Source of the DNA: Rhodoferax koreense | GTDB lineage: Bacteria > Pseudomonadota > Gammaproteobacteria > Burkholderiales > Burkholderiaceae_C | Assembly: GCF_001955695.1 (NCBI RefSeq) | Contig: NZ_CP019236.1 | Coordinates: 558,001-622,000, forward strand | DNA: 64,000 nt | Direction: 5' to 3' | Translations under genes and position numbers: made by a program | In this document: positions 1 through 64,000 of the stretch, piece after piece | How the letters are laid out: every line of letters begins with the position of its first letter | How positions within the stretch are numbered: the stretch's first letter is position 1 | The notes under the pieces: model-generated | Seen by the model: only the letters and a program-made list of their open reading frames with translations | What the model was told of the DNA's origin: nothing | Databases searched by the model: none

Positions 1-791
<791 letters not shown>

Positions 792-828
792 TTTCGGGCG
801 ACCTTTCACGACCGAAAGGAATTAAGCC

Positions 829-1299
829 GTGAACATTAATTCAACCCTGTTCCTGCAGGCCGTTGTCTTTGCGATTCTGGTGTGGTTCACGATGAAATAC
901 GTGTGGCCGCCGATCACGAAGGCGCTGGACGAGCGGGCGCAGAAAATCTCTGACGGTCTCGCAGCCGCCGACAAGGCCAAGTCCGAACTCACCAGCGCCA
1001 ACAAGCGCGTGGAAGAGGAACTGGCCAAGACGCGCACCGAGACCGCGACCCGGTTGGCAGACGCCGAACGCCGTGGTCAGGCCATCATCGAAGAGGCCAA
1101 GGCTCGCGCCACGGAAGAAGCCAACAAGATTGTGGCTGCCGCCCGTGTCGAAGCAGAACAGCAGACCGTCAAGGCGCGTGAAACCTTGCGCGAGCAGGTC
1201 GCCACGCTGGCCGTGAAGGGCGCCGAGCAGATTCTCCGCAAGGAAGTCAATGCCGGTGTGCACGCTGACCTGTTGAGCCGTCTGAAAACCGAACTCTAG
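829..1299 (+). CDS. atpF: ATP synthase F0 subunit b
   Basis: A 156-residue peripheral stalk subunit. One N-terminal membrane helix (about residues 5-25, with [22 protein letters not shown]) is followed by a long charged coiled coil rich in Ala, Glu, Lys and Arg that reaches up to F1 and binds delta. The ATG at 829 is preceded by GAAAGGAATTAAGCC. Length equals the usual bacterial b subunit. The stop lies 16 bases before atpH. Confidence 0.96.
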
Positions 1300-1315
1300 G
1301 CTGTAAAGAACGACC

Positions 1316-1846
1316 ATGGCTGAATTAGCAACCATTGCCCGCCCTTACGCAGAAGCCTTGTTCAAGGCCTCTGCGAGCGATGCGGCTGGCGCGTCCGTCT
1401 GGCTCGACGAGTTGGCGGCCATCGCCGCCAATCCGCAGCTCCAGCAATTCGCGGGCAACCCGAATGCTGGTGTCGACCAGGTGTTCGACGTGATCGCGGG
1501 CGTCGCCAAGACGGCATTGCCCGACGCGGCGAAAAACTTCCTGCGCGCGGTCATCGAAAACGGGCGCCTGAGTGCCCTGCCGGAAATCGCGAACCAGTTC
1601 CGTACGTTGAAAAACGCATTGGGTGGCTCGTCGGATGCGACGGTGTTCAGCGCGTTTCCCATGGACGCGGCCGCGTTGGCGGATGTGTCCTCGGTGCTGG
1701 AGAAGCGGTTCGGTCGCAAACTCAACCTCTCGGTTGCGCTGCAGCCTGAGCTGATTGGCGGGATCCGTGTCGTGGTGGGTGACGAGGTTCTGGACACCTC
1801 GGTCAAAGCCCGCCTGGAACAAATGAAACTGGCCTTGACCGCTTAA
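1316..1846 (+). CDS. atpH: ATP synthase F1 subunit delta
   Basis: A 176-residue OSCP/delta subunit that ties the b-subunit stalk to the top of the F1 hexamer. The N-terminal six-helix domain starts with the typical [13 protein letters not shown]. The C-terminal part has the family signature ([25 protein letters not shown], about residues 145-170). It lies between atpF and atpA, with a 77-base gap before atpA. Length is standard. Confidence 0.96.
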
Positions 1847-1923
1847 CAGCGGCGAGCCTCTCGTTTTCGGCCAGAGCCTGTGGCTCCGGTTGTTTGCTAA
1901 ACCAAAGAAAGAAGGAAAGAGTC

Positions 1924-3477
<1,554 letters not shown>

Positions 3478-3504
3478 TTTCCACCTGATTAAAAGGAGCC
3501 TCTG

Positions 3505-4389
3505 ATGGCATCAGGCAAGGAACTTCGGACCAAGATCAAATCGGTGGAAAACACCAAGAAGATCACCAAGGCGATGGAGATGATTTCCGTCTCCAAGATG
3601 CGCAAGGCGCAGGAGCGCATGCGCGCCGCGCGGCCTTACAGCGAGAAGATCCGCAACATCGCCACCAACCTCGGACAAGCCAATCCGGAGTACGTGCACA
3701 CCTTCATGAAGACCAACGACGGCAAGTCGGTGGGCTTCATCGTGGTGACCACGGACAAGGGTTTGTGCGGCGGCCTGAACACCAACCTGCTGCGCGCGGT
3801 GACGGCGCAGCTGCGCGAAGTGCAGTCCTCGGGCAAGACGCCTCGGGCGGTGGCCATCGGCGGCAAGGGCCTGGGTTTTCTGAACCGGGTCGGCGCCACG
3901 GTCGTCTCGCATGTGACGCACCTGGGCGACAAGCCGCACCTGGACAAGCTGATCGGCCCCGTGAAGGTGCTGCTCGACGCGTTCACGGCCGGCGAGGTCA
4001 GCGCGGTCTATCTCTGCTACAACAAGTTCGTCAGCACCATGAGCCAGGTGCCGGTGGTGGACCAGTTGTTGCCCCTGTCGGCGGCCAAGATGGAAGAAGA
4101 ATCCAAGGCCAGCGGCACGCACCATGCCTGGGACTACATCTACGAACCCGACGCACAGTCCGTGATCGACGAGTTGCTCGTGCGTTACGCCGAAGCCCTG
4201 GTCTACCAGGCGGTGGCCGAGAACATGGCGTCCGAACACGCGGCGCGCATGGTGGCGATGAAGGCTGCAACCGACAACGCCGGCAACGTGATCGGCGAAC
4301 TCAAGCTGATCTACAACAAGACGCGGCAGGCGGCGATCACGAAAGAATTGTCGGAAATCGTGTCCGGCGCGGCGGCGATCAGCGGCTGA
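3505..4389 (+). CDS. atpG: ATP synthase F1 subunit gamma
   Basis: A 294-residue rotor shaft subunit. The N-terminal helix ([32 protein letters not shown]) and C-terminal helix ([25 protein letters not shown]) pair as the central coiled coil. The middle domain contains the usual [10 protein letters not shown] segment. AAAAGGAG precedes the ATG. It lies 27 bases after atpA and 63 bases before atpD. Nothing unusual. Confidence 0.97.
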
Positions 4390-5880
<1,491 letters not shown>

Positions 5881-5885
5881 GCCTC

Positions 5886-6311
5886 ATGGACTCCACACAC
5901 ACCATTCACGTCGATGTGGTCAGTGCCGAGGCGTCCATCTTCTCGGGCGAAGCCAAGTTCGTGGCCTTGCCCGGCGAGGCCGGCGAACTCGGTATCTACC
6001 CGCGCCACACACCGCTGATCACGCGCATCAAGCCCGGCTCGGTGCGTATCGAACTGGTTGACGGCACGGAAGAGTTCGTCTTCGTGGCCGGTGGCATCCT
6101 GGAAGTGCAGCCCAACACCGTGACCGTGTTGTCTGACACCGCCATCCGCGGCAAGGACCTCGACGACGAAAAGGCCAATGCCGCCAAGGCAGCGGCCGAA
6201 GATGCCGTCAAGAACGCCAAGAGCGAACTCGACCTCGGCAAGGCCCAGTCCGAACTGGCCGTCATGGCCGCCCAACTGGCCGCGTTGCGCCGCTACCGCC
6301 AGAAGAAGTAA
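5886..6311 (+). CDS. atpC: ATP synthase F1 subunit epsilon
   Basis: A 141-residue subunit that links gamma to the c ring and can inhibit ATP hydrolysis. The N-terminal beta-sandwich contains [19 protein letters not shown]; the C-terminal part is a two-helix hairpin rich in Ala and Lys. The ATG at 5886 gives [15 protein letters not shown], the usual N-terminus; longer in-frame extensions run back into atpD. Last gene of the operon, 17 bases before a strong terminator. Confidence 0.96.
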
Positions 6312-6328
6312 GTTTTTCTGCTTCCATC

Positions 6329-6354
6329 AAAAAACCGCCCTCGGGCGGTTTTTT
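6329..6354. terminator. Bidirectional Rho-independent terminator between atpC and the CoA-transferase gene
   Basis: A run of six A, the arms CCGCC and GGCGG around a CTCG loop, and a run of six T. Because both A and T tracts are present, the hairpin can stop the atp operon (plus strand) and the convergent CoA-transferase gene (minus strand). Confidence 0.93.
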
Positions 6355-6379
6355 ATTGGGCGTTCCGTGGCGGATGGCT

Positions 6380-7621
6380 TCAGTGGCCCACGGCTTCCTC
6401 GGCGTACAACACGCCGTCTTTCTCCATCTGGGCGATCTCCTCGGCGTTGTAGCCCAGGCCCTGGGCGATGCTGCGGTTGTGCTGGCCCATCAGCGGCGCG
6501 GGCTGGGTCACGGTGGTGCTGCATGCGGAGAAGTGGAACGGCAGGTTGGGCAGCCGCACCTTGCCGATCACCGGATGGTCCTGCTCGAGCAACATGCCGC
6601 GCGCCTGCACCTGCGGGTCGGCCAGCACTTCGGCGATGTCCTGCACCTTGGCGCTCGGCACGTCGATCGCGTCGAGCGCGGCCAGGCACTCGGCGACCGT
6701 GCGGCTGCTCACCCAGCGCCGCACCACCGGCAACAGTTCGAGCCGGTTCTCGTTGCGACCCGTCAGGCTATGGAAGCGCGTGTCGGCCGCAAAGCCGGGT
6801 TGGCCCAGGTCGTTGCCGATCAGCGTGGCCAGCCGCTTCCAGGCGTCGTCCACCTGCGCGGCGATCACCAGGTAACCGTCGGTGGCGGTGAACACGCCGT
6901 ACAGCGTGGACTGCGGCAGGTCGTGACCGGTCTGTTGCGGGATTTCCTTGCCACCCGACAGCGTGTAGCTCTGCACCGCATATTCGTGCATCGACACCAG
7001 GCAATCGTACAGGGCCATGTCGATGTGTTGCCCGCGCCCCGAGCCGATGCGGCCCAGCAGCGCCGCACACACCGCTGCCACACCGTGGATGCCGGTGTAC
7101 ATGTCGCCGAGTGCGATGCGCAGCAGCGGCGGCGCCACGCCCGGCTCGCCGACCATGGCCATGATGCCGCTCTTGGCCTCGGCAATCAGGCCGAAACCGG
7201 CGCGGTGAGAGTCTGGGCCGGTATGGCCGTAGGCCGAGACCGAGCAATACACCAGCTTGGGGTTGCGCTCGGAAAGCTCCTTGTAGCCCAGCCCCAGCTT
7301 GTCGAGCGCGCCGGGGCGGTAGTTCTCCAGGAACACGTCGGCGGTGTCGGTGAGCTTGTGCATCATGGCCAGCCCGCGCGGATCCTTCAGGTTGATGCAC
7401 AGGCCTTGCTTGCCCATGTTCTGCTGCAGGAAATAGCCGCTCTGGCCATCGACGAAATAGGCATGGGCACGGCCCGCGTCGCCAGCCGTGGGCCGTTCGA
7501 CCTTGATCACCTCGGCGCCCATGGCGGCCAGGCAGCGGCCCATGTAGGGGCCGGCCAGGAAGTGGCTGTAGTCGATCACACGGATGCCCTTGAGTGGCAA
7601 GGGCTGGCTGTTGTTCGTCAT
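6380..7621 (-). CDS. CaiB/BaiF (family III) CoA-transferase
   Basis: A 413-residue family III CoA-transferase, which moves CoA between organic acids through an aspartyl thioester. The N-terminus has the family pattern (LKGIRVIDYSHFLAGPYMG), followed by LAAMGAEVIKVERP. The nucleophile is probably the aspartate in ALGDMYTGIHG. The ATG at 7621 is chosen because GGAGA lies upstream and the N-terminus matches the family; the frame stays open further upstream, but that stretch has no family character. It is downstream of the LysR gene on the same strand (112-base gap) and convergent with atpC. The substrate cannot be read from sequence; formyl-, succinyl- or acetyl-CoA donors are all used in this family. 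The neighbouring enoyl-CoA hydratase suggests acyl-CoA catabolism. Confidence 0.88.
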   Translation of the reverse strand: MTNNSQPLPLKGIRVIDYSHFLAGPYMGRCLAAMGAEVIKVERPTAGDAGRAHAYFVDGQSGYFLQQNMGKQGLCINLKDPRGLAMMHKLTDTADVFLENYRPGALDKLGLGYKELSERNPKLVYCSVSAYGHTGPDSHRAGFGLIAEAKSGIMAMVGEPGVAPPLLRIALGDMYTGIHGVAAVCAALLGRIGSGRGQHIDMALYDCLVSMHEYAVQSYTLSGGKEIPQQTGHDLPQSTLYGVFTATDGYLVIAAQVDDAWKRLATLIGNDLGQPGFAADTRFHSLTGRNENRLELLPVVRRWVSSRTVAECLAALDAIDVPSAKVQDIAEVLADPQVQARGMLLEQDHPVIGKVRLPNLPFHFSACSTTVTQPAPLMGQHNRSIAQGLGYNAEEIAQMEKDGVLYAEEAVGH

Positions 7622-7699
7622 GCGAGGGTCTCCAATCAAAAGGGTCGCATGGTAGGCCTGCCTTGTCCATTCGGCCATCCAATGGACGCAATGAGCCCC

Positions 7700-7714
7700 A
7701 TTGCGCGATGCAAT
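7700..7714. promoter_or_regulatory. Candidate LysR-type operator upstream of the CoA-transferase gene
   Basis: ATTGCGCGATGCAAT is a perfect 5-bp dyad containing the T-N11-A pattern of LysR-type binding sites. It overlaps a second dyad, GCAATG-N5-CATTGC, at 7688-7704. It lies about 80 bases upstream of the CoA-transferase start codon, a normal place for an activator site. Binding by the adjacent LysR protein is inferred from position. Confidence 0.45.
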
Positions 7715-7733
7715 GCAACGGCACCGGCAGGTT

Positions 7734-8711
7734 TCAAGGCTTCTTGCGGGACTGGTCCAGGCGCATGAACAGTTCGCTGCACACGCTGCGCAGCCAGCGG
7801 TGGCCGGGATCATCGTGCTGCCGTGCGTGCCAGTGCTGCTTGACGAGGTAGGAAGGGATCTCGAACGGGCAAGGGTACACGCCCACCGCGCCGAGCCCCG
7901 CCAGCGTCTCGCCGATCATGCGCGGCACGGTGGCGATCAAATCGGTGCTCGACACGATCGTCGCCAGCCCCAGGAAACCGGGCAGCTCGAGCAGCACATG
8001 GCGCTCGATGCGTTGCTCCTTCAGCGCGCCGTCGAGCAGTGCATGGCCGCGGCCGTAGACGATCTCGATGTGGGCTTCGCTCTGGTAGGCCTTGCGCGTC
8101 AGCGTGCGGCCGATGCGCGGGTGTTTCTGGTTCACCAGGCAGACGAAATCCTGCGCATACAGCGTCTGCTGGTAAAAGCCGGATTCGAGGCCGGGAATGT
8201 AGCCCAGCGCGATGTCGGCCTTGCCGGCCTGCAGTGCTTCAGCGGTGCCGGCATCGATCGGGGCGACGTCGATGCGCACGCCCGGCGCCACACGCCGCAG
8301 GTGGGCCAGCAACCGCGGCAGCAGCGTGATGTGGCTCGCGTCGGTCATGCAGACACGAAAGCTGCGCTGCGCCTGGGCCGGGTCGAAGGCCGGGCCGCGG
8401 GCGGCCAGGCGGCGCAGCGACTCGATGACCTCGCGCGCGGGCCCGATCAACGCGTCGGCGCGCGGCGTGGGCTGCATGCCGGCGGCGGTGCGCACGAACA
8501 GCGGATCGTCCAGCGCATGGCGCAGCTTGGCCAGCCAGATGCTGACGGTCGGCTGGCTCTGGCCGAGCTGTTCGGCGCAGCGCGTCACGCTGCCGGTGGT
8601 GTAGAGCAGGTCGAACAGCTGCAGCAGCTTCGCGTCGAGCAGGGCGGCTCCGCCTTCGCCCGTGCCCGAGCGTGGGTGGGCCGTGTTTCTGACGGAAAGA
8701 CGCGATGCCAT
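7734..8711 (-). CDS. LysR-family transcriptional regulator
   Basis: A 325-residue LysR-type regulator. The N-terminal winged helix-turn-helix is clear (LLQLFDLLYTTGSVTRCAEQ, then LGQSQPTVSIWLAKLRHALD), followed by a type-2 periplasmic-binding-like effector domain to the end. It resembles NahR/LinR-like regulators of aromatic-acid genes more than CysB-type, but that is an impression. I start at the ATG at 8711; the in-frame TTG at 8726 would add only five residues. It is divergent from the binding-protein/hydratase gene at 8858 and upstream of the CoA-transferase gene on its own strand, so it probably controls both. Confidence 0.9.
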   Translation of the reverse strand: MASRLSVRNTAHPRSGTGEGGAALLDAKLLQLFDLLYTTGSVTRCAEQLGQSQPTVSIWLAKLRHALDDPLFVRTAAGMQPTPRADALIGPAREVIESLRRLAARGPAFDPAQAQRSFRVCMTDASHITLLPRLLAHLRRVAPGVRIDVAPIDAGTAEALQAGKADIALGYIPGLESGFYQQTLYAQDFVCLVNQKHPRIGRTLTRKAYQSEAHIEIVYGRGHALLDGALKEQRIERHVLLELPGFLGLATIVSSTDLIATVPRMIGETLAGLGAVGVYPCPFEIPSYLVKQHWHARQHDDPGHRWLRSVCSELFMRLDQSRKKP

Positions 8712-8723
8712 TATTGTCTCGTG

Positions 8724-8747
8724 CAATGGTGGTTATTTCCGTCATTG
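8724..8747. promoter_or_regulatory. Candidate regulator site in the LysR / binding-protein divergent region
   Basis: CAATG and CATTG arms separated by 14 bases. The same half-site (GCAATG/CATTGC) occurs upstream of the CoA-transferase gene at 7688-7704. The direct repeat GTATGG-ACA-GTATGG follows from 8747. The left arm overlaps the region just upstream of the LysR start, as expected for autoregulation. Confidence 0.35.
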
Positions 8748-8857
8748 TATGGACAGTATGGCGGCCTGCACCTATGGTTGCGACCTCGTTGGCCAGGCCG
8801 CGACGGCGCCCTGCCGCATTCGAACAAGCGATCAACCAAGCATCCAAAGGTGGAGAC

Positions 8858-10795
8858 ATGAAAAAGACTTTCTACAAACTGGCCCTGGCCGCCGCGCTGT
8901 CCGGCGCATCCCTGCTGAGCCTCGCGCAATCGGTGCCGGTGACCGGCATCGTCGAACTCTCGGGCCCCGGCGCCACGGCGGGCACCAATTTCGACAACGG
9001 CGTGAAGCTCGCGGTGAAGGCCATCAACGCGGCCGGCGGCATGGCCGGCCGCAAGGTCGAGTACACCTCGCTCGATACGCAGACCCAGCCCGGCGTGGCC
9101 AAGGCACTGGCCAAGCGGGCCATCGACCAGGGCGCGCAGGTGGTGCTAGGCCCGGTGTTCTCGGGCTCGATCCTGGTCAGCATGAGCGAGACCAGGCAGG
9201 CCGAGGTGCTGAACATCGTCGGTGGCGAAGCGGCCAGCATCACGCAGCAGGGCCATCCCTATGTGTTCCGCGCCTCGTTCACGCAGGCGGCGGCCATGCC
9301 CAAGGTGGCCACTTACCTTCAGCGCTCGGTCAAGGCCAAGAGCGTCTCGGTGATCTACGTGAACAACGACTTCGGCAAGGGTGGGCGCGACGCGATCGTG
9401 AAGGCGCTCGAAGCCAATGGCATCAAGGTCGCGGCCGACATCTCCACCGACAGCGGCCAGGTGGACTTTTCCGCCGCCGTGCTCAAGGCCAAGCAGGCCG
9501 ATGCCGACGCCTTGTTCGTCTACACCAACGAAGAGGAATCGGCACGCCTGCTGCGCGAGTTGCGCAAGCAGGGCTACACCAAGCCCATCGTCGGCGAATC
9601 CACGCTCACCAACGAGAAGGTCATCGAACTCGCCGGTGAAGCGGCCAACGGCATCGTCGGCCACGTGGGCCTGACCGCCGACGCGCCCAACCCCACGGTG
9701 CAGGCCTTCACCAAGGCCTATGTTGCCGAATACAAGTCCCGGCCAGACCACAACGCCATGAAGGGCTACATCGGCATGTGGTCGGCCAAGGCCGCCGCCG
9801 ACAAGGCGGGCAAGATCGATTCCAAGGCCATGGCCGACGCGCTGCACAACCACAGCTTCACGGCCAAGGAATTTCCCGGCCTGTTGTTCGACGTGAGTTA
9901 CGACGGCAAGGGCGACCTGGACCGGGAAAGCTTCTTCGTGAAGGTGGTGAACGGCAAGTCGGAAGTCATCGAAACGCTGAAGCCGGCCCGCGGCGAAGTA
10001 AGGCCAGTTGCCGTGGCCTCTACCGAATACGTCCACGTCGAACGCGAAGGCGGTCTGCTCGTCATCACGCTGAACCGGCCCGAGGTGATGAATGCGCTGC
10101 ATCTGCCCGCGCACACCGAGCTCTCGCGCATCTTCGACGACTACGCCGCCGATCCGGCGCTGCGCGTGGCCATCATCACCGGCGCGGGCGAGCGTGCGTT
10201 CTGTGTCGGCACCGACCTCAAGTCGCTGGCCGTCACCGGCAACTACGACTATCCGCGCGGCGGCTTCGCCGGCATCACCAAACGCTTCGACCTGTGGAAG
10301 CCGGTGATCGCCGCGGTCAATGGCATGTGCCTCGGCGGCGGGGTGGAAATCCTGGCCGCCTGCGACCTGGCGGTAGCCTCCCAGCAGGCCCAGTTCGGCC
10401 TGCCCGAGCCGCTGGTCGGCCTGGCCGCACTCGGCGGCGGCGCCTTGCAGCGCATCGCGCGGCAGATGTCGATGAAGGACGCAATGTACCTGGCGCTCAC
10501 CGGCAAACGCATCGATGCAACCGAAGCGCGGCGCATCGGCCTGGTCAACGAGGTCGTGCCGCAGGGCGAGGTGCTGGCGCGTGCCAGGGCGCTTGCGCAG
10601 GACATCCTGGCCTGCGCGCCCCTGGCCCTGCAGGCCACGAAACAGGCGATGATGATGAGTTTCAACGAAGCCGATCTCCAACGCGCCATGACCATGACCT
10701 ATCCCGCCGAAGCCGTGATGCTCGCCAGCCAGGATGCGATAGAAGGTCCGCTCGCGTTCGCGCAGAAGCGCAAGCCCAACTGGACAGGAAAATGA
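8858..10795 (+). CDS. Branched-chain-type ABC substrate-binding protein fused in frame to an enoyl-CoA hydratase (probable frameshift fusion)
   Basis: One 645-residue frame with two unrelated parts. Residues 1-23 are a signal peptide (MKKTFYKLALAAALSGASLLSLA). Residues 24 to about 378 are a Leu/Ile/Val-type periplasmic binding protein, with GIVELSGPGATAGTNFDNGV near its start. From about residue 386 it is a crotonase/enoyl-CoA hydratase (LLVITLNRPEVMNALH; the oxyanion-hole region GMCLGGGVEILAACD; FGLPEPLVGLAALGGG). An exported protein carrying a CoA-dependent cytoplasmic enzyme makes little sense. Removing one C from the CCC run at 9987-9989 would end the binding protein as ETLKPAAAK with the TAA at 9999-10001. 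The overlapping AAGG would then serve a GTG at 10013, giving normal lengths for both proteins (380 and 260 residues). The ATG at 8858 has AGGTGGAG upstream. The gene overlaps the next by ATGA. Confidence 0.85.
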   Translation: MKKTFYKLALAAALSGASLLSLAQSVPVTGIVELSGPGATAGTNFDNGVKLAVKAINAAGGMAGRKVEYTSLDTQTQPGVAKALAKRAIDQGAQVVLGPVFSGSILVSMSETRQAEVLNIVGGEAASITQQGHPYVFRASFTQAAAMPKVATYLQRSVKAKSVSVIYVNNDFGKGGRDAIVKALEANGIKVAADISTDSGQVDFSAAVLKAKQADADALFVYTNEEESARLLRELRKQGYTKPIVGESTLTNEKVIELAGEAANGIVGHVGLTADAPNPTVQAFTKAYVAEYKSRPDHNAMKGYIGMWSAKAAADKAGKIDSKAMADALHNHSFTAKEFPGLLFDVSYDGKGDLDRESFFVKVVNGKSEVIETLKPARGEVRPVAVASTEYVHVEREGGLLVITLNRPEVMNALHLPAHTELSRIFDDYAADPALRVAIITGAGERAFCVGTDLKSLAVTGNYDYPRGGFAGITKRFDLWKPVIAAVNGMCLGGGVEILAACDLAVASQQAQFGLPEPLVGLAALGGGALQRIARQMSMKDAMYLALTGKRIDATEARRIGLVNEVVPQGEVLARARALAQDILACAPLALQATKQAMMMSFNEADLQRAMTMTYPAEAVMLASQDAIEGPLAFAQKRKPNWTGK

Positions 10796-11784
10796 GCGAC
10801 AGGACCATCCGCTGGGGCATGATCGGCTGCGGCGACGTGGCCGAGGTCAAGAGCGGCCCGGCCTTCTACAAGGCCGAAAATTCTGAACTGGTGGCCGTGA
10901 TGCGCCGCAACGGCGCACTCGCCGAAGACTTTGCGCGGCGCCACGGCGTGGGCCGTTGGCACGACAATGCCGAAGCCATCATCCAGGCAAGCGACATCGA
11001 CGCCGTCTACATCGCCACCACCACCGATTCGCACCACGACTACACGCTGCGTTGTGCTGCCGCGGGCAAGGCCGTCTACGTGGAAAAGCCCATGGGTATG
11101 AGCCACGCGCAGTGCCTGGCCATGGTGGCCGCCTGCGAGCGGGCTGGCGTACCGCTATGGGTGGGTTTCTACCGCCGCGCGCTGCCGCGCTTCCTGCAGC
11201 TGCGCGACATCCTGCAAAGCGGCGTGATCGGGGAGGTGCGTGCCGTCGTCTCGCGGCAGAACCAGAAGCCGCCCACGCCCGAACAATTGCAGGGCCATTT
11301 CGTCGCCTGGCGCACCGATGCCGCGCGATCGGGCGGCGGATTTTTCTTCGAGGCCATCGGCCACACCTTCGACATCTTCGATTTTCTGTTCGGGCCGATC
11401 GCGCAGGTGCAGGGCATCGCCAGCAACCAGGCCGGGCTGTGGAAAAGCGAAGACATGGTCACGGCCAGCTACCGCTTCGCCTCCGGCGTGCTGGGCAGCG
11501 GCGCCTGGTGTTTCGCGGCGGACCGCGACGAGGAATACCACGACATCATCGGCAGCCTGGGCCGCATCCGCTTCTCGGTTTACAAGCCCGTGCCGATGGT
11601 GCTCACGGTCGGCGACAAGGTGGAAGAGATTCCCGTGGCCGACCCGCCCCACGTGCACCAGCCGCTGGTGCAGACCATCGTCGACGAGCTGAACGGACAG
11701 GGCCGTTGCCCGAGCACCGGCGACAGCGGCGCGCGCACGGGCTGGGTGCTCGACGAAATCCTGAAGGATTTCCGGCGCGACTGA
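10792..11784 (+). CDS. Gfo/Idh/MocA-family NAD(P)-dependent oxidoreductase
   Basis: A 330-residue protein. It has an N-terminal Rossmann domain with RWGMIGCGDVAEVKSGPAF, the family's EKP motif (AVYVEKPMGMS, about residue 99), and a C-terminal alpha/beta domain with FFFEAIGHTFDIFDFLFG. Members oxidise or reduce sugars, inositols or related cyclic polyols. The ATG lies inside ATGA with the stop of the preceding hydratase, so the two are translationally coupled. How a sugar-type dehydrogenase fits with a CoA-transferase and hydratase is not clear from sequence. Confidence 0.9.
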   Translation: MSDRTIRWGMIGCGDVAEVKSGPAFYKAENSELVAVMRRNGALAEDFARRHGVGRWHDNAEAIIQASDIDAVYIATTTDSHHDYTLRCAAAGKAVYVEKPMGMSHAQCLAMVAACERAGVPLWVGFYRRALPRFLQLRDILQSGVIGEVRAVVSRQNQKPPTPEQLQGHFVAWRTDAARSGGGFFFEAIGHTFDIFDFLFGPIAQVQGIASNQAGLWKSEDMVTASYRFASGVLGSGAWCFAADRDEEYHDIIGSLGRIRFSVYKPVPMVLTVGDKVEEIPVADPPHVHQPLVQTIVDELNGQGRCPSTGDSGARTGWVLDEILKDFRRD

Positions 11785-11805
11785 TTTGCTATTGTTATGG
11801 TAGCG

Positions 11806-11832
11806 GCTGGCGCAGGATCCAACTGCGCCAGC
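11806..11832. terminator. Hairpin between convergent oxidoreductase and cytochrome c genes
   Basis: A perfect 9-bp inverted repeat, GCTGGCGCA and TGCGCCAGC, around a 9-base loop. It lies in the 62-base gap between two convergent genes and is followed by GCTTGATTTTCC, a poor T tract. Probably a transcription terminator for one or both genes. Confidence 0.6.
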
Positions 11833-11846
11833 GCTTGATTTTCCTC

Positions 11847-12212
11847 TTACTTCAGAGACTGCAGATAGGCCACCAGGTCGGCGCGCTGCTTTGCGTCCGG
11901 CAGGCCCGAAAAGGGCATCACATTGCCGGGAATCGCCGCTTGCGGGTTCGCGATGTACGCCTCGAGCTTGGCCGCATCCCAGTTGTACGCGGTGGCCTTC
12001 ATCGCGCGGCTGTAGCGGAAGCCGGGGAAGCTGCCGACCTTGCGGCCGTCCACGCCCTGCAGGCTCGGGCCCGCGCCGTTCGTGCCGTCGATGCTGTGGC
12101 AGGCCGCGCATTGCGCGAACGCGGCTTTGCCCGCGGCCACGTCCTGCGCCTGGGCGGTGGTGATGGAGAGCAGGGCCCAGGCGGCCGTGGTCAGGTGTAA
12201 AGCGGTTCTCAT
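11847..12212 (-). CDS. Periplasmic monoheme c-type cytochrome
   Basis: A 121-residue class I cytochrome c. A signal peptide (ending TTAQAQD, about residues 1-22) is followed by a single haem site CAACH (about residues 35-39), and MPFSGL near the C-terminus offers the axial methionine. AGGAA precedes the ATG at 12212. It is the last gene of a three-gene minus-strand set with a GMC flavoprotein and its Tat-type partner, so it probably takes electrons from the flavoprotein and passes them to the respiratory chain. The related FAD-glucose dehydrogenase complexes use a larger multihaem cytochrome; this one has only one haem site. Confidence 0.9.
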   Translation of the reverse strand: MRTALHLTTAAWALLSITTAQAQDVAAGKAAFAQCAACHSIDGTNGAGPSLQGVDGRKVGSFPGFRYSRAMKATAYNWDAAKLEAYIANPQAAIPGNVMPFSGLPDAKQRADLVAYLQSLK

Positions 12213-12229
12213 CGTGTGTTCCTCAAGTT

Positions 12230-13990
12230 TCAAAGCATGCGCGGCCGCTCGACATAACGCACCAGGTCGTCGCCCAGGCGCAGCGCCAGCGCGGCCAGCG
12301 GGCCGGTCGGGTTGTAGCCCGCGTTGTGGGCGAACACCGAGGCGCCGACCACGAACAGGTTCTGCGCATCCCAGTGCTGCAGATGCGGCGACACCACGCT
12401 GGTCTGCGGGTCGGCACCCATGATGGTGCCGCCGGTGATGTGGGTGCTCTGGTAAGCACGGGTGTCGAACAGCGCCGGTGTGGTGGTGGCCGGGGTGATG
12501 ATGTCGGCGCCGAAGTTCTTCGCGATCTCGTTCTGCTTTTCCGAGATGAATTTGGACACCTTGAGTTCGTTGTCGCGCCAGTTGAAGTTCATGCGGATCA
12601 GCGGCTGGCCGTACGAATCCGCGTAGGTCGGGTCCAGGTCCAGATAGTTCTGCCGGTGCGGGTAGCAACTGCCCTGCATGCCGATCGCCATCGAATGCGC
12701 ATACCAGTCGGCATTGGCCTTCTTCCAGGCGCTGCCCCAGCGCGGTGTGCCCGGCGGCACGCGGCGCGCACCGATCGGCCGGCCGTGGAACATGCTGGCG
12801 TTGATGCCCGCGCCGCCGAGGAAGCCCAGGCCGCTGTGGTCGAAGTTGTCGTTGTTGAACTCGTCCATGTAGACCTGGGTACTGCCCGTCGCGAGGAAGG
12901 GGTTGAACCACTTGTCCTTCATGAAGATGTTCACGCCGCCGCCGAGCTGGTAACAAAAGTTCTTGCCGACCACGCCGGTGTTGCTCACCGGGTCATAAGG
13001 CTTGCCGATCTTGCTGGTGAGCAGCAGCTTGGTGTTGGTCATGGTGAAGGCGCCGAGCACCACCACGTCGGCCGGCTGCTCGTATTCCTGGCCGGTCTGC
13101 AGGTCGACGTAGTGCACGCCCGTCACCTTCTTGCCTTTGGCGTCGTAGGTCAGGCCGAGCACATGGCACTGCAGCCGCACCTCGAATGCCTGGCGTTTTT
13201 TGAGCATCGGGTACAGCAGTACCTCGGGCGAAGCCTTGGCCTGGGCCTCGCAGATGAAGCGTTCGCAATGGCCGCAGTATTGGCAGGCGCCGAGCTTCTG
13301 ACCATCCGGGTTGGTGTAGGCGCTCGACGAGTTGGCCGCCGGCGTGGGGAAGGGCTTGTAGCCCATCTTCTCCGCCACGGCCTTGAAGGTCAGGCCGGCC
13401 TCGGTGTATTCCAGCGGCTTCTGGGCGTATTCGCCGTCGCGCGGCGCCTCGAACGGATTGCCGCCGGCCACGATCGTGCCGTTGATGTTTCCGGCCTTGC
13501 CGGCGATACCGAACAGCTTCTCGAACAGCTCGTGGTACGGCCGCATCTCCTTGTAGCTCGTGCCCCAGTCCTGCAGCGGCATGTCTTTCGGGATCGCCTG
13601 CTTGCCGTAGCGCGTCTCGTTGCGCGTCTTGAGCTCCATGTCGTATTCCGACCAGCGCCAGGTGTGGCCGTTCCAGTGGTTGGCCGCACCGCCCAGGCCT
13701 TCGCCCGGCAGGAAGGCTTCCATCCAGCGCACCGGCAATGCGGTCTCTTTGGTGTCATGGCGCAGGGTGTAGGTCTGTACCGACCAGTCCTGGATCAGGC
13801 CCTGGTGCGTGTCCCAGCGCAGCTCGTCGCGCTGCGTGGGCAGCTTGGCTTCGGCGCCCTTGGTGTGGTCGCTGCCGCGCTCCAGCACCAGCACCTCGAT
13901 GTTCTTGTCGGTCAACTGGCGCGAGACCAGGCCGGCCGTGAGTCCGCCGCCGACGATGACGACGCGTTTGCTCGGGAGTTTCTTGATCAT
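12230..13990 (-). CDS. GMC-family FAD dehydrogenase, large subunit (gluconate/glucose dehydrogenase type)
   Basis: A 586-residue flavoprotein of the GMC family. The FAD-binding Rossmann motif is at the N-terminus (KRVVIVGGGLTAG). A cysteine group, CQYCGHCERFIC, lies in the position where FAD-dependent glucose dehydrogenase alpha subunits bind an Fe-S cluster. The C-terminal active-site region holds STHITGGTIMG and, later, HNAGYNPTGPLAALALR. There is no signal peptide of its own; export is probably as a passenger of the Tat-type small subunit encoded 12 bases upstream. The likely reaction is oxidation of a sugar, sugar acid or alcohol in the periplasm. The substrate is not readable. Confidence 0.9.
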   Translation of the reverse strand: MIKKLPSKRVVIVGGGLTAGLVSRQLTDKNIEVLVLERGSDHTKGAEAKLPTQRDELRWDTHQGLIQDWSVQTYTLRHDTKETALPVRWMEAFLPGEGLGGAANHWNGHTWRWSEYDMELKTRNETRYGKQAIPKDMPLQDWGTSYKEMRPYHELFEKLFGIAGKAGNINGTIVAGGNPFEAPRDGEYAQKPLEYTEAGLTFKAVAEKMGYKPFPTPAANSSSAYTNPDGQKLGACQYCGHCERFICEAQAKASPEVLLYPMLKKRQAFEVRLQCHVLGLTYDAKGKKVTGVHYVDLQTGQEYEQPADVVVLGAFTMTNTKLLLTSKIGKPYDPVSNTGVVGKNFCYQLGGGVNIFMKDKWFNPFLATGSTQVYMDEFNNDNFDHSGLGFLGGAGINASMFHGRPIGARRVPPGTPRWGSAWKKANADWYAHSMAIGMQGSCYPHRQNYLDLDPTYADSYGQPLIRMNFNWRDNELKVSKFISEKQNEIAKNFGADIITPATTTPALFDTRAYQSTHITGGTIMGADPQTSVVSPHLQHWDAQNLFVVGASVFAHNAGYNPTGPLAALALRLGDDLVRYVERPRML

Positions 13991-14002
13991 GATGGTGCTC
14001 CC

Positions 14003-14791
14003 TCAGCTGAAGTCGGCGATGGATTTCGGGTCCTTGGCGCCGGGGAAAGGCTTGCCGCGGAACTGCACCATGTCGATGGTGTGCGTCGCCGGCAGGCCGG
14101 GGTAGCCGATCAGCTTCCAGAACACCTTGGCCGTGTTGCCACCGTAGATCGGGTCGGCGAAGCAGGCCTGGTTGAACAGCGGATACACGAGTTCGTTGAA
14201 CCAGGCCGCCATCGGCAGCCGCGGGTCGGTGACCTTGCCCGCGGCCAGGTCGTTGAGGAAGGCGTCTGCCTCGGCGGGTGTGATCTGGTCGAAGGGCTTG
14301 CCGCCGAAGCGCGTGGCGCAGGCTGTATTGGCGGCGGCCACGCCGGCCTTGAAATACTGCTCGGGGGTCAACGGCAGTTGATAGCCGTGCTGCGGCTTGC
14401 CTTCGGCCCAGGGGCCTTGCTTGTAGCGGCGCGCGCCCTTGCCGAAATCGCCCGCGAGCTGGCGGTCGATGTAGATGGCCAGTCCGCAGTCCACGCCATT
14501 GGGTGTCATGTCGTCGGCCGGACACATCACGTTGACCATGGTCTCGACGAAGGCGGCCTCGTCCTGGCTCAGCGAGAGGTAGCCGACAACGGTGTTCACC
14601 ACCGGCCCGGGCGCAGCTGGCGTTTGCGTGGCTTGCGCCGCGGCGCCGAGCGAGGCCACTGCGGCCGAGCCGCCGACCAGGCCGGGCGCAAACGGCATGC
14701 TGCCGGTGACGGCGGCGATCTGCCTCAGGAAGCCGCGCCGCGCGGGCACGGGTTCATCCTCGTCTCTTCGATTGTCGTTCTGGCTGCTCAT
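14003..14791 (-). CDS. Gluconate 2-dehydrogenase subunit 3 family protein (Tat-exported small subunit)
   Basis: A 262-residue small subunit of periplasmic GMC dehydrogenases. The N-terminus carries a twin-arginine signal (PARRGFLRQIAAVTG, about residues 16-30). The rest has the family pattern, with MCPADDMTPNGVDCGLAIYIDRQLAG. The ATG at 14791 is chosen for the upstream AGGAGCGAG and because it places the RR motif near the N-terminus; a longer frame to 14845 adds no signal feature. In characterised FAD-glucose dehydrogenases this subunit carries the flavoprotein through Tat, and the same gene order (small subunit, flavoprotein, cytochrome) is seen here. Confidence 0.88.
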   Translation of the reverse strand: MSSQNDNRRDEDEPVPARRGFLRQIAAVTGSMPFAPGLVGGSAAVASLGAAAQATQTPAAPGPVVNTVVGYLSLSQDEAAFVETMVNVMCPADDMTPNGVDCGLAIYIDRQLAGDFGKGARRYKQGPWAEGKPQHGYQLPLTPEQYFKAGVAAANTACATRFGGKPFDQITPAEADAFLNDLAAGKVTDPRLPMAAWFNELVYPLFNQACFADPIYGGNTAKVFWKLIGYPGLPATHTIDMVQFRGKPFPGAKDPKSIADFS

Positions 14792-14938
14792 GGGCTCGCT
14801 CCTGTCGTGGGGTGCCCAGACCGTGAGGCGGTCTGCGGGCAGCACGAATCTACGCAGGCGAAGGGATGGCGTCAGGGTGCGATGGTCATGAACGTCGCAT
14901 GACGAAAGTCACCCCGCTACCGCAGGTTATTCCGATGG

Positions 14939-14954
14939 CTGTATATTTAAACAG
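14939..14954. promoter_or_regulatory. LexA-type SOS box upstream of the radical SAM / UdgX operon
   Basis: CTGTATATTTAAACAG matches the CTGT-N8-ACAG LexA operator of beta- and gammaproteobacteria exactly in both half-sites, with the usual AT-rich centre. It ends 15 bases before the GTG start at 14970, so bound repressor would block transcription start or early elongation. Confidence 0.85.
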
Positions 14955-14969
14955 CTTCCAAGGAACACC

Positions 14970-16250
14970 GTGGAGATCAACCGCAAACTCGCCATCCTTG
15001 CCGACGCCGCCAAATACGATGCCTCGTGCGCGTCAAGCGGTACGTCCAAACGCGACTCGGTCGGCGGGCGCGGCATCGGCTCGACCGAGGGCTCGGGCAT
15101 CTGCCACAGCTATGCGCCCGACGGCCGCTGCATCTCGCTCTTGAAGATCCTGCTCACCAACTATTGCGCCTACGACTGCCTCTACTGCGTGAACCGCGTC
15201 AGCAGCAACGTCGCCCGTGCCAGGTTCACGGTCGAGGAAGTGGTGCAGCTCACGCTCGACTTCTATCGGCGCAATTGCATCGAAGGCCTGTTCCTCAGCT
15301 CGGGCATCATCCAGAGCGCCGACTACACCATGGAGCAGGTCGTCGAGGTGGCGCGGGTGCTGCGCGAAGTGCATGATTTCCGCGGCTACATCCATCTGAA
15401 GACCATTCCCGAAGCCAGCCCGGAATTGCTGGCGCGCGCCGGCCGGTATGCCGACCGGCTCAGCATCAACGTCGAGTTGCCCACGGTCGAGGGCCTGCAT
15501 GCGCTCGCACCCGAGAAGGACGGGCAGGCCATCCGGCGCTCGATGGCGCGGCTGCGCATCCACATCGACGATGCGAAGGAGGCGGCCAAACCCCTGGCAC
15601 CGCGCGCGCAGACGGCTGTGCGCCCGCGCCGGGCGGCGGCGCCGGTGTTCGCGCCGGCGGGGCAAAGCACGCAGATGATCGTCGGCGCCGACGCCACCAG
15701 CGACCGCAGCATCCTCACGGCCAGCGCCAGCCTGTATGGCGCGTACCGCCTGCGCCGCGTGTACTACTCGGCGTTCAGCCCGATCCCCGACGCCTCGCGC
15801 GCCCTGCCGCTGGCCGCGCCGCCGCTGGTGCGCGAACACCGGCTCTACCAGGCCGATTGGCTGATGCGGTTCTACGGTTTCGCGCATGATGAAATCGTCA
15901 GTGCCGACAACGGCATGCTCGCGCTCGACATTGACCCCAAGCTGGCCTGGGCGCTCGCGCACCGCGAACACTTCCCGGTCGACCTGAACCGTGCCGCGAA
16001 AGAGATGCTGCTGCGCGTGCCCGGCCTCGGCGTGAAGTCGGTGGAAAAGCTGCTGCAGGCGCGGCGCATCCGTACGCTGCGCATCGACGACGTGTCGCGC
16101 CTCCACGTGCCGTTGAAAACCATCCTGCCCTTCATCAGCGTGCCGGGCGTGGGCGCGCGCAACGGACTCGACGATGCCGCGCTGGCCGCGCGCCTCAAAC
16201 CCGCGCCGCGCCAGGCTTCGCTGTTCGATGCGGAGCCGGTGCATGCCTGA
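14970..16250 (+). CDS. Putative DNA modification/repair radical SAM protein
   Basis: A 426-residue radical SAM protein of the TIGR03916-like type. The SAM-cleaving [4Fe-4S] motif is C66-x3-C70-x2-C73 (CAYDCLYC). The N-terminal segment has SVGGRGIGSTEGSGICHSY, which I associate with this family, and the C-terminal third has a helix-hairpin-helix-like stretch (LLRVPGLGVKSVEKLLQARR) suited to DNA contact. The start is GTG with AAGGAA upstream. Its last codons overlap the start of the DUF4130-UdgX gene. No activity is established for the family as far as I know; the repair role rests on the neighbouring UDG domain and the LexA box. Confidence 0.9.
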   Translation: MEINRKLAILADAAKYDASCASSGTSKRDSVGGRGIGSTEGSGICHSYAPDGRCISLLKILLTNYCAYDCLYCVNRVSSNVARARFTVEEVVQLTLDFYRRNCIEGLFLSSGIIQSADYTMEQVVEVARVLREVHDFRGYIHLKTIPEASPELLARAGRYADRLSINVELPTVEGLHALAPEKDGQAIRRSMARLRIHIDDAKEAAKPLAPRAQTAVRPRRAAAPVFAPAGQSTQMIVGADATSDRSILTASASLYGAYRLRRVYYSAFSPIPDASRALPLAAPPLVREHRLYQADWLMRFYGFAHDEIVSADNGMLALDIDPKLAWALAHREHFPVDLNRAAKEMLLRVPGLGVKSVEKLLQARRIRTLRIDDVSRLHVPLKTILPFISVPGVGARNGLDDAALAARLKPAPRQASLFDAEPVHA

Positions 16251-17739
16251 GATCAGCGCGGTGACACGCACGGTGTCGCTGGCCGCCGAGGACGATCTCC
16301 CCGGGTTCCGCCGCGCTGCACGCAGGCTGGTGGCCGAGGGCGTGGTGCCGGAAGACGTGAGCTGGTTCGTGCGTTCGACGGCCGAAGCCGATCTGTTCGA
16401 CACCGGTCGTGGCGTGGACGGTGCGGTGGACCCGGCGCCCGCACTGATGCTGCCCGCCTTCTTCGCCGCCGGGTGCCAGCACGCCGGCCTGCATGCCGAT
16501 CCCGGGCGCTTCGGCCTGCTGTACCGACTGCTCTGGCGCCTGGTCCATGAGCCCGGCCTGCGCCACGACCCGCTCGACGCCGACCGCGTGGCCATGGAGC
16601 AGATGGCACGCGCCGTGCGGCGCGACCAGCACAAGATGACCGCCTTCGTGCGCTTTCGCCCGCTGGCCGTACCCGCCGACGAAGGCGAGGGCGCCGCCGA
16701 AACCATCCACGTGGCCTGGTTCGAACCCCAGCACCACACACTGCGCGCCACGGCACCATTTTTCGCGCGGCGCTTCGCCCAGATGGCGTGGGCCATCCTC
16801 ACGCCCGAACGCAGCGCGCGCTGGGATGGCCGGCGCCTGTCCTTCGGCCCCGGTGCGCGGCGCGAGGACGCCCCTGCGGCCGATGCTGGCGAACAGCTCT
16901 GGCTCACCTACTACGAGAACATCTTCAACCCTGCGCGGCTCAAGCTGAAGATGATGCAGAAGGAAATGCCGCGCTTCTATTGGAAGAACCTGCCCGAGGC
17001 CGCGCTGATCCAGCCGCTCACGGCGTTGTCAGCCGAGCGTAGCGGCCGAATGGTCGAGCAAGCCGCGAGTGAACCGGTGCGGCGGCGCTCGGCGGCGTCG
17101 CTCGCGCTGCGCATCGAGCCTGCGGCCATGGGTGTGGTGGGCGCTGCCACCTCACTGGAAGACCTGCGCACAGCCACCGAGCGCTGCCGTGCCTGCCCGA
17201 TTGGCCACGCCGCGACCCAGGCCGTGCCGGGCGAAGGGCCCGTCGGCGCGCGGCTGATGTTCGTGGGGGAACAGCCCGGTGACCAGGAGGACCTGCACGG
17301 CCGCCCCTTCGTCGGACCGGCGGGGCAACTGCTCGCCCGGGCCATGGCCGAACTCGGCGTCGAGCGCGCTTCGGTCTACCTCACCAACGCCGTCCGGCAT
17401 TTCAAGTTCGAACCCCGCGGCAAGCGGCGCATCCACAAGACCCCGGCGCAGCAGGAGGCCGCGGCCTGCGCGCATTGGCTTGAGGAGGAGATCGCGATGG
17501 TCCAGCCGGGTGCGCTCGTCGCCCTCGGCGCCACGGCCGCGCGTTCGCTGCTGGGCCGGCCGGTGGCGGTGACGGCCGAGCGCGGCCGGTGGCTGGGCCG
17601 TGCGGATGGCCGGCAGGTGCTCGTCACCCTGCACCCGGCGGCACTGCTGCGCATGGCGCCGCATCAGTTCGATGCAGCGTTCGCCGCGTGGCTGGCCGAT
17701 CTGCGACTGGCGTTCGAGGGTTCAGCGGCGTTGGCGTAG
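16243..17739 (+). CDS. DUF4130 protein fused to UdgX-type uracil-DNA binding domain
   Basis: A 498-residue two-part protein. Residues 1 to about 290 are the DUF4130 (TIGR03915-like) domain usually encoded beside the radical SAM partner. Residues from about 303 are a family-4-like uracil-DNA glycosylase of the UdgX type. They show Fe-S cysteines (CRAC and later cysteines), motif A GEQPGDQED at 342-350, and the KRRIH loop at 394-398. In UdgX the histidine of that loop bonds covalently to the abasic sugar after uracil excision; here it is His398. The ATG at 16243 overlaps the end of the radical SAM gene by 8 bases. The 3' end overlaps the convergent response-regulator gene by 18 bases. Probably cytoplasmic, SOS-induced repair or uracil-trapping. 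Confidence 0.9.
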   Translation: MPEISAVTRTVSLAAEDDLPGFRRAARRLVAEGVVPEDVSWFVRSTAEADLFDTGRGVDGAVDPAPALMLPAFFAAGCQHAGLHADPGRFGLLYRLLWRLVHEPGLRHDPLDADRVAMEQMARAVRRDQHKMTAFVRFRPLAVPADEGEGAAETIHVAWFEPQHHTLRATAPFFARRFAQMAWAILTPERSARWDGRRLSFGPGARREDAPAADAGEQLWLTYYENIFNPARLKLKMMQKEMPRFYWKNLPEAALIQPLTALSAERSGRMVEQAASEPVRRRSAASLALRIEPAAMGVVGAATSLEDLRTATERCRACPIGHAATQAVPGEGPVGARLMFVGEQPGDQEDLHGRPFVGPAGQLLARAMAELGVERASVYLTNAVRHFKFEPRGKRRIHKTPAQQEAAACAHWLEEEIAMVQPGALVALGATAARSLLGRPVAVTAERGRWLGRADGRQVLVTLHPAALLRMAPHQFDAAFAAWLADLRLAFEGSAALA

Positions 17740-18450
17740 GGCGATGACGGCCAGCTCGGTGCGCGTGGCCGCATGCAGCTTTTCCATGATGCGGCTCACG
17801 TAGTTCTTCACCGTGCCCTCGGCCAGGAACACCGTCTCGGCGATCTGCCGGTTGGTTTTGCCAGCGGCGATCAAACGCAGGATGTTTTCTTCCTTGTCGT
17901 TGAGCGCGGCGTCGGAAGGTTCGACCGGTGTATTGGGCAGGGGGGCATTGCGCGGGCCGGCGGCATCGGCCAGCTGCTGGAACTGGTCGAGCAGCTTGCG
18001 CGCGATCAGGGGCGTGAGGCGCGACTCGCCCCGGTGCAGGGCGCGCACCGCGTCGAGCACCTCGGCTTCGCCCGCGTCCTTGAGCAGGTAGGCGCGGGCG
18101 CCGGCGCGTACTGCCTCGAATACCAGGTCGTCGGTGTCGAAGGTGGTCAGCACCAGCACCTGCGTGGCCGGTCGCGCCAGCGTGATCTCGCGCGTGGCCG
18201 CCACGCCGCCCTGGCGCGGCATGTTCAGGTCCATCAGCACCACGTCGGGCTGCAGGCGCGCGGCCTGCACCACAGCCTCGATGCCGTCGGCGGCTTCGCC
18301 CACGACCTCGATGTCGGGCTCCATCGACAGCATCAGCGTCATGCCGCGGCGGATCAGCGCCTGGTCGTCGGCCACCATGACACGAATGCGTGGTGCAGGG
18401 GCGGCGTTGGAGGGGCCGTTGGGTGTGTGTGGCATGGCGGGGGTGTTCAT
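17722..18450 (-). CDS. NarL/FixJ-family response regulator
   Basis: A 242-residue two-domain regulator. The receiver domain (residues 22 to about 140) has acidic pair D28/D29, phospho-acceptor D74 (VVLMDLNMP), T in LTTFD and K in YLLKDAG. A linker rich in Pro and Ala is followed by a LuxR-type helix-turn-helix (LNDKEENILRLIAAGKTNRQ, then IAETVFLAEGTVKNYVSRIM). No histidine kinase gene is adjacent, so the partner is elsewhere. The ATG at 18450 sits in ATGA with the stop of the small gene upstream, meaning the pair is co-translated. Confidence 0.92.
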   Translation of the reverse strand: MNTPAMPHTPNGPSNAAPAPRIRVMVADDQALIRRGMTLMLSMEPDIEVVGEAADGIEAVVQAARLQPDVVLMDLNMPRQGGVAATREITLARPATQVLVLTTFDTDDLVFEAVRAGARAYLLKDAGEAEVLDAVRALHRGESRLTPLIARKLLDQFQQLADAAGPRNAPLPNTPVEPSDAALNDKEENILRLIAAGKTNRQIAETVFLAEGTVKNYVSRIMEKLHAATRTELAVIALRQRR

Positions 18451-18644
18451 GGCGCAGGATCGTCCTTCCTGCGATTCTGCCCCGGCACGGGCGGTGCGGT
18501 GCTGCGCAGCAGCTCGTGGATGCGGCCAACCACTGGCGACGGCAAGCCGGCCGTCAGAAAGTCGAGCACGGCCAGCACGGCGGCATGGGCCTGCGCCGGC
18601 GTCAGTCCGGCGCGCCGTGCAACGAGGGCGATCAGTTGGTCCAC
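18447..18644 (-). CDS. Small helical protein of unknown function, coupled to the response regulator
   Basis: A 65-residue protein starting at GTG 18644, with CAGGAA upstream. The frame extends further back to 18695, but that part is arginine-rich read-through. The body is one compact helical unit (VDQLIALVARRAGLTPAQAH, then AAVLAVLDFLTAGLPSPVVG) of the sort seen in small DUF2267/DUF2780-like proteins: a 'QAxxAVxxVLxFLxxxLP' pattern. The tail is charged. I do not know a function. The ATGA overlap with the downstream response regulator suggests shared control or stoichiometry. Confidence 0.65.
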   Translation of the reverse strand: MDQLIALVARRAGLTPAQAHAAVLAVLDFLTAGLPSPVVGRIHELLRSTAPPVPGQNRRKDDPAP

Positions 18645-18795
18645 GGCGTGGTTCCTGTGAGGGCGGGGCCGGCAGGCCCGCCACCGGGCCGCCACCGTGG
18701 GCCTAATTTACCCGTGCGGCTTGGCGCCAGGGCAGGCCATCGGGCACGATGGCATGGTGACTTTGGTCATGAGCCGACCGCGGCGCGCAACGGAC

Positions 18796-19788
18796 CTAGC
18801 TCAGCCAGCCCTTGCGGCTGAAGTACCACATCGGCACCAGCGCGCTGGCGACCATCAGCACCACCACGTACGGGTAGCTCAGGGTCGCGCCCAGCCATTC
18901 GAGCTCCGGGAACTTCATGTTCATGCCGTAGATGCTGGCCACGAGTGTGGGCGGCAGCAGGGCTACGCTGGCCACCGAGAAGATCTTGATGATCTTGTTC
19001 TGGTTGATGTTGATGAAACCGACCGTCGCGTCCATCAGGAAGTTGATCTTGTCGAACAAAAACGCCGTGTGGTTGTCCAGCGATTCGATGTCGCGCAGGA
19101 TCTGGCGCGCCTCCTCGAATTGTTCGGCCTTGAGCATCTTGCTGCGCATCATGAAGCTCACGGCGCGGCGCGTGTCCATCACGTTGCGGCGGATGCGGCT
19201 GTTCAAATCCTCATGGCGGGCGATTTCACCCAGTACGACGCTGGCCAGCGCATCGGTCATGTTGCCCGACAACACCTGCTCGCTCACTTTCTTGAGTTCG
19301 TCGTAGATGTTCTCCAGCGTGTCGGCGGAGTATTCGGCGTCCGCATCGAACAGCTTGAGCAGCACTTCCTTGGCGTCTTCGATCAGCCCCGGTGCGCGCC
19401 GCGCACGCATGCGCAACAGGCGAAACACCGGCACGTCTTCGTCGTGGATCGAGAACAGCACGCCGCGGCTGCGCAGCTCGGTGTTGTGCTGGTTGAGGAT
19501 GAAGGCGACACGCACGGAACGCGGGTCTTCGTCGTCATCGATCAAAAAGTCGCTGCGGATGTGCAGCTCGCCGTTGTCTTCTTCGTAGAAACGCGCGGAT
19601 TCCTCGATGTCCTCGTCCATCGCGTCTTCCGGGATGGACAGGCCGTAATACTGCTTGACCCAGCGTTTTTCCTCGACGGTAGGCGATTCGAGGTCGACCC
19701 AGATCGGCTGGAACTGCGAGAGTTCCTCGAGCGATTCGATCTCTTCCTGGACCAGGCGGCCGTTGGCGAGCGTGAAGATATTGAGCAT
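18796..19788 (-). CDS. corA: CorA-family magnesium/cobalt transporter
   Basis: A 330-residue CorA-type channel. A long acidic N-terminal cytoplasmic domain (rich in Asp and Glu, for example DEDIEESARFYEEDNGE) is followed by the stalk helix and two C-terminal membrane helices. The signature YGMNMKFPEL closes the first membrane helix and forms the ion filter. The C-terminus is short and basic (FSRKGWLS). It functions as an inner-membrane homopentamer for Mg2+, and often Co2+ or Ni2+, uptake. A single gene, oriented away from hpf. The start ATG at 19788 gives the family's usual MLNIFTL. Confidence 0.93.
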   Translation of the reverse strand: MLNIFTLANGRLVQEEIESLEELSQFQPIWVDLESPTVEEKRWVKQYYGLSIPEDAMDEDIEESARFYEEDNGELHIRSDFLIDDDEDPRSVRVAFILNQHNTELRSRGVLFSIHDEDVPVFRLLRMRARRAPGLIEDAKEVLLKLFDADAEYSADTLENIYDELKKVSEQVLSGNMTDALASVVLGEIARHEDLNSRIRRNVMDTRRAVSFMMRSKMLKAEQFEEARQILRDIESLDNHTAFLFDKINFLMDATVGFININQNKIIKIFSVASVALLPPTLVASIYGMNMKFPELEWLGATLSYPYVVVLMVASALVPMWYFSRKGWLS

Positions 19789-20110
19789 GGCACTCCCTGG
19801 ATTGGTTCTACTTTTGCGGGATGGGTTCGGCTTCCAACCCCGTGCAGCGCAGGGAGTTGAAAGCTAGCGACTGGGGCTGCTTTCCATGGGAGGGGCTCCG
19901 TTGAAGACGTGCGGGATTATCGCACCGCAACATGAACGCTTCGGGCGGAATCTGCGGTTCCGCACGGTTTTGCTGCGCTGAAACGGGGTGGCGGTACGTC
20001 ATTCGCGCAGGCTTGCAGCTTCTGGCAGGGGGCTGCGGAAATACGCTTGCTTTTCGATTTCAGGCGGCGCATAGTGAATTTTCCTTAACCCGGAAATGAA
20101 GAGGCAATAC
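19789..20110. other. Intergenic region between corA and hpf (divergent promoters expected)
   Basis: About 320 bases without a convincing gene. A 64-codon frame on the minus strand (19808-20002) has no ribosome-binding site and no coding character. Both flanking genes point outward, so their promoters should lie here. A weak match, TTGCTT-N17-CATAGT, precedes hpf at about 20049-20078. I see no riboswitch or repeat. Confidence 0.5.
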
Positions 20111-20440
20111 ATGAACCTGACGATCAGCGGCCATCATCTTGACGTGACCCCCGCCCTGCGCAGCTACGTGACCACCAAGCTCGACCGCATCACCCGGCAC
20201 TTCGACCAGGTGGTCGATGTCAAGGTGCTGTTGACGGTGGAAAAGCAGAAGGAGAAGCAGGGACGTCAACGCGCCGAGTGCAACATCCATGTGAAGGGCA
20301 ATGACATGTTCGCCGAATGTTCGCATGAGGACCTCTACGCCGCTGTGGATGAATTGGTTGACAAGCTGGACCGGCAGGTCGTCCGCCACAAGGACCGGGT
20401 GCAGGACCACCACCATGCGGCCTCCAAACGCCTGATGTAA
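20111..20440 (+). CDS. hpf: Ribosome hibernation promoting factor (short form)
   Basis: A 109-residue HPF/RaiA-family protein that binds the 30S subunit in stationary phase and promotes ribosome dimers. The N-terminus [20 protein letters not shown] and the following basic helix are typical. The C-terminal RNA-binding part ends ...[20 protein letters not shown] chose the ATG at 20111 because AGAGG precedes it; the upstream ATG at 20096 would add five residues of poor quality. It has no long C-terminal dimerisation domain. Followed by a terminator and then ptsN, as in many proteobacteria. Confidence 0.94.
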
Positions 20441-20478
20441 TCCCGCACTCGCCGTCCGCGCCAATGGGCGCGCCGATC

Positions 20479-20506
20479 AAGCCGCCGGCCTTCTGGCGGC
20501 TTTTTT
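20479..20506 (+). terminator. Rho-independent terminator after hpf
   Basis: AAGCCGCC and GGCGGCTT arms around an 8-base loop, ending in a run of six T (20501-20506). It separates hpf from ptsN transcription. Confidence 0.9.
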
Positions 20507-20533
20507 GTTGCGGCGCCGCAAGGCGTGCATAAT
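20505..20533 (+). promoter_or_regulatory. Candidate ptsN promoter
   Basis: TTGTTG (20505-20510), 17-base spacer, CATAAT (20528-20533). The -10 box matches five of six consensus bases and the -35 box three of six. A start at about 20540 would leave only a handful of bases before the ptsN ATG at 20546. That agrees with the lack of a ribosome-binding sequence there. Confidence 0.4.
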
Positions 20534-20545
20534 TCGCAGTTCGAT

Positions 20546-21013
20546 ATGAACCGCCTAGCGTCCATCCTGCCTCCCGCTCAAGTGCTCGTGAGCGTCGATG
20601 CCACCAGCAAAAAACGTGCTTTCGAGGAAGCCGGCCTGCTGTTTGAGAATCTGCACGGGCTGAGCCGGGCGCTGATCACCGACAGCCTGTTCGCACGCGA
20701 ACGCCTGGGCTCCACCGGCCTGGGCCACGGCGTAGCCATTCCCCATGGTCGCATCAAGGGCCTGAAGGCGCCGATGGCGGCGGTGGTGCAACTGGCGCAG
20801 CCCATCGGTTTCGACGCGCCGGACGAACAACCCGTGGCGCTGTTGATCTTCCTGCTGGTGCCGGAGGCGGCGACGCAGAAGCACCTGGAAATCCTGTCGG
20901 AGATCGCGGAGCTGCTCAGCGATGCGCCGCTGCGCGAGAAGATCAAGACGGCGGCCGATGCCGGCAGCCTGCACGAGCTGATCTCCACCTGGCAATCGGC
21001 ACAGCCCGCCTGA
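20546..21013 (+). CDS. ptsN: PTS IIA-like nitrogen regulatory protein
   Basis: A 155-residue EIIA-Ntr protein, the last phosphate carrier of the nitrogen phosphotransferase system. The phosphorylated histidine is H67 in [10 protein letters not shown]. The fold pattern ([20 protein letters not shown], then [20 protein letters not shown]) is typical. It regulates potassium and carbon/nitrogen functions by protein contact. The start ATG at 20546 gives [10 protein letters not shown]; an upstream ATG at 20525 overlaps the likely promoter. Followed after 22 bases by hprK. Confidence 0.94.
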
Positions 21014-21035
21014 ATACCTTTTTCGGCTTGCCGCT

Positions 21036-21980
21036 TTGAAACCCACTGTCGTCAGCGCCGACGTCATGTTCGAAGCCTTCCGCGGCCTGCTGCGGTGGGA
21101 ATGGGTGGCCGGCCTCGGCGCTTCCGAACGCCGGTTCGACGAGGTCGCCGTGCGTGCCGCCACCTCCGGCGCCGACCTCGTGGGCTACCTCAACTACATC
21201 CATCCTTACCGCGTGCAGATCATGGGCACGCGCGAGGTGGCCTACCTGACCAGTGCCACGCCCGAAGACTGTGCGCGGCGCATTGCGCGCATCGTCACAC
21301 TCGAGCCGCCGGTGCTGATCCTGGCCGACGGCCAGGCCGCGCCCGACGCCCTGCTGTCGATGTGCGAACGCGCGCAGATTCCGATGTTTTCCACGCAGGA
21401 ATCCGCGGCCTTCGTGATCGACGTGCTGCGCGCCTACCTGGCCAAGCACTTCGCCGACCGCACCTCGATGCACGGCGTGTTCATGGACATTCTCGGGCTG
21501 GGCGTGATGATCACGGGCGAATCCGGCCTGGGCAAGAGCGAGCTCGGCCTGGAGCTGATCTCGCGCGGCAACGGCCTGGTGGCCGACGACGCGGTGGATC
21601 TGTTCCGCATCAACCAGACCACCATCGAAGGCCGCTGTCCCGAGCTGCTGCAGAACCTGCTGGAGGTGCGCGGCATCGGCTTGCTGGACATCCGCGGCAT
21701 CTTCGGCGAGACGGCGGTGCGCCGCAAGATGCGGCTGAAGCTCATCGTGCATCTGGTGCGCAAGGAAACCATGGAACGCGAATACGAGCGGCTGCCGTAT
21801 GAGCCGCTCACGCAGGACGTGCTCGGCGTGCCGGTGCGCAAGGTCATCATCCAGGTGGTGGCCGGGCGCAACATCGCGGTGCTGGTCGAAGCGGCGGTGC
21901 GCAACACCATCCTTCAGCTACGCGGCATCGACACCTACCAGGAATTCGTCGAGCGCCACCGCAAGGCCATGGAAGAGTAG
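21036..21980 (+). CDS. hprK: HPr kinase/phosphorylase
   Basis: A 314-residue bifunctional enzyme that adds and removes phosphate on a serine of HPr-type proteins. Walker A GESGLGKS is at residues 161-168, and the HprK signature is [16 protein letters not shown] about 40 residues later. The start is TTG (TTGAAACCC), which gives the normal [17 protein letters not shown]; the first ATG is too far inside. It forms a unit with ptsN (22-base gap), the usual proteobacterial arrangement. The genes rapZ and npr are not in the window next to it; the next gene is fur on the other strand. Confidence 0.93.
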
Positions 21981-21986
21981 ACGGGC

Positions 21987-22427
21987 TCAGTGCCCTGGCG
22001 AAGTGGATTGGGCGTTCCTGGCGCAGTTCACGCACAGTCCGTACAAGGCCATCGCGTGGTCGTGCACCACCCAACCCTTGCTCTTCGCCACGATCTGCTG
22101 GCGCTTCTCGATTTCCGCGTCGAAGAATTCCTCCACCGCGCCGCACGAGGTGCAGACGAAATGGTCGTGGTGCCGGCCTTCGTTGAGTTCGTAGACGGCC
22201 TTGCCCGACTCGAAGTGGCTGCGCGACAGGATGCCGGCCTGCTCGAACTGCGTGAGCACGCGATACACCGTGGCCAGGCCGATGTCGGAGCGCTCGAGCA
22301 GCAGCACGCGGAACACGTCTTCGGCCGTCATGTGGCGCAATTCGCCCTTCTGGAAGATCTCCATGATCTTCAGGCGGGGCAGGGTGGCCTTCAGGCCGGT
22401 GCTTTTGAGTTCGTCGATATTCGCCAT
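21987..22427 (-). CDS. fur: Ferric uptake regulator
   Basis: A 146-residue iron-responsive repressor. The N-terminal winged helix ([20 protein letters not shown], then [12 protein letters not shown]) is followed by the metal-binding dimer domain with [16 protein letters not shown] and the C-terminal C-x2-C (GLCVNCARN). The ATG at 22427 gives the usual [18 protein letters not shown]. Divergent from bamE with about 117 bases between starts; the convergent hprK stops 6 bases away. Length is standard. Confidence 0.95.
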
Positions 22428-22516
22428 GGCTGGACTGACTTTCTGACGCCTGCGGCGTAGAGGAACGGACGGCGCGCCCTGGAGAAACCATGGAATCGGT
22501 GTCAGGGGGCAGCCGC

Positions 22517-22522
22517 TACAAT
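22517..22522 (+). promoter_or_regulatory. Candidate -10 element of the bamE promoter
   Basis: TACAAT matches five of six consensus bases. No good -35 is seen 17 bases upstream. If used, transcription starts near 22529, so the in-frame ATG at 22521 cannot be the bamE start and the ATG at 22545 is favoured. Confidence 0.4.
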
Positions 22523-22544
22523 GGCCGATCATATCGCTACGTCC

Positions 22545-23108
22545 ATGCCCATGTTTGCACCTCTGCCACGCGGCTCGTCGTCCGCCCTGATCCTTGCGGT
22601 CTGCGCCTTGCTCGGCGCCTGCTCTACCGTGGATGACGCGTCGCGCAAGTTCGCGAATTCGATCACACCGTACAAGGTCGAAGTCGTGCAGGGCAACTTC
22701 GTCTCCAGGGAACAGGTCGAGGCGCTCAAGCCCGGCATGCCGCGCCAGCAGGTGAAGGACATCCTGGGCACCCCGCTGCTGCAGAGTGTGTTCCATGCCG
22801 ACCGCTGGGACTACGTGTTCACCATGCGCCGCCAGGGCCTGGAGCCGCAGGCGCGCCAGCTCACCGTGTACTTCAAGGACAACCTGCTGACCAAGGTCGA
22901 GGGTGATCCCATGCCCTCCGAGGCCGAATTCGTGGCCCTGCTCGGCGAAGCCCACAAGGTGCGCAAGATCCCCGACCTCGAAGCCAGCGAAGACAGCCTG
23001 AAATCCTTCGCCAAATCCGAGGCGCCGGCCAAACCGGCCGCGACGCCGGCCGCGCCGCTGCCGCCGTTGCCCACCAGCTACCCTCCGCTCGAACCAGCCG
23101 CCAAATAA
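22545..23108 (+). CDS. bamE: Outer-membrane assembly lipoprotein BamE (SmpA/OmlA)
   Basis: A 187-residue lipoprotein component of the BAM complex that inserts beta-barrels into the outer membrane. It has a signal peptide with lipobox LLGAC (mature protein starting at the Cys followed by STVDD). The SmpA/OmlA domain carries [20 protein letters not shown], then [14 protein letters not shown]. The C-terminus has a Pro/Ala-rich tail longer than in E. coli BamE. The start is ambiguous between 22545 and 22551; an upstream ATG at 22521 overlaps the likely promoter. Followed after 19 bases by dapB. Confidence 0.92.
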
Positions 23109-23127
23109 GGCTGGGCGTCGGTTTTTC

Positions 23128-23979
23128 ATGACAGATTCTTCGGGCGCCATGGCTTCGCATTCCACTTCTTCCAATCCCCTGCACGCGGTGGCCGTGGCGG
23201 GTGCTTCCGGCCGCATGGGCCACATGCTGATCGAGGCCATCCGCGCCGCCGACGACTGCGTGCTCGCGGGTGCGCTCGACGTTGCCGAGAGCCCCGGCAT
23301 CGGCACCGACGCTTCCGGCTTCCTCGGCCATGCCTCTGGCGTGCTGATCACCGCCGACCTCGACGCCGGCCTCAAGGCGGCCGAAGTGCTGATCGACTTC
23401 ACGCGGCCCGAGGGCACGATCGCACACCTGCGCGCCTGCCGCCGCCTGGGCGTGAACATGGTGATCGGCACCACCGGCTTCAGCGATGCGCACAAGGCCG
23501 AGATCGCCGAGGCCGCGCAGGACATCGCCATCATGATGGCGCCGAACATGAGCGTGGGCGTCAACGTCACGCTCAAGCTGCTGGAGATGGCGGCCAAGGC
23601 CATGGCCACCGGCTACGACATCGAGATCATCGAGGCGCACCACCGGCACAAGGTCGATGCGCCATCCGGCACGGCGCTGAAGATGGGCGAGGTCATCGCC
23701 GGCGCGCTCGGCCGTGACCTGAAGGATTGCGCCGTCTACGCGCGCGAGGGCATCACCGGCGAGCGCGATCCGTCGAGCATCGGCTTCGCCGCCATCCGCG
23801 GCGGCGACATCGTGGGCGACCACACGGTGCTGTTCGCGGGCACCGGCGAACGCATCGAGATCAGCCACAAGTCGTCGAGCCGCACCACCTACGCCCAGGG
23901 CGGGCTGCGCGCGGCGCGTTTCCTGGCTGGCCGCAAGAGCGGGCTGTTCGACATGTTCGACGTGCTGGGCCTGAAGTAG
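23128..23979 (+). CDS. dapB: 4-hydroxy-tetrahydrodipicolinate reductase
   Basis: A 283-residue NAD(P)H-dependent reductase of the diaminopimelate/lysine pathway. The nucleotide motif GASGRMG is near residue 30, and the catalytic signature [16 protein letters not shown] is near residue 170, with the catalytic His and Lys. The N-terminus is about 20 residues longer than some relatives; an internal ATG at 23149 (MASHSTSSN) is an alternative start. Downstream exbB follows after 13 bases. Confidence 0.94.
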
Positions 23980-23992
23980 CTTTCCGTTTCAG

Positions 23993-24661
23993 ATGACGCT
24001 GCTGCACCTGTTCGAACAAGGCGACCTGGTGAGTCGGCTGGTGGTGTTGCTGCTGCTGGCCATGTCGATTTCGAGCTGGGTGGTGATCCTGTGGAAGGGC
24101 TGGCTGCTGCGCCGCGCCAGCGCCGACGTGGCCCGCAGCACCGCCGCTTTCTGGCAGGCGCCCAGCGTGGCCGAGGCGGGTTCGCGGGTGGCCGCCTTCG
24201 ACCGGTCGGCGCTGGTGCTGCCGCTGATCGACGCCTCCCGGGCCCTCCAGGCCGCGGCCGGCGGCACCCTGGCCGCCTCCGGCGATCGCGCCCAGCAACT
24301 CACGCGCGTGCTGCGCGACGCCCTGCACGCGGTGCTGCACAAGCTCCAGTTCGGTCAGGTATTGCTGGCCACCGTGGGTTCCACCGCGCCCTTCGTCGGC
24401 CTGCTCGGCACGGTCTGGGGCATCTACCATGCGCTGACCGCGATCTCGCAGGCCGGCCAGATCAGCATCGACAAGATCGCCGGCCCGGTGGGCGAGGCGC
24501 TGATCATGACGGCGGCCGGCCTGGCCGTGGCGATTCCGGCCGTGCTTGCCTACAACGTGCTCGGCCGCCTGATCGGCCGCATCGAGGCCGATCTCGAAGG
24601 TTTCGCGCGTGACCTGCGGGAACTGCTGGCCGGGCATTTGCCCGCCATCGAAGAGGATTGA
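23993..24661 (+). CDS. exbB: MotA/TolQ/ExbB proton channel family protein
   Basis: A 222-residue inner-membrane protein with three membrane helices (about residues 12-34, 120-142 and 162-184). It has the ExbB/TolQ signature (STAPFVGLLGTVWGIYHALT, then AGPVGEALIMTAAGLAVAIP). With ExbD it forms a proton-driven stator that energises TonB-type outer-membrane transport or Tol-Pal. It is followed directly by exbD. There is no tonB, tolA, tolB or pal nearby, so assignment to Exb versus Tol is by similarity only. Confidence 0.88.
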   Translation: MTLLHLFEQGDLVSRLVVLLLLAMSISSWVVILWKGWLLRRASADVARSTAAFWQAPSVAEAGSRVAAFDRSALVLPLIDASRALQAAAGGTLAASGDRAQQLTRVLRDALHAVLHKLQFGQVLLATVGSTAPFVGLLGTVWGIYHALTAISQAGQISIDKIAGPVGEALIMTAAGLAVAIPAVLAYNVLGRLIGRIEADLEGFARDLRELLAGHLPAIEED

Positions 24662-24663
24662 TC

Positions 24664-25080
24664 GTGGCGTTCGGGCGATTGGAACGCACCAAAGGCGCCG
24701 CGCCGATGAGCGACATCAACATGACGCCGCTCATCGACGTGATGCTGGTGCTGCTGGTGATCTTCATCATCACGGCGCCGCTGCTGGCGAGTTCGGTGCG
24801 GCTCGACCTGCCCAAAACCGAGGCCGCCAAGGCCGATGGCACGGCGCGGTTCATCACGCTCGTGCTCGACAAGAGCGGCCAGGTCTTCGTGAACGACCGC
24901 CCCGTGGATGCCGCCGAGCTCGCGCGCCAGCTTGGCGCAGCGGCCGAAAGAAATCCCGACACCGAAGTGCAGCTGCGCGCCGACACGGCCGTGCCCTACG
25001 GCCGGGTGGTCGAGGTCATCGGCGCGGCGCAGAAGGCCGGGCTGGGCCGCATCGGCTTCGTGGCCGATCCGTCGAAATAG
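24664..25080 (+). CDS. exbD: Biopolymer transport protein ExbD/TolR family
   Basis: A 138-residue partner of ExbB. A short cytoplasmic N-terminus with [20 protein letters not shown] contains the single membrane helix and the essential aspartate (D of LIDVML). A periplasmic domain follows to the end. I start at GTG 24664, which is well placed after AGAGGA at 24652-24657; the TTG at 24658 is too close to that sequence. It lies two bases after exbB. Confidence 0.9.
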
Positions 25081-25180
25081 CGCGGCTCACCCGTCCACGG
25101 CCCGTGGGCTCGCGTGCATCCGCCTAAAATCCAGGCATCGCAGCTTCGCGCTGCCCCTCATTGCGACCGCCACCTTCCCA

Positions 25181-27841
25181 ATGCAAGACAAATACAACCA
25201 CCTCGAAGTCGAAGCCAGCGCCCAGGCCCACTGGACCGCGGCCGACGCCTACCGTGTCGTCGAAGACCTGTCGAAGAAGAAGTTCTACGCCTGCTCGATG
25301 TTGCCCTACCCCAGCGGCAAGCTGCACATGGGCCATGTGCGCAACTACACCATCAACGACATGCTGGCGCGCCAGCTGCGCATGAACGGCTACAACGTGC
25401 TGATGCCGATGGGCTGGGACGCGTTCGGCCTGCCCGCGGAAAACGCCGCGCTGAAGAACGGCGTGCCGCCAGCGCAGTGGACCTACGACAACATCGCCTA
25501 CATGAAGAAGCAGATGCAGGCGATGGGGCTGGCGATCGACTGGTCGCGCGAGGTCACCACCTGCGACCCGAGTTACTACAAGTGGAACCAGTGGCTGTTC
25601 CTGAAGATGCTGGAGAAGGGCATCGCCTACCGCAAGACCCAGGTCGTGAACTGGGACCCGGTGGACCAGACCGTGCTGGCCAACGAGCAGGTGATCGACG
25701 GCAAGGGCTGGCGCACCGGCGCCGTGGTCGAGAAGCGTGAGATCCCGGGCTACTACCTGAAGATCACCGACTACGCCGAAGAGTTGCTCGGCACGGTGCA
25801 ATCGCACCTGCCCGGCTGGCCCGAGCGCGTGAAGCTGATGCAGGAAAACTGGATCGGCAAGAGCGAGGGCGTGCGCTTTGCGTTCACGCACGACATCCAC
25901 GACGCCAGCGGCGCGCTGATCGGCGACGGCAGGATGTACGTGTTCACCACCCGCGCCGACACCATCATGGGTGTGACCTTCTGCGCCGTGGCGCCCGAAC
26001 ATCCGCTGGCCACGCATGCGGCCGCGTCCAACCCCGCGCTGGCCGCCTTCATCGAGGAATGCAAGAAGGGCGGCACGACCGAGGCCGAACTCGCCGCGCG
26101 CGAAAAGGTCGGCATGCGCACCGGCCTGCAGGTGGTGCATCCGCTCAACGGCCACCTGATCGACGTCTGGGTCGGCAACTACGTGCTCATGAGCTACGGC
26201 GACGGTGCCGTGATGGGCGTGCCCGCGCACGACGAGCGTGATTTCGCCTTCGCCCTCAAATACGACCTGCCCATCGTCGAGGTGGTGCACGTGGACGGCG
26301 AGCACTACGACTACCACCATTGGCATGACTGGTACGGCGACAAGCAGCGCGGCGTGACCATCAATTCCGACAGCTTCAGCGGCCTGTCCTTCCAGGAAGC
26401 GGTGGATGCGGTGAGCCACGCGCTGCAGATCAAGGGCCTGGGCGAGAAGAAGGTCACCTGGCGCCTGCGCGACTGGGGCGTGAGCCGCCAGCGCTACTGG
26501 GGCACGCCGATCCCGATCATCCATTGCGACGAGCACGGCGCCGTGCCCGTGCCCGAGAAAGACCTGCCAGTGGTGTTGCCGCAGGACTGCGTGCCCGACG
26601 GCTCCGGCAATCCGCTGCACAAACACGCGGGCTTCCATGCCGGCGTGGTCTGCCCGGTGTGCGGCCAACCCGCGCGCCGCGAAACCGACACCATGGACAC
26701 CTTCGTCGATTCGAGCTGGTACTTCATGCGCTACTGCGATCCGAAGAACGACCAGCAGATGGTGGCCGAAGGCGCCAACTACTGGATGCCGATGGACCAG
26801 TACATCGGCGGCATCGAGCACGCGATCCTGCACCTGCTGTACGCCCGTTTCTGGACCAAGGTGATGCGCGACCTCGACCTGGTCAAGGTCGACGAGCCTT
26901 TCACCAAGCTGCTCACGCAGGGCATGGTGCTGAACCACATCTACTCGCGCAAGAACGAGAAGGGCGGCATCGAGTACTTCTGGCCGGCCGAGGTCGAGGA
27001 CGTGATCGACGCCACCGGCAAGGTGACGGGCGCCAAACGCAAGGTGGACGGATCGCTGGTGACCTACGAAGGCGTGGGCACCATGAGCAAGAGCAAGAAC
27101 AACGGCGTCGACCCGCAGGACCTGATCGAAAAATACGGCGCCGACACCGCCCGCCTGTACACCATGTTCACCGCGCCGCCCGAGGCCACGCTCGAGTGGA
27201 ACGACGCCGCGGTCGAGGGTTCCTACCGCTTTCTCAAGCGCGTGTGGGCCTTCGGCGCCAAGCTGCTTGCTACGGATTTCGCAGCAACCAGCGCAGTTGT
27301 GGCGAGCGCTGCAAGCCTGAAAGATGTCGAATTCGGCAAGGAGGCCAAGGCCTTGCGGCTGGAAGTCCACACCGTGCTGAAGCAGGTCGACTACGACTAC
27401 CAGCGCATGCAGTACAACACCGTGGTCTCGGGCGCGATGAAGCTGCTGAATGCGCTCGAGGATTTCAAGGCGCCGGAATCGGCCGGTGCGCAGGTGGCGC
27501 TGGTCGAAGGCTTCGGCATCCTGCTGCGCTGCATCTACCCGGTCACGCCGCACATCGCACACGGCCTGTGGAGCGAACTCGGCTATGCCGATCGCTTCGG
27601 CGAACTGCTCGACGCGCCCTGGCCGCAGGTCGACCCGCTGGCGCTGGTCAAGGACGAGGTTGAACTCATGCTGCAGGTCAACGGCAAGCTGCGTGGTTCC
27701 ATCCTGGTGCCGGCGGGCGCGAGCAAGGAAGCCATCGAGGCCGCGGCGCTGGCCCATGAGGTCTATCTCAAACTCGCCAACGGCGCGGCACCGAAGAAGG
27801 TGATCGTGGTGCCCGGCCGGCTCGTGAACGTGGTGATCTGA
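25181..27841 (+). CDS. leuS: Leucyl-tRNA synthetase
   Basis: An 886-residue class I aminoacyl-tRNA synthetase. The HIGH-type motif is [15 protein letters not shown] (about residues 42-56), the CP1 editing domain has TTRADTIMG, and the KMSKS-type motif is TMSKSKNNG (about residue 634). The anticodon-binding domain and C-terminal extension follow. The ATG at 25181 gives the usual [15 protein letters not shown]; the frame stays open upstream inside exbD but without family similarity. It overlaps lptE by one base (TGATG). Confidence 0.97.
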
Positions 27842-28386
27842 TGATGACGCAAAAACCTGACTTTTCCGGCCCGAAACTGTCGCGCCGCGGCCTGCTGGGC
27901 CCGCTCGTGCCGCTGGTGGCCGCGGTGTCGCTCAGCGCCTGCGGCTTCAAGCTGCGTGAGGCGCCGACCTATGCGTTCAGCACGATCTTCGTGCGTGTCG
28001 GGGAGGCCTCGACGCTGGGCAACGAACTCCGGCGCAATCTCGAGGGCAGCGGCAACATCGAGGTCATCACCGACACGGCCCGCCTCAACTCGGCCCAGGT
28101 GATCCTCGACGTGACCGGCGACCAGCGCGAGAAGACCGCGGTCGGCCTCAATTCGTCGGGCCAGGTGCGCGAATTCCAGCTGCGGCTGCGCTTCAAGTTC
28201 AAGGTGCGCAACCAGAAGGGTGACGAACTGATCCCCGAGGTGGAACTGCTGCAGCAGCGCGACATGACCTACAGCGAATCGCAGGCATCGGCCAAGGAAG
28301 GCGAGGAGCAGCTGCTGTACCGCAACATGCAGTCGGCCATCGTGCAGCAGGTGATCCGTCGACTGGGCGCCATCAAGGCGATCTGA
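27841..28386 (+). CDS. lptE: LPS-assembly lipoprotein LptE (RlpB)
   Basis: A 181-residue outer-membrane lipoprotein that plugs the LptD barrel. The signal peptide (SRRGLLGPLVPLVAAVSLSACGF) has lipobox LSAC. The mature part has GFKLREAPTYAFSTIFVRV and ends in the long C-terminal helix. The start overlaps the leuS stop, so it is coupled. In related genomes holA follows directly; here the next holA is 9.3 kb away. Confidence 0.9.
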   Translation: MMTQKPDFSGPKLSRRGLLGPLVPLVAAVSLSACGFKLREAPTYAFSTIFVRVGEASTLGNELRRNLEGSGNIEVITDTARLNSAQVILDVTGDQREKTAVGLNSSGQVREFQLRLRFKFKVRNQKGDELIPEVELLQQRDMTYSESQASAKEGEEQLLYRNMQSAIVQQVIRRLGAIKAI

Positions 28387-28517
28387 GTCGATTGCGCCTG
28401 TCATGGCCCGTGAGCGCCGGGCCGCGCGGCCTGTGATGGGTGTGAAACTTGCTTGGATGGGTGCATGGCTTCGAAGCTTCCCCGCCGCATCCTCATCGGC
28501 ATTGCTTTTCCCGACCG

Positions 28518-29495
28518 ATGACACACGACTTGAACGACACTTCACGGATCGTGTTGCATGCGCGTGATCCGAGTGAGCAGGCGTCCAGCTTCGGGCTGCT
28601 GCACCAGTCCTACGAGCAACTCTCCATCGGTGCTTTTTCAGGCAGCCTCGTCGCCGTCAGTGCGAACGACATCCTGGTTTTTCAGGAGACCCTCGATCAG
28701 AGCGTGTTTCAGACGGGCGTCTCCGACGCCGGGTACATCACCATCGCCGCGGCCTGCGAACTTTCCGATCAGGGCTACTGGAACGGCCGGCATATCGACC
28801 TGGATTCGGTCGTGGCCTTCACGCCCGGCCGCGAGTTCGAGCTGCGGACGCCTGCACACGCGGTCTGCTTCGGCGTCTCGCTGGCACCATCGCTGTTGCG
28901 TTCGATTTCGCCAGAGCACCCGACCGATTACTGGGAGAAGTTTTTTGCGCGCAATGATTGCTGGTCGGATGCGGGGCGCCTGAGGGGTGACCTGCAGTCC
29001 CGCATTGCCCGGGTGCTGCAGGACGCCAGTGCAGCATCTGCCCAGGCCGAGCGTGCCGCCGACCTGGTCGAGTTGCGCGAACTGGCCATCGATTATTTCG
29101 GCAGCCTGATCGAGCGCTGCAGCATCGGCGGTCACAAGCTGCGGGTTGAGAGTTATCCGCGCATCGCCAGGCGCGCCCGCGCCACCATGCTCGAGCGGCT
29201 GAGCGAGCCGCTGTCGGTCACGGATCTGTGCACCGAGTTGGGTTGTTCCCGGCGATCCTTGCAATACGCTTTCGAGAGCATCTACGGCCTGGGCCCGGTC
29301 GCTTACCTGCGTGCCATGCGACTGGCCGAGGCGCGCCGGCGACTCACTGGCGGCAAGCGCGGCACCACGGTGCAAGACGTGGCCGCCGCCGTGGGTTTCA
29401 ATCATCTGCCGCGGTTTGCCCAGGAATACGCGCGGATGTTCGGCGAGCGGCCGTCCGCATCGCTGGCCGCCCACCGCGCAGGCGGTCAGTCCTAG
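28518..29495 (+). CDS. AraC-family transcriptional regulator
   Basis: A 325-residue regulator. A variable N-terminal sensor half is followed by a C-terminal double helix-turn-helix (about residues 215-320) with LSVTDLCTELGCSRRSLQYA, then FESIYGLGPVAYLRAMRLAE, the AraC signature. The overall layout resembles EutR/FeaR-type activators. I start at the ATG at 28518 (MTHDLNDTSR); the frame extends upstream to 28449 without support. First gene of the block between lptE and holA. Its stop codon and that of the convergent channel gene share the palindrome CTAG. It probably controls the minus-strand cluster that ends there. Confidence 0.88.
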   Translation: MTHDLNDTSRIVLHARDPSEQASSFGLLHQSYEQLSIGAFSGSLVAVSANDILVFQETLDQSVFQTGVSDAGYITIAAACELSDQGYWNGRHIDLDSVVAFTPGREFELRTPAHAVCFGVSLAPSLLRSISPEHPTDYWEKFFARNDCWSDAGRLRGDLQSRIARVLQDASAASAQAERAADLVELRELAIDYFGSLIERCSIGGHKLRVESYPRIARRARATMLERLSEPLSVTDLCTELGCSRRSLQYAFESIYGLGPVAYLRAMRLAEARRRLTGGKRGTTVQDVAAAVGFNHLPRFAQEYARMFGERPSASLAAHRAGGQS

Positions 29496-30412
29496 AACAG
29501 GTAGAACGCGCGCAGGTTGAGGCGCGCTTGTTCGCGCAAGCCGTTGTGCACCTGCACGTCCCGCGACACGGTGCCCATCAACTGCAGGTTGGGGGCGACA
29601 AAGGTACTGGCGGTGAGCTTGACCGCGGTGGTGCCGGTCCGGTCGTTGAGCGACACGCCATCGACCCGGCTTTCGGCGCCCCATGCATGCGTCACGCCGA
29701 TTGCAGTCGACCAGGAGGCCGAGGGTTCGTAGCGCAGGTAGAGCTGGCCTGAATACAGAGCACTCTGCTTGAGTGTGGTGTTGGTCGTGGAGCCACAGGC
29801 CGCACCACACTCGGTGTTCTTGCCAAAGAAGGTGACGTCTCCGACCGCGTCCATGCGCCATTTTGGCGCCAGCGGGCGGGTATAGGCGGACTGCAGCGCG
29901 AATTTCCAGCGGTTTTCCCCCAGGTTCAGCGCCTTGTTGGCGTCGTAGCTGCCGGTGGGCAAATAAAGATAAGGCGTGACGCCGAATACCTCGCCCGCTG
30001 CGGGGTCGATCTTGTATTTGAACGCGGTGGCCAGAATCAGATCGCCAACGCCCGAAACGCTGCCGAGCGGACTCAAATCACCAGAAGGTTTCAAATGCCC
30101 GAAAGGCAGCAGGACCTGCGGATCGACGGTCCAGCGGTCATCGAGACGCAGCACATGCAGATAACGCGCGATGCCCACTTCGCTCTCCAGCCGTGGCGAG
30201 CCGGGCAGCTTGTTGCCGCCGGCGTAATTCGCGTTGCGTCTCGCATATTGTCCGTAGACGACGAAGGCATTGGCACCATCCGGCAGGGCGGTGTAATCGC
30301 CAGCTTCGACGTCGATGGCTGAAGCCGTCATGGGGCTGAGGAAGGTGCCTGCCGCGAATAGGAATGCGGTGACGGAAAGGCTGGAAGGGAAATGGCGGGG
30401 TTGTGTTTTCAA
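29492..30412 (-). CDS. Outer-membrane channel-like protein (phenol meta-pathway MetA-like family)
   Basis: A 306-residue beta-barrel protein of the family named after 'MetA-pathway of phenol degradation' transporters. It has a signal peptide (residues 1 to about 33, ending MTASA). Alternating amphipathic strands run throughout, and the last residue is Phe (FYLF), as required for BAM-assembled barrels. The start is TTG at 30412, which has AGGAGAG five bases upstream and gives a proper signal sequence (MKTQPRHF); a TTG further up at 30433 lacks a site. Last gene of the minus-strand cluster. It may admit a hydrophobic substrate for the enzymes encoded upstream; inferred. Confidence 0.82.
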   Translation of the reverse strand: MKTQPRHFPSSLSVTAFLFAAGTFLSPMTASAIDVEAGDYTALPDGANAFVVYGQYARRNANYAGGNKLPGSPRLESEVGIARYLHVLRLDDRWTVDPQVLLPFGHLKPSGDLSPLGSVSGVGDLILATAFKYKIDPAAGEVFGVTPYLYLPTGSYDANKALNLGENRWKFALQSAYTRPLAPKWRMDAVGDVTFFGKNTECGAACGSTTNTTLKQSALYSGQLYLRYEPSASWSTAIGVTHAWGAESRVDGVSLNDRTGTTAVKLTASTFVAPNLQLMGTVSRDVQVHNGLREQARLNLRAFYLF

Positions 30413-30418
30413 TTGATC

Positions 30419-30449
30419 TCTCCTGATACCCAAAAGCGAGTACAGGAGA
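30419..30449 (-). promoter_or_regulatory. Hairpin that would sequester the ribosome-binding site of the channel gene
   Basis: On the minus strand TCTCCTG (30449-30443) can pair with CAGGAGA (30425-30419), leaving a 17-base loop. The 3' arm is the ribosome-binding sequence of the channel gene, which starts at 30412. Pairing would hide it, so translation could depend on temperature, an upstream ribosome, or a ligand. No experimental support. Confidence 0.4.
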
Positions 30450-30487
30450 AATTTTGTTTTTGTCGGGGGTGGGTGCGTTATCCGATT

Positions 30488-31114
30488 TCAGCAATTTGAA
30501 GACTTGCTGCCCAGATAGACGAAACATGCCAACAACTCACCATCGCGGCAGGCGACCGAGCGCACCGCCGGGTGATGCACGCGTGCTCCGCTGAGCGCCT
30601 TGCCGGCATAACCCAATGCGGTGGCCGCGCCGAGCAGCGCACCGAGCGATGCGCCGGCACTCATCCATTGTTCGTGGGGCGGTACTTCCGGGTTGTCTGT
30701 TGCGATGCGCACGGCCACACTGAGCAAGCAAGGCGCGTTGAAGGCCTTGGCGCGTTCGTTGTCGCGTACATCAGGTTCAAGCAGCTCCGGCGAAGCCAGG
30801 CCGCGCGTCGAGGCGGCGTACTGCAGGAACGCGGCGGCGTAATGCTCGCGCTGCACCCCGTCCGCCACGACGATGCGGCAGGGCCGCAGCCGGCCATGGT
30901 CGGACACGTTGCTGGCCGCCTGCAGCAGCAGGGCCAGTTCCTGTGCGTCCGGGCCCGGAGCCATCAGCCTGCGCGGCCCGGTGGATTGGCGAGCCAGCCA
31001 CGGCGCCAGCTTGGCGCGCGCTTCGCATTCGGCGGGGTCGAGCGGCAAGTCCACAGAGGCACGGGTCTTCGGGGCCAGGCCGACGTCCATGCCCAGGTCC
31101 ACACCCAAGTTCAT
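30488..31114 (-). CDS. Nitroreductase-like flavoprotein
   Basis: A 208-residue protein with the nitroreductase/FMN-reductase pattern: an N-terminal segment with PGPDAQELALLLQAASNVSD where FMN-phosphate contacts usually lie, LRPCRIVV, NAPCLLSVAV in the central strand, and a glycine-rich helix (WMSAGASLGALLGAATALGY). Its ATG lies in ATGA with the stop of the ferredoxin reductase, indicating coupled expression. It could accept electrons from the neighbouring ferredoxin system. Substrate unknown. The C-terminus ends in Cys. Confidence 0.75.
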   Translation of the reverse strand: MNLGVDLGMDVGLAPKTRASVDLPLDPAECEARAKLAPWLARQSTGPRRLMAPGPDAQELALLLQAASNVSDHGRLRPCRIVVADGVQREHYAAAFLQYAASTRGLASPELLEPDVRDNERAKAFNAPCLLSVAVRIATDNPEVPPHEQWMSAGASLGALLGAATALGYAGKALSGARVHHPAVRSVACRDGELLACFVYLGSKSSNC

Positions 31115-32451
31115 GGCGCCCCGAGCGCCGCGAGCGTTGTCTGTGCCTCGCGCATCGACAACAGTTTCTCGCGCGGTTTGCCCAGTGCCGCGCCTTGGGC
31201 CTTCTCGTGCGCGTCCAGCAGGCGCCAATCGGCATGCCCGAAGCTGGCAATGCCTCGCGACCGCAGCAGCGCCCCGAAATCGTCCGCCAGCGAGGTGCCT
31301 TTTTCCATCAAGGCCGGCAAGGCGGCGACCAGCGTGGCCGCCGTTTCGTAGCCGCAGGCGCGGTTGGTGCCAATGATTCCCGAAGGGCCGCGTTTGGCCC
31401 AGCCGGCAACAAACAGGCCGGTCATGTCGGCGCCATCGTCGCCCAGTACCTGCCCGGCGCGGTGGCGCATGTGGCCCGCCGCGTCGTAGCCCGCAACCCC
31501 AGCGATCCGGCGGCACGCAAAGCCGACGCAGCTCACGGCGATCCCGCAGGGGATCGCGAACTCGCCGCCAGAAGTTGAGCGCACCCGCACTTCGCGCAGC
31601 GTTTCGTCGCCCACGAAGGCCATCGGCGACACGTTGAACCACAGGTTGACGATGAGCTTGCCGTTCGATGCGTCGACAGCTTTCTGCTGGTCGCTGCGCA
31701 GCCACTGCAGGATGCGCCCGGCGTCGGGGCTTGCCGCTTCATCCCAGAGGGTTTCGGCGAATTCGGCGGCCTGCGGAAGCCGTATCTGCACATTCGGCAG
31801 ATCGACCAGTTGACGGAATTCCTTGAAGCTGAACTTCATCCCGCCCGGTGAACCTCGACCCAACAAATGCACCTCGCGGATGCGGCGGGTGCGGAAGCGC
31901 TCGAGCATGGGCTGCGGAATGTCCGATACGGCCAGATCGTCAAAAGCGCGAACCAGCAAGCGGCACACGTCGAGCGCGACGTTGCCGTTGCCGACGACCA
32001 CCGCACTGTCCACAGCCATGTTCGGTGCAAGGCCGACGTGGTCCGCATGGCCGTTGTACCAGCCGACGAAGGAGGCCGAACTGAAGACCTGCGGCAGCGA
32101 CTCGCCCGCAACGCCAAGACCGCGACCCAGGGCCGCTCCGTTGGTCAGCACGATGGCATGGCTTCGTGCGCGCAGTTCGTCGAGGCTCAGATCGTGACCG
32201 ATGTCCACGCCCGTATGCAGATGCAGGCGTTCGTGTTCGGCGATGCCGTCGAAGATGGCGGCCACCTGCTTCAGTTTCTGGTGGTCGGGGGCAACGCCGT
32301 AGCGCACCAGGCCGTGCGGCGCGGCGGCGCGTTCGAACAGGTGCACGTGGCATTCGGGCACGGCCTGCAGCAGGGCTTCCGCCGTGTAGAAGCCGGCCGG
32401 CCCGGCGCCGACGATGGCGATGACCGGTGCCGGTCTCACGCTGTCTTCCAT
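31111..32451 (-). CDS. Ferredoxin-NADP+ reductase, adrenodoxin reductase type (FprA-like)
   Basis: A 446-residue FAD enzyme passing electrons between NADPH and ferredoxin. It has an FAD Rossmann motif (VIAIVGAGPAGFYTAEALL), a second NADP Rossmann motif (AVVVGNGNVALDVCRLL), and the family signature GWAKRGPSGIIGTNR. It lies 14 bases after the ferredoxin gene and overlaps the nitroreductase start by ATGA. The three together look like one redox chain. Confidence 0.9.
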   Translation of the reverse strand: MEDSVRPAPVIAIVGAGPAGFYTAEALLQAVPECHVHLFERAAAPHGLVRYGVAPDHQKLKQVAAIFDGIAEHERLHLHTGVDIGHDLSLDELRARSHAIVLTNGAALGRGLGVAGESLPQVFSSASFVGWYNGHADHVGLAPNMAVDSAVVVGNGNVALDVCRLLVRAFDDLAVSDIPQPMLERFRTRRIREVHLLGRGSPGGMKFSFKEFRQLVDLPNVQIRLPQAAEFAETLWDEAASPDAGRILQWLRSDQQKAVDASNGKLIVNLWFNVSPMAFVGDETLREVRVRSTSGGEFAIPCGIAVSCVGFACRRIAGVAGYDAAGHMRHRAGQVLGDDGADMTGLFVAGWAKRGPSGIIGTNRACGYETAATLVAALPALMEKGTSLADDFGALLRSRGIASFGHADWRLLDAHEKAQGAALGKPREKLLSMREAQTTLAALGAP

Positions 32452-32465
32452 GGCTCAATGATGGA

Positions 32466-32771
32466 TTAGTGGCCGAGGGAGGCACGCCGCTCGGCGGCGG
32501 TGGGCAGCGGCATGGCGCGTTCACGCACGGTGGGCAACTCCTTCGAGCGGCGTGCGTTGACGTCCAGCCAGATTTGCTGATCGTCTTCCAGATCGAAGCT
32601 GTCGACGATGGCATGCACCGGGCACATCGGCACGCAGGCGCCGCAGTCCACGCACAGGTCCGGGTCGATGAAGAGTCGTTCGCCGTCGCCCCGGAAGCAG
32701 GCGACGGGACAGACCGTCACGCATTCGGTATAGCGGCATTGTTCGCAGTGGTCGGTGACAACGTGGGTCAT
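32466..32771 (-). CDS. 7Fe ferredoxin ([3Fe-4S][4Fe-4S])
   Basis: A 101-residue ferredoxin. Cysteines at 9, 12, 17, 21, 25, 40, 43, 46 and 50 reproduce, shifted by one, the spacing of Azotobacter vinelandii ferredoxin I, including its non-ligand cysteines. It should therefore bind one [3Fe-4S] and one [4Fe-4S] cluster. The C-terminal helix region is normal. It sits between the molybdopterin enzyme (23 bases) and its likely reductase (14 bases). Confidence 0.93.
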   Translation of the reverse strand: MTHVVTDHCEQCRYTECVTVCPVACFRGDGERLFIDPDLCVDCGACVPMCPVHAIVDSFDLEDDQQIWLDVNARRSKELPTVRERAMPLPTAAERRASLGH

Positions 32772-32794
32772 GATGGAGCAGGTTTTCGTTGGGT

Positions 32795-34939
32795 TCAGTC
32801 GAGGGTCACTTCGACCAGGTTGTCGGAGAAGGTAGGCGCCCGGCCGAGGTCGGCGAACGCGGTCGGGTTGAGCGCTGCCGGCGTGGCGCCGGCGATGCTG
32901 CTGTCGATCCAGTAGCCCAGCGGCGTGACGACCACGCCCGCCATGGCCTCGTCGGTGACACGCGCCAGCGCCTTGAAGGTGCCGCGCCCGTTCTGCACCG
33001 TGACGACGGCGCCTTGCGGGATGCCCCGCGCGGAGGCATCCGCCGGGTTGATCAGCACGTACTGCTCTCCCTGGTGGGCCAGCTGCCGGCGCATGTTGCC
33101 GTAGTTGGAGTTGATGAACGCATGGCTCTTGGGCGACATCATCGACAGCGGGAAACGGCCTGCGAGTGCCGGGTCCTTGGCGGCGGATTCATGGCGCACG
33201 TGGAAGGTCGGCAGTGCGTCCACCGGGCCGCCGTCCTGGAAGCCGTTGTAGCCCTGGCGGAACACCGGCAGCACGAAGTTGCCGCCGGCCGCCATCGAGG
33301 CCTTGAGCTCGACCTTGCCGGACGGCGTGGGAAAGCCGCCCTGCGCATGCGGTGCGTAGGTGTCGGCCGATGGCATGTTCAGCCGTGCATAGCCGGTGGC
33401 GCGCAGGCCCTCCATGGTGATGCCCTGCATGGCGGGGTGGTCCCACAGCATCGACGCCTGCATGAGTTCTTCGTCGTCGCGGTAGAAGAACGGGTCTTCG
33501 AAATCCATGGCGCGTGCCAGCCGGCGGAACAGCTCCGAGTTGCTGACCGCCTCGCCGATCGGGGGGACCGATTGCTGATTGAGCGTCAGATAGAAATGGC
33601 CCCAGGAGAACATCAGGTCGACCTGCTCGACCTGGGTCGTGGCAGGCAGAAGGATGTCGGCATAACGCGCCGTGTCGGTCATGAAATGCTCGCTCACCAC
33701 CGTGAACAGGTCTTCGCGCGACAGGCCTTCGATGAGGCGCACCTGGTCGGGGGCGACCACCAGCGGATTGCTGTTGTAGATAAAGAGCGACTGTATGGGC
33801 GTTTCCAGGCCGAGGTCATGGGTCAGCGCGCGGCCCAGGTGCCATTGGTTGATGACCGGCGTGCCCTCGGGAATGAAGTCGGCGCGGTGCAGCCCGTCCC
33901 AGTTGATCGGGAAGGCCCACAGCGGCAGTTGGAGGATGCCGCCGCCGGGCTTGCGCCAGGCGCCGACCAGCGCCGGCAGGCTGGTGACCGCGCGCACCAA
34001 CTGGCCGCCGCCGGCCGAGCGTTCGATGCCCACGCCGATGCGGATCGCCGCGGGTTGGGTCGCTGCATATTCGCGTGCCAGGGTGCGGATCACCTCGGCG
34101 TCCACGCCGCTGACCTCGGCCGCGAACTCGGGCGTGTAGGGCTGCACGTGCGCCTTCAGCTCGTCGAAGCCGGTGGTGTACTGCGCCACATAGTCATGGT
34201 CGATCAGATCCTCGTTGACGATGACGTTCATCATGGCCAGCGCCAACGCCGTGTCGGTACCAGGCTTGATGCGGATGTGCTGGTCCGCCTGCTGGGCGCC
34301 GCGGGTGCGCACCGGGTCGATCACGATCAGCTTGGCGCCGTTGCGCTGCGCCTTCTCCACGAAGGGCCACATGTGGGCGTTGGTGCTCAGCATGTTGCAG
34401 GCCCAGAGGATGATGAGCTTCGAGTGCTGGAAGCTCTCCGGGTCCATGCCAGGCGTGGGGCCCACCGTCATGATGTAAGCGGTGGAGGCGCCCGAGTCGC
34501 AGAAAGTGCGCTCGGACACCGTGGCGCCCAGCTTGTTGAAGAACGGATCGCCGACCGTCAGCCCGTTGACCAGGCCCTGGGTGCCCAGATAGCTGTACGG
34601 TAGGATCGCCCGCGGGCCGGACTCGGCGATGGTGGTGCGCCAGCGCTGGGCGATCTCGTTCAGCGCGTCTTCCCAGGTGATGCGTTCGAACTGACCCGAA
34701 CCTTTGGCGCCCGTGCGCCGCATGGGGTAGAGCAGCCGCTCGGGGTGGTAGACGCGTTCCTGGTAATGGTTGGTCTTGGCGCACAGCCGGCCCTGTGTGA
34801 AAGGGTGGCTGGGGTTGCCCTGCACCGCTTTCACCTTGCCGTCTTGCACCTTGACCAGCATGGAGCAAGTGTCGGGGCAGTCGTGGGGGCAGGCGGCGAG
34901 GACGGTGGTTTCGTGACCGGTCTTTGTTTGAGTGCTCAT
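32795..34939 (-). CDS. Molybdopterin-dependent oxidoreductase (DMSO reductase family), single subunit
   Basis: A 714-residue molybdenum (or tungsten) bis-MGD enzyme. The N-terminal [4Fe-4S] motif is C17-x3-C21-x3-C25-x27-C53. Family segments include LIILWACNMLSTNAHMWPFV, LIVIDPVRTRGAQQADQHIR and the C-terminal pterin-binding domain with SHAFINSNYGNMRRQLAHQG. The metal ligand is probably Cys147 or Ser149 in TFCDSGAS; I cannot decide. There is no Tat signal, so it is cytoplasmic, and there is no membrane subunit. The ATG at 34939 is chosen over an upstream frame to 35014. Ferredoxin and ferredoxin reductase genes follow directly, suggesting a soluble ferredoxin-coupled reaction of unknown substrate. 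Confidence 0.88.
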   Translation of the reverse strand: MSTQTKTGHETTVLAACPHDCPDTCSMLVKVQDGKVKAVQGNPSHPFTQGRLCAKTNHYQERVYHPERLLYPMRRTGAKGSGQFERITWEDALNEIAQRWRTTIAESGPRAILPYSYLGTQGLVNGLTVGDPFFNKLGATVSERTFCDSGASTAYIMTVGPTPGMDPESFQHSKLIILWACNMLSTNAHMWPFVEKAQRNGAKLIVIDPVRTRGAQQADQHIRIKPGTDTALALAMMNVIVNEDLIDHDYVAQYTTGFDELKAHVQPYTPEFAAEVSGVDAEVIRTLAREYAATQPAAIRIGVGIERSAGGGQLVRAVTSLPALVGAWRKPGGGILQLPLWAFPINWDGLHRADFIPEGTPVINQWHLGRALTHDLGLETPIQSLFIYNSNPLVVAPDQVRLIEGLSREDLFTVVSEHFMTDTARYADILLPATTQVEQVDLMFSWGHFYLTLNQQSVPPIGEAVSNSELFRRLARAMDFEDPFFYRDDEELMQASMLWDHPAMQGITMEGLRATGYARLNMPSADTYAPHAQGGFPTPSGKVELKASMAAGGNFVLPVFRQGYNGFQDGGPVDALPTFHVRHESAAKDPALAGRFPLSMMSPKSHAFINSNYGNMRRQLAHQGEQYVLINPADASARGIPQGAVVTVQNGRGTFKALARVTDEAMAGVVVTPLGYWIDSSIAGATPAALNPTAFADLGRAPTFSDNLVEVTLD

Positions 34940-35047
34940 ATGTGTTCCGAATTCACCTCTGGGGAACTCGATTGAATCACTGGCGCTCAGGTCCGCGTTA
35001 TCCAGAATTGGCAATTTACCGTCCGGGTCGGCCCCGGAAAATTCAAC

Positions 35048-36001
35048 TCACCGTCGATCGCGCTCGCGCATCAGCGTGCTCTTGCCGAACAGGGATTCGA
35101 CGAGGTCGACGGCCAGCACGGCCGTCTTGTTGCGCACGTCGAGCGCGGGGTTGAGCTCCACGATGTCGAGCGAGCCCAGGCAGCCGCTGTCGGCAATCAT
35201 CTCCATGCACAACTGGGCTTCGCGGTAGGTCGGGCCGCCCGGGATCGTGGTGCCCACGCCGGGGGCGATCTCCGGATCGAGGAAATCCACGTCGAAGCTC
35301 ACGTGCAGGTGGGTGTTGTCGTCCAGGCCCGCCAGCGCTTGCACCATGGCGTGGCGCATGCCGTGCTCGTCGATGAAACGCATGTCGAACACTTCGAGGC
35401 CCTGCTCGTGCACCAGGCGTTTTTCACCTTCATCCACGCTGCGGATGCCGATCTGGCGAATCTGGTCCGGCCGCAGCGCCGGGGTGTGGCCGCCCAGGCC
35501 GGTGAGTTCGGCCGGGCCGAGCCCGCACAGGCAGGCCACCGGCATGCCGTGCACGTTGCCGCTGGGCGTGAGTTCGCTGGTGTTGAAGTCGGCATGCGCG
35601 TCGAGCCACAACACGCGCAGCTTCTTGCCGGTCTCGCGGCAGTGTTTCGCCACCGCGCTCACGCTGCCCAGGCCGAGGCAATGGTCGCCGCCGAGCAGGA
35701 TCGGCAGCCGGCCCTGGGCCAGTTCGCCGTACACCGCATCGAACACGGCCTGGTTCCACAACACCACCTCGGGCAGATGGCGGTAGCCGTCGACGGGGGG
35801 CTTCCAGGGGTTGTTCGGTCCACTGAGGTTGCCGCTGTCGATCACTTGAAGGCCGTGGCTTTCGAGCGCGGGCTGCAGCCCGGCCACACGCAGGGCCTCC
35901 GGCCCCATGGAGGCGCCACGGTGGCCCGCACCCACATCGGTCGGGGCGCCGATCAGCACGGCGGTGGGGGCGTGAGGAGGGCGGCCAGGCGTGGTGTTCA
36001 T
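35048..36001 (-). CDS. rocF: Arginase
   Basis: A 317-residue ureohydrolase. The manganese ligands are in GGDHCLGLGS, WLDAHADFNT and SFDVDFLDP, and the region SGNVHGMPVA is arginase-like. Hydrolyses arginine to ornithine and urea. The ATG lies in ATGA with the stop of the ornithine cyclodeaminase gene, giving a two-gene operon for arginine to ornithine to proline. Agmatinase or formiminoglutamase would be the alternatives; the SGNVHGMP segment favours arginase. Confidence 0.9.
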   Translation of the reverse strand: MNTTPGRPPHAPTAVLIGAPTDVGAGHRGASMGPEALRVAGLQPALESHGLQVIDSGNLSGPNNPWKPPVDGYRHLPEVVLWNQAVFDAVYGELAQGRLPILLGGDHCLGLGSVSAVAKHCRETGKKLRVLWLDAHADFNTSELTPSGNVHGMPVACLCGLGPAELTGLGGHTPALRPDQIRQIGIRSVDEGEKRLVHEQGLEVFDMRFIDEHGMRHAMVQALAGLDDNTHLHVSFDVDFLDPEIAPGVGTTIPGGPTYREAQLCMEMIADSGCLGSLDIVELNPALDVRNKTAVLAVDLVESLFGKSTLMRERDRR

Positions 36002-37080
36002 GCGGTCACGGACTCCAGGGTGGGGTGAGGCTTGGGTGTCATCGTAGCCGGACTTTGCAGCACGCCGAACAGGTTTTTCGGATCGGCCATTTCCGGAATC
36101 AGGTCGATCGGCTGGGCCAGCCGCGGGTTCTGCTGCAGCAGCCGGTAAAGCGTGCGCAGCGCCGAGAAATCTTCGAGCGCGAAACCCACGGAATCGAACA
36201 CCGTGACTTCGGCCGCAGTCGTGCGCCCGGCAACCGTGCCCAGCAGCACATTGGCGAATTCCGTGACCTGGAATTCGGCGGGCATCTGCTGGATCTCGCC
36301 TTCGATGCGCGACTGCGGCTCGAATTCGACGACCACGCGAGCGTCGGTGCGCTGCAGGATGGCAGGATGCAGTTCGGTCTTGCCCGGGCAGTCGCCGCCG
36401 ACGGCGTTCAGGTGCATGCCGGGCTCGATCATCTCGGGCAACAGGATGGTGGCGTTGCGTTTGTCGGCCGTCACCGTGGTCACGATATCGGCGCCGCGTA
36501 CCGCTTCCGCCGTGGAGGCGCAGCGGACGACGCGCAGGCCGGGCAGGTTCAGCGCCGCGAGGTTGCGCTCGAGCTTGTCGCTGGCGGCCGGGTCGGTGTC
36601 ATACAGGCGCAAGGTGTCGATGCCGAGCAGGTGGTGGAAGGCCAGCGCCTGGAATTCGCTCTGCGCGCCGTTGCCGATCAGCGCCATTACGCGCGCATCG
36701 GGCCGGGCCAGGTGCCTGGCGGCGAGCACCGACATGGCTGCGGTGCGCAGCGCAGTCGTCAATGTCAGCTCTGAAATCAATAGCGGATAGCCGGTGTCCA
36801 CATCGGCGAGCACGCCAAAGGCGGTCACGGTGAGCAGGCCTTCGGCGGTGTTCTTCGGATGGCCGTTCACGTATTTGAAGCAATACATCTCGCCGTCGCT
36901 GGTGGGCATGAGTTCGATCACGCCCACCTTCGAGTGGATCGCATGGCGGGCCGATTTGTCGAACTTGTCCCAGCGCCGGTAGTCGGTCTCGATCTCCGCA
37001 ACGAGCTGCGTCAGAAACGGCGCAAAACCCACCTGCGCCACCAGCTTGCGCACACTCTCCACACCCATGTAATTGACCAT
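35998..37080 (-). CDS. Ornithine cyclodeaminase
   Basis: A 360-residue member of the ornithine cyclodeaminase/mu-crystallin family, converting ornithine to proline and ammonia with bound NAD+. The Rossmann motif is MALIGNGAQSEFQALAF. The substrate-side motif KVGVIELMPTSDGEMYCFKY, then VNGHPKNT fits the ornithine enzyme rather than alanine dehydrogenase. GGAGG precedes the ATG at 37080. Translation is coupled to arginase. Divergent from an Lrp/AsnC regulator. Confidence 0.9.
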   Translation of the reverse strand: MVNYMGVESVRKLVAQVGFAPFLTQLVAEIETDYRRWDKFDKSARHAIHSKVGVIELMPTSDGEMYCFKYVNGHPKNTAEGLLTVTAFGVLADVDTGYPLLISELTLTTALRTAAMSVLAARHLARPDARVMALIGNGAQSEFQALAFHHLLGIDTLRLYDTDPAASDKLERNLAALNLPGLRVVRCASTAEAVRGADIVTTVTADKRNATILLPEMIEPGMHLNAVGGDCPGKTELHPAILQRTDARVVVEFEPQSRIEGEIQQMPAEFQVTEFANVLLGTVAGRTTAAEVTVFDSVGFALEDFSALRTLYRLLQQNPRLAQPIDLIPEMADPKNLFGVLQSPATMTPKPHPTLESVTA

Positions 37081-37159
37081 CGCGGCCTCCGTCGTTGTGA
37101 TGCCAAGCGCAAATTCTCCCGGGCTGGCGCGCCAATGAATAGCCAGAAAACTGTGCAAT

Positions 37160-37176
37160 CCTTGAGGTTAACAAGG
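37160..37176. promoter_or_regulatory. Candidate Lrp/AsnC operator
   Basis: CCTTGAGGTTAACAAGG, a 5-bp dyad with an AT-rich centre, lies between the divergent ornithine cyclodeaminase and Lrp-type regulator genes. Size and symmetry suit an Lrp-family site; binding is inferred. Confidence 0.35.
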
Positions 37177-37217
37177 CAAAATGACCAAGACATCTGTCGA
37201 TTTGTACAAGGACCTTC

Positions 37218-37640
37218 ATGGATGACCTGGACCGACAACTCATCGGCCTGTTGCGCGACAACGCCCGTACGCCTGTGGCCAGCCTCGCCAAGACGCTGAA
37301 AGTGGCGCGCGGCACGGTGCAGAACCGGCTTTCCCGGCTCGAGGCCGATGGCACCATCGTCGGCTATACGCTGCGCCTGAAGCCGCAGGTCGAGGAGCAA
37401 CGCATCCGCGCCTGGATGACGGTGGCCGTCGAAGGCAACCGCACGCAGAAGGTGCTGAACGCCTTGCGCGGTGACCCGGCCGTGGGCGCCATCCACACCA
37501 CCAACGGCCGCTGGGACATCGCGGCCGAACTGCGCGCCGATTCGCTCGAGGGTTTCGACCAGGTGCTCAGCCGCATCCGCCTGCTCGACGGCATTTCGCA
37601 GACCGAGACCAGCCTGCTGCTGTCGACCATCCAGCTCTGA
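37218..37640 (+). CDS. Lrp/AsnC-family transcriptional regulator
   Basis: A 140-residue regulator. The N-terminal winged helix (MDDLDRQLIGLLRDNARTPV, then ASLAKTLKVARGTVQNRLSR) is followed by the amino-acid-sensing RAM domain. Divergent from ornithine cyclodeaminase and arginase, so it probably senses arginine or ornithine and controls them. It ends 22 bases before holA, and is the last gene of the inserted block. Confidence 0.9.
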   Translation: MDDLDRQLIGLLRDNARTPVASLAKTLKVARGTVQNRLSRLEADGTIVGYTLRLKPQVEEQRIRAWMTVAVEGNRTQKVLNALRGDPAVGAIHTTNGRWDIAAELRADSLEGFDQVLSRIRLLDGISQTETSLLLSTIQL

Positions 37641-37662
37641 GGCAGCACCTTAAACTCCACGG

Positions 37663-38724
37663 ATGCAGATCGCTCCCGCCCAGCTTGCCGCCAACCTCCA
37701 GCGCGGCCTTCAGCCGCTCTACACCGTGCACGGCGACGAGCCGCTGCTGGTGCAGGAGGCGGTGGACGCGATCCGCGCAGCAGCCCGTGCCCAGGGCTTC
37801 ACCGAACGCACCTCGCACACCGTGGCGGGCGCGCACTTCAACTGGGGCGAGGTGCTGGCCGCGGGCAGTTCGCTGAGCCTATTCGCCGACAAACAGCTGG
37901 TCGAGATCCGCATCTCGTCTGGCAAACCCGGCAAGGACGGCAGCACCGCGCTGCAAGAGATCGCGCGGCTCGCACGAGGCAACGACACCACGTTGACCAT
38001 CGTCATCTGCCCCAAGCTCGACAAGATGACCAAGACCGGCGCCTGGTTCGGCGCGCTCGACGGCAACGGCGTGACGCTGCAGGTCGAGCCCGTGGAGCGT
38101 GCGGCGCTGCCGGTGTGGATCGCCCAGCGGCTGCAGGCCCAGGGCCAGCGCGTGGCGGCCGGCGAGGCGGGCCAGCGCACGCTGCAGTTCTTCGCCGACC
38201 GCGTCGAGGGCAACCTGCTTGCCGCCCACCAGGAAATCCAGAAGCTCGCGCTGCTGTATCCCGCAGGCGAGCTCAGTGCCGAGCAGGTGGAGAGCGCCGT
38301 GCTCAACGTGGCGCGCTACGACGTGTTCAAGCTGTCCGAAGCCGTGCTCGGCGGCCAGGCCCAGCGGGTGCAGCGCATGCTCGACGGCCTGCGCGCCGAA
38401 GGCGAGGCCGAGGTGCTGGTGCACTACACGCTGGCCGAAGACATCCGCAGCCTCAAGCGGGTGCGTGACGCCATGGCCGCGGGCCGGCCGCTGCCCATGG
38501 CGCTGCGCGAGCAACGTGTCTGGGGCGCGAAGGAGCGTCTGTTCGAACGTGTGCTGCCGCGCCTCACCGCACCGATGCTGGCGCGCCTGCTGCAGGCGGC
38601 GCACCAGGTGGACGGCATCGTCAAGGGCCTGAAGCAGCCCGACTGGCCCGCCGACCCGTGGCAGGCGCTGCACCGGTTGGCAATGATGGTGTGTCGCGAG
38701 TGTGCGGCGCAGCCGGCGCGCTGA
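37663..38724 (+). CDS. holA: DNA polymerase III delta subunit
   Basis: A 353-residue clamp-loader subunit that opens the beta clamp. The N-terminal AAA-like domain has LQPLYTVHGDEPLLVQEAVD, and the later segment FADRVEGNLLAAHQEIQKLA is characteristic of HolA. Standard length. It normally follows lptE directly; here it is separated from it by 9.3 kb. Confidence 0.93.
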   Translation: MQIAPAQLAANLQRGLQPLYTVHGDEPLLVQEAVDAIRAAARAQGFTERTSHTVAGAHFNWGEVLAAGSSLSLFADKQLVEIRISSGKPGKDGSTALQEIARLARGNDTTLTIVICPKLDKMTKTGAWFGALDGNGVTLQVEPVERAALPVWIAQRLQAQGQRVAAGEAGQRTLQFFADRVEGNLLAAHQEIQKLALLYPAGELSAEQVESAVLNVARYDVFKLSEAVLGGQAQRVQRMLDGLRAEGEAEVLVHYTLAEDIRSLKRVRDAMAAGRPLPMALREQRVWGAKERLFERVLPRLTAPMLARLLQAAHQVDGIVKGLKQPDWPADPWQALHRLAMMVCRECAAQPAR

Positions 38725-38782
38725 GCGCGTGGGCTTGGGAACGCGAACGGCAAGCCGCCGCGTTTGAGGCGAAAATGGCGGC

Positions 38783-40066
38783 ATGAACGCCCTGAACATC
38801 GCCGAATACGCCCAAACCCTCGGTTTGCAAGCCAAAGTGGCCTCCGCGCAGATGGCACGTGCGCCAGCCGCTATTAAAAACAAAGTACTTCTACAGCTTG
38901 CCGCCTTGCTGCGCGCAAATGTGGATGCATTGCAGATCGACAACGCGAAGGACCTGGAGCGCGCCGTCGCTGCCGGCCTGCCGGCGCCGATGGTGGACCG
39001 GCTCAAGCTCACGCCGAAGGTGCTCGAGACCTGCGCGCAAGGCTGCGAGCAACTGGCCGCCATGCCCGAGCTCATCGGCGAAATCACCGGCCTGAAGCAG
39101 CAGCCCAGCGGCATCCGCGTGGGCCAGATGCGGGTGCCGATCGGCGTGTTCGGCATGATCTTCGAAAGCCGGCCGAACGTGACCATCGAGGCGGCCAGCC
39201 TGTCGATCAAGAGCGGCAACGCCTGCATCCTGCGCGGCGGCTCCGAAGCCATCGATTCGAACAAGGCCCTGGCGCGGCTGGTGCAGCAGGCGCTGACGGA
39301 TGCCGGCCTGCCCGCCGACGCGGTGCAACTGGTGCAGACCACCGACCGCGAAGTCGTCGGCCAGCTCATCACCATGCCGCAGTTCGTGGACGTGATCATT
39401 CCGCGCGGCGGCAAGGGCCTGATCGAACGCATCAGCCGCGAGGCCAAGGTGCCGGTGATCAAGCACCTGGACGGCAATTGCCACGTCTATGTGGACGACC
39501 CCTGCGACATCGCCATGGCCGTGACAGTGGCCGACAACGCGAAGACGCAGAAATACAGCCCCTGCAATGCCGCCGAGGGACTGCTCGTGGCGCGCGGCGT
39601 GGCGGCGGCGTTCCTGCCGAAGATCGCGGCGATCTATGCGGCCAAGGGTGTGGAGATGCGGTGCGACGCGGCCGCGGCCGAGATCATCCGGACCGCCGTG
39701 GCCGGCGCGAACGTCACGAACGCCACGGAACAAGACTGGTACGAGGAATACCTCGCGCCGGTCATCAGCATCAAGCTGGTGCAAGGCGTGGACGAGGCGA
39801 TCGCGCACATCAACCAATACGGCAGCCACCACACCGACGCCATCCTCACGCGCGACCACCTGCATGCACAGCAATTCCTGCGCGAGGTGGACTCGGCCAG
39901 CGTGATGGTGAATGCGAGCACCCGCTTCGCGGACGGCTTCGAATTCGGGCTCGGCGCCGAGATCGGCATCAGCACCGACAAGTTCCACGCGCGCGGCCCG
40001 GTCGGGCTGGAAGGCCTGACCTCGCTGAAATACGTGGTGCTGGGCGAGGGCGAAATTCGCGGCTAA
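38783..40066 (+). CDS. proA: Glutamate-5-semialdehyde dehydrogenase (gamma-glutamyl phosphate reductase)
   Basis: A 427-residue proline biosynthesis enzyme reducing gamma-glutamyl phosphate with NADPH. It shows the catalytic cysteine in [14 protein letters not shown], the family signature around [20 protein letters not shown], and a normal C-terminus. Start ATG at 38783. Followed by a strong terminator. Confidence 0.95.
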
Positions 40067-40082
40067 AAGACAGTGGGAGCGG

Positions 40083-40107
40083 AAAGGGCGGTCTGGCCCT
40101 TTTCTTG
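40083..40107 (+). terminator. Rho-independent terminator after proA
   Basis: AAAGGGC and GCCCTTT form a perfect 7-bp stem around a 6-base loop, followed by TTCTT, 16 bases after the proA stop. Confidence 0.85.
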
Positions 40108-40154
40108 CAGGCACGGGTGGACGTAACATTATGTTTTTGTTCGCAGGACTCCCG

Positions 40155-41066
40155 ATGCAAACTTTCTCCAAGTGGGTTGGCGCTGCCGGCATTGGCAGCT
40201 TCCTGGCCGGGGTCCTGACTCTCGCGGCGGTGCCCGCCCGGGCCGATGTGCTGGAGAAGATCCGCGCCAGCGGCAGCATCACCCTGGCGCACCGCGACGC
40301 CTCGATTCCTTTCTCCTACCTCGACCAGGACAAGCGGCCCGTGGGGTATTCCATCGACCTGTGCCTGAAGGTGGTGGAGGCGATCCGGCGCGAACTGAAG
40401 CTGGACCGGCTGGAGGTGAAATACCTGCTGGTGACGCCGGCGGCACGCATCGCCGCCATCAGCGAAGGCCAGGCCAGCCTGGAATGCGGCTCGACCACCA
40501 ACACCGCCGAGCGGCGCAAGTCGGTCGACTTCACGATCGCCCACTTCATCTCGTCGTCGCGCCTGCTGGTGCGCACCGATGCGCAGCTCAATGCGATCGA
40601 CCAGCTGGCGGCCCGTACCGTGGTCTCCACCAAGGGCACGACGTCGGTGACCGTGATGCGGCGGCTCAACGACGATCTCGGCCTGAAGATGACCATCGCC
40701 GAAGCGCCGGACCACACCCAGGCCTTCGCCATGGTGGCCGAGGGCAAGGCGGCGGCCTTCGCCATGGACGACGTGCTGCTGTACGGCCTGCGCGCCAACG
40801 CGCCCAAACCCGACGACTACAAGGTGATCGGCAAGCCGCTGACGATGGAGCCCTACGCCATCATGCTGCCCAAGGGCGATGCGGCGTTCAAAAAGGTCGT
40901 CGACCAGGAGGTGCGGCGCGTCATTTTGAGCGGCGAGATCAACGGCCTGTACGCGAAGTGGTTCCAGCAGCCGATTCCGCCCAAGGGCATCAACCTCGCG
41001 CTGCCGATGCCTTACCTGCTGAAAGATTCCTTCAAGTTCCCCAGCGACAAGGTCGGCGACATTTAA
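40155..41066 (+). CDS. Amino-acid-type ABC transporter substrate-binding protein
   Basis: A 303-residue periplasmic binding protein of the glutamate/aspartate family (GltI-like). The signal peptide (residues 1 to about 29) ends AVPARAD. The domain shows IRASGSITLAHRDASIPFSY and the conserved LECGSTTNTAERRKSVDFT. I start at the ATG at 40155, which has AGGA upstream; the ATG at 40131 precedes the signal peptide without a site. No permease or ATPase genes accompany it, so its transporter is elsewhere or it acts alone. Confidence 0.88.
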   Translation: MQTFSKWVGAAGIGSFLAGVLTLAAVPARADVLEKIRASGSITLAHRDASIPFSYLDQDKRPVGYSIDLCLKVVEAIRRELKLDRLEVKYLLVTPAARIAAISEGQASLECGSTTNTAERRKSVDFTIAHFISSSRLLVRTDAQLNAIDQLAARTVVSTKGTTSVTVMRRLNDDLGLKMTIAEAPDHTQAFAMVAEGKAAAFAMDDVLLYGLRANAPKPDDYKVIGKPLTMEPYAIMLPKGDAAFKKVVDQEVRRVILSGEINGLYAKWFQQPIPPKGINLALPMPYLLKDSFKFPSDKVGDI

Positions 41067-41072
41067 CGCGCG

Positions 41073-41091
41073 GCTTCGACCTTGTCGAAGC
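41073..41091. repeat. Perfect hairpin GCTTCGAC-CTT-GTCGAAGC
   Basis: 8-bp arms with a 3-base loop, 6 bases after the binding-protein stop. No T tract follows. It may be a weak terminator or a member of the TTCGAC-type dispersed hairpins common in Burkholderiales. Confidence 0.5.
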
Positions 41092-41183
41092 GCAGGGTCG
41101 CCCCCAGATGGAACGTGTTCAGCGGTTGCACGGGCCCCAGGTCCTAGAATCGTTCCTTTCTCCCCTTCGCCGAAGAAGACCGC

Positions 41184-42479
41184 ATGGTTCCCCATCTCGT
41201 CACCGCCCTGACCGGCCCCATCAATGAGCTCGAGCAGCGCATCCTCGACTCCATGCCGGCGATCGAACGCTGGTTCCGCCTCGAATGGATGGAGCACACG
41301 CCGCCGTTCTACAGCTCGGTCGACATCCGCAACGCCGGCTTCAAGCTCGCGCCGGTGGACACCAACCTGTTCCCCGGCGGCTGGAACAACCTCACCCCGC
41401 AGATGCTGCCGCTGGCGGTGCAGTCGGCCATGGCCGCCATCGAGAAAATCTGCCCCGAGGCGAAGAACCTGCTGCTGATCCCCGAGAACCACACGCGCAA
41501 CACCTTCTACCTGAGCAATGTGGCGCAACTGCAGCGCATCTTCAACATGGCCGGGCTGAACGTGCGCATCGGCTCGATCAATCCGGAGGTGAAGGAGCCC
41601 ACCGAGATCCAGTTGCCCACCGGCGAGAAGGTGCTGCTCGAGCCCGTGATCCGCAGCAAGCGCCGCCTGGGGCTGAAGGATTTCGATCCCTGCACCATCC
41701 TGCTCAACAACGATCTGTCGGCTGGCGCGCCCGGCATCCTGGAAGACCTGCACGAGCAATACCTGCTGCCGCCGCTGCATGCGGGCTGGTCGGTGCGCCG
41801 CAAGAGCAACCATTTCCGCGCTTACGAGGAGTTGTCCAAGCGCTTCGGCAAGCTGCTCGGCATCGACCCCTGGCTGATCAATCCGATGTTCAACAAGTGC
41901 GGCGAGGTGGATTTCGCCAGCGGCACCGGCCTCGACTGCCTGCAGACCAATGTCGACGCGCTGCTGACCAAGGTGCGCCGCAAGTACAAGGAATACGGCA
42001 TCAACGAGAAGCCGTTCGTGATCGTCAAGGCCGACAACGGCACCTACGGCATGGGGATCATGACGGTGCGCGACGTCAAGGACCTGGAAGCGCTGAACCG
42101 CAAGAGCAAGAACAAGATGGGCGTCATCAAGGACGGTCAGACCGTGCACGACGTGATCATCCAGGAAGGCGTGCTGACCAACGAACGCATGAACGAGGGC
42201 GTGGCCGAGCCGGTGGTCTACATGATGGACCGCTACGTGGTCGGCGGTTTCTACCGCGTGCACGCCGAACGCGGCACCGACGAAAACCTCAACGCACCGG
42301 GGTCGAGTTTCGTGCCCCTGGCCTTCGCCGAGAGTTCGCACCTGCCCCAAGTCGGGATGAGAGGCGGCGCTGCCGTGCCGAACCGTTTCTACATGTACGG
42401 CGTGATCGCGCGGCTGGCCATGGTCGCGGCGAGCTACGAGCTCGAAGCCACCGACCCCGACGCCGAGATCTACGAGTAG
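41184..42479 (+). CDS. gshA: Glutamate-cysteine ligase, proteobacterial type
   Basis: A 431-residue enzyme for the first step of glutathione synthesis, of the type common in Betaproteobacteria (TIGR02049-like) rather than the E. coli GshA type. Conserved segments include VDTNLFPGGWNNLTPQM, LIPENHTRNTFYLSNVAQL, KADNGTYGMGIMTV and MMDRYVVGGFYRVH, which suggest an ATP-grasp-like fold. ATG at 41184. Stand-alone gene. Confidence 0.92.
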   Translation: MVPHLVTALTGPINELEQRILDSMPAIERWFRLEWMEHTPPFYSSVDIRNAGFKLAPVDTNLFPGGWNNLTPQMLPLAVQSAMAAIEKICPEAKNLLLIPENHTRNTFYLSNVAQLQRIFNMAGLNVRIGSINPEVKEPTEIQLPTGEKVLLEPVIRSKRRLGLKDFDPCTILLNNDLSAGAPGILEDLHEQYLLPPLHAGWSVRRKSNHFRAYEELSKRFGKLLGIDPWLINPMFNKCGEVDFASGTGLDCLQTNVDALLTKVRRKYKEYGINEKPFVIVKADNGTYGMGIMTVRDVKDLEALNRKSKNKMGVIKDGQTVHDVIIQEGVLTNERMNEGVAEPVVYMMDRYVVGGFYRVHAERGTDENLNAPGSSFVPLAFAESSHLPQVGMRGGAAVPNRFYMYGVIARLAMVAASYELEATDPDAEIYE

Positions 42480-42544
42480 GCCGCTTCAGGCGCGCTGCGG
42501 CGGCCGTCAAGTCCCGTGTGCCGCGCCAGTTGCTGCGCTGCAAC

Positions 42545-42568
42545 AAAACCCTCGGTTGTGGTTTTTTG
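42545..42568 (+). terminator. Weak terminator-like hairpin after gshA
   Basis: AAAACC and GGTTTT arms around a 9-base loop, followed by more T. The stem has only two G-C pairs, so strength is doubtful. Confidence 0.35.
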
Positions 42569-42675
42569 GTGCCACAAAGCCTCGGGCGGCACGTGGCACG
42601 AGCGCAAAATACGCTTCCCCAAGTTCCTGGTAACCCGCCGACCTCCCGAGGTCAACAGACGGGCCCCTGTCGTCA

Positions 42676-44544
<1,869 letters not shown>

Positions 44545-44669
44545 GCTGCATGCCGCGGCGTGCGCCAAAGCACCCTTGAATTGACGGGTATCAGCTTGGA
44601 TGGTCTGGAACGACGTACCATGATCCGGGCGGGCGCATTTCCTGCTTGCCCGTTCCAGGAGGTGTCGAC

Positions 44670-45341
44670 ATGCTGCATCACGTATCCGCTGATTTGCACC
44701 GGCCGTCCGCGACCACGGCCCACGCCGCGGCCCTGGCGCAGTACCGGCAGCGCGCCGATGTCTACGACCTGGAGATGGCGCTGTGGGAGCCGATCCGGCG
44801 CGAGGCGATCCACCAGCTTGCCCTGCGGCCAGGCCAGACCGTGCTCGACGTGGGTTGTGGCACCGGCCTGAGTTTCGGCCCGCTGGTGCAGGCGCTCGGC
44901 GCCCATGGCCGGGTCATTGGCATCGAGCAGAGCCCGGACATGCTGGCCAAGGCGCGCGCACGGGTGGCAGGCTGCGGCTGGGGGCAGGTCGAGCTGCTGT
45001 GCAGCCCGGTGGCGAACGCGCCCATCCAGGGGATGGCCGACGCCGCGCTGTTCCACTTCACGCACGACATCCTGCAGCAGCCCGCGGCCATCACCCAGGT
45101 GCTGCGCCACCTCAAGCCCGGGGCGCGTGTCGTCGCCTCGGGCCTCAAATGGGCCGGGCCCTGGAACTGGTTCACCAATTTCTTCGTGTGGCCCGCGGCG
45201 CTGCATTCGGTGACCTCGTTCGACGGGCTGGACCAGCCCTGGCGCCAGCTGGCCTGGCACCTGCCCGACATGGACTTCCAGATCTGGCTCAACGACGGCG
45301 TCTACATCGCCAGCGGCATCTTCGGCGAACAGGGGGTCTAG
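44670..45341 (+). CDS. Class I SAM-dependent methyltransferase
   Basis: A 223-residue methyltransferase. Motif I is VLDVGCGTGLSFG (about residue 60), the acidic residue after strand 2 is in VIGIEQS, and LKPGARVVASG is the post-motif region. AGGAGG precedes the ATG at 44670. The substrate is unknown; the family includes ubiquinone/menaquinone-type and small-molecule methyltransferases. Convergent with the diguanylate cyclase gene (30-base gap). Confidence 0.85.
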   Translation: MLHHVSADLHRPSATTAHAAALAQYRQRADVYDLEMALWEPIRREAIHQLALRPGQTVLDVGCGTGLSFGPLVQALGAHGRVIGIEQSPDMLAKARARVAGCGWGQVELLCSPVANAPIQGMADAALFHFTHDILQQPAAITQVLRHLKPGARVVASGLKWAGPWNWFTNFFVWPAALHSVTSFDGLDQPWRQLAWHLPDMDFQIWLNDGVYIASGIFGEQGV

Positions 45342-45371
45342 TCGGGCCGGTGGCCACCCCTGCGGCGGGTG

Positions 45372-46922
45372 TCAGGCGGGCGCCATCCGGGCGGGTGACC
45401 AGGTCGTGACCCGGTTGCGGCCACTCTTCTTGGCGTGGTAGAGCGCCTGATCCGCCAGGTCGATCAACGTGGCGGGGTCGGGCACATCGGGGCCGATCTC
45501 GGCCACGCCGAAACTCATCGTGACCTGCACGCCGACATGGTCGCGCAGGGCCGAACCCAGGTTCGCCTCGACATCCTCGCGCAGCCGCTCGGCGATCTCG
45601 GCCGCCTGCGCGGCCGTGCCACCGGGCAGCATGATGCAGAACTCCTCGCCGCCATAGCGGCCCACGAAGTCGCCCAGCCTCAGCCCGCGCGAAAGCGCCT
45701 TGGCTGCGCCCTGGATCACCTGGTCGCCGCCGGCATGGCCGTACTTGTCGTTCACCTGCTTGAAGTGGTCGATGTCGCACATGATGCAGCTGATGGTGGC
45801 GCCGGCGGCCTTGGCCTCGGCGAAGCGCTGTTCGGCCTGCTGCATCAGCGAGCGGCGATTGAAGATGCCGGTGAGCGCGTCGCGCGTGGCCAGCAGCGTC
45901 AACTCTTCGTTCTGCCGCTCGATCTCGCGCTGCGAGGCGCTCAGTGCGCCCAGGGCGACCTGCAGCCGCTCCGTGCGCTCGTGCAGTTCGGTCACGTCGG
46001 AGAAGGTGGCCAGGCAGCCACGCACCTGGTTCGGGCCTTCGGTGATCGGCGCGCAGTTCATCACCAGTTCGCGGCGCGGCAACCCGTCGGCCTCCAGCTT
46101 TAGCGGGATGCCCAGCACGGCCCGCTTGTGCTGCACCGCCTGCCGCCAGGGCAGTGCCTTGGTGTCGGCCGGCAGGGCGCCCAGCAGCCACGGCAGCGTG
46201 GCGGCGTCCACGCCGGTCAACGACGCAGCGGCTTCCTGGTGCAGATCGCAGAACGCGCGGTTGGCCAGCACGATGCGGCCGGAAAGATCGAGCACCAGCA
46301 CGCCTTCGGTGAGGGTGTCGAAGGCGGTGCGCACCCGTTCGGGCACGGCGGCGTTCGGGTCGAGGTGGCGCAGCACGCGCCGCAGGTACAGCGCGAAGGC
46401 GAGGAAGCCCACGCCGGCGAGGAACAACAGCCATCGGACGAGCGGGTCGTGCAGCCACTGGCGTAGCGTGACGGGCAGTGCCGGCTCGAACACAAGTTGC
46501 ACTTCGCCCCACGGCTTGCCGTTGGAGATCAGCGGCAGTCGGATGTTGTCGGCCGTGGACAGGTCTTCCCGCGCCAGCCGCCAGCCGCGCGTGTGTTCGC
46601 CCACCTGCGCCAGGGGGCGGCCGTCCGCGCCGATGACGCGTACCGACAGCAGCGTGGGCTCGCGTTGCTGCGCGTCTTTCAGCGCGCGCTGCACTGCGGC
46701 GTCCGGTGCGGGCAATGCGTCCACGCCCGCGCGCAACGCGAGCACCACTTCACCGCCCACGATGCGCGCCACCTGGGCACGGTAGCGGCGCGCCATCGCT
46801 TCGCGATCGGGCGGGTAGCCAGTGAACACCTCGCCGATCAGCACCAGGGTGATCATCAGCGACACCAGGCCCAGCGCGATGCGCACCGCAGGGCTCAACA
46901 GGCGCTGCATCCAACGCCTCAT
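45372..46922 (-). CDS. Membrane-bound diguanylate cyclase with PAS domain
   Basis: A 516-residue enzyme making c-di-GMP from GTP. Order: membrane helix (about 12-33), a periplasmic domain of about 120 residues, a second membrane helix (about 160-180), a PAS domain (TAFDTLTEGVLVLDLSGRIV region), a short coiled coil, and GGDEF with active motif RYGGEEF. An inhibitory RxxD site (RLGD) lies five residues before GGEEF, so product inhibition is expected. The start is the ATG at 46922, nine bases after GGGAG; the GTG at 46928 is too close. It lies 45 bases after the giant gene on the same strand, so c-di-GMP output may be tied to the surface protein. Confidence 0.9.
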   Translation of the reverse strand: MRRWMQRLLSPAVRIALGLVSLMITLVLIGEVFTGYPPDREAMARRYRAQVARIVGGEVVLALRAGVDALPAPDAAVQRALKDAQQREPTLLSVRVIGADGRPLAQVGEHTRGWRLAREDLSTADNIRLPLISNGKPWGEVQLVFEPALPVTLRQWLHDPLVRWLLFLAGVGFLAFALYLRRVLRHLDPNAAVPERVRTAFDTLTEGVLVLDLSGRIVLANRAFCDLHQEAAASLTGVDAATLPWLLGALPADTKALPWRQAVQHKRAVLGIPLKLEADGLPRRELVMNCAPITEGPNQVRGCLATFSDVTELHERTERLQVALGALSASQREIERQNEELTLLATRDALTGIFNRRSLMQQAEQRFAEAKAAGATISCIMCDIDHFKQVNDKYGHAGGDQVIQGAAKALSRGLRLGDFVGRYGGEEFCIMLPGGTAAQAAEIAERLREDVEANLGSALRDHVGVQVTMSFGVAEIGPDVPDPATLIDLADQALYHAKKSGRNRVTTWSPARMAPA

Positions 46923-46967
46923 GGCCACGGGCTCCCGGACTCCCGGCCCGTTGGCGGCCTCAGGCCG

Positions 46968-49900
46968 TCACCCCGCGCTTGCATCATCTCCGCTCCTCGT
47001 GTTTTCCGCTGCGGCAATGCTGTCTTCCGCCGCCTGGCTCTGGGGGGCACCATCCCTGTTCCGGCCGGCGCGGCCCAGGTCGGCTTTGGGACGCCGCAGC
47101 ACCGGGACCGGATCGAAGTTCTGCCAGGCCGGCGTGGTGGAGAGCATGCTGGTCAGCAAGGCTCCGCCGCGCGTGGCCCAGATCGCCAGGCCCAGCGAGA
47201 GCGCGGCGCTGCCGATCCAGACCGCGTCGACCACCGGCTCGCCGGTGGGAAGCTCGGTATGGCCCCGGTTGCTTTCCAATTCGATCGCGGGCGCTGGGGT
47301 GCGCCGTGTACCGCTCGCGGTGGCGCGCAGCCGCTCCAGCGCTTCGAGCAGTGCGTCGGTTGGCGACAGCGCGAGGTCCCGGCGCTCGGTGAGGCTGGCG
47401 ACAGGATGGAACGCGGCCAGTCTCTGCAAGTCGGCGCCATGGGGGCGCTGGGTTCGGGACGCGGCGATGGCGAGCGGCGCTACCGGCGGTCCCGACCGAT
47501 CACCCTCGTCGGCGCCCGGTTTCCCGGACACTATTGCGTCCGGTGCCGACGCCTGAATGCCGGTGGCGACCTCGGTGCCCGGCGCCGCAGGGCTGGTGGT
47601 GGCGGGCTCGGCTGGTGGCTGTGGCAGCGGCGCCACCGGGGGCGGCCGCACCGGCACTGCGATCTCGTTCTCGGGCAGCCGAACCAGGAAGCTGGCCGTG
47701 CGCGCGGAGCCATCGCTGCTGGTGGCCTGCACGACGATCTCGTAGGGAGCGCCCGGCGCGTCGCCGGCGAGGCGCTGGCTGTCGGCCACCGTGACCACTC
47801 CCGTCGTCGGGTCGATGGTGAAGCGTCCCGAGGCGCTGTCGACCAGGCTGTAGGACACCACGGCCGTGGCATCCGCATCCGATGCATGCACGGTGATGCC
47901 GACCGGTCCGCCGTTCACCACACGGCTGGCGACGATATTGGGCGCGTTGTCGGTGTCGATCAGAGGCGAGACTTGAAATTCATTGACGTCCGTCACCGTC
48001 ACCCGGATCGCCTGTGCCGTGCTTGCCATGCCGTCGCTCACCTGCACCACCACTTCGTAGACACCGTTGTGGTCCGCGTCGGAGGGGTGCTCGGCATCGG
48101 GCGCCTGCGTGAAGCGCAGCACGCCCGTGCTGGCGTCCAGCGTGAAGCGGCCGGCATCGGCGCCACCGGCGATGCTGTAGGTCAGCTGCTGTGGTGGCGT
48201 GTCGGCATCGGTGGCGGTGACCGTGGTGACGACGCTGCTGTTTTCGGGAAGGGACAGGCTGGCGTCGGCGCCGCCACCATTGCTGGTGATCGTCGGCGCG
48301 CGGTTCGGCGTCGCAAGCACCACGTCGCGCGTGGCCGCGATGCTGCCAACGCTGCCGTCGTCGACCGTGAAGCGCACGGTGCGCGTGGCTGGGGCAGGCG
48401 AGGCGCTGTCGTTGGCGAAGGTGATGCTGCGCAGCGCGGCCTGGTAGGCGGCCAGCGTCGCACTTCCGCTCAGTGTGAGCACGCCGGTGCCGGCGTCCCA
48501 ATGGCCCGTGATGCCGTTCTGGTCATTGAAGCCGAGCCTGTCATGGCCGCTTTCATAGTTGGCACTGATGGCGACACTGGCGCCGTGGAGCATGGCGTCG
48601 TCCAGGTCGGCGACCAGCAGGCCGTCGTCGATCAGGACCGCGGCTCCGCCCCGGGCGTACCCGGCAGTCCCGCCGCTGGTCACTACCGTTGGTGCGTCGT
48701 TCACCGGGGTAACGTCCACCGTCATTGTGCGCGGGGTCGGGTCGGTGTCCACGCCGCCATTGGTCGTGCCGCCGTCGTCCTGCACCTGGAAGGTGAAGCT
48801 CGCGTAAGCCGTGCCGTTGGCGTTTGCTGCTGGTGTGAACTTCAGGTTGCCGGCCGTGATGTTGGCCAGGCTGATGCTCTGGCCCGCCGCCACGGCCACG
48901 CCATTCAAGCTCAGGCTGCCGGCGTCCGGGGTTGTCGTGATCTTGACGCTCTGCAAACTGTTGCCGTCGGTATCGCTGAAGCCGAAGTCGCCGACGCCGA
49001 AGGTGTAGACCGTGTCCTCAGTGGTCGTGACCGTGTTGTTCGCACCGCTTGGCGCGCTGTTGACCGAGGTGACATTGACCGTCATCGTGCGGGGGCTCGG
49101 GTCGATGTCGACGCCGCCGTTGGCCGTGCCGCCGTTGTCCTGCACCTGGAAGCTGAAGCTGGCGTAGCCCACGCCACTGGCATTGGCCGCGGGCGTGAAC
49201 ATCAGGTCGCCGGCCGCGATGTCGGCGGCGACGACCATCTGCCCTGCGGTGACGGCCACGCCGTTCAAGGTCAGGCTGCCGGCACCGGGCGCCGTCGTGA
49301 TCTTCACGGCCAGTAGGGCATGGCCATCGACGTCGCTGAAGCCGAAGTCCGCCACGTTGAAGACATGTGCCGTGTTCTCGAAGGTCGCGACGGTCCTGTC
49401 CGTACCCGTGGGCGCATCGTTGACCGACGTCACATTGACCGTCATCGTGCGCGGGGTCGGGTCGGTGTCCACGCCGCCATTGGCCGTACCGCCGTCGTCC
49501 TGCACCTGGAACGTGAAACTCGCGTAGCCTGCACCACTGGCATTGGCCGCTGGCGTGAACTTCAGGTTGCCCGCCGTGATGTTGGCCAGGCTGATGCTCT
49601 GGCCCGCCGTCACGGCCGCGCCGTTGAGTGTCAGGTTACCGGCGCCGGGTACCGTGGCGATGCGCACACCCTGCAGGGCGTTGCCGTCCACATCGCTGAA
49701 GCCGAAGTCCGTGGCGGTGAAGATGTAGGCCGTGTCTTCGAGGGTCGAGACCGTCTTGTCGCTGCCTGTGGGCGCATCGTTGACCGACGTCACATTGACC
49801 GTCATCGTGCGCGGGGTCGGGTCGGTGTCCACGCCGCCATTGGCCGTACCGCCGTCGTCCTGCACCTGAAAGGTGAAGCTCGCATAGCCCGCACCGTTGG

Positions 49901-52900
49901 CGTTCGCGGCCGGCGTGAACTTCAGGTTGCCCGCCGTGATGTTGGCCAGGCTGATGGTCTGGCCCGCCGTCACGGCCGCGCCGTTCAAGCTCAGGCTGCC
50001 GGCGCCCGGGGTTGTCGTGATCTTGATACCCTGCAGGCTGTTGCCATCGGCATCGCTGAAGCCGAAGTCGCCGACGCTGAAGGTGTAGACCGTGTCCTCA
50101 GTGGTCGTGACCGTGTTGTTCGCACCGCTCGGCGCATCGTTGACCGACGTCACGTCGACAATCATCGTGCAGGGGCTTGGGTCGATGTCGACGCCGCCGT
50201 TGGCCGTGCCGCCGTTATCCTGCACCTGGAAGGTGAAGCTCGCGTAGCCCGCACCACTGGCATTGGCCGCTGGCGTGAACTTCAGGTTGCCCGCCGTGAT
50301 GTTGGCCAAGCTGATGCTCTGGCCCGCCGCCACGGCCACGCCGTTCAAGCTCAGGCTGCCGGCGCCCGGGGTTGTCGTGATCTTGACGCTCTGCAAACTG
50401 TTACCGTCGGTATCGCTGAAGCCGAAGTCGGCGGCAGAAAAGGCGTAGCCCGTGTCTTCCAGCGTCGTGACCGTGTTGTTCGCACCGCTTGGCGCATCGT
50501 TGACCGACGTCACGTCGACCGTCATCGTGCGCGGGGTCGGGTCGATGTCCACGCCGCCATTGGCCGTACCGCCGTCGTCCTGCACCTGGAAGGTGAAGCT
50601 CGCGTAAGCCGTGCCGTTGGCGTTTGCTGCTGGCGTGAACTTCAGATTGCCGGCCGCGATGTTGGCCAGGCTGATGGTCTGGCCAGCCGTCACGGCCACG
50701 CCGTTGAGTGTCAGGTTACCGGCGCCGGGTACCGTGGCGATGCGCACGCCCTGCAGGGCGTTGCCGTCCACATCGCTGAAGCCGAAGTCCGTGGCGGTGA
50801 AGGTGTAGGCCGTGTCTTCCAGCGTGGTCACGGTCTTGCCGGTCCCGGCGGGCGCGTCGTTCACGGACGTGATGGTGACGGTCGTGCTGCCCGAGCCGAC
50901 CAGCGCGCCGCCACTGCCCTGTACACCCGTGTTGCCATCACTGAACGACCAGACCAGCTGCACCGAGGCCGGAGGCGCATCGCTGCTGTTGGCGTAGCCG
51001 ATGGCGCGCAACACGTTGTTCACCAGCGCCTGGGTGGCGTTGCTGTCGAAGGTCAGTACCAGCGTGCCGCTGGTGTTGGTGGTCACGGTGCCGACGGTCG
51101 TGCCGCCGTAGACCAGGCTGGCACCCTGCGTCAACGCCGACAGCGCGCCCGTGGCCGCGAACAGGTCCTGGGCCTGCGCGCCGCCGCTGCGCACCAGCGT
51201 GAGCGTGGCACCGGCATAGTGGCCGGCGGCCGCCAGTTCCGTGTCCACCACGGTGGCGCCAGGTGCCAGCGCCACGGCGCCGGCGTTCTCGGTGTAGGCC
51301 GCGCTGGCGGGCACCGACAGCGCCGGCGCCGTGTTGGCGGTCTGCACGTTGGCCGCGAACTCCGAGGTCGAGCCGTAGCTGCTGGCGCCGGTCTTCTCGG
51401 TGGCCGTGGCCGTGATCCAGGCGGCGTATGTCAGCCCGGCACTGGCCAGCGTGGCGTTGATGCTGGCGTTGCCGCTGGCGTCGGTCGTCACGTCCAGGGC
51501 GCCCAGGTAGACGTTGCCCTCGCCGTGGCCGCTGCCATCCGTGCTCCCGTCGGGCATGCCGAAGAACTCGATGCGGTAGGTTTTGTTGGCCTCGCTGTCA
51601 AGGCTGCCGGTGATGTGAAACAGATTGCCCACGAGGCTGGCCGAGGCCAGGACCGGCGTGTTCTGCTGGTTGTTGGCGCCGGTGTCGGCGTCGCCCGCGT
51701 CGTTGGGCGTGACGCCGCTCGGGCCCAGGTCGATGCCCAGCCCGCCGTTGGCGTAGATGGTGTTGCCCAGAACCGCATTGCCGGTGGTCCCGTTCTGGGT
51801 GATCCAGACCCCTGCAAGGCTGCTGCCTGCGATGCGGTTGCCTTCGCCCGCGCCGGTGCCGCCGACCATGTTGTTCTGCGCACCGGCGGCGATGATCACC
51901 GACTCGCCGCCCAGGCCCAGTGGCGTGCCGCTGGCGTCGGTGCCCAGGTCGTTGCCGATCACGCGGTTGCCGGTAGCCGCCGCGCCTGTGATGTACACGC
52001 CGCCGCCCGCCGTCCGCAGGCCCGAGATCACGTTACGGTCCGCCGCCGTGGTGCCGCCGATGGTGTTGTTGGCGCTTTGCACCACCACGCCCCAGGTGGT
52101 CTGGGCCCCGGCGGCGGCGGTGTACGTGCCGTCGGCCTGGATCGGCCCCAGGTCGTTGCCAACGATGGTGTTGCCGTCGGAGCCCGTTTCCAGGTAGATG
52201 GCGATGTCGAAGCCCTGGATGGACAGCCCGCGCACTGTGCTGCCGCCGCTGCCGCCGACGAAGTCCAGGCCCACCCAGCCGCTGGCATAGCCGTTGCCCT
52301 GCAGCACGATGGCCGGGCGGTTGCCGTTGGCGGCGAAGCTGTCGTCGGTGTTGGCGTCAATGACCACGGGCCGGCTGATCTGCGGCAGCGCCGAGCCCAG
52401 CACGATGGTGTGCACGCCGGTGCCGCTGATGCCGAAGTTGATCAGCGTGGGCAGACTGCCGGCTGGCGTGTTGTTGATGGCGATGAGCGCCTCGCGCAGC
52501 GAAATGAAACCGTCCGTGCCCTTGCTGGCCAACAGCGTGGACAGGCTGGTGGTGTCGCCATCCAGGGCGTCGCTGGCGGTGTCCACGACCAGCACCGCCT
52601 GCGTGCTGGAGATGGCCACCACACTCTTGGCGAACTCCGAGGTGTCTGTGAAGGTGTTGTAGGCGGCATTGGACCTGGTGGCCGTGGCCGAGATGACGGT
52701 GCCGGTCGCCACGGTGGCCGACAGTGTGGTGGAGAACGTGGCGTTGCCAGAGGCATCGGTGGCCACGTTGACGAAGCCGATATAGGTCTGGCCCTCGCCG
52801 TAGCCGCTCGCGTCGGCACTGGTATTGGCAAACAACTCGATGCGGAAGAAGCTGTTGGCCGTGCTGTTGAACGTGCCGGCGATGGTGAACTGGCCTGCGC

Positions 52901-55900
52901 CGTCGGTCTGCGCCAGCGTCAACACCGGGAAGTTCTGCAGGTTGTTGGCGCCGGTGTCCGTGTCGCCGGGGTCGTTGGCGGTGACACCGTCGTAGCCGAG
53001 GTCGATGGCCGGGCTATTGGTGCTGTTCGCATACACCGAGTTGCCCAGGACGGCGTTGCCTGAAATGTTCGCGCCCTGCATCAAAATCGCGCCGACAGCA
53101 TTGCCCGCGATGAGGTTGCCCTCGCCGGGGTTCACGCCACCGATCGTGTTATTCTGCGAGTTCGCGAGGAGCCACACGCCGACACTGTTGAACATCAGCG
53201 GCGTCCCGCCCGCATCCGTGCCGATGTAGTTGCCCACCACGTGGTTGCCGGTGGCGCCAGCCTGCAAGACGACGGCGGCATTGCTGAAGCCTGCCATCAC
53301 GTTGCGGTCGGCCGCACTCACACCGCCGATGGTGTTGTTCGTGCCACCCGCAATGAGGACGCCGGTATAGGTGTATCTGTTGAGGTCGTTGTCGACGCCG
53401 CCGCTTGGCAGCAGACTCCCGAGGTAATTGCCCGCAATGGTGTTGCCATCCGAGCCGGCGCTGATCTGGATGGCCGGGCCTGTGATGCCATTGATGACCA
53501 AGCCGCGGATCGTGCTGCCATCGGCGTTCGCACCCAGATTCAGGCCGACGCTGACGGCGCCATTGCCGTACAGGACGATGGCGGGCCGGCTGCCGTTGGC
53601 CGCGAAACTGTCGTCCGTCGTGCCGTCGATGACCACGGGCCGGTCGATGGTCGGTAGGGTCGAACCCAGCGTGATGGTGTGCACGCCCGTGCCGGCGATG
53701 GCGAAGTTGATTTTCGTCGGCAGGCTGCCGGCCGGCGTGTTGTTGATGGCCAGCAAGGCCTCGCGCAGGCTGATGAAGCCGTCCGCGCCCTTGGTGGCCA
53801 GCAGCGTAGAGACGCTGGTGGTGTCGCCGTCCACGGTGTCGGCCGCCGTGGTCACGACCAACACGTTCTGCTGCGTGGTGTGGATGGCCACCACACTGCG
53901 CGCGAACTCGGAGGTGTCGCTGAAGCTGCCATACCCCGCCACCGATCTGGTCGCCGTGGCCGAGATGAAGGCGCCCGCCGCCACCGTGGCCGACAGCGTG
54001 GTCGAGAAGCTCGCGTTGCCGCTGCCATCGGTCAACACGTTGACGAAGCCCAGCCAGGTCTGGCCTTCGCCGTAGCCGCTGGCGCTGGCGCCGGTGTTGG
54101 CGAACAGCTCGATGCGGACGTAGGTGTTCGCCGTGCTGTTGATGCTGCCGCTGATCTCGAAGCTGCCGATGCCATCGGTGCGCGCCACCGTCAGCACGGG
54201 GAAGTTTTGCAGGTTGTTGGCACCGGTGTCGGCATCGCCTGCGTCGTTGGTCGTCACCCCGCTGGTGCCCAGGTCGATGCCCACGCCGCTGGTGCCGGCA
54301 ACGGTGTGATAGACGTGGTTGCCCAGGATCGCGTTGCCGGTGCCGCCGCTCACGGCGATGCCGTCGTAGGTGGACGCAGCCTGGTTGCTGTTGGCGACGA
54401 TGTTGCCCTGGCCCCCGCCGGTGCCGCCGATCAGATTGTTGCTGCTGGCCACCTCGATGCCATTGCGTTGCATGCCCCAGTTGGCCGTGCCCGCCGCGTC
54501 GGTGCCGATGCGGTTGCCCTGCACCGTGACGCCGCCGGCGGATGCGTCCAAGCGGATGCCGGTCTGGCTGGCGCCGGCGATCACGTTGTTGGTGAACACG
54601 GTGTTGGCGCCTGCCTGGACTGCACGGATGCCGTCGATGGGCGCACTGACCACGGCGGTGCCGGCCGCATTGGTGCCGATCAGGTTATTGTGCACCACCG
54701 TGCCGCTGCCCGCGGTGCTGATGTACACCCCATAGTCGCCGTCGGCCGCGATCACATTGCCTTCGATGCGGTTGGAGGCGCCGTCGAATACGGTGATTCC
54801 CGCCTGCGCGCCGCTGAACGCCGTGACGCCGTCGGCACCGATGCCGATGTAGTTGCCCAGGATCTGGTTGCTGTTGGCGGTCGCGCCCGAGATGATCAGG
54901 CCGTACGTGCCACCGTCTCCGTTGGTGCCCAGCACGTTGCGGTCTGCCGCGGTGCTGCCGCCCACGGTGTTGTTGGCCCCCGCGATGCGCACCGTGTAGG
55001 ACCCGTTCGCTGCCGGCGCCAGGTTGCCCGTGGCGTCGACCGCACCCAGGTAGTTGCCGGCGATGGTGTTGCCGTCTGAGCCTGCCTCCACGCTGATGGC
55101 CGCGCCGAAGAAGTTGCGGATCACTAGACCACGGATGGTGGAGCCGCCGGCGGTGGAGGTCAGTGTCAGGCCGTGGTCGCCGAGGCCGTTCCCGTCGAGC
55201 ACGATGGCTGGCCGTCCACCGTTGCCGGTGACGCTGGCGGTGTCGGTGGTGCCGTCGATGAGCACGGGCCGGGTGATCGCCGGCAGCGCCGAACCCAGCG
55301 TGATGGTGTGCACGCCGCTGCCGGCGATGCTGAAGTTGACCAGCGTCGGCAGGCTGCCGGCTGGCGTGTTGTTGATGGCCGAGATCGCTTCGCGCAGCGA
55401 GATGAAACCGTCCGAGCCCTTGTTGGCCAGCAGCGCGTAGATGTTGCTGGTGTCGCCGTTGACGGTGTCGGCGTTGGTGTCGACCACCAGCGTGGTTTGC
55501 GTGGTGGAGATCGCCAGCAGGGTGGCGGAGAACTCCGAGGTGCCAGTGAAGCTGGCGAAACCGGCAACGCTCGCCGTGGCCGTGGCCGTGATGTAGAAGC
55601 CAGCCGCCACGGTGGCGCTCAGCGTGCTGGAGAAGGTGGCGTTGCCCGAGGCATCGGTGGTGACGTTGATGAAGCCCAGGAAGGTGTTGCCTTCGCCGTA
55701 GCCGTTGGCGGTCTTCGTCGCGTTGGCGAACACCTCGATGCGGAAGAAACTGCTGGCCGTGCTGTTGAGCGTGCCGCTGACGGTGACGTTGCCGCTGCCA
55801 TCGGTCGTGACCTGCGTCAGCACCGGGAAGTTCTGCAGATTGTTGGCGCCGGTGTCGGCATCGCCCGTGTCGTTGGCCGTCACGCCGCTCGTGCCCAGGT

Positions 55901-58900
55901 CGATGCCCAGGCCGCTGGCGCCGGCGACGGTGCCGTAGATGCTGTTGCCCAGGATCGCGTTGCCGGTGGCGGTGCCGCTGGACACGGTGATGCCGTCGAA
56001 GGTCGTCGCCGCCTGGTTGGCGTTGGCGATGACGTTGCCCTGCCCCGCACTGGTGCCGCCGATCACGTTGTTCGAACCGCTGATGACGATGCCGCTCTGC
56101 TGCACGCCCCAGTTGGCCGTGCCGGCCAGGTCGGTGCCGATGCGGTTGCCGCGCACCACGTTCGAGTTGCTGCTGAGGCTGATGCCGCTGCCGGTGCCGC
56201 CGCCGATCCAGTTGTCCAGGATCTGAACGCCGCCTGGCGCACTGATCAAGATGCCCGCGGTCTGGCCGCCCAGCAGCGTGCCCGTGGCCGAGATGCCGAC
56301 GCGGTTGCCCTGGATCACGTTGCCGCTGCCCTGGCCGGAGAGGAACATCGCCTGGGCAGCGCCGGTCGCGACCACGTTGCCCTGCCCTGCGCCTGCGCCG
56401 CCGATGGTGTTGTTGGCGGCGCCCGACTGGATCGACACGGCGTTGGCCGCCGCCGTCACGCGCGTGGTGCCGGCTGCATTGGTACCGATGTAGTTGCCCT
56501 GCACTGCGTTCCCGGTGGCGCCGGCGCCGAACAACAGCACGCCGTAGCCCGCGTTGCCCTGGGCGATGACGTTGCGGTCGGCGGCGGTGCTGCCGCCGAT
56601 CACGTTGTTGGCGCTGCCCACGTAGACCACGTAGCTGCTGTTGGTCACGGTCGCGAGGTTGCCGCTGGCGTCGATGGAGCCTAGGTAGTTGCCGGCGATG
56701 GTGTTGCCGTCCGAGCCGGTGTCGAGGTAAATGGCGGCATCGGTGGCGTTGGTGATCACCAGCCCGCGCACCGTGGAGCCGCCCGAACCCGCGCCCAGGC
56801 GCAGGCTGCTGCTGGCGACGCCGTTCATGTTGACCACGACCGAGGGCACGTTGCCGCGCGCGGCGAAGCTGTCGTCCGTCGTGGCGTCGATGACGACGGG
56901 CTTGGTGATGGTCGGCAGCGCCGAGGCCAGCGTGATGGTGTTCACCCCCGTGCCGGCAAGGGCGAAGTTCACCAGGGTGGGCAGGCTGCCTGCCGGCGTG
57001 TTGTTGATCGCGGTGATCGCCTCGCGCAGCGAGATGAGGCCGTCGGCCCCCTTGCTGGCCAGAAGGGTAGAGATGCTGGTGGTGTCGCCGTTCACCGTAT
57101 CGGCATTGGTGTCCACGACCAGCACTGCCTGCGTGCTGGAAATGGCCACGACGTTCTTGGCGAATTCCGAGGTGTCGGTGAACGCGGTATAGGCCGCGCT
57201 CGTGGCCTTGGTAGCGGTGGCCGAGATCACATAGCCCGCCGGCACATCCACGCCGTTGAGCGTGGCCGCGATGCTGCCATTGCCCGAGGCGTTGGTCGCC
57301 ACGTCGGCATAGCCCAGGTAGATCTGCCCCAGGCCGTAACCACTGCTGTTGCCGCTGGCGGAGGCGAAGAACTCGATGCGGAAGTAGCTGTTCGCGGTGC
57401 TGTTGAGCGTGCCCGCCACCGTCACCTGGTTGGCCTCGTCGGTGCGGGCCAGCGTCAGCACGGGGTAGTTCTGCAGGTTGTTGGTCCCGGTGTCGGCGTC
57501 GCCTGTATCGTTGGCCGTGACGCCGTCGACGTTCAGGTCGATGCCCAGGCCGGTGTTGCCATACACGAGGTTGCGCATGTAGCTGTTGCCCGTGCCGGCG
57601 GAGCCGTACTGGCTGATGGCGACGGTGTACACGCCCCCCTGGCCGCTGAAGGCCACGATGTTGTCCAGGAACTGGTTGTTGGTGGGCCCGCTGATGGGGG
57701 CCACGGCGTCCTCCACCAGGATGCCGTTTTGCTGCACTCCCCAGTTGGCCGTGCCAGTCAGGTCGGTGCCGATGCGGTTGCCCTGGACCAGCGTGCCGCT
57801 GGAGGCGCCGTCGAGTTCGATACCGACGTGGCTGACGCCGGCGATCCAGTTGCCTTCGCCCGCGCCGGGCCCGCCGATCACGGTGTTGTCCGGGCCGTCC
57901 TCGATGTAGATGCCGTCACCGCCGCTCCCCAGCACGGTTGCGCCGTCGGCGCCTACGCCGATCCAGTTGCCCTTGAGGACGTTGTTGTCGCTGGCCTCGC
58001 CGAAAATCTGGATGCCGTCATCGCCGTTGCCGGAGATGATGTTGCACTGGTTGGCGTTCGCCCCGCCGATGGTGTTTGCGGACGCGCCGTTCTGGATGCG
58101 TACGCCATCGCCGGCATTGGCGATGGCGGCGGTGCCTGCCAGATTGGTTCCGATGTAGTTGCCGATGACCTGGTTGCCGGTGCCGGAGGCGCCATCGATG
58201 AGAACGCCATTGGCGTTGCCGGACAACAAGTTGCGGTCTGCGCCCGTGGTTCCGCCGATCACGTTGTTGGCGCCGAGCACGTCGATCGCGGCGCCGCCAT
58301 TGCCCGTGCCCTGCGCATTCCCGCTGTTGCCCAAACTCCCGATGTAGTTGCCAGCGATGGTGTTGCCGCTCGAGCCAGCGTCGATCTGGATGCCGTCGCC
58401 CTGGAAGTTGCGGATGATCAGGCCGCGGATGGTGCTGCCGCCCGAACCCGTGGCCAGTTCCAGGCCGTCGGCGTTGAGGTTGTTGCCGTCCAGGATGACG
58501 GCCGGCCGGTTGCCGTTGGCCGCGAAGCTGTTGTCGGTGGTCGCGTCCAGGATCACCGTGCCGGTGATCGTCGGCAGTGCCGAACTGAGTGTGATGGTGT
58601 GGACCGCCGTTCCCGCGATGTTGAAGTTAATCGTGTCGGTGCCCGCGTTGCCGTTGGCGTTGGTGATCGCCTGGCGCAGCGAGCCGGCGCCGCTGTCGTT
58701 GGTGTTGGTCACGGTGTACGTGGCCAACACGCCCTGCCAGCGTGCCTGCGTCTGAAGGTCGAAGGCGAGCTGGGCTTCGATGTGGCCGGTCTGCATCTCG
58801 AGCGTCCAGTTGCCGCCCAGGCTGGCCTGGCCGGTTCGGTCCACCGAAGCCGCGACATCGGCGCCCGTCAGTTGCGCCAGGCCCTGCACCAGCGCCTGGC

Positions 58901-59411
58901 CGTCGGCGCCCTGGGCCACGTCGCAGCCATAGAGCAGCAGATCGGCGCCGCCGCTCAGGTGTTCGCCCCAGCCGGCGATTTCACCGGCGCGTTGCAGCAA
59001 GGCCTGCTGGTCCAGCGTGGTGTCGCCCAGCACCACGCGGCCTTCGCTGCCGTGCGCGACCACGTGCACCCCATCGACGTCGCCCCGCTCGGCCAGCGTG
59101 CTGGAGATCAGTGCGATGCCGTCGTCGTCGGCGCCGATGCGCACCACCTCGATGTGGCGGCCCGCGGTGGCCTGCGCAGTGATGTCGGCGATCAGCATTT
59201 CGGCATCGGGCACGCGTTCGTCGATGAAGACCAGCTCGGTGGCATCGCGCGGCGCCGTCGGCGCGGGCTGCGTTTCGGTCGATGCCGTTGCGGTTTCCTG
59301 CGCCGGCCATGGCGTCGCCAAGGCCGTGGCGGCCGGATGATCGGCGGCGTAGAGGATGCGCGGCTCGATGTCTTCGAGGACGGCGCGGCGACGGCTGGCA
59401 GGGGCGTTCAT
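46968..59411 (-). CDS. Giant (4,147-residue) LEPR/DUF4347 surface-type protein with beta-helix and cadherin-like repeats
   Basis: One uninterrupted frame. Order: an N-terminal LEPR-like motif (LEDIEPRILYAAD, residues 12-24) with no classical signal peptide; DUF4347 (about 60-225) with H120 (AHGSEG) and C163 (YGCDVA); five right-handed beta-helix modules (about 230-2690), each opening with a [TN]DS/SLREA-type segment; a linking Ig-like unit; six near-identical cadherin/VCBS-like domains (about 2855-3574); and two further cadherin-type domains. After these come a Pro-rich linker (about 3925-4000), one membrane helix (WIGSAALSLGLAIWA, about 4064-4083), the segment PAWQNFDPVPVL and a charged tail. 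No RTX nonapeptides or LPXTG are seen. It follows the adaptor gene by 18 bases. Probably an exported, anchored adhesin or matrix protein; enzyme activity of the beta-helices is possible but not shown. Confidence 0.88.
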   Translation of the reverse strand: MNAPASRRRAVLEDIEPRILYAADHPAATALATPWPAQETATASTETQPAPTAPRDATELVFIDERVPDAEMLIADITAQATAGRHIEVVRIGADDDGIALISSTLAERGDVDGVHVVAHGSEGRVVLGDTTLDQQALLQRAGEIAGWGEHLSGGADLLLYGCDVAQGADGQALVQGLAQLTGADVAASVDRTGQASLGGNWTLEMQTGHIEAQLAFDLQTQARWQGVLATYTVTNTNDSGAGSLRQAITNANGNAGTDTINFNIAGTAVHTITLSSALPTITGTVILDATTDNSFAANGNRPAVILDGNNLNADGLELATGSGGSTIRGLIIRNFQGDGIQIDAGSSGNTIAGNYIGSLGNSGNAQGTGNGGAAIDVLGANNVIGGTTGADRNLLSGNANGVLIDGASGTGNQVIGNYIGTNLAGTAAIANAGDGVRIQNGASANTIGGANANQCNIISGNGDDGIQIFGEASDNNVLKGNWIGVGADGATVLGSGGDGIYIEDGPDNTVIGGPGAGEGNWIAGVSHVGIELDGASSGTLVQGNRIGTDLTGTANWGVQQNGILVEDAVAPISGPTNNQFLDNIVAFSGQGGVYTVAISQYGSAGTGNSYMRNLVYGNTGLGIDLNVDGVTANDTGDADTGTNNLQNYPVLTLARTDEANQVTVAGTLNSTANSYFRIEFFASASGNSSGYGLGQIYLGYADVATNASGNGSIAATLNGVDVPAGYVISATATKATSAAYTAFTDTSEFAKNVVAISSTQAVLVVDTNADTVNGDTTSISTLLASKGADGLISLREAITAINNTPAGSLPTLVNFALAGTGVNTITLASALPTITKPVVIDATTDDSFAARGNVPSVVVNMNGVASSSLRLGAGSGGSTVRGLVITNATDAAIYLDTGSDGNTIAGNYLGSIDASGNLATVTNSSYVVYVGSANNVIGGSTAADRNVIAQGNAGYGVLLFGAGATGNAVQGNYIGTNAAGTTRVTAAANAVSIQSGAANNTIGGAGAGQGNVVATGAAQAMFLSGQGSGNVIQGNRVGISATGTLLGGQTAGILISAPGGVQILDNWIGGGTGSGISLSSNSNVVRGNRIGTDLAGTANWGVQQSGIVISGSNNVIGGTSAGQGNVIANANQAATTFDGITVSSGTATGNAILGNSIYGTVAGASGLGIDLGTSGVTANDTGDADTGANNLQNFPVLTQVTTDGSGNVTVSGTLNSTASSFFRIEVFANATKTANGYGEGNTFLGFINVTTDASGNATFSSTLSATVAAGFYITATATASVAGFASFTGTSEFSATLLAISTTQTTLVVDTNADTVNGDTSNIYALLANKGSDGFISLREAISAINNTPAGSLPTLVNFSIAGSGVHTITLGSALPAITRPVLIDGTTDTASVTGNGGRPAIVLDGNGLGDHGLTLTSTAGGSTIRGLVIRNFFGAAISVEAGSDGNTIAGNYLGAVDATGNLAPAANGSYTVRIAGANNTVGGSTAADRNVLGTNGDGGTYGLIISGATANSNQILGNYIGIGADGVTAFSGAQAGITVFDGASNRIEGNVIAADGDYGVYISTAGSGTVVHNNLIGTNAAGTAVVSAPIDGIRAVQAGANTVFTNNVIAGASQTGIRLDASAGGVTVQGNRIGTDAAGTANWGMQRNGIEVASSNNLIGGTGGGQGNIVANSNQAASTYDGIAVSGGTGNAILGNHVYHTVAGTSGVGIDLGTSGVTTNDAGDADTGANNLQNFPVLTVARTDGIGSFEISGSINSTANTYVRIELFANTGASASGYGEGQTWLGFVNVLTDGSGNASFSTTLSATVAAGAFISATATRSVAGYGSFSDTSEFARSVVAIHTTQQNVLVVTTAADTVDGDTTSVSTLLATKGADGFISLREALLAINNTPAGSLPTKINFAIAGTGVHTITLGSTLPTIDRPVVIDGTTDDSFAANGSRPAIVLYGNGAVSVGLNLGANADGSTIRGLVINGITGPAIQISAGSDGNTIAGNYLGSLLPSGGVDNDLNRYTYTGVLIAGGTNNTIGGVSAADRNVMAGFSNAAVVLQAGATGNHVVGNYIGTDAGGTPLMFNSVGVWLLANSQNNTIGGVNPGEGNLIAGNAVGAILMQGANISGNAVLGNSVYANSTNSPAIDLGYDGVTANDPGDTDTGANNLQNFPVLTLAQTDGAGQFTIAGTFNSTANSFFRIELFANTSADASGYGEGQTYIGFVNVATDASGNATFSTTLSATVATGTVISATATRSNAAYNTFTDTSEFAKSVVAISSTQAVLVVDTASDALDGDTTSLSTLLASKGTDGFISLREALIAINNTPAGSLPTLINFGISGTGVHTIVLGSALPQISRPVVIDANTDDSFAANGNRPAIVLQGNGYASGWVGLDFVGGSGGSTVRGLSIQGFDIAIYLETGSDGNTIVGNDLGPIQADGTYTAAAGAQTTWGVVVQSANNTIGGTTAADRNVISGLRTAGGGVYITGAAATGNRVIGNDLGTDASGTPLGLGGESVIIAAGAQNNMVGGTGAGEGNRIAGSSLAGVWITQNGTTGNAVLGNTIYANGGLGIDLGPSGVTPNDAGDADTGANNQQNTPVLASASLVGNLFHITGSLDSEANKTYRIEFFGMPDGSTDGSGHGEGNVYLGALDVTTDASGNASINATLASAGLTYAAWITATATEKTGASSYGSTSEFAANVQTANTAPALSVPASAAYTENAGAVALAPGATVVDTELAAAGHYAGATLTLVRSGGAQAQDLFAATGALSALTQGASLVYGGTTVGTVTTNTSGTLVLTFDSNATQALVNNVLRAIGYANSSDAPPASVQLVWSFSDGNTGVQGSGGALVGSGSTTVTITSVNDAPAGTGKTVTTLEDTAYTFTATDFGFSDVDGNALQGVRIATVPGAGNLTLNGVAVTAGQTISLANIAAGNLKFTPAANANGTAYASFTFQVQDDGGTANGGVDIDPTPRTMTVDVTSVNDAPSGANNTVTTLEDTGYAFSAADFGFSDTDGNSLQSVKITTTPGAGSLSLNGVAVAAGQSISLANITAGNLKFTPAANASGAGYASFTFQVQDNGGTANGGVDIDPSPCTMIVDVTSVNDAPSGANNTVTTTEDTVYTFSVGDFGFSDADGNSLQGIKITTTPGAGSLSLNGAAVTAGQTISLANITAGNLKFTPAANANGAGYASFTFQVQDDGGTANGGVDTDPTPRTMTVNVTSVNDAPTGSDKTVSTLEDTAYIFTATDFGFSDVDGNALQGVRIATVPGAGNLTLNGAAVTAGQSISLANITAGNLKFTPAANASGAGYASFTFQVQDDGGTANGGVDTDPTPRTMTVNVTSVNDAPTGTDRTVATFENTAHVFNVADFGFSDVDGHALLAVKITTAPGAGSLTLNGVAVTAGQMVVAADIAAGDLMFTPAANASGVGYASFSFQVQDNGGTANGGVDIDPSPRTMTVNVTSVNSAPSGANNTVTTTEDTVYTFGVGDFGFSDTDGNSLQSVKITTTPDAGSLSLNGVAVAAGQSISLANITAGNLKFTPAANANGTAYASFTFQVQDDGGTTNGGVDTDPTPRTMTVDVTPVNDAPTVVTSGGTAGYARGGAAVLIDDGLLVADLDDAMLHGASVAISANYESGHDRLGFNDQNGITGHWDAGTGVLTLSGSATLAAYQAALRSITFANDSASPAPATRTVRFTVDDGSVGSIAATRDVVLATPNRAPTITSNGGGADASLSLPENSSVVTTVTATDADTPPQQLTYSIAGGADAGRFTLDASTGVLRFTQAPDAEHPSDADHNGVYEVVVQVSDGMASTAQAIRVTVTDVNEFQVSPLIDTDNAPNIVASRVVNGGPVGITVHASDADATAVVSYSLVDSASGRFTIDPTTGVVTVADSQRLAGDAPGAPYEIVVQATSSDGSARTASFLVRLPENEIAVPVRPPPVAPLPQPPAEPATTSPAAPGTEVATGIQASAPDAIVSGKPGADEGDRSGPPVAPLAIAASRTQRPHGADLQRLAAFHPVASLTERRDLALSPTDALLEALERLRATASGTRRTPAPAIELESNRGHTELPTGEPVVDAVWIGSAALSLGLAIWATRGGALLTSMLSTTPAWQNFDPVPVLRRPKADLGRAGRNRDGAPQSQAAEDSIAAAENTRSGDDASAG
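48691..50850 (-). repeat. Six tandem 360-bp repeats encoding cadherin/VCBS-like domains
   Basis: Six units of exactly 360 bases (120 residues each), bounded by the codons for SVNDAP or close variants at 48691, 49051, 49411, 49771, 50131, 50491 and 50851. Units share LEDTAYTFTATDFGFSDVDG, then NALQGV-type sequence. The nucleotide identity is high, so recent duplication or gene conversion is likely, and copy number may vary between strains. Confidence 0.92.
51350..58720 (-). repeat. Five beta-helix modules of about 1.3-1.6 kb
   Basis: Each module opens with a (S/F)ISLREAI-type segment, at about 58665, 57020, 55388, 53761 and 52491. It then shows NTITLGSALPTITRPVVIDG-like sequence, many (N)xIxGNYIG turns, and a closing block (GDADTGANNLQNFPVL) plus a beta-sandwich segment. 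Spacing is 1.27-1.65 kb. More diverged than the 360-bp repeats, so older. Confidence 0.8.
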
Positions 59412-59429
59412 GGTCGGATGCCGGGGCTT

Positions 59430-60362
59430 TCAGCGCGCGGCTTCGCCGACGCCGCTGGCAACGCCGACGGGCGACTGGGCAGCCGACAGGCCGAGGTCGA
59501 TCTTGCAGCGCAGGCCGGCCGGTAGGCTGGCGTCGCCGTTGGGCATGTCCAGCCTCAGCCGGAAGGTATTGCTGGCGGGGTCGAGCACGCGATCGATCTG
59601 CGCGATCTGCGCCTTGCGCGGTGCGGCTCCCGGCAATTCGGGATGCACCAGCAGTTCCTGCCCCGGACGCAGCCGGCCGAACAGCGCGGTGGGCGCCACC
59701 ACCTCCACGCGCAGGCGATGGATGGCCGCGACCTTCAACAAGGGTTTGTCCTCGAAACGTTCGCCCGGGTTGGCGTAACGCTCGGTGACCACGCCGTCGA
59801 ACGGGCTGCGCAAGACACGCTGCGAAGCCTGTGCGTCGGACATCTGCACCTCCTGCGCGAGCGTGCGCAGGTTCTCGCGCGCCTGGGCGACCTTCTCCTG
59901 GGCCACGCGCATTTCGGCCTCGGCCTGCTCCACGGCCTGCGCGGAGACGAAGTTTTCGGCCTTCAGCCGGCGTGAGCGGTCCAGCTTGATCTGCGCGAGG
60001 TCCTGGGCCGCCACCGCGCCGCGCAGCTCGGCCTCGCTCTGCGCCCGTGAACGCGCGACCTCGTTGCTGGCCCGCTCCACCTCGGCACGCAGCCGGATCA
60101 GGACCTGGCCCTTGCGCACCGTGTCGCCGCGGTCGACCTCGATCGCATCCACGATGCCGATGACGGCGCTGCCGATCTCGGCCACGCGTTCGGGCAGGAT
60201 CAGGCAGGCCAGCGGCGCCATGGTGGCCGGGGGCGGCGCCGGCTGGGCCGTGGCCGTGGCCACCGTGGCGGCCAGCATTGCCGCCATGGCCCGGCGTAGC
60301 GCTGGCGGCGTTCGGGCGGCACGGTGGCCGGGGTGATCGCGGTAGGTGTGGCGGTGTGTCAT
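59430..60362 (-). CDS. Periplasmic adaptor (membrane fusion protein, HlyD/RND-adaptor type)
   Basis: A 310-residue adaptor. It has an N-terminal membrane or signal segment (AMAAMLAATVATATAQ), a split lipoyl domain (IGSAVIGIVDAIEVDRGDTV, then RKGQVLIRL; later RVLRSPFDGVVTERYANPGE), a coiled-coil hairpin of about 100 residues, and a beta-barrel end. Its ATG at 60362 lies in ATGA with the stop of the SecA-like gene. No RND pump or ABC exporter gene is adjacent; the partners appear to be the SecA-like ATPase and the M50/HlyD protein. Upstream of the giant gene by 18 bases. Confidence 0.85.
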   Translation of the reverse strand: MTHRHTYRDHPGHRAARTPPALRRAMAAMLAATVATATAQPAPPPATMAPLACLILPERVAEIGSAVIGIVDAIEVDRGDTVRKGQVLIRLRAEVERASNEVARSRAQSEAELRGAVAAQDLAQIKLDRSRRLKAENFVSAQAVEQAEAEMRVAQEKVAQARENLRTLAQEVQMSDAQASQRVLRSPFDGVVTERYANPGERFEDKPLLKVAAIHRLRVEVVAPTALFGRLRPGQELLVHPELPGAAPRKAQIAQIDRVLDPASNTFRLRLDMPNGDASLPAGLRCKIDLGLSAAQSPVGVASGVGEAAR

Positions 60363-62359
60363 TCGATCATTCCACAAAAGGCCAGGCTGTCGTCCTGGGC
60401 CAAGTCGTTTCGAAACAATTGGCGGCGCCGGCGGGCCTGGCGGCTTTCTTCACGGTGCTGTACCCAAAGGCGCCAGCCCCGCTGCAGCCAGGCGGGCAGG
60501 GGAATCCGGCCGTCCACCGAAGCCCGGCCGCGCCACCAGCGCCACCATGCGCTGGCCAGGCCTTGCGGTCCGAGCGCAGCCCCGGGGCCGGGCACGAGCC
60601 AGATCTCCCCGCTGCCCGGCTCGCCCTGGCGTGCCGCGCGGCCCAGCAGCTGGCGGTCGTGGCGCCTCGATGCATTGCGCTGGCAACTCAGCACGTGCAG
60701 GCCCCCCGCGGCCAGGGCTTGCGCATCGACGTGGATGTCGGTGCCGCGCCCGGCCATGTTGGTGGCCACGGTGACCTGGCCGCGCCGGCCGGCACACGCC
60801 ACGACGTGCGCTTCCTGCGCATCGTGGCGCGCATCGAGCACTTCGTGCGCGATGCCGGCTTCCCTCAGGGCTTGCGCCATCGCGTGCGAGGCCTCGACCG
60901 AGTCGCAGCCGATGAGGACCGGCCGCCCGGCCGCCACCAGCAGGCGGGCCCGCGCCACCGCGGCGCGACGCCGCGCGGCCTCGTCGACATACAGCCGCGC
61001 CGGCCAGGCCTGGCGCCGGCTCGGCAGCCGCGCTGGCACTTGCACCATGCGGCAGCCGTACAGCGTGCGCAGTTCGGCCCGGGCCTCGCGCAGGGTGCCG
61101 CTCATGCCGCCGAGCCGGTGATAGCGGCGGAAGAACCGCTGGAAGGTGATCTGCGCCAGCGTTTCCATCTCGGCGGGCACCTGGCAGCCTTCCTTGATGG
61201 AGACCAGCGCATGCAGGCCGCGCGACCACTTGCGGCCTTCGGCGATGCGGCCGCTCACCGGATCGACGATGGCGATTTCCTGTCCACCGCGACGATCGGT
61301 GGCCGGCACGAGCACGTAGTCCCGGTCGCGCGCCAGCGCGTGCCGCGCGGTGAGCGCCGTGGCCAGGGTCTCGTCGCGGTGACGCGAGTTCAACCACAGC
61401 GGACCGAGCCCTGCCGTGAGTGCGGCGATGCGCGTGCGGCCGGCGTCGGTCAGCTGGACCCGCCGGTCGTGCGTGTGCAGGCGGAAATCCTCGTCCTGCA
61501 CCAGCCGGGCCGACAGTGCATAGGCCTGCCACAGGAAGGCACGGTCGGCGGCATGCGCCACCTCGCGCGTCAGGATCAGGGGCATCTGCGCCTCGTCGAC
61601 CAGGATGTTGTCGGCCTCGTCGATCACGGCCATGCACAGGCCGCGCAGCAACGTTGGCGCCACCTCGGCCGCGGCGAGGGCCTGCACCCGGCGTTGCAGG
61701 GCCTGCCGGGGCGAGCCGTGGGTCAGGCGGTCGCGCAGGTAGTCGAAGGCGACTTCCCGCGCGGTGACGTACACCACATGCGCGGCATAGGCCTCGCGTC
61801 GCATGTCGGCCGACTGGCGCGCGGTGACGAAAGCCACGCGCAGGCCGAGCAGGGCGTAGAAGGGCGCGAAGGTCCCGGCGTCGCGTTCCACCAGGTAGTC
61901 GTTGGCGGTGAGCACGTGCACGGGAATGCCGGCCAGCGCGCCGACGCCGGCGGCCAGCGCCGCGGCCAGCGACTTGCCCTCGCCGGTGGCCATCTCCGCC
62001 ATGTCGTTGCCGAGCATCGCCAGCGCGGCCATCAGCTGCTCGACATAGGGCGTCCAGCCCAGTGCGCGCCGCGCCGCTTCGGCCGCATGCGCGCAGGCCT
62101 GCACCAGCACGTCGCGCCGCCAGCCCTCGCGCAGCATCCGCTGCTGCACGGCCTCGCCTTGCGCGGTGAAGGCCGCCGCCGGCAACGTTTGCAAGGCTCG
62201 GGCCTGGCGTTCTGCCACTTCGGCACGGCTGCGCAGGCTGCCCGGCCAGCCGGGAACCAGCGCAGGCGCCCGCCGCCAGTTGCGCGGACCGGCGGGTTCG
62301 GCACGCTCCGGGTATTGGCCCCAACGCAGGCCGGGAATGGGAAGGGCGGCGTTGTTCAT
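60359..62359 (-). CDS. Shortened SecA-like translocase ATPase
   Basis: A 666-residue relative of SecA (usual length about 850-930). Motor motifs are intact: Walker A MATGEGKS (residues 123-130), DEAD-type VIDEADNILVDEA (about 244-256), SGTLREA, NMAGRGTDI (about 534) and QLLGRAARQGEPG (about 569). The C-terminal helical wing/scaffold region and the zinc-binding tail are absent or minimal. Not the housekeeping secA, which should be elsewhere. Coupled by ATGA to the genes on both sides. Probably drives export of the giant protein; inferred from position. Confidence 0.86.
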   Translation of the reverse strand: MNNAALPIPGLRWGQYPERAEPAGPRNWRRAPALVPGWPGSLRSRAEVAERQARALQTLPAAAFTAQGEAVQQRMLREGWRRDVLVQACAHAAEAARRALGWTPYVEQLMAALAMLGNDMAEMATGEGKSLAAALAAGVGALAGIPVHVLTANDYLVERDAGTFAPFYALLGLRVAFVTARQSADMRREAYAAHVVYVTAREVAFDYLRDRLTHGSPRQALQRRVQALAAAEVAPTLLRGLCMAVIDEADNILVDEAQMPLILTREVAHAADRAFLWQAYALSARLVQDEDFRLHTHDRRVQLTDAGRTRIAALTAGLGPLWLNSRHRDETLATALTARHALARDRDYVLVPATDRRGGQEIAIVDPVSGRIAEGRKWSRGLHALVSIKEGCQVPAEMETLAQITFQRFFRRYHRLGGMSGTLREARAELRTLYGCRMVQVPARLPSRRQAWPARLYVDEAARRRAAVARARLLVAAGRPVLIGCDSVEASHAMAQALREAGIAHEVLDARHDAQEAHVVACAGRRGQVTVATNMAGRGTDIHVDAQALAAGGLHVLSCQRNASRRHDRQLLGRAARQGEPGSGEIWLVPGPGAALGPQGLASAWWRWWRGRASVDGRIPLPAWLQRGWRLWVQHREESRQARRRRQLFRNDLAQDDSLAFCGMIE

Positions 62360-64000
62360 GTGGATGGGTTGAAGTGCCCGAGGAAGAGTTGCTGCAGCTG
62401 GCGCATGGCCTGGAAGGCGATCGGCCGCGTGCCGTGGTCGAAGCGCACCAGCGCGCGTGCACCAATCAACTCGCTGCGCTTGGCGTCGGCAGATCGGGCG
62501 GCATCGGCGAGTTCCACGTCGAGCACGACCACCGGCTGCCGTGGCGTCAGGCCCTGCCTGTCGCCAGGGTCGGTGGCGATGCGGCCGCCAGCCGTGTCGC
62601 CGAGCGCCGCGCTGGGCAGGCGCGTGGCGGCGCCCGGCACGCTGTTGCCGATGCGGCCGGCATGCACGCTTGCGCTGTCGTCGGCCAGCCGCACCCGCAC
62701 GTCGGACGGGCCGCTGCGCACCAGGTCGGCCTCCTGCTGCGGCAACGCAACACGTATCACGGTCGGTGCCGGGGTGAGCAGGTAGCCGATCGGGTCGCCG
62801 CGGCGGTGGAACTGGCCGACCACCTCGTCCTGCTGCGACAGCACCAGCAGGCCGTCGCTCTGCGCCCGGATCTCACGCCGGCCCAGCTTGTCGTCCAGCC
62901 GTGCGAGTTCGGCCTGGGCATAGGCCAGGCGTTCGCGCAGGTCGGGCGCGTCCTGGGGCGCCAGGTCGATGGCGCGGAACAGCAGCACGTCGAGCTCGGC
63001 GGCGTCGGCGACCAGCGTGGCGCGTTGCGCCGCGAGCTGCGGATCGTCCAGGGTGGCGATCACGTCACCGGCGCGCACGCGCTGGCCATCGACCGCGTGC
63101 AGGGCCACGACGAAGCCGTCGGTCCCGGCGCGGATCTGCGCCTGCTCCGGCAGCCAGACCACGCCTTCGGCCAGCGTGTTGTAGGGCAACGGCAGCCCGC
63201 CCAGCAAGCCGGCCATCAGCACGCCTGTCGCGGTGGCGCGCCAGGCGGCACGCCGCCGCTCGCCGTCTTCGGTGGGCGCGGCGCGCAGCATCTGTGCCAC
63301 GCGCCAAAGCGGCAGTCCGATGTTGGCGATCAGCATCATCGTGCCCACGAACACGCCCACCAGCGCAGAGAAGCTGCCGACCCACAGGCCGACCACCAAC
63401 GACAGCACCAACCTGTACACCCAGGACAGCGGCGCGTAGACGCGCAGCCAGAAGCGCTCGCCCGGCAGCACGTCGATGGGCGCGCGCGTACGGATGCCGA
63501 ACAGCCGGCGGCCCAGCCCTTCGGCCCAGTAGCGCCCGCTGCGCGTGGCCAGGTTGCGCAGGTCCAGCAGGTCGCAGAAGACGTAGTAGCCGTCGTAGCG
63601 CAGCAGCGGGTTGCCGTTGGTGAGCAGCGTCGACAGGCCGCCGATGAGCATGGTGACGAAGGCGACGTCGCGCACCACGCCGGGCTGCGCCGCCAGCCAG
63701 ACCGCCATGGCCAGTGCCGCCATGAACAGCTCGGCCATGATGCCGGCGGCGCTCACCAGCGCACGCTGGTGGCGGCTGCGCAGGCCGTCGGCCGCGGAGG
63801 CGTCCACGAAGGGCACCGGGTTCAGCAGGATCAGGCTGATGCCGGCCAGCCGCACGTGTTCGCCGTAGCGACGCAGGGCCAGCGCATGGGCCGCCTCGTG
63901 CACGGTCTTGATCAGCGGGTACATCAGCCAGGCCATGAGCAGGTAGCCGGGCGAGCGCAGCACCTTGTCGGCGTCGAGCAGCAACTCGCTCCAGTGCATG
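62356..64000 (-). CDS. M50 metalloprotease fused to HlyD-type adaptor (N-terminus beyond window)
   Basis: The visible 547 residues start at an ATG at 63999 that is probably internal; the frame runs off the window edge. The first half is a polytopic membrane domain with the zinc site H34-E-A-A-H38 (visible numbering, in KTVHEAAHAL) and the second M50 motif NPLLRYDGYYVF near residue 130. The second half is a periplasmic HlyD-like adaptor with a lipoyl-type segment (GTDGFVVALHAVDGQRVRAG, then DVIATL) and a hairpin. Similar 'peptide zinc metalloprotease'/HlyD fusions occur in export loci. The stop overlaps the SecA-like start (ATGA). Confidence 0.82.
   Translation of the reverse strand, partial: MHWSELLLDADKVLRSPGYLLMAWLMYPLIKTVHEAAHALALRRYGEHVRLAGISLILLNPVPFVDASAADGLRSRHQRALVSAAGIMAELFMAALAMAVWLAAQPGVVRDVAFVTMLIGGLSTLLTNGNPLLRYDGYYVFCDLLDLRNLATRSGRYWAEGLGRRLFGIRTRAPIDVLPGERFWLRVYAPLSWVYRLVLSLVVGLWVGSFSALVGVFVGTMMLIANIGLPLWRVAQMLRAAPTEDGERRRAAWRATATGVLMAGLLGGLPLPYNTLAEGVVWLPEQAQIRAGTDGFVVALHAVDGQRVRAGDVIATLDDPQLAAQRATLVADAAELDVLLFRAIDLAPQDAPDLRERLAYAQAELARLDDKLGRREIRAQSDGLLVLSQQDEVVGQFHRRGDPIGYLLTPAPTVIRVALPQQEADLVRSGPSDVRVRLADDSASVHAGRIGNSVPGAATRLPSAALGDTAGGRIATDPGDRQGLTPRQPVVVLDVELADAARSADAKRSELIGARALVRFDHGTRPIAFQAMRQLQQLFLGHFNPST

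Follow-up and report, generated by a model that had tools for sequence, protein, structure and literature searches.

The window, i.e., the whole stretch of 64,000 nucleotides of the Rhodoferax koreense genome analysed here, carries four coupled genes on its minus strand, and together with the upstream sequence the full operon was read as five genes. Along the minus strand it comprises a 457-aa inner-membrane HlyD protein, a 722-aa fusion of RRE/PqqD, M50 and HlyD parts, a 666-aa mini-SecA, a periplasmic adaptor, and a giant protein of 4,147 aa, the presumed substrate.

The operon and its giant protein

The HlyD protein (L005:3532-4905) is located beyond the window, 7 bases before the M50 start, and has one evident hydrophobic segment, as judged by eye. 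The fusion occupies 62356..64000 within the window (this and all following window coordinates refer to the minus strand); its whole gene spans L005:1356-3524 (start at G000:C1:622524), the first ~175 aa lying beyond the window, and it matched the M50 and HlyD families, M50 below its cut-off. The mini-SecA (60359..62359) matched PF07517, PF01043 and PF21090 but not PF07516, and the adaptor (59430..60362; HlyD/RND_mfp type, 310 aa from its ATG) matched TIGR01730 above cut-off as well as HlyD_D23 and HlyD_3. The giant is an open frame (46968..59411) with DUF4347, Beta_helix, Big_9 and cadherin domains. Both the M50/SecA and the SecA/adaptor junctions are ATGA overlaps, the latter with the adaptor ATG at 60362 and without need of a TTG at 60377, and 18 bases separate the adaptor stop from the ATG of the giant. 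The initial annotation had described four coupled genes, for an M50/HlyD fusion, a SecA-like motor, a periplasmic adaptor and a giant repeat protein, and all were recovered, with M50 plus HlyD, SecA_DEAD/PPXD/NBD2, HlyD/RND_mfp and DUF4347 plus cadherin/Big domains, respectively; as a complete set the four genes did not stand, because the M50 gene is cut at the window edge and a further HlyD gene lies upstream. Its statement that no ABC exporter or TpsB is in view was borne out among the scanned neighbouring frames, where TolC was likewise unmatched, and no HlyB-type ABC transporter was found among the scanned neighbours of this locus or of a second locus in the genome. OEP matches occur in 16 frames elsewhere in the genome, none adjoining the module, and the TpsB profile PF03865 had no match in this genome, but had none in the control genomes either.

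The giant carries an LEPR-XLL-like motif, LEDIEPRILYAADH, at residues 12-25 (59337..59378), recognised by sequence pattern and presumed to be a leader or export signal, followed by the DUF4347 domain at residues 60-229 (58725..59234; PF14252, E 8.8e-52). A hydropathy scan found no hydrophobic segment in residues 1-60, in agreement with the earlier view that the protein has no N-terminal Sec signal. Its single hydrophobic segment lies near the C-terminus (residues 4060-4082; 47166..47234), where Kyte-Doolittle hydropathy over 19 residues peaks for the entire protein (1.71 at residue 4060), and the tail motif WQNFDPVPVL (residues 4096-4105; 47097..47126) is kept in relatives, its counterparts being PAWQNFDPVPVL in P0011, PAWQSFDPLPIL in P0014 and WRQVDPLPVL in L141; the LEPR-type motif of P0011 reads LEDVEPRILYAADH. 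The C-terminal hydrophobic segment was not part of the initial annotation. The C-terminal part of the giant is 57-61% identical to giants in three Comamonadaceae-type genomes. Three of the four giants sharing this C-terminus (Rhodoferax WC2427, Comamonadaceae OS-1 and Variovorax HJSM1_2) are apparently located on contigs with relatives of the window mini-SecA, namely its two best matches and one partial copy of 439 aa; for the fourth (P0014), no mini-SecA relative was found on its contig among the matches listed. A general role of the C-terminal hydrophobic segment as M50 release signal was rejected, since it occurs in 14 of 55 tails (a DPxPxL tail in 1 of 55), and may be considered only for window-like giants. 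With the LEPR-XLL proteins (NF012209) the giant shares an N-terminal motif in a very long repetitive protein, whereas its motif is a divergent form (ILYAAD): NF012209 (LEPR-8K; cut-off 17 bits) did not report it at E 0.001. Only its sequence pattern marks the window giant as LEPR-like. The term LEPR-XLL occurs in PMC10868602 and PMC9611531; no exporter is named in the part of PMC10868602 considered here.

The module occurs once more in the same genome, with its genes arranged in another order, beside a giant of 7,274 aa. Both giants begin with an LEPR-type motif, that of the second being EPLEPRLLMSAE, and the second giant scores above the NF012209 cut-off (22.2 bits). The adaptors of the two loci are 40% identical, and a PqqD domain (PF05402) was found above cut-off in the second-locus M50 copy. 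With this second copy and the recurrence of the M50 gene in other genomes, the gene set is more than a product of chance.

The mini-SecA and the M50-HlyD fusion

The mini-SecA consists of NBD1, PPXD, NBD2 and the first part of the scaffold helix, with no helical wing and no two-helix finger, and SecA_SW (PF07516) was unmatched in both copies of the genome. The family profile aligns to residues 11-608 of the 783 residues of B. subtilis SecA (3jv2), the end of the protein corresponding to about residue 612, and over the aligned part the window protein is 34% identical to B. subtilis SecA. Its model (pLDDT 88.5) fits SecY-engaged SecA, 6itc with an rmsd of 2.7 over 592 residues and 5eul also with 2.7. 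The ATPase motifs read TGEGKS, DEAD and QLLGRAARQG; the patterns for Walker A, DEAD and motif VI are all present in 100 of 109 mini-SecA frames; one of them is missing from four frames and all three from five. NBD1, PPXD, NBD2 and the ATPase motifs are thus common to mini-SecA and the SecA/SecA2 translocases, whereas the early end, the missing SecA_SW match and its phylogenetic place set it apart. In the tree, mini-SecAs branch outside the housekeeping SecA clade (the window copy on a long branch), and a recent truncation of a housekeeping SecA was therefore rejected as their origin.

In the M50 fusion of the window, HExxH and NGNPLLRYDGY are intact. HExxH together with the conserved NP..DG motif was found in 44/44 and 79/80 M50-HlyD proteins; 16 control relatives all have HExxH, none has the exact second pattern, and five show a looser NPF[ML]RFDGY. 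The model contains eight helices of at least 17 residues between positions 158 and 444, and among the matches listed, which are filled by adaptors, there is no solved M50 structure for the membrane part. The N-terminal domain has the fold of PqqD and of the lasso RRE and resembles leader-binding RREs, and the daptide M50 protease model NF041824 matched both copies below its cut-off (window copy, E 1.3e-23; second-locus copy, E 2.2e-46). A parallel is found in RiPP proteins that contain an RRE (PqqD, lasso B1) and in the daptide protease (NF041824), i.e., a leader-binding-type N-terminal fold and an M50 membrane protease, here in one chain; in contrast to them, the protein of the module is fused to HlyD, its neighbours are giants instead of small peptides, and NF041824 stays below its curated cut-off. 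Plasmids carry the M50 gene too (13 of 72,556 records), in some records under the name 'PqqD family peptide modification chaperone'.

Distribution of the module and classes of motif

A survey of 398 genomes of the phylum revealed LEPR giants in 59 genomes from 35 genera, accompanied by the M50-HlyD gene in 58 of the 59 genomes and in all 35 genera, so that an absence of co-occurrence, the outcome that the initial annotation had regarded as refuting its export proposal, does not hold. This genome-wide association extends to cases with the giant and the module on different contigs. The M50 gene has 44 further full-score places in the 398 genomes and at least 80 named loci (copy counts are lower bounds, as two candidates per genome were scored in the M50 scan and three in the mini-SecA scan), and the mini-SecA adjoins the M50-HlyD gene at 43 of 44 places, the remaining one being at a contig end. 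DUF4347, which had been proposed as a marker, proved looser than the LEPR motif and was rejected, since 20 of 95 genomes with DUF4347 have no M50 gene.

Which N-terminal motif a giant carries (LEPRxLLS[AG][DE], LE[ED]RxxLSA[DE] or LEPRxxxD[GA]) goes with the class of M50 gene found on the same contig, and this correspondence holds also inside single genomes. It was counted in 40 listed LEPR places, chosen for a contig with a listed module, and additionally in locus 2 of the window genome (L008) and in G287 (L176); the motif is present in 41 of the 42 proteins, the exception being L212, a chosen place whose contig has no listed module. M50 classes were taken from the M50 tree where it included the locus and otherwise from the score group or nearest relative. 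The first motif pattern did not catch L209 and L220, which were read separately; the p values without these two are 5e-9 and 1e-4, and both are too small because G006 and G014 share a genus and others are related.

The mini-SecA is not an obligatory part of the system: it was found near none of 16 sampled M50 relatives outside the main clade, 4 of 76 eligible loci lack it, as do 2 of 44 loci in another count (one more is cut short by a contig end), and five loci have it without ATPase motifs. The core of the system appears to be the M50-HlyD protein and its adaptors. Nearly every locus examined has HlyD-type adaptors, and some also have TolC, which is annotated in Methylosinus. Of 44 sampled loci, 14 contain a cluster whose representative is an OEP protein; another cluster, represented by a ShlB/POTRA protein, occurs in 10 of them and is limited to one locus group. 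Among the few neighbour clusters scanned, no recurrent modifying enzyme was recognised save SapC in a minority.

The gene combination itself is already in print. Kamneva, Poudel and Ward (2015; PMC4452313) described a Type I secretion-related secondary SecA_DEAD locus consisting of a GAF/HlyD protein, a Peptidase_M50/HlyD protein, a SecA_DEAD protein without SecA_SW or with only a fragment of it, an HlyD/biotin_lipoyl protein and sometimes OEP. The window module has four genes in common with this locus and fits it, with a SecA_DEAD protein lacking SecA_SW beside M50/HlyD, HlyD and HlyD/biotin_lipoyl proteins; GAF is weak in P0007 (19.3 bits, cut-off 22.4) and unmatched in P0006. Those authors proposed SecA as an ATPase replacing the ABC transporter, with M50 maybe forming a pore, inferred lateral transfer of the locus, and called its broader role completely unknown. 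LEPR, giant, PqqD and cadherin do not occur in the main text of PMC4452313, which names no leader or RRE; the portion of a paper on polymorphic toxins considered here (PMC3482391) contains nothing on the module. Substrates, signal, RRE and the SecA-less and dead-SecA variants were not found in print among open-licence PMC papers, and relative to the main text of PMC4452313, the LEPR giants, the motif classes, the RRE-like domain, these variants and the wider M50-HlyD family are additions.

Possible routes of giant-protein export

Comparative genomics places a conserved set (a membrane-anchored HlyD protein, RRE-M50-HlyD, mini-SecA, a soluble adaptor and sometimes a TolC-type channel) beside giants, many of them with an LEPR-type motif. 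From these sequence comparisons we consider it probable that the operon encodes a dedicated, leader-guided machine for the export and processing of giant proteins, export itself being predicted. Its steps would be as follows, the best supported being named first. The LEPR segment would act as a leader read by the machinery, the simplest candidate reader being the RRE domain at the N-terminus of the M50 protein; the active-looking zinc protease may then cut the leader or, in window-like giants, the C-terminal membrane anchor; in most lineages the mini-SecA could clamp the unfolded chain and feed it, driven by ATP, into an inner-membrane path formed by the M50 protein or SecYEG; and the three HlyD-type proteins might bridge to an outer-membrane channel of TolC type, or perhaps a TpsB-type pore in some lineages, delivering the giant to the surface. 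Lineages without a working mini-SecA would have to use another source of energy. In Type I secretion (HlyB/HlyD/TolC) the signal is C-terminal; the module resembles that system in its HlyD-type adaptors, a TolC-type channel in some loci and large repetitive presumed substrates without Sec signal, but no ABC transporter was found beside it, it has a SecA-type ATPase or none, and its proposed signal is N-terminal.

The giant might instead use the ordinary Sec pathway to cross the inner membrane, the mini-SecA being an accessory SecA2-like factor and the HlyD and M50 proteins only processing or releasing the chain. The SecA ancestry and fold of the mini-SecA, its resemblance to SecY-engaged SecA (6itc and 5eul, rmsd 2.7) and the accessory SecA2 proteins mentioned for other bacteria in PMC4452313 agree with such a role, which we nevertheless regard as unlikely, given a giant without N-terminal hydrophobic signal, two copies without SecA_SW in a family whose profile reaches no further than residue 608 of B. 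subtilis SecA, and HlyD-type adaptors, in some loci with TolC, at nearly all loci examined. These adaptors and TolC point to transport and also speak against a module that merely modifies the giant, by leader removal or RiPP-like peptide modification, with export by other means; the relationship to the daptide metalloprotease (second-locus copy at E 2.2e-46, below cut-off), the RRE-like domain and the plasmid annotations as modification chaperone would fit that reading, yet the few neighbour clusters scanned held no recurrent modifying enzyme besides the minority SapC, and we judge it improbable.

It is quite improbable, too, that the giant is really exported by a two-partner (TpsB) or other outer-membrane route, with the module confined to inner-membrane steps: the ShlB/POTRA cluster of 10/44 sampled loci would suit this, but it is limited to one locus group, against 14/44 loci for OEP, and PF03865 was unmatched in the window genome, as in the controls. 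Joint spread on a mobile island, with module and giant functionally unlinked, could draw on the plasmid-borne M50 genes (13/72,556 records) and the lateral transfer inferred in PMC4452313; it is hardly credible, however, when the co-occurrence persists across separate contigs and motif type tracks M50 type even inside single genomes.

Beyond the preferred reading of a leader-guided exporter, it is conceivable, and we propose it tentatively, that giant-protein exporters form a superfamily derived from RiPP/bacteriocin leader machinery or having components in common with it. In these exporters an RRE fused to a membrane protease and adaptor would read the class-specific leaders described above; one branch may have gained a truncated SecA as its motor, replacing the ABC transporter, and this SecA may later have disappeared or become an inactive pseudo-ATPase on more than one occasion. 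With 4,000 to ~19,000 residues, such giants belong to the largest proteins made by bacteria, and to our knowledge the exit route of most of them is not known. If the export model is true, the LEPR-XLL giants would have found their export partner, and a module in print since 2015 without a role would have gained one; it would also represent a secretion route in which SecA replaces the ABC transporter, with a readable signal code predicting which giant is paired with which machine.

The module in the window and its counterpart in the same genome

Re-reading of the open frames bore out the four-frame, minus-strand set at 46968-64000 and the tight coupling claimed for it in the initial annotation: M50 and SecA, like SecA and the adaptor, overlap by ATGA, and the gene of the giant, the presumed substrate (4,147 aa), follows after a gap of 18 bases. 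The M50 gene is interrupted by the window end; in the flanking stretch L005 its full product has 722 aa, with a PqqD-like domain first, and 7 bases upstream lies a gene for a 457-aa HlyD protein with one hydrophobic segment evident by eye. The genes scanned on either flank are unremarkable, with GMC oxidoreductase, OsmC, APH, Hsp90 and Lhr to one side and, to the other, PAS-GGDEF, a potassium transporter and further genes. The PAS-GGDEF diguanylate cyclase gene (45372-46928, minus strand) lies on the same strand as the giant and begins about 40 bases downstream of it; from this adjoining gene, control of the giant by c-di-GMP is possible.

A second complete module is present in the same genome (G000:C1, about 1,919,500-1,948,145; stretches L006:6503-20000 and L008:1-15644), where a LEPR giant of 7,274 aa from its ATG, with EPLEPRLLMSAE, is followed in order by an anchored HlyD (609 aa, weak GAF), the RRE-M50-HlyD fusion (715 aa), mini-SecA (663 aa) and the adaptor (274 aa). 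The four machinery proteins of the two loci share 35-42% identity; the giants are unlike and the gene order also differs. The third SecA of this genome is the housekeeping SecA (944-aa frame).

Distribution of the machinery and of the giants

A two-row M50 profile matched 89 among the 398 genomes of the phylum with bimodal scores: 46 places reached at least 365 bits over nearly the whole query, and the remainder scored 280 bits or less. The lower group is led by genomes G165, G061 and G034 (226-280 bits), whose M50 genes align without the RRE part and also adjoin a mini-SecA; the contigs concerned (G034:C32, G061:C30, G165:C30) have no listed LEPR match. Of the 46 high-scoring places, two belong to the window genome itself; we fetched the other 44 as new loci, together with 16 controls of lower score. 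Among the 44, a SecA-related frame adjoins M50 in 41 (including four without ATPase motifs and two split), is absent in L029 and L033, and was not found in L031, which stops at a contig end; 40 have the anchored HlyD and 35 the adaptor. The controls contain no mini-SecA, an HlyD relative in 15 and an adaptor in 6. In the same 398 genomes a mini-SecA profile set 44 places (at least 646 bits) apart from housekeeping SecA (at most 591 bits); at 39 of them an M50 from the list lies no more than 5 kb away, at four more one was seen on reading the stretch, and the last is at a contig end. At L042, L043 and L137 mini-SecA lies in two or three frames, a frameshift or assembly error. A wider scan of 84,980 species genomes gave at least 589 matching stretches, and the best 80 loci, which their record titles assign to Beta-, Gamma- and Alphaproteobacteria, Desulfobulbaceae and other deltaproteobacterial genomes, Nitrospiraceae and Rokubacteria, showed anchored HlyD in 74/74 and mini-SecA in 72/76 eligible cases.

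The M50 gene was also found in 13 of 72,556 plasmid records (E 1e-60). The clearest case, Methylosinus pMSC49a, carries a giant of 8,847 aa with FDTLEPRVLLNAD, a DUF3467 gene, HlyD, M50 (annotated 'PqqD family protein'), mini-SecA, adaptor and TolC. Its mini-SecA (L175:17222-19138) is annotated 'prepilin peptidase' and scores 870 bits with the family profile; the small DUF3467 gene (L188:2247-2567) separates the giant from the anchored HlyD.

Among the best 80 loci, 44/55 had a frame of 1,500 aa or more and 42/60 a same-strand giant upstream. Such a frame occurred in 0/20 arbitrary 20-kb windows from six genomes, compared with 20/26 full-length family loci and 15/16 controls; at a threshold of 800 aa the corresponding counts were 9/20, 22/26 and 16/16. 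The initial annotation had named co-occurrence in other genomes as a check. With the LEPR-8K model, a cut-off of 17 bits and frames no shorter than 800 aa, 59 of the 398 genomes are LEPR-positive, and the M50-HlyD gene is present in 58 of them and in all 35 genera (a further 11 genera have M50 only and 167 neither). The single exception, G212, is a genome 86% complete whose genus has the M50-HlyD gene. Because mini-SecA overlaps with only 31/59 LEPR genomes, it is the M50 gene and not SecA that the LEPR motif accompanies. Speaking against the link, 31 genomes carry the M50 gene without such a LEPR match. At 22 bits or more there are 47 LEPR giants; 29 of them have a listed M50 or mini-SecA on their own contig (24 within 12 kb, five farther off) and 18 are on other contigs. 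The frame of one LEPR giant stays open for 19,427 residues (G061:C115:112865, minus strand).

Motif classes and probably disabled motors

The motif was readable at 41/42 LEPR places. Class A (SecA branch 1, n=17) has S after the hydrophobic pair in 15 and P after LE in 15; class B (SecA branch 2) reads LE[ED]R...SA in 8/8; and class C (controls without SecA) has LEPR with D replacing S in 16/16. Fisher tests gave p 1.5e-9 for S vs D and 4e-5 for P in A vs B, on places found with one model, hand-chosen by us from related genomes and assigned to class partly by score alone. Four genomes (G014, G006, G105, G117) contain two classes, each keeping its own motif type. This match of motif and machine class is the strongest sign that the N-terminal segment is read by the machinery.

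Pseudo-SecAs without Walker A, DEAD and motif VI occupy the mini-SecA position in L039, L046, L049, L051 and L112; they retain about full length, L051 being cut by a contig end. In the M50 tree the controls form one clade (100/100), and the SecA-less and dead-SecA loci are interspersed among SecA-bearing ones on a weak backbone. The well-supported branches require at least three dead-SecA label changes and are still compatible with a single SecA-less origin; repeated disabling of the motor is therefore probable.

Other genes also occur within or next to the module. A SapC gene (PF07277; L101:12206-13069) sits between M50 and mini-SecA, frames of like size occupy this place in L103, L105, L109, L118 and L143, and a SapC-looking cluster was seen by eye in nine family loci. 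A ShlB/POTRA (TpsB-type) protein adjoins the module at L018:3934-6030 and in nine more of L018-L030 (one representative scanned).

Relation to described systems and proposed mechanism

The initial annotation took the combination to suggest a secretion route outside the textbook types. The module is already in print: Kamneva, Poudel and Ward (2015; PMC4452313) described it as Type I secretion-related and called its broader role completely unknown, and their main text mentions no LEPR, giant, cadherin or PqqD. A passage of PMC10868602 on a LEPR-XLL giant (about 8,000 aa) from a cold-water Vibrio names no exporter. Our searches of open-licence papers turned up no account of the substrate class, of the signal or its classes, of an RRE-like domain, or of SecA-less and dead variants.

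Comparative genomics gives good support to the central suggestion that the giant is served by these genes, and we file the module as a variant of Type I-like secretion. In the reading we favour, the leader of the giant would be read by RRE-M50-HlyD and the substrate trimmed by the M50 protease, mini-SecA would feed the chain, and the adaptors would connect to an outer-membrane channel. Of this, the comparisons establish only that the genes form a conserved set, that the motif is coupled to the machine, and the folds; we infer binding, cleavage, movement and surface location. Any mechanism must accommodate the loci with a SecA-like frame that lacks the ATPase motifs.
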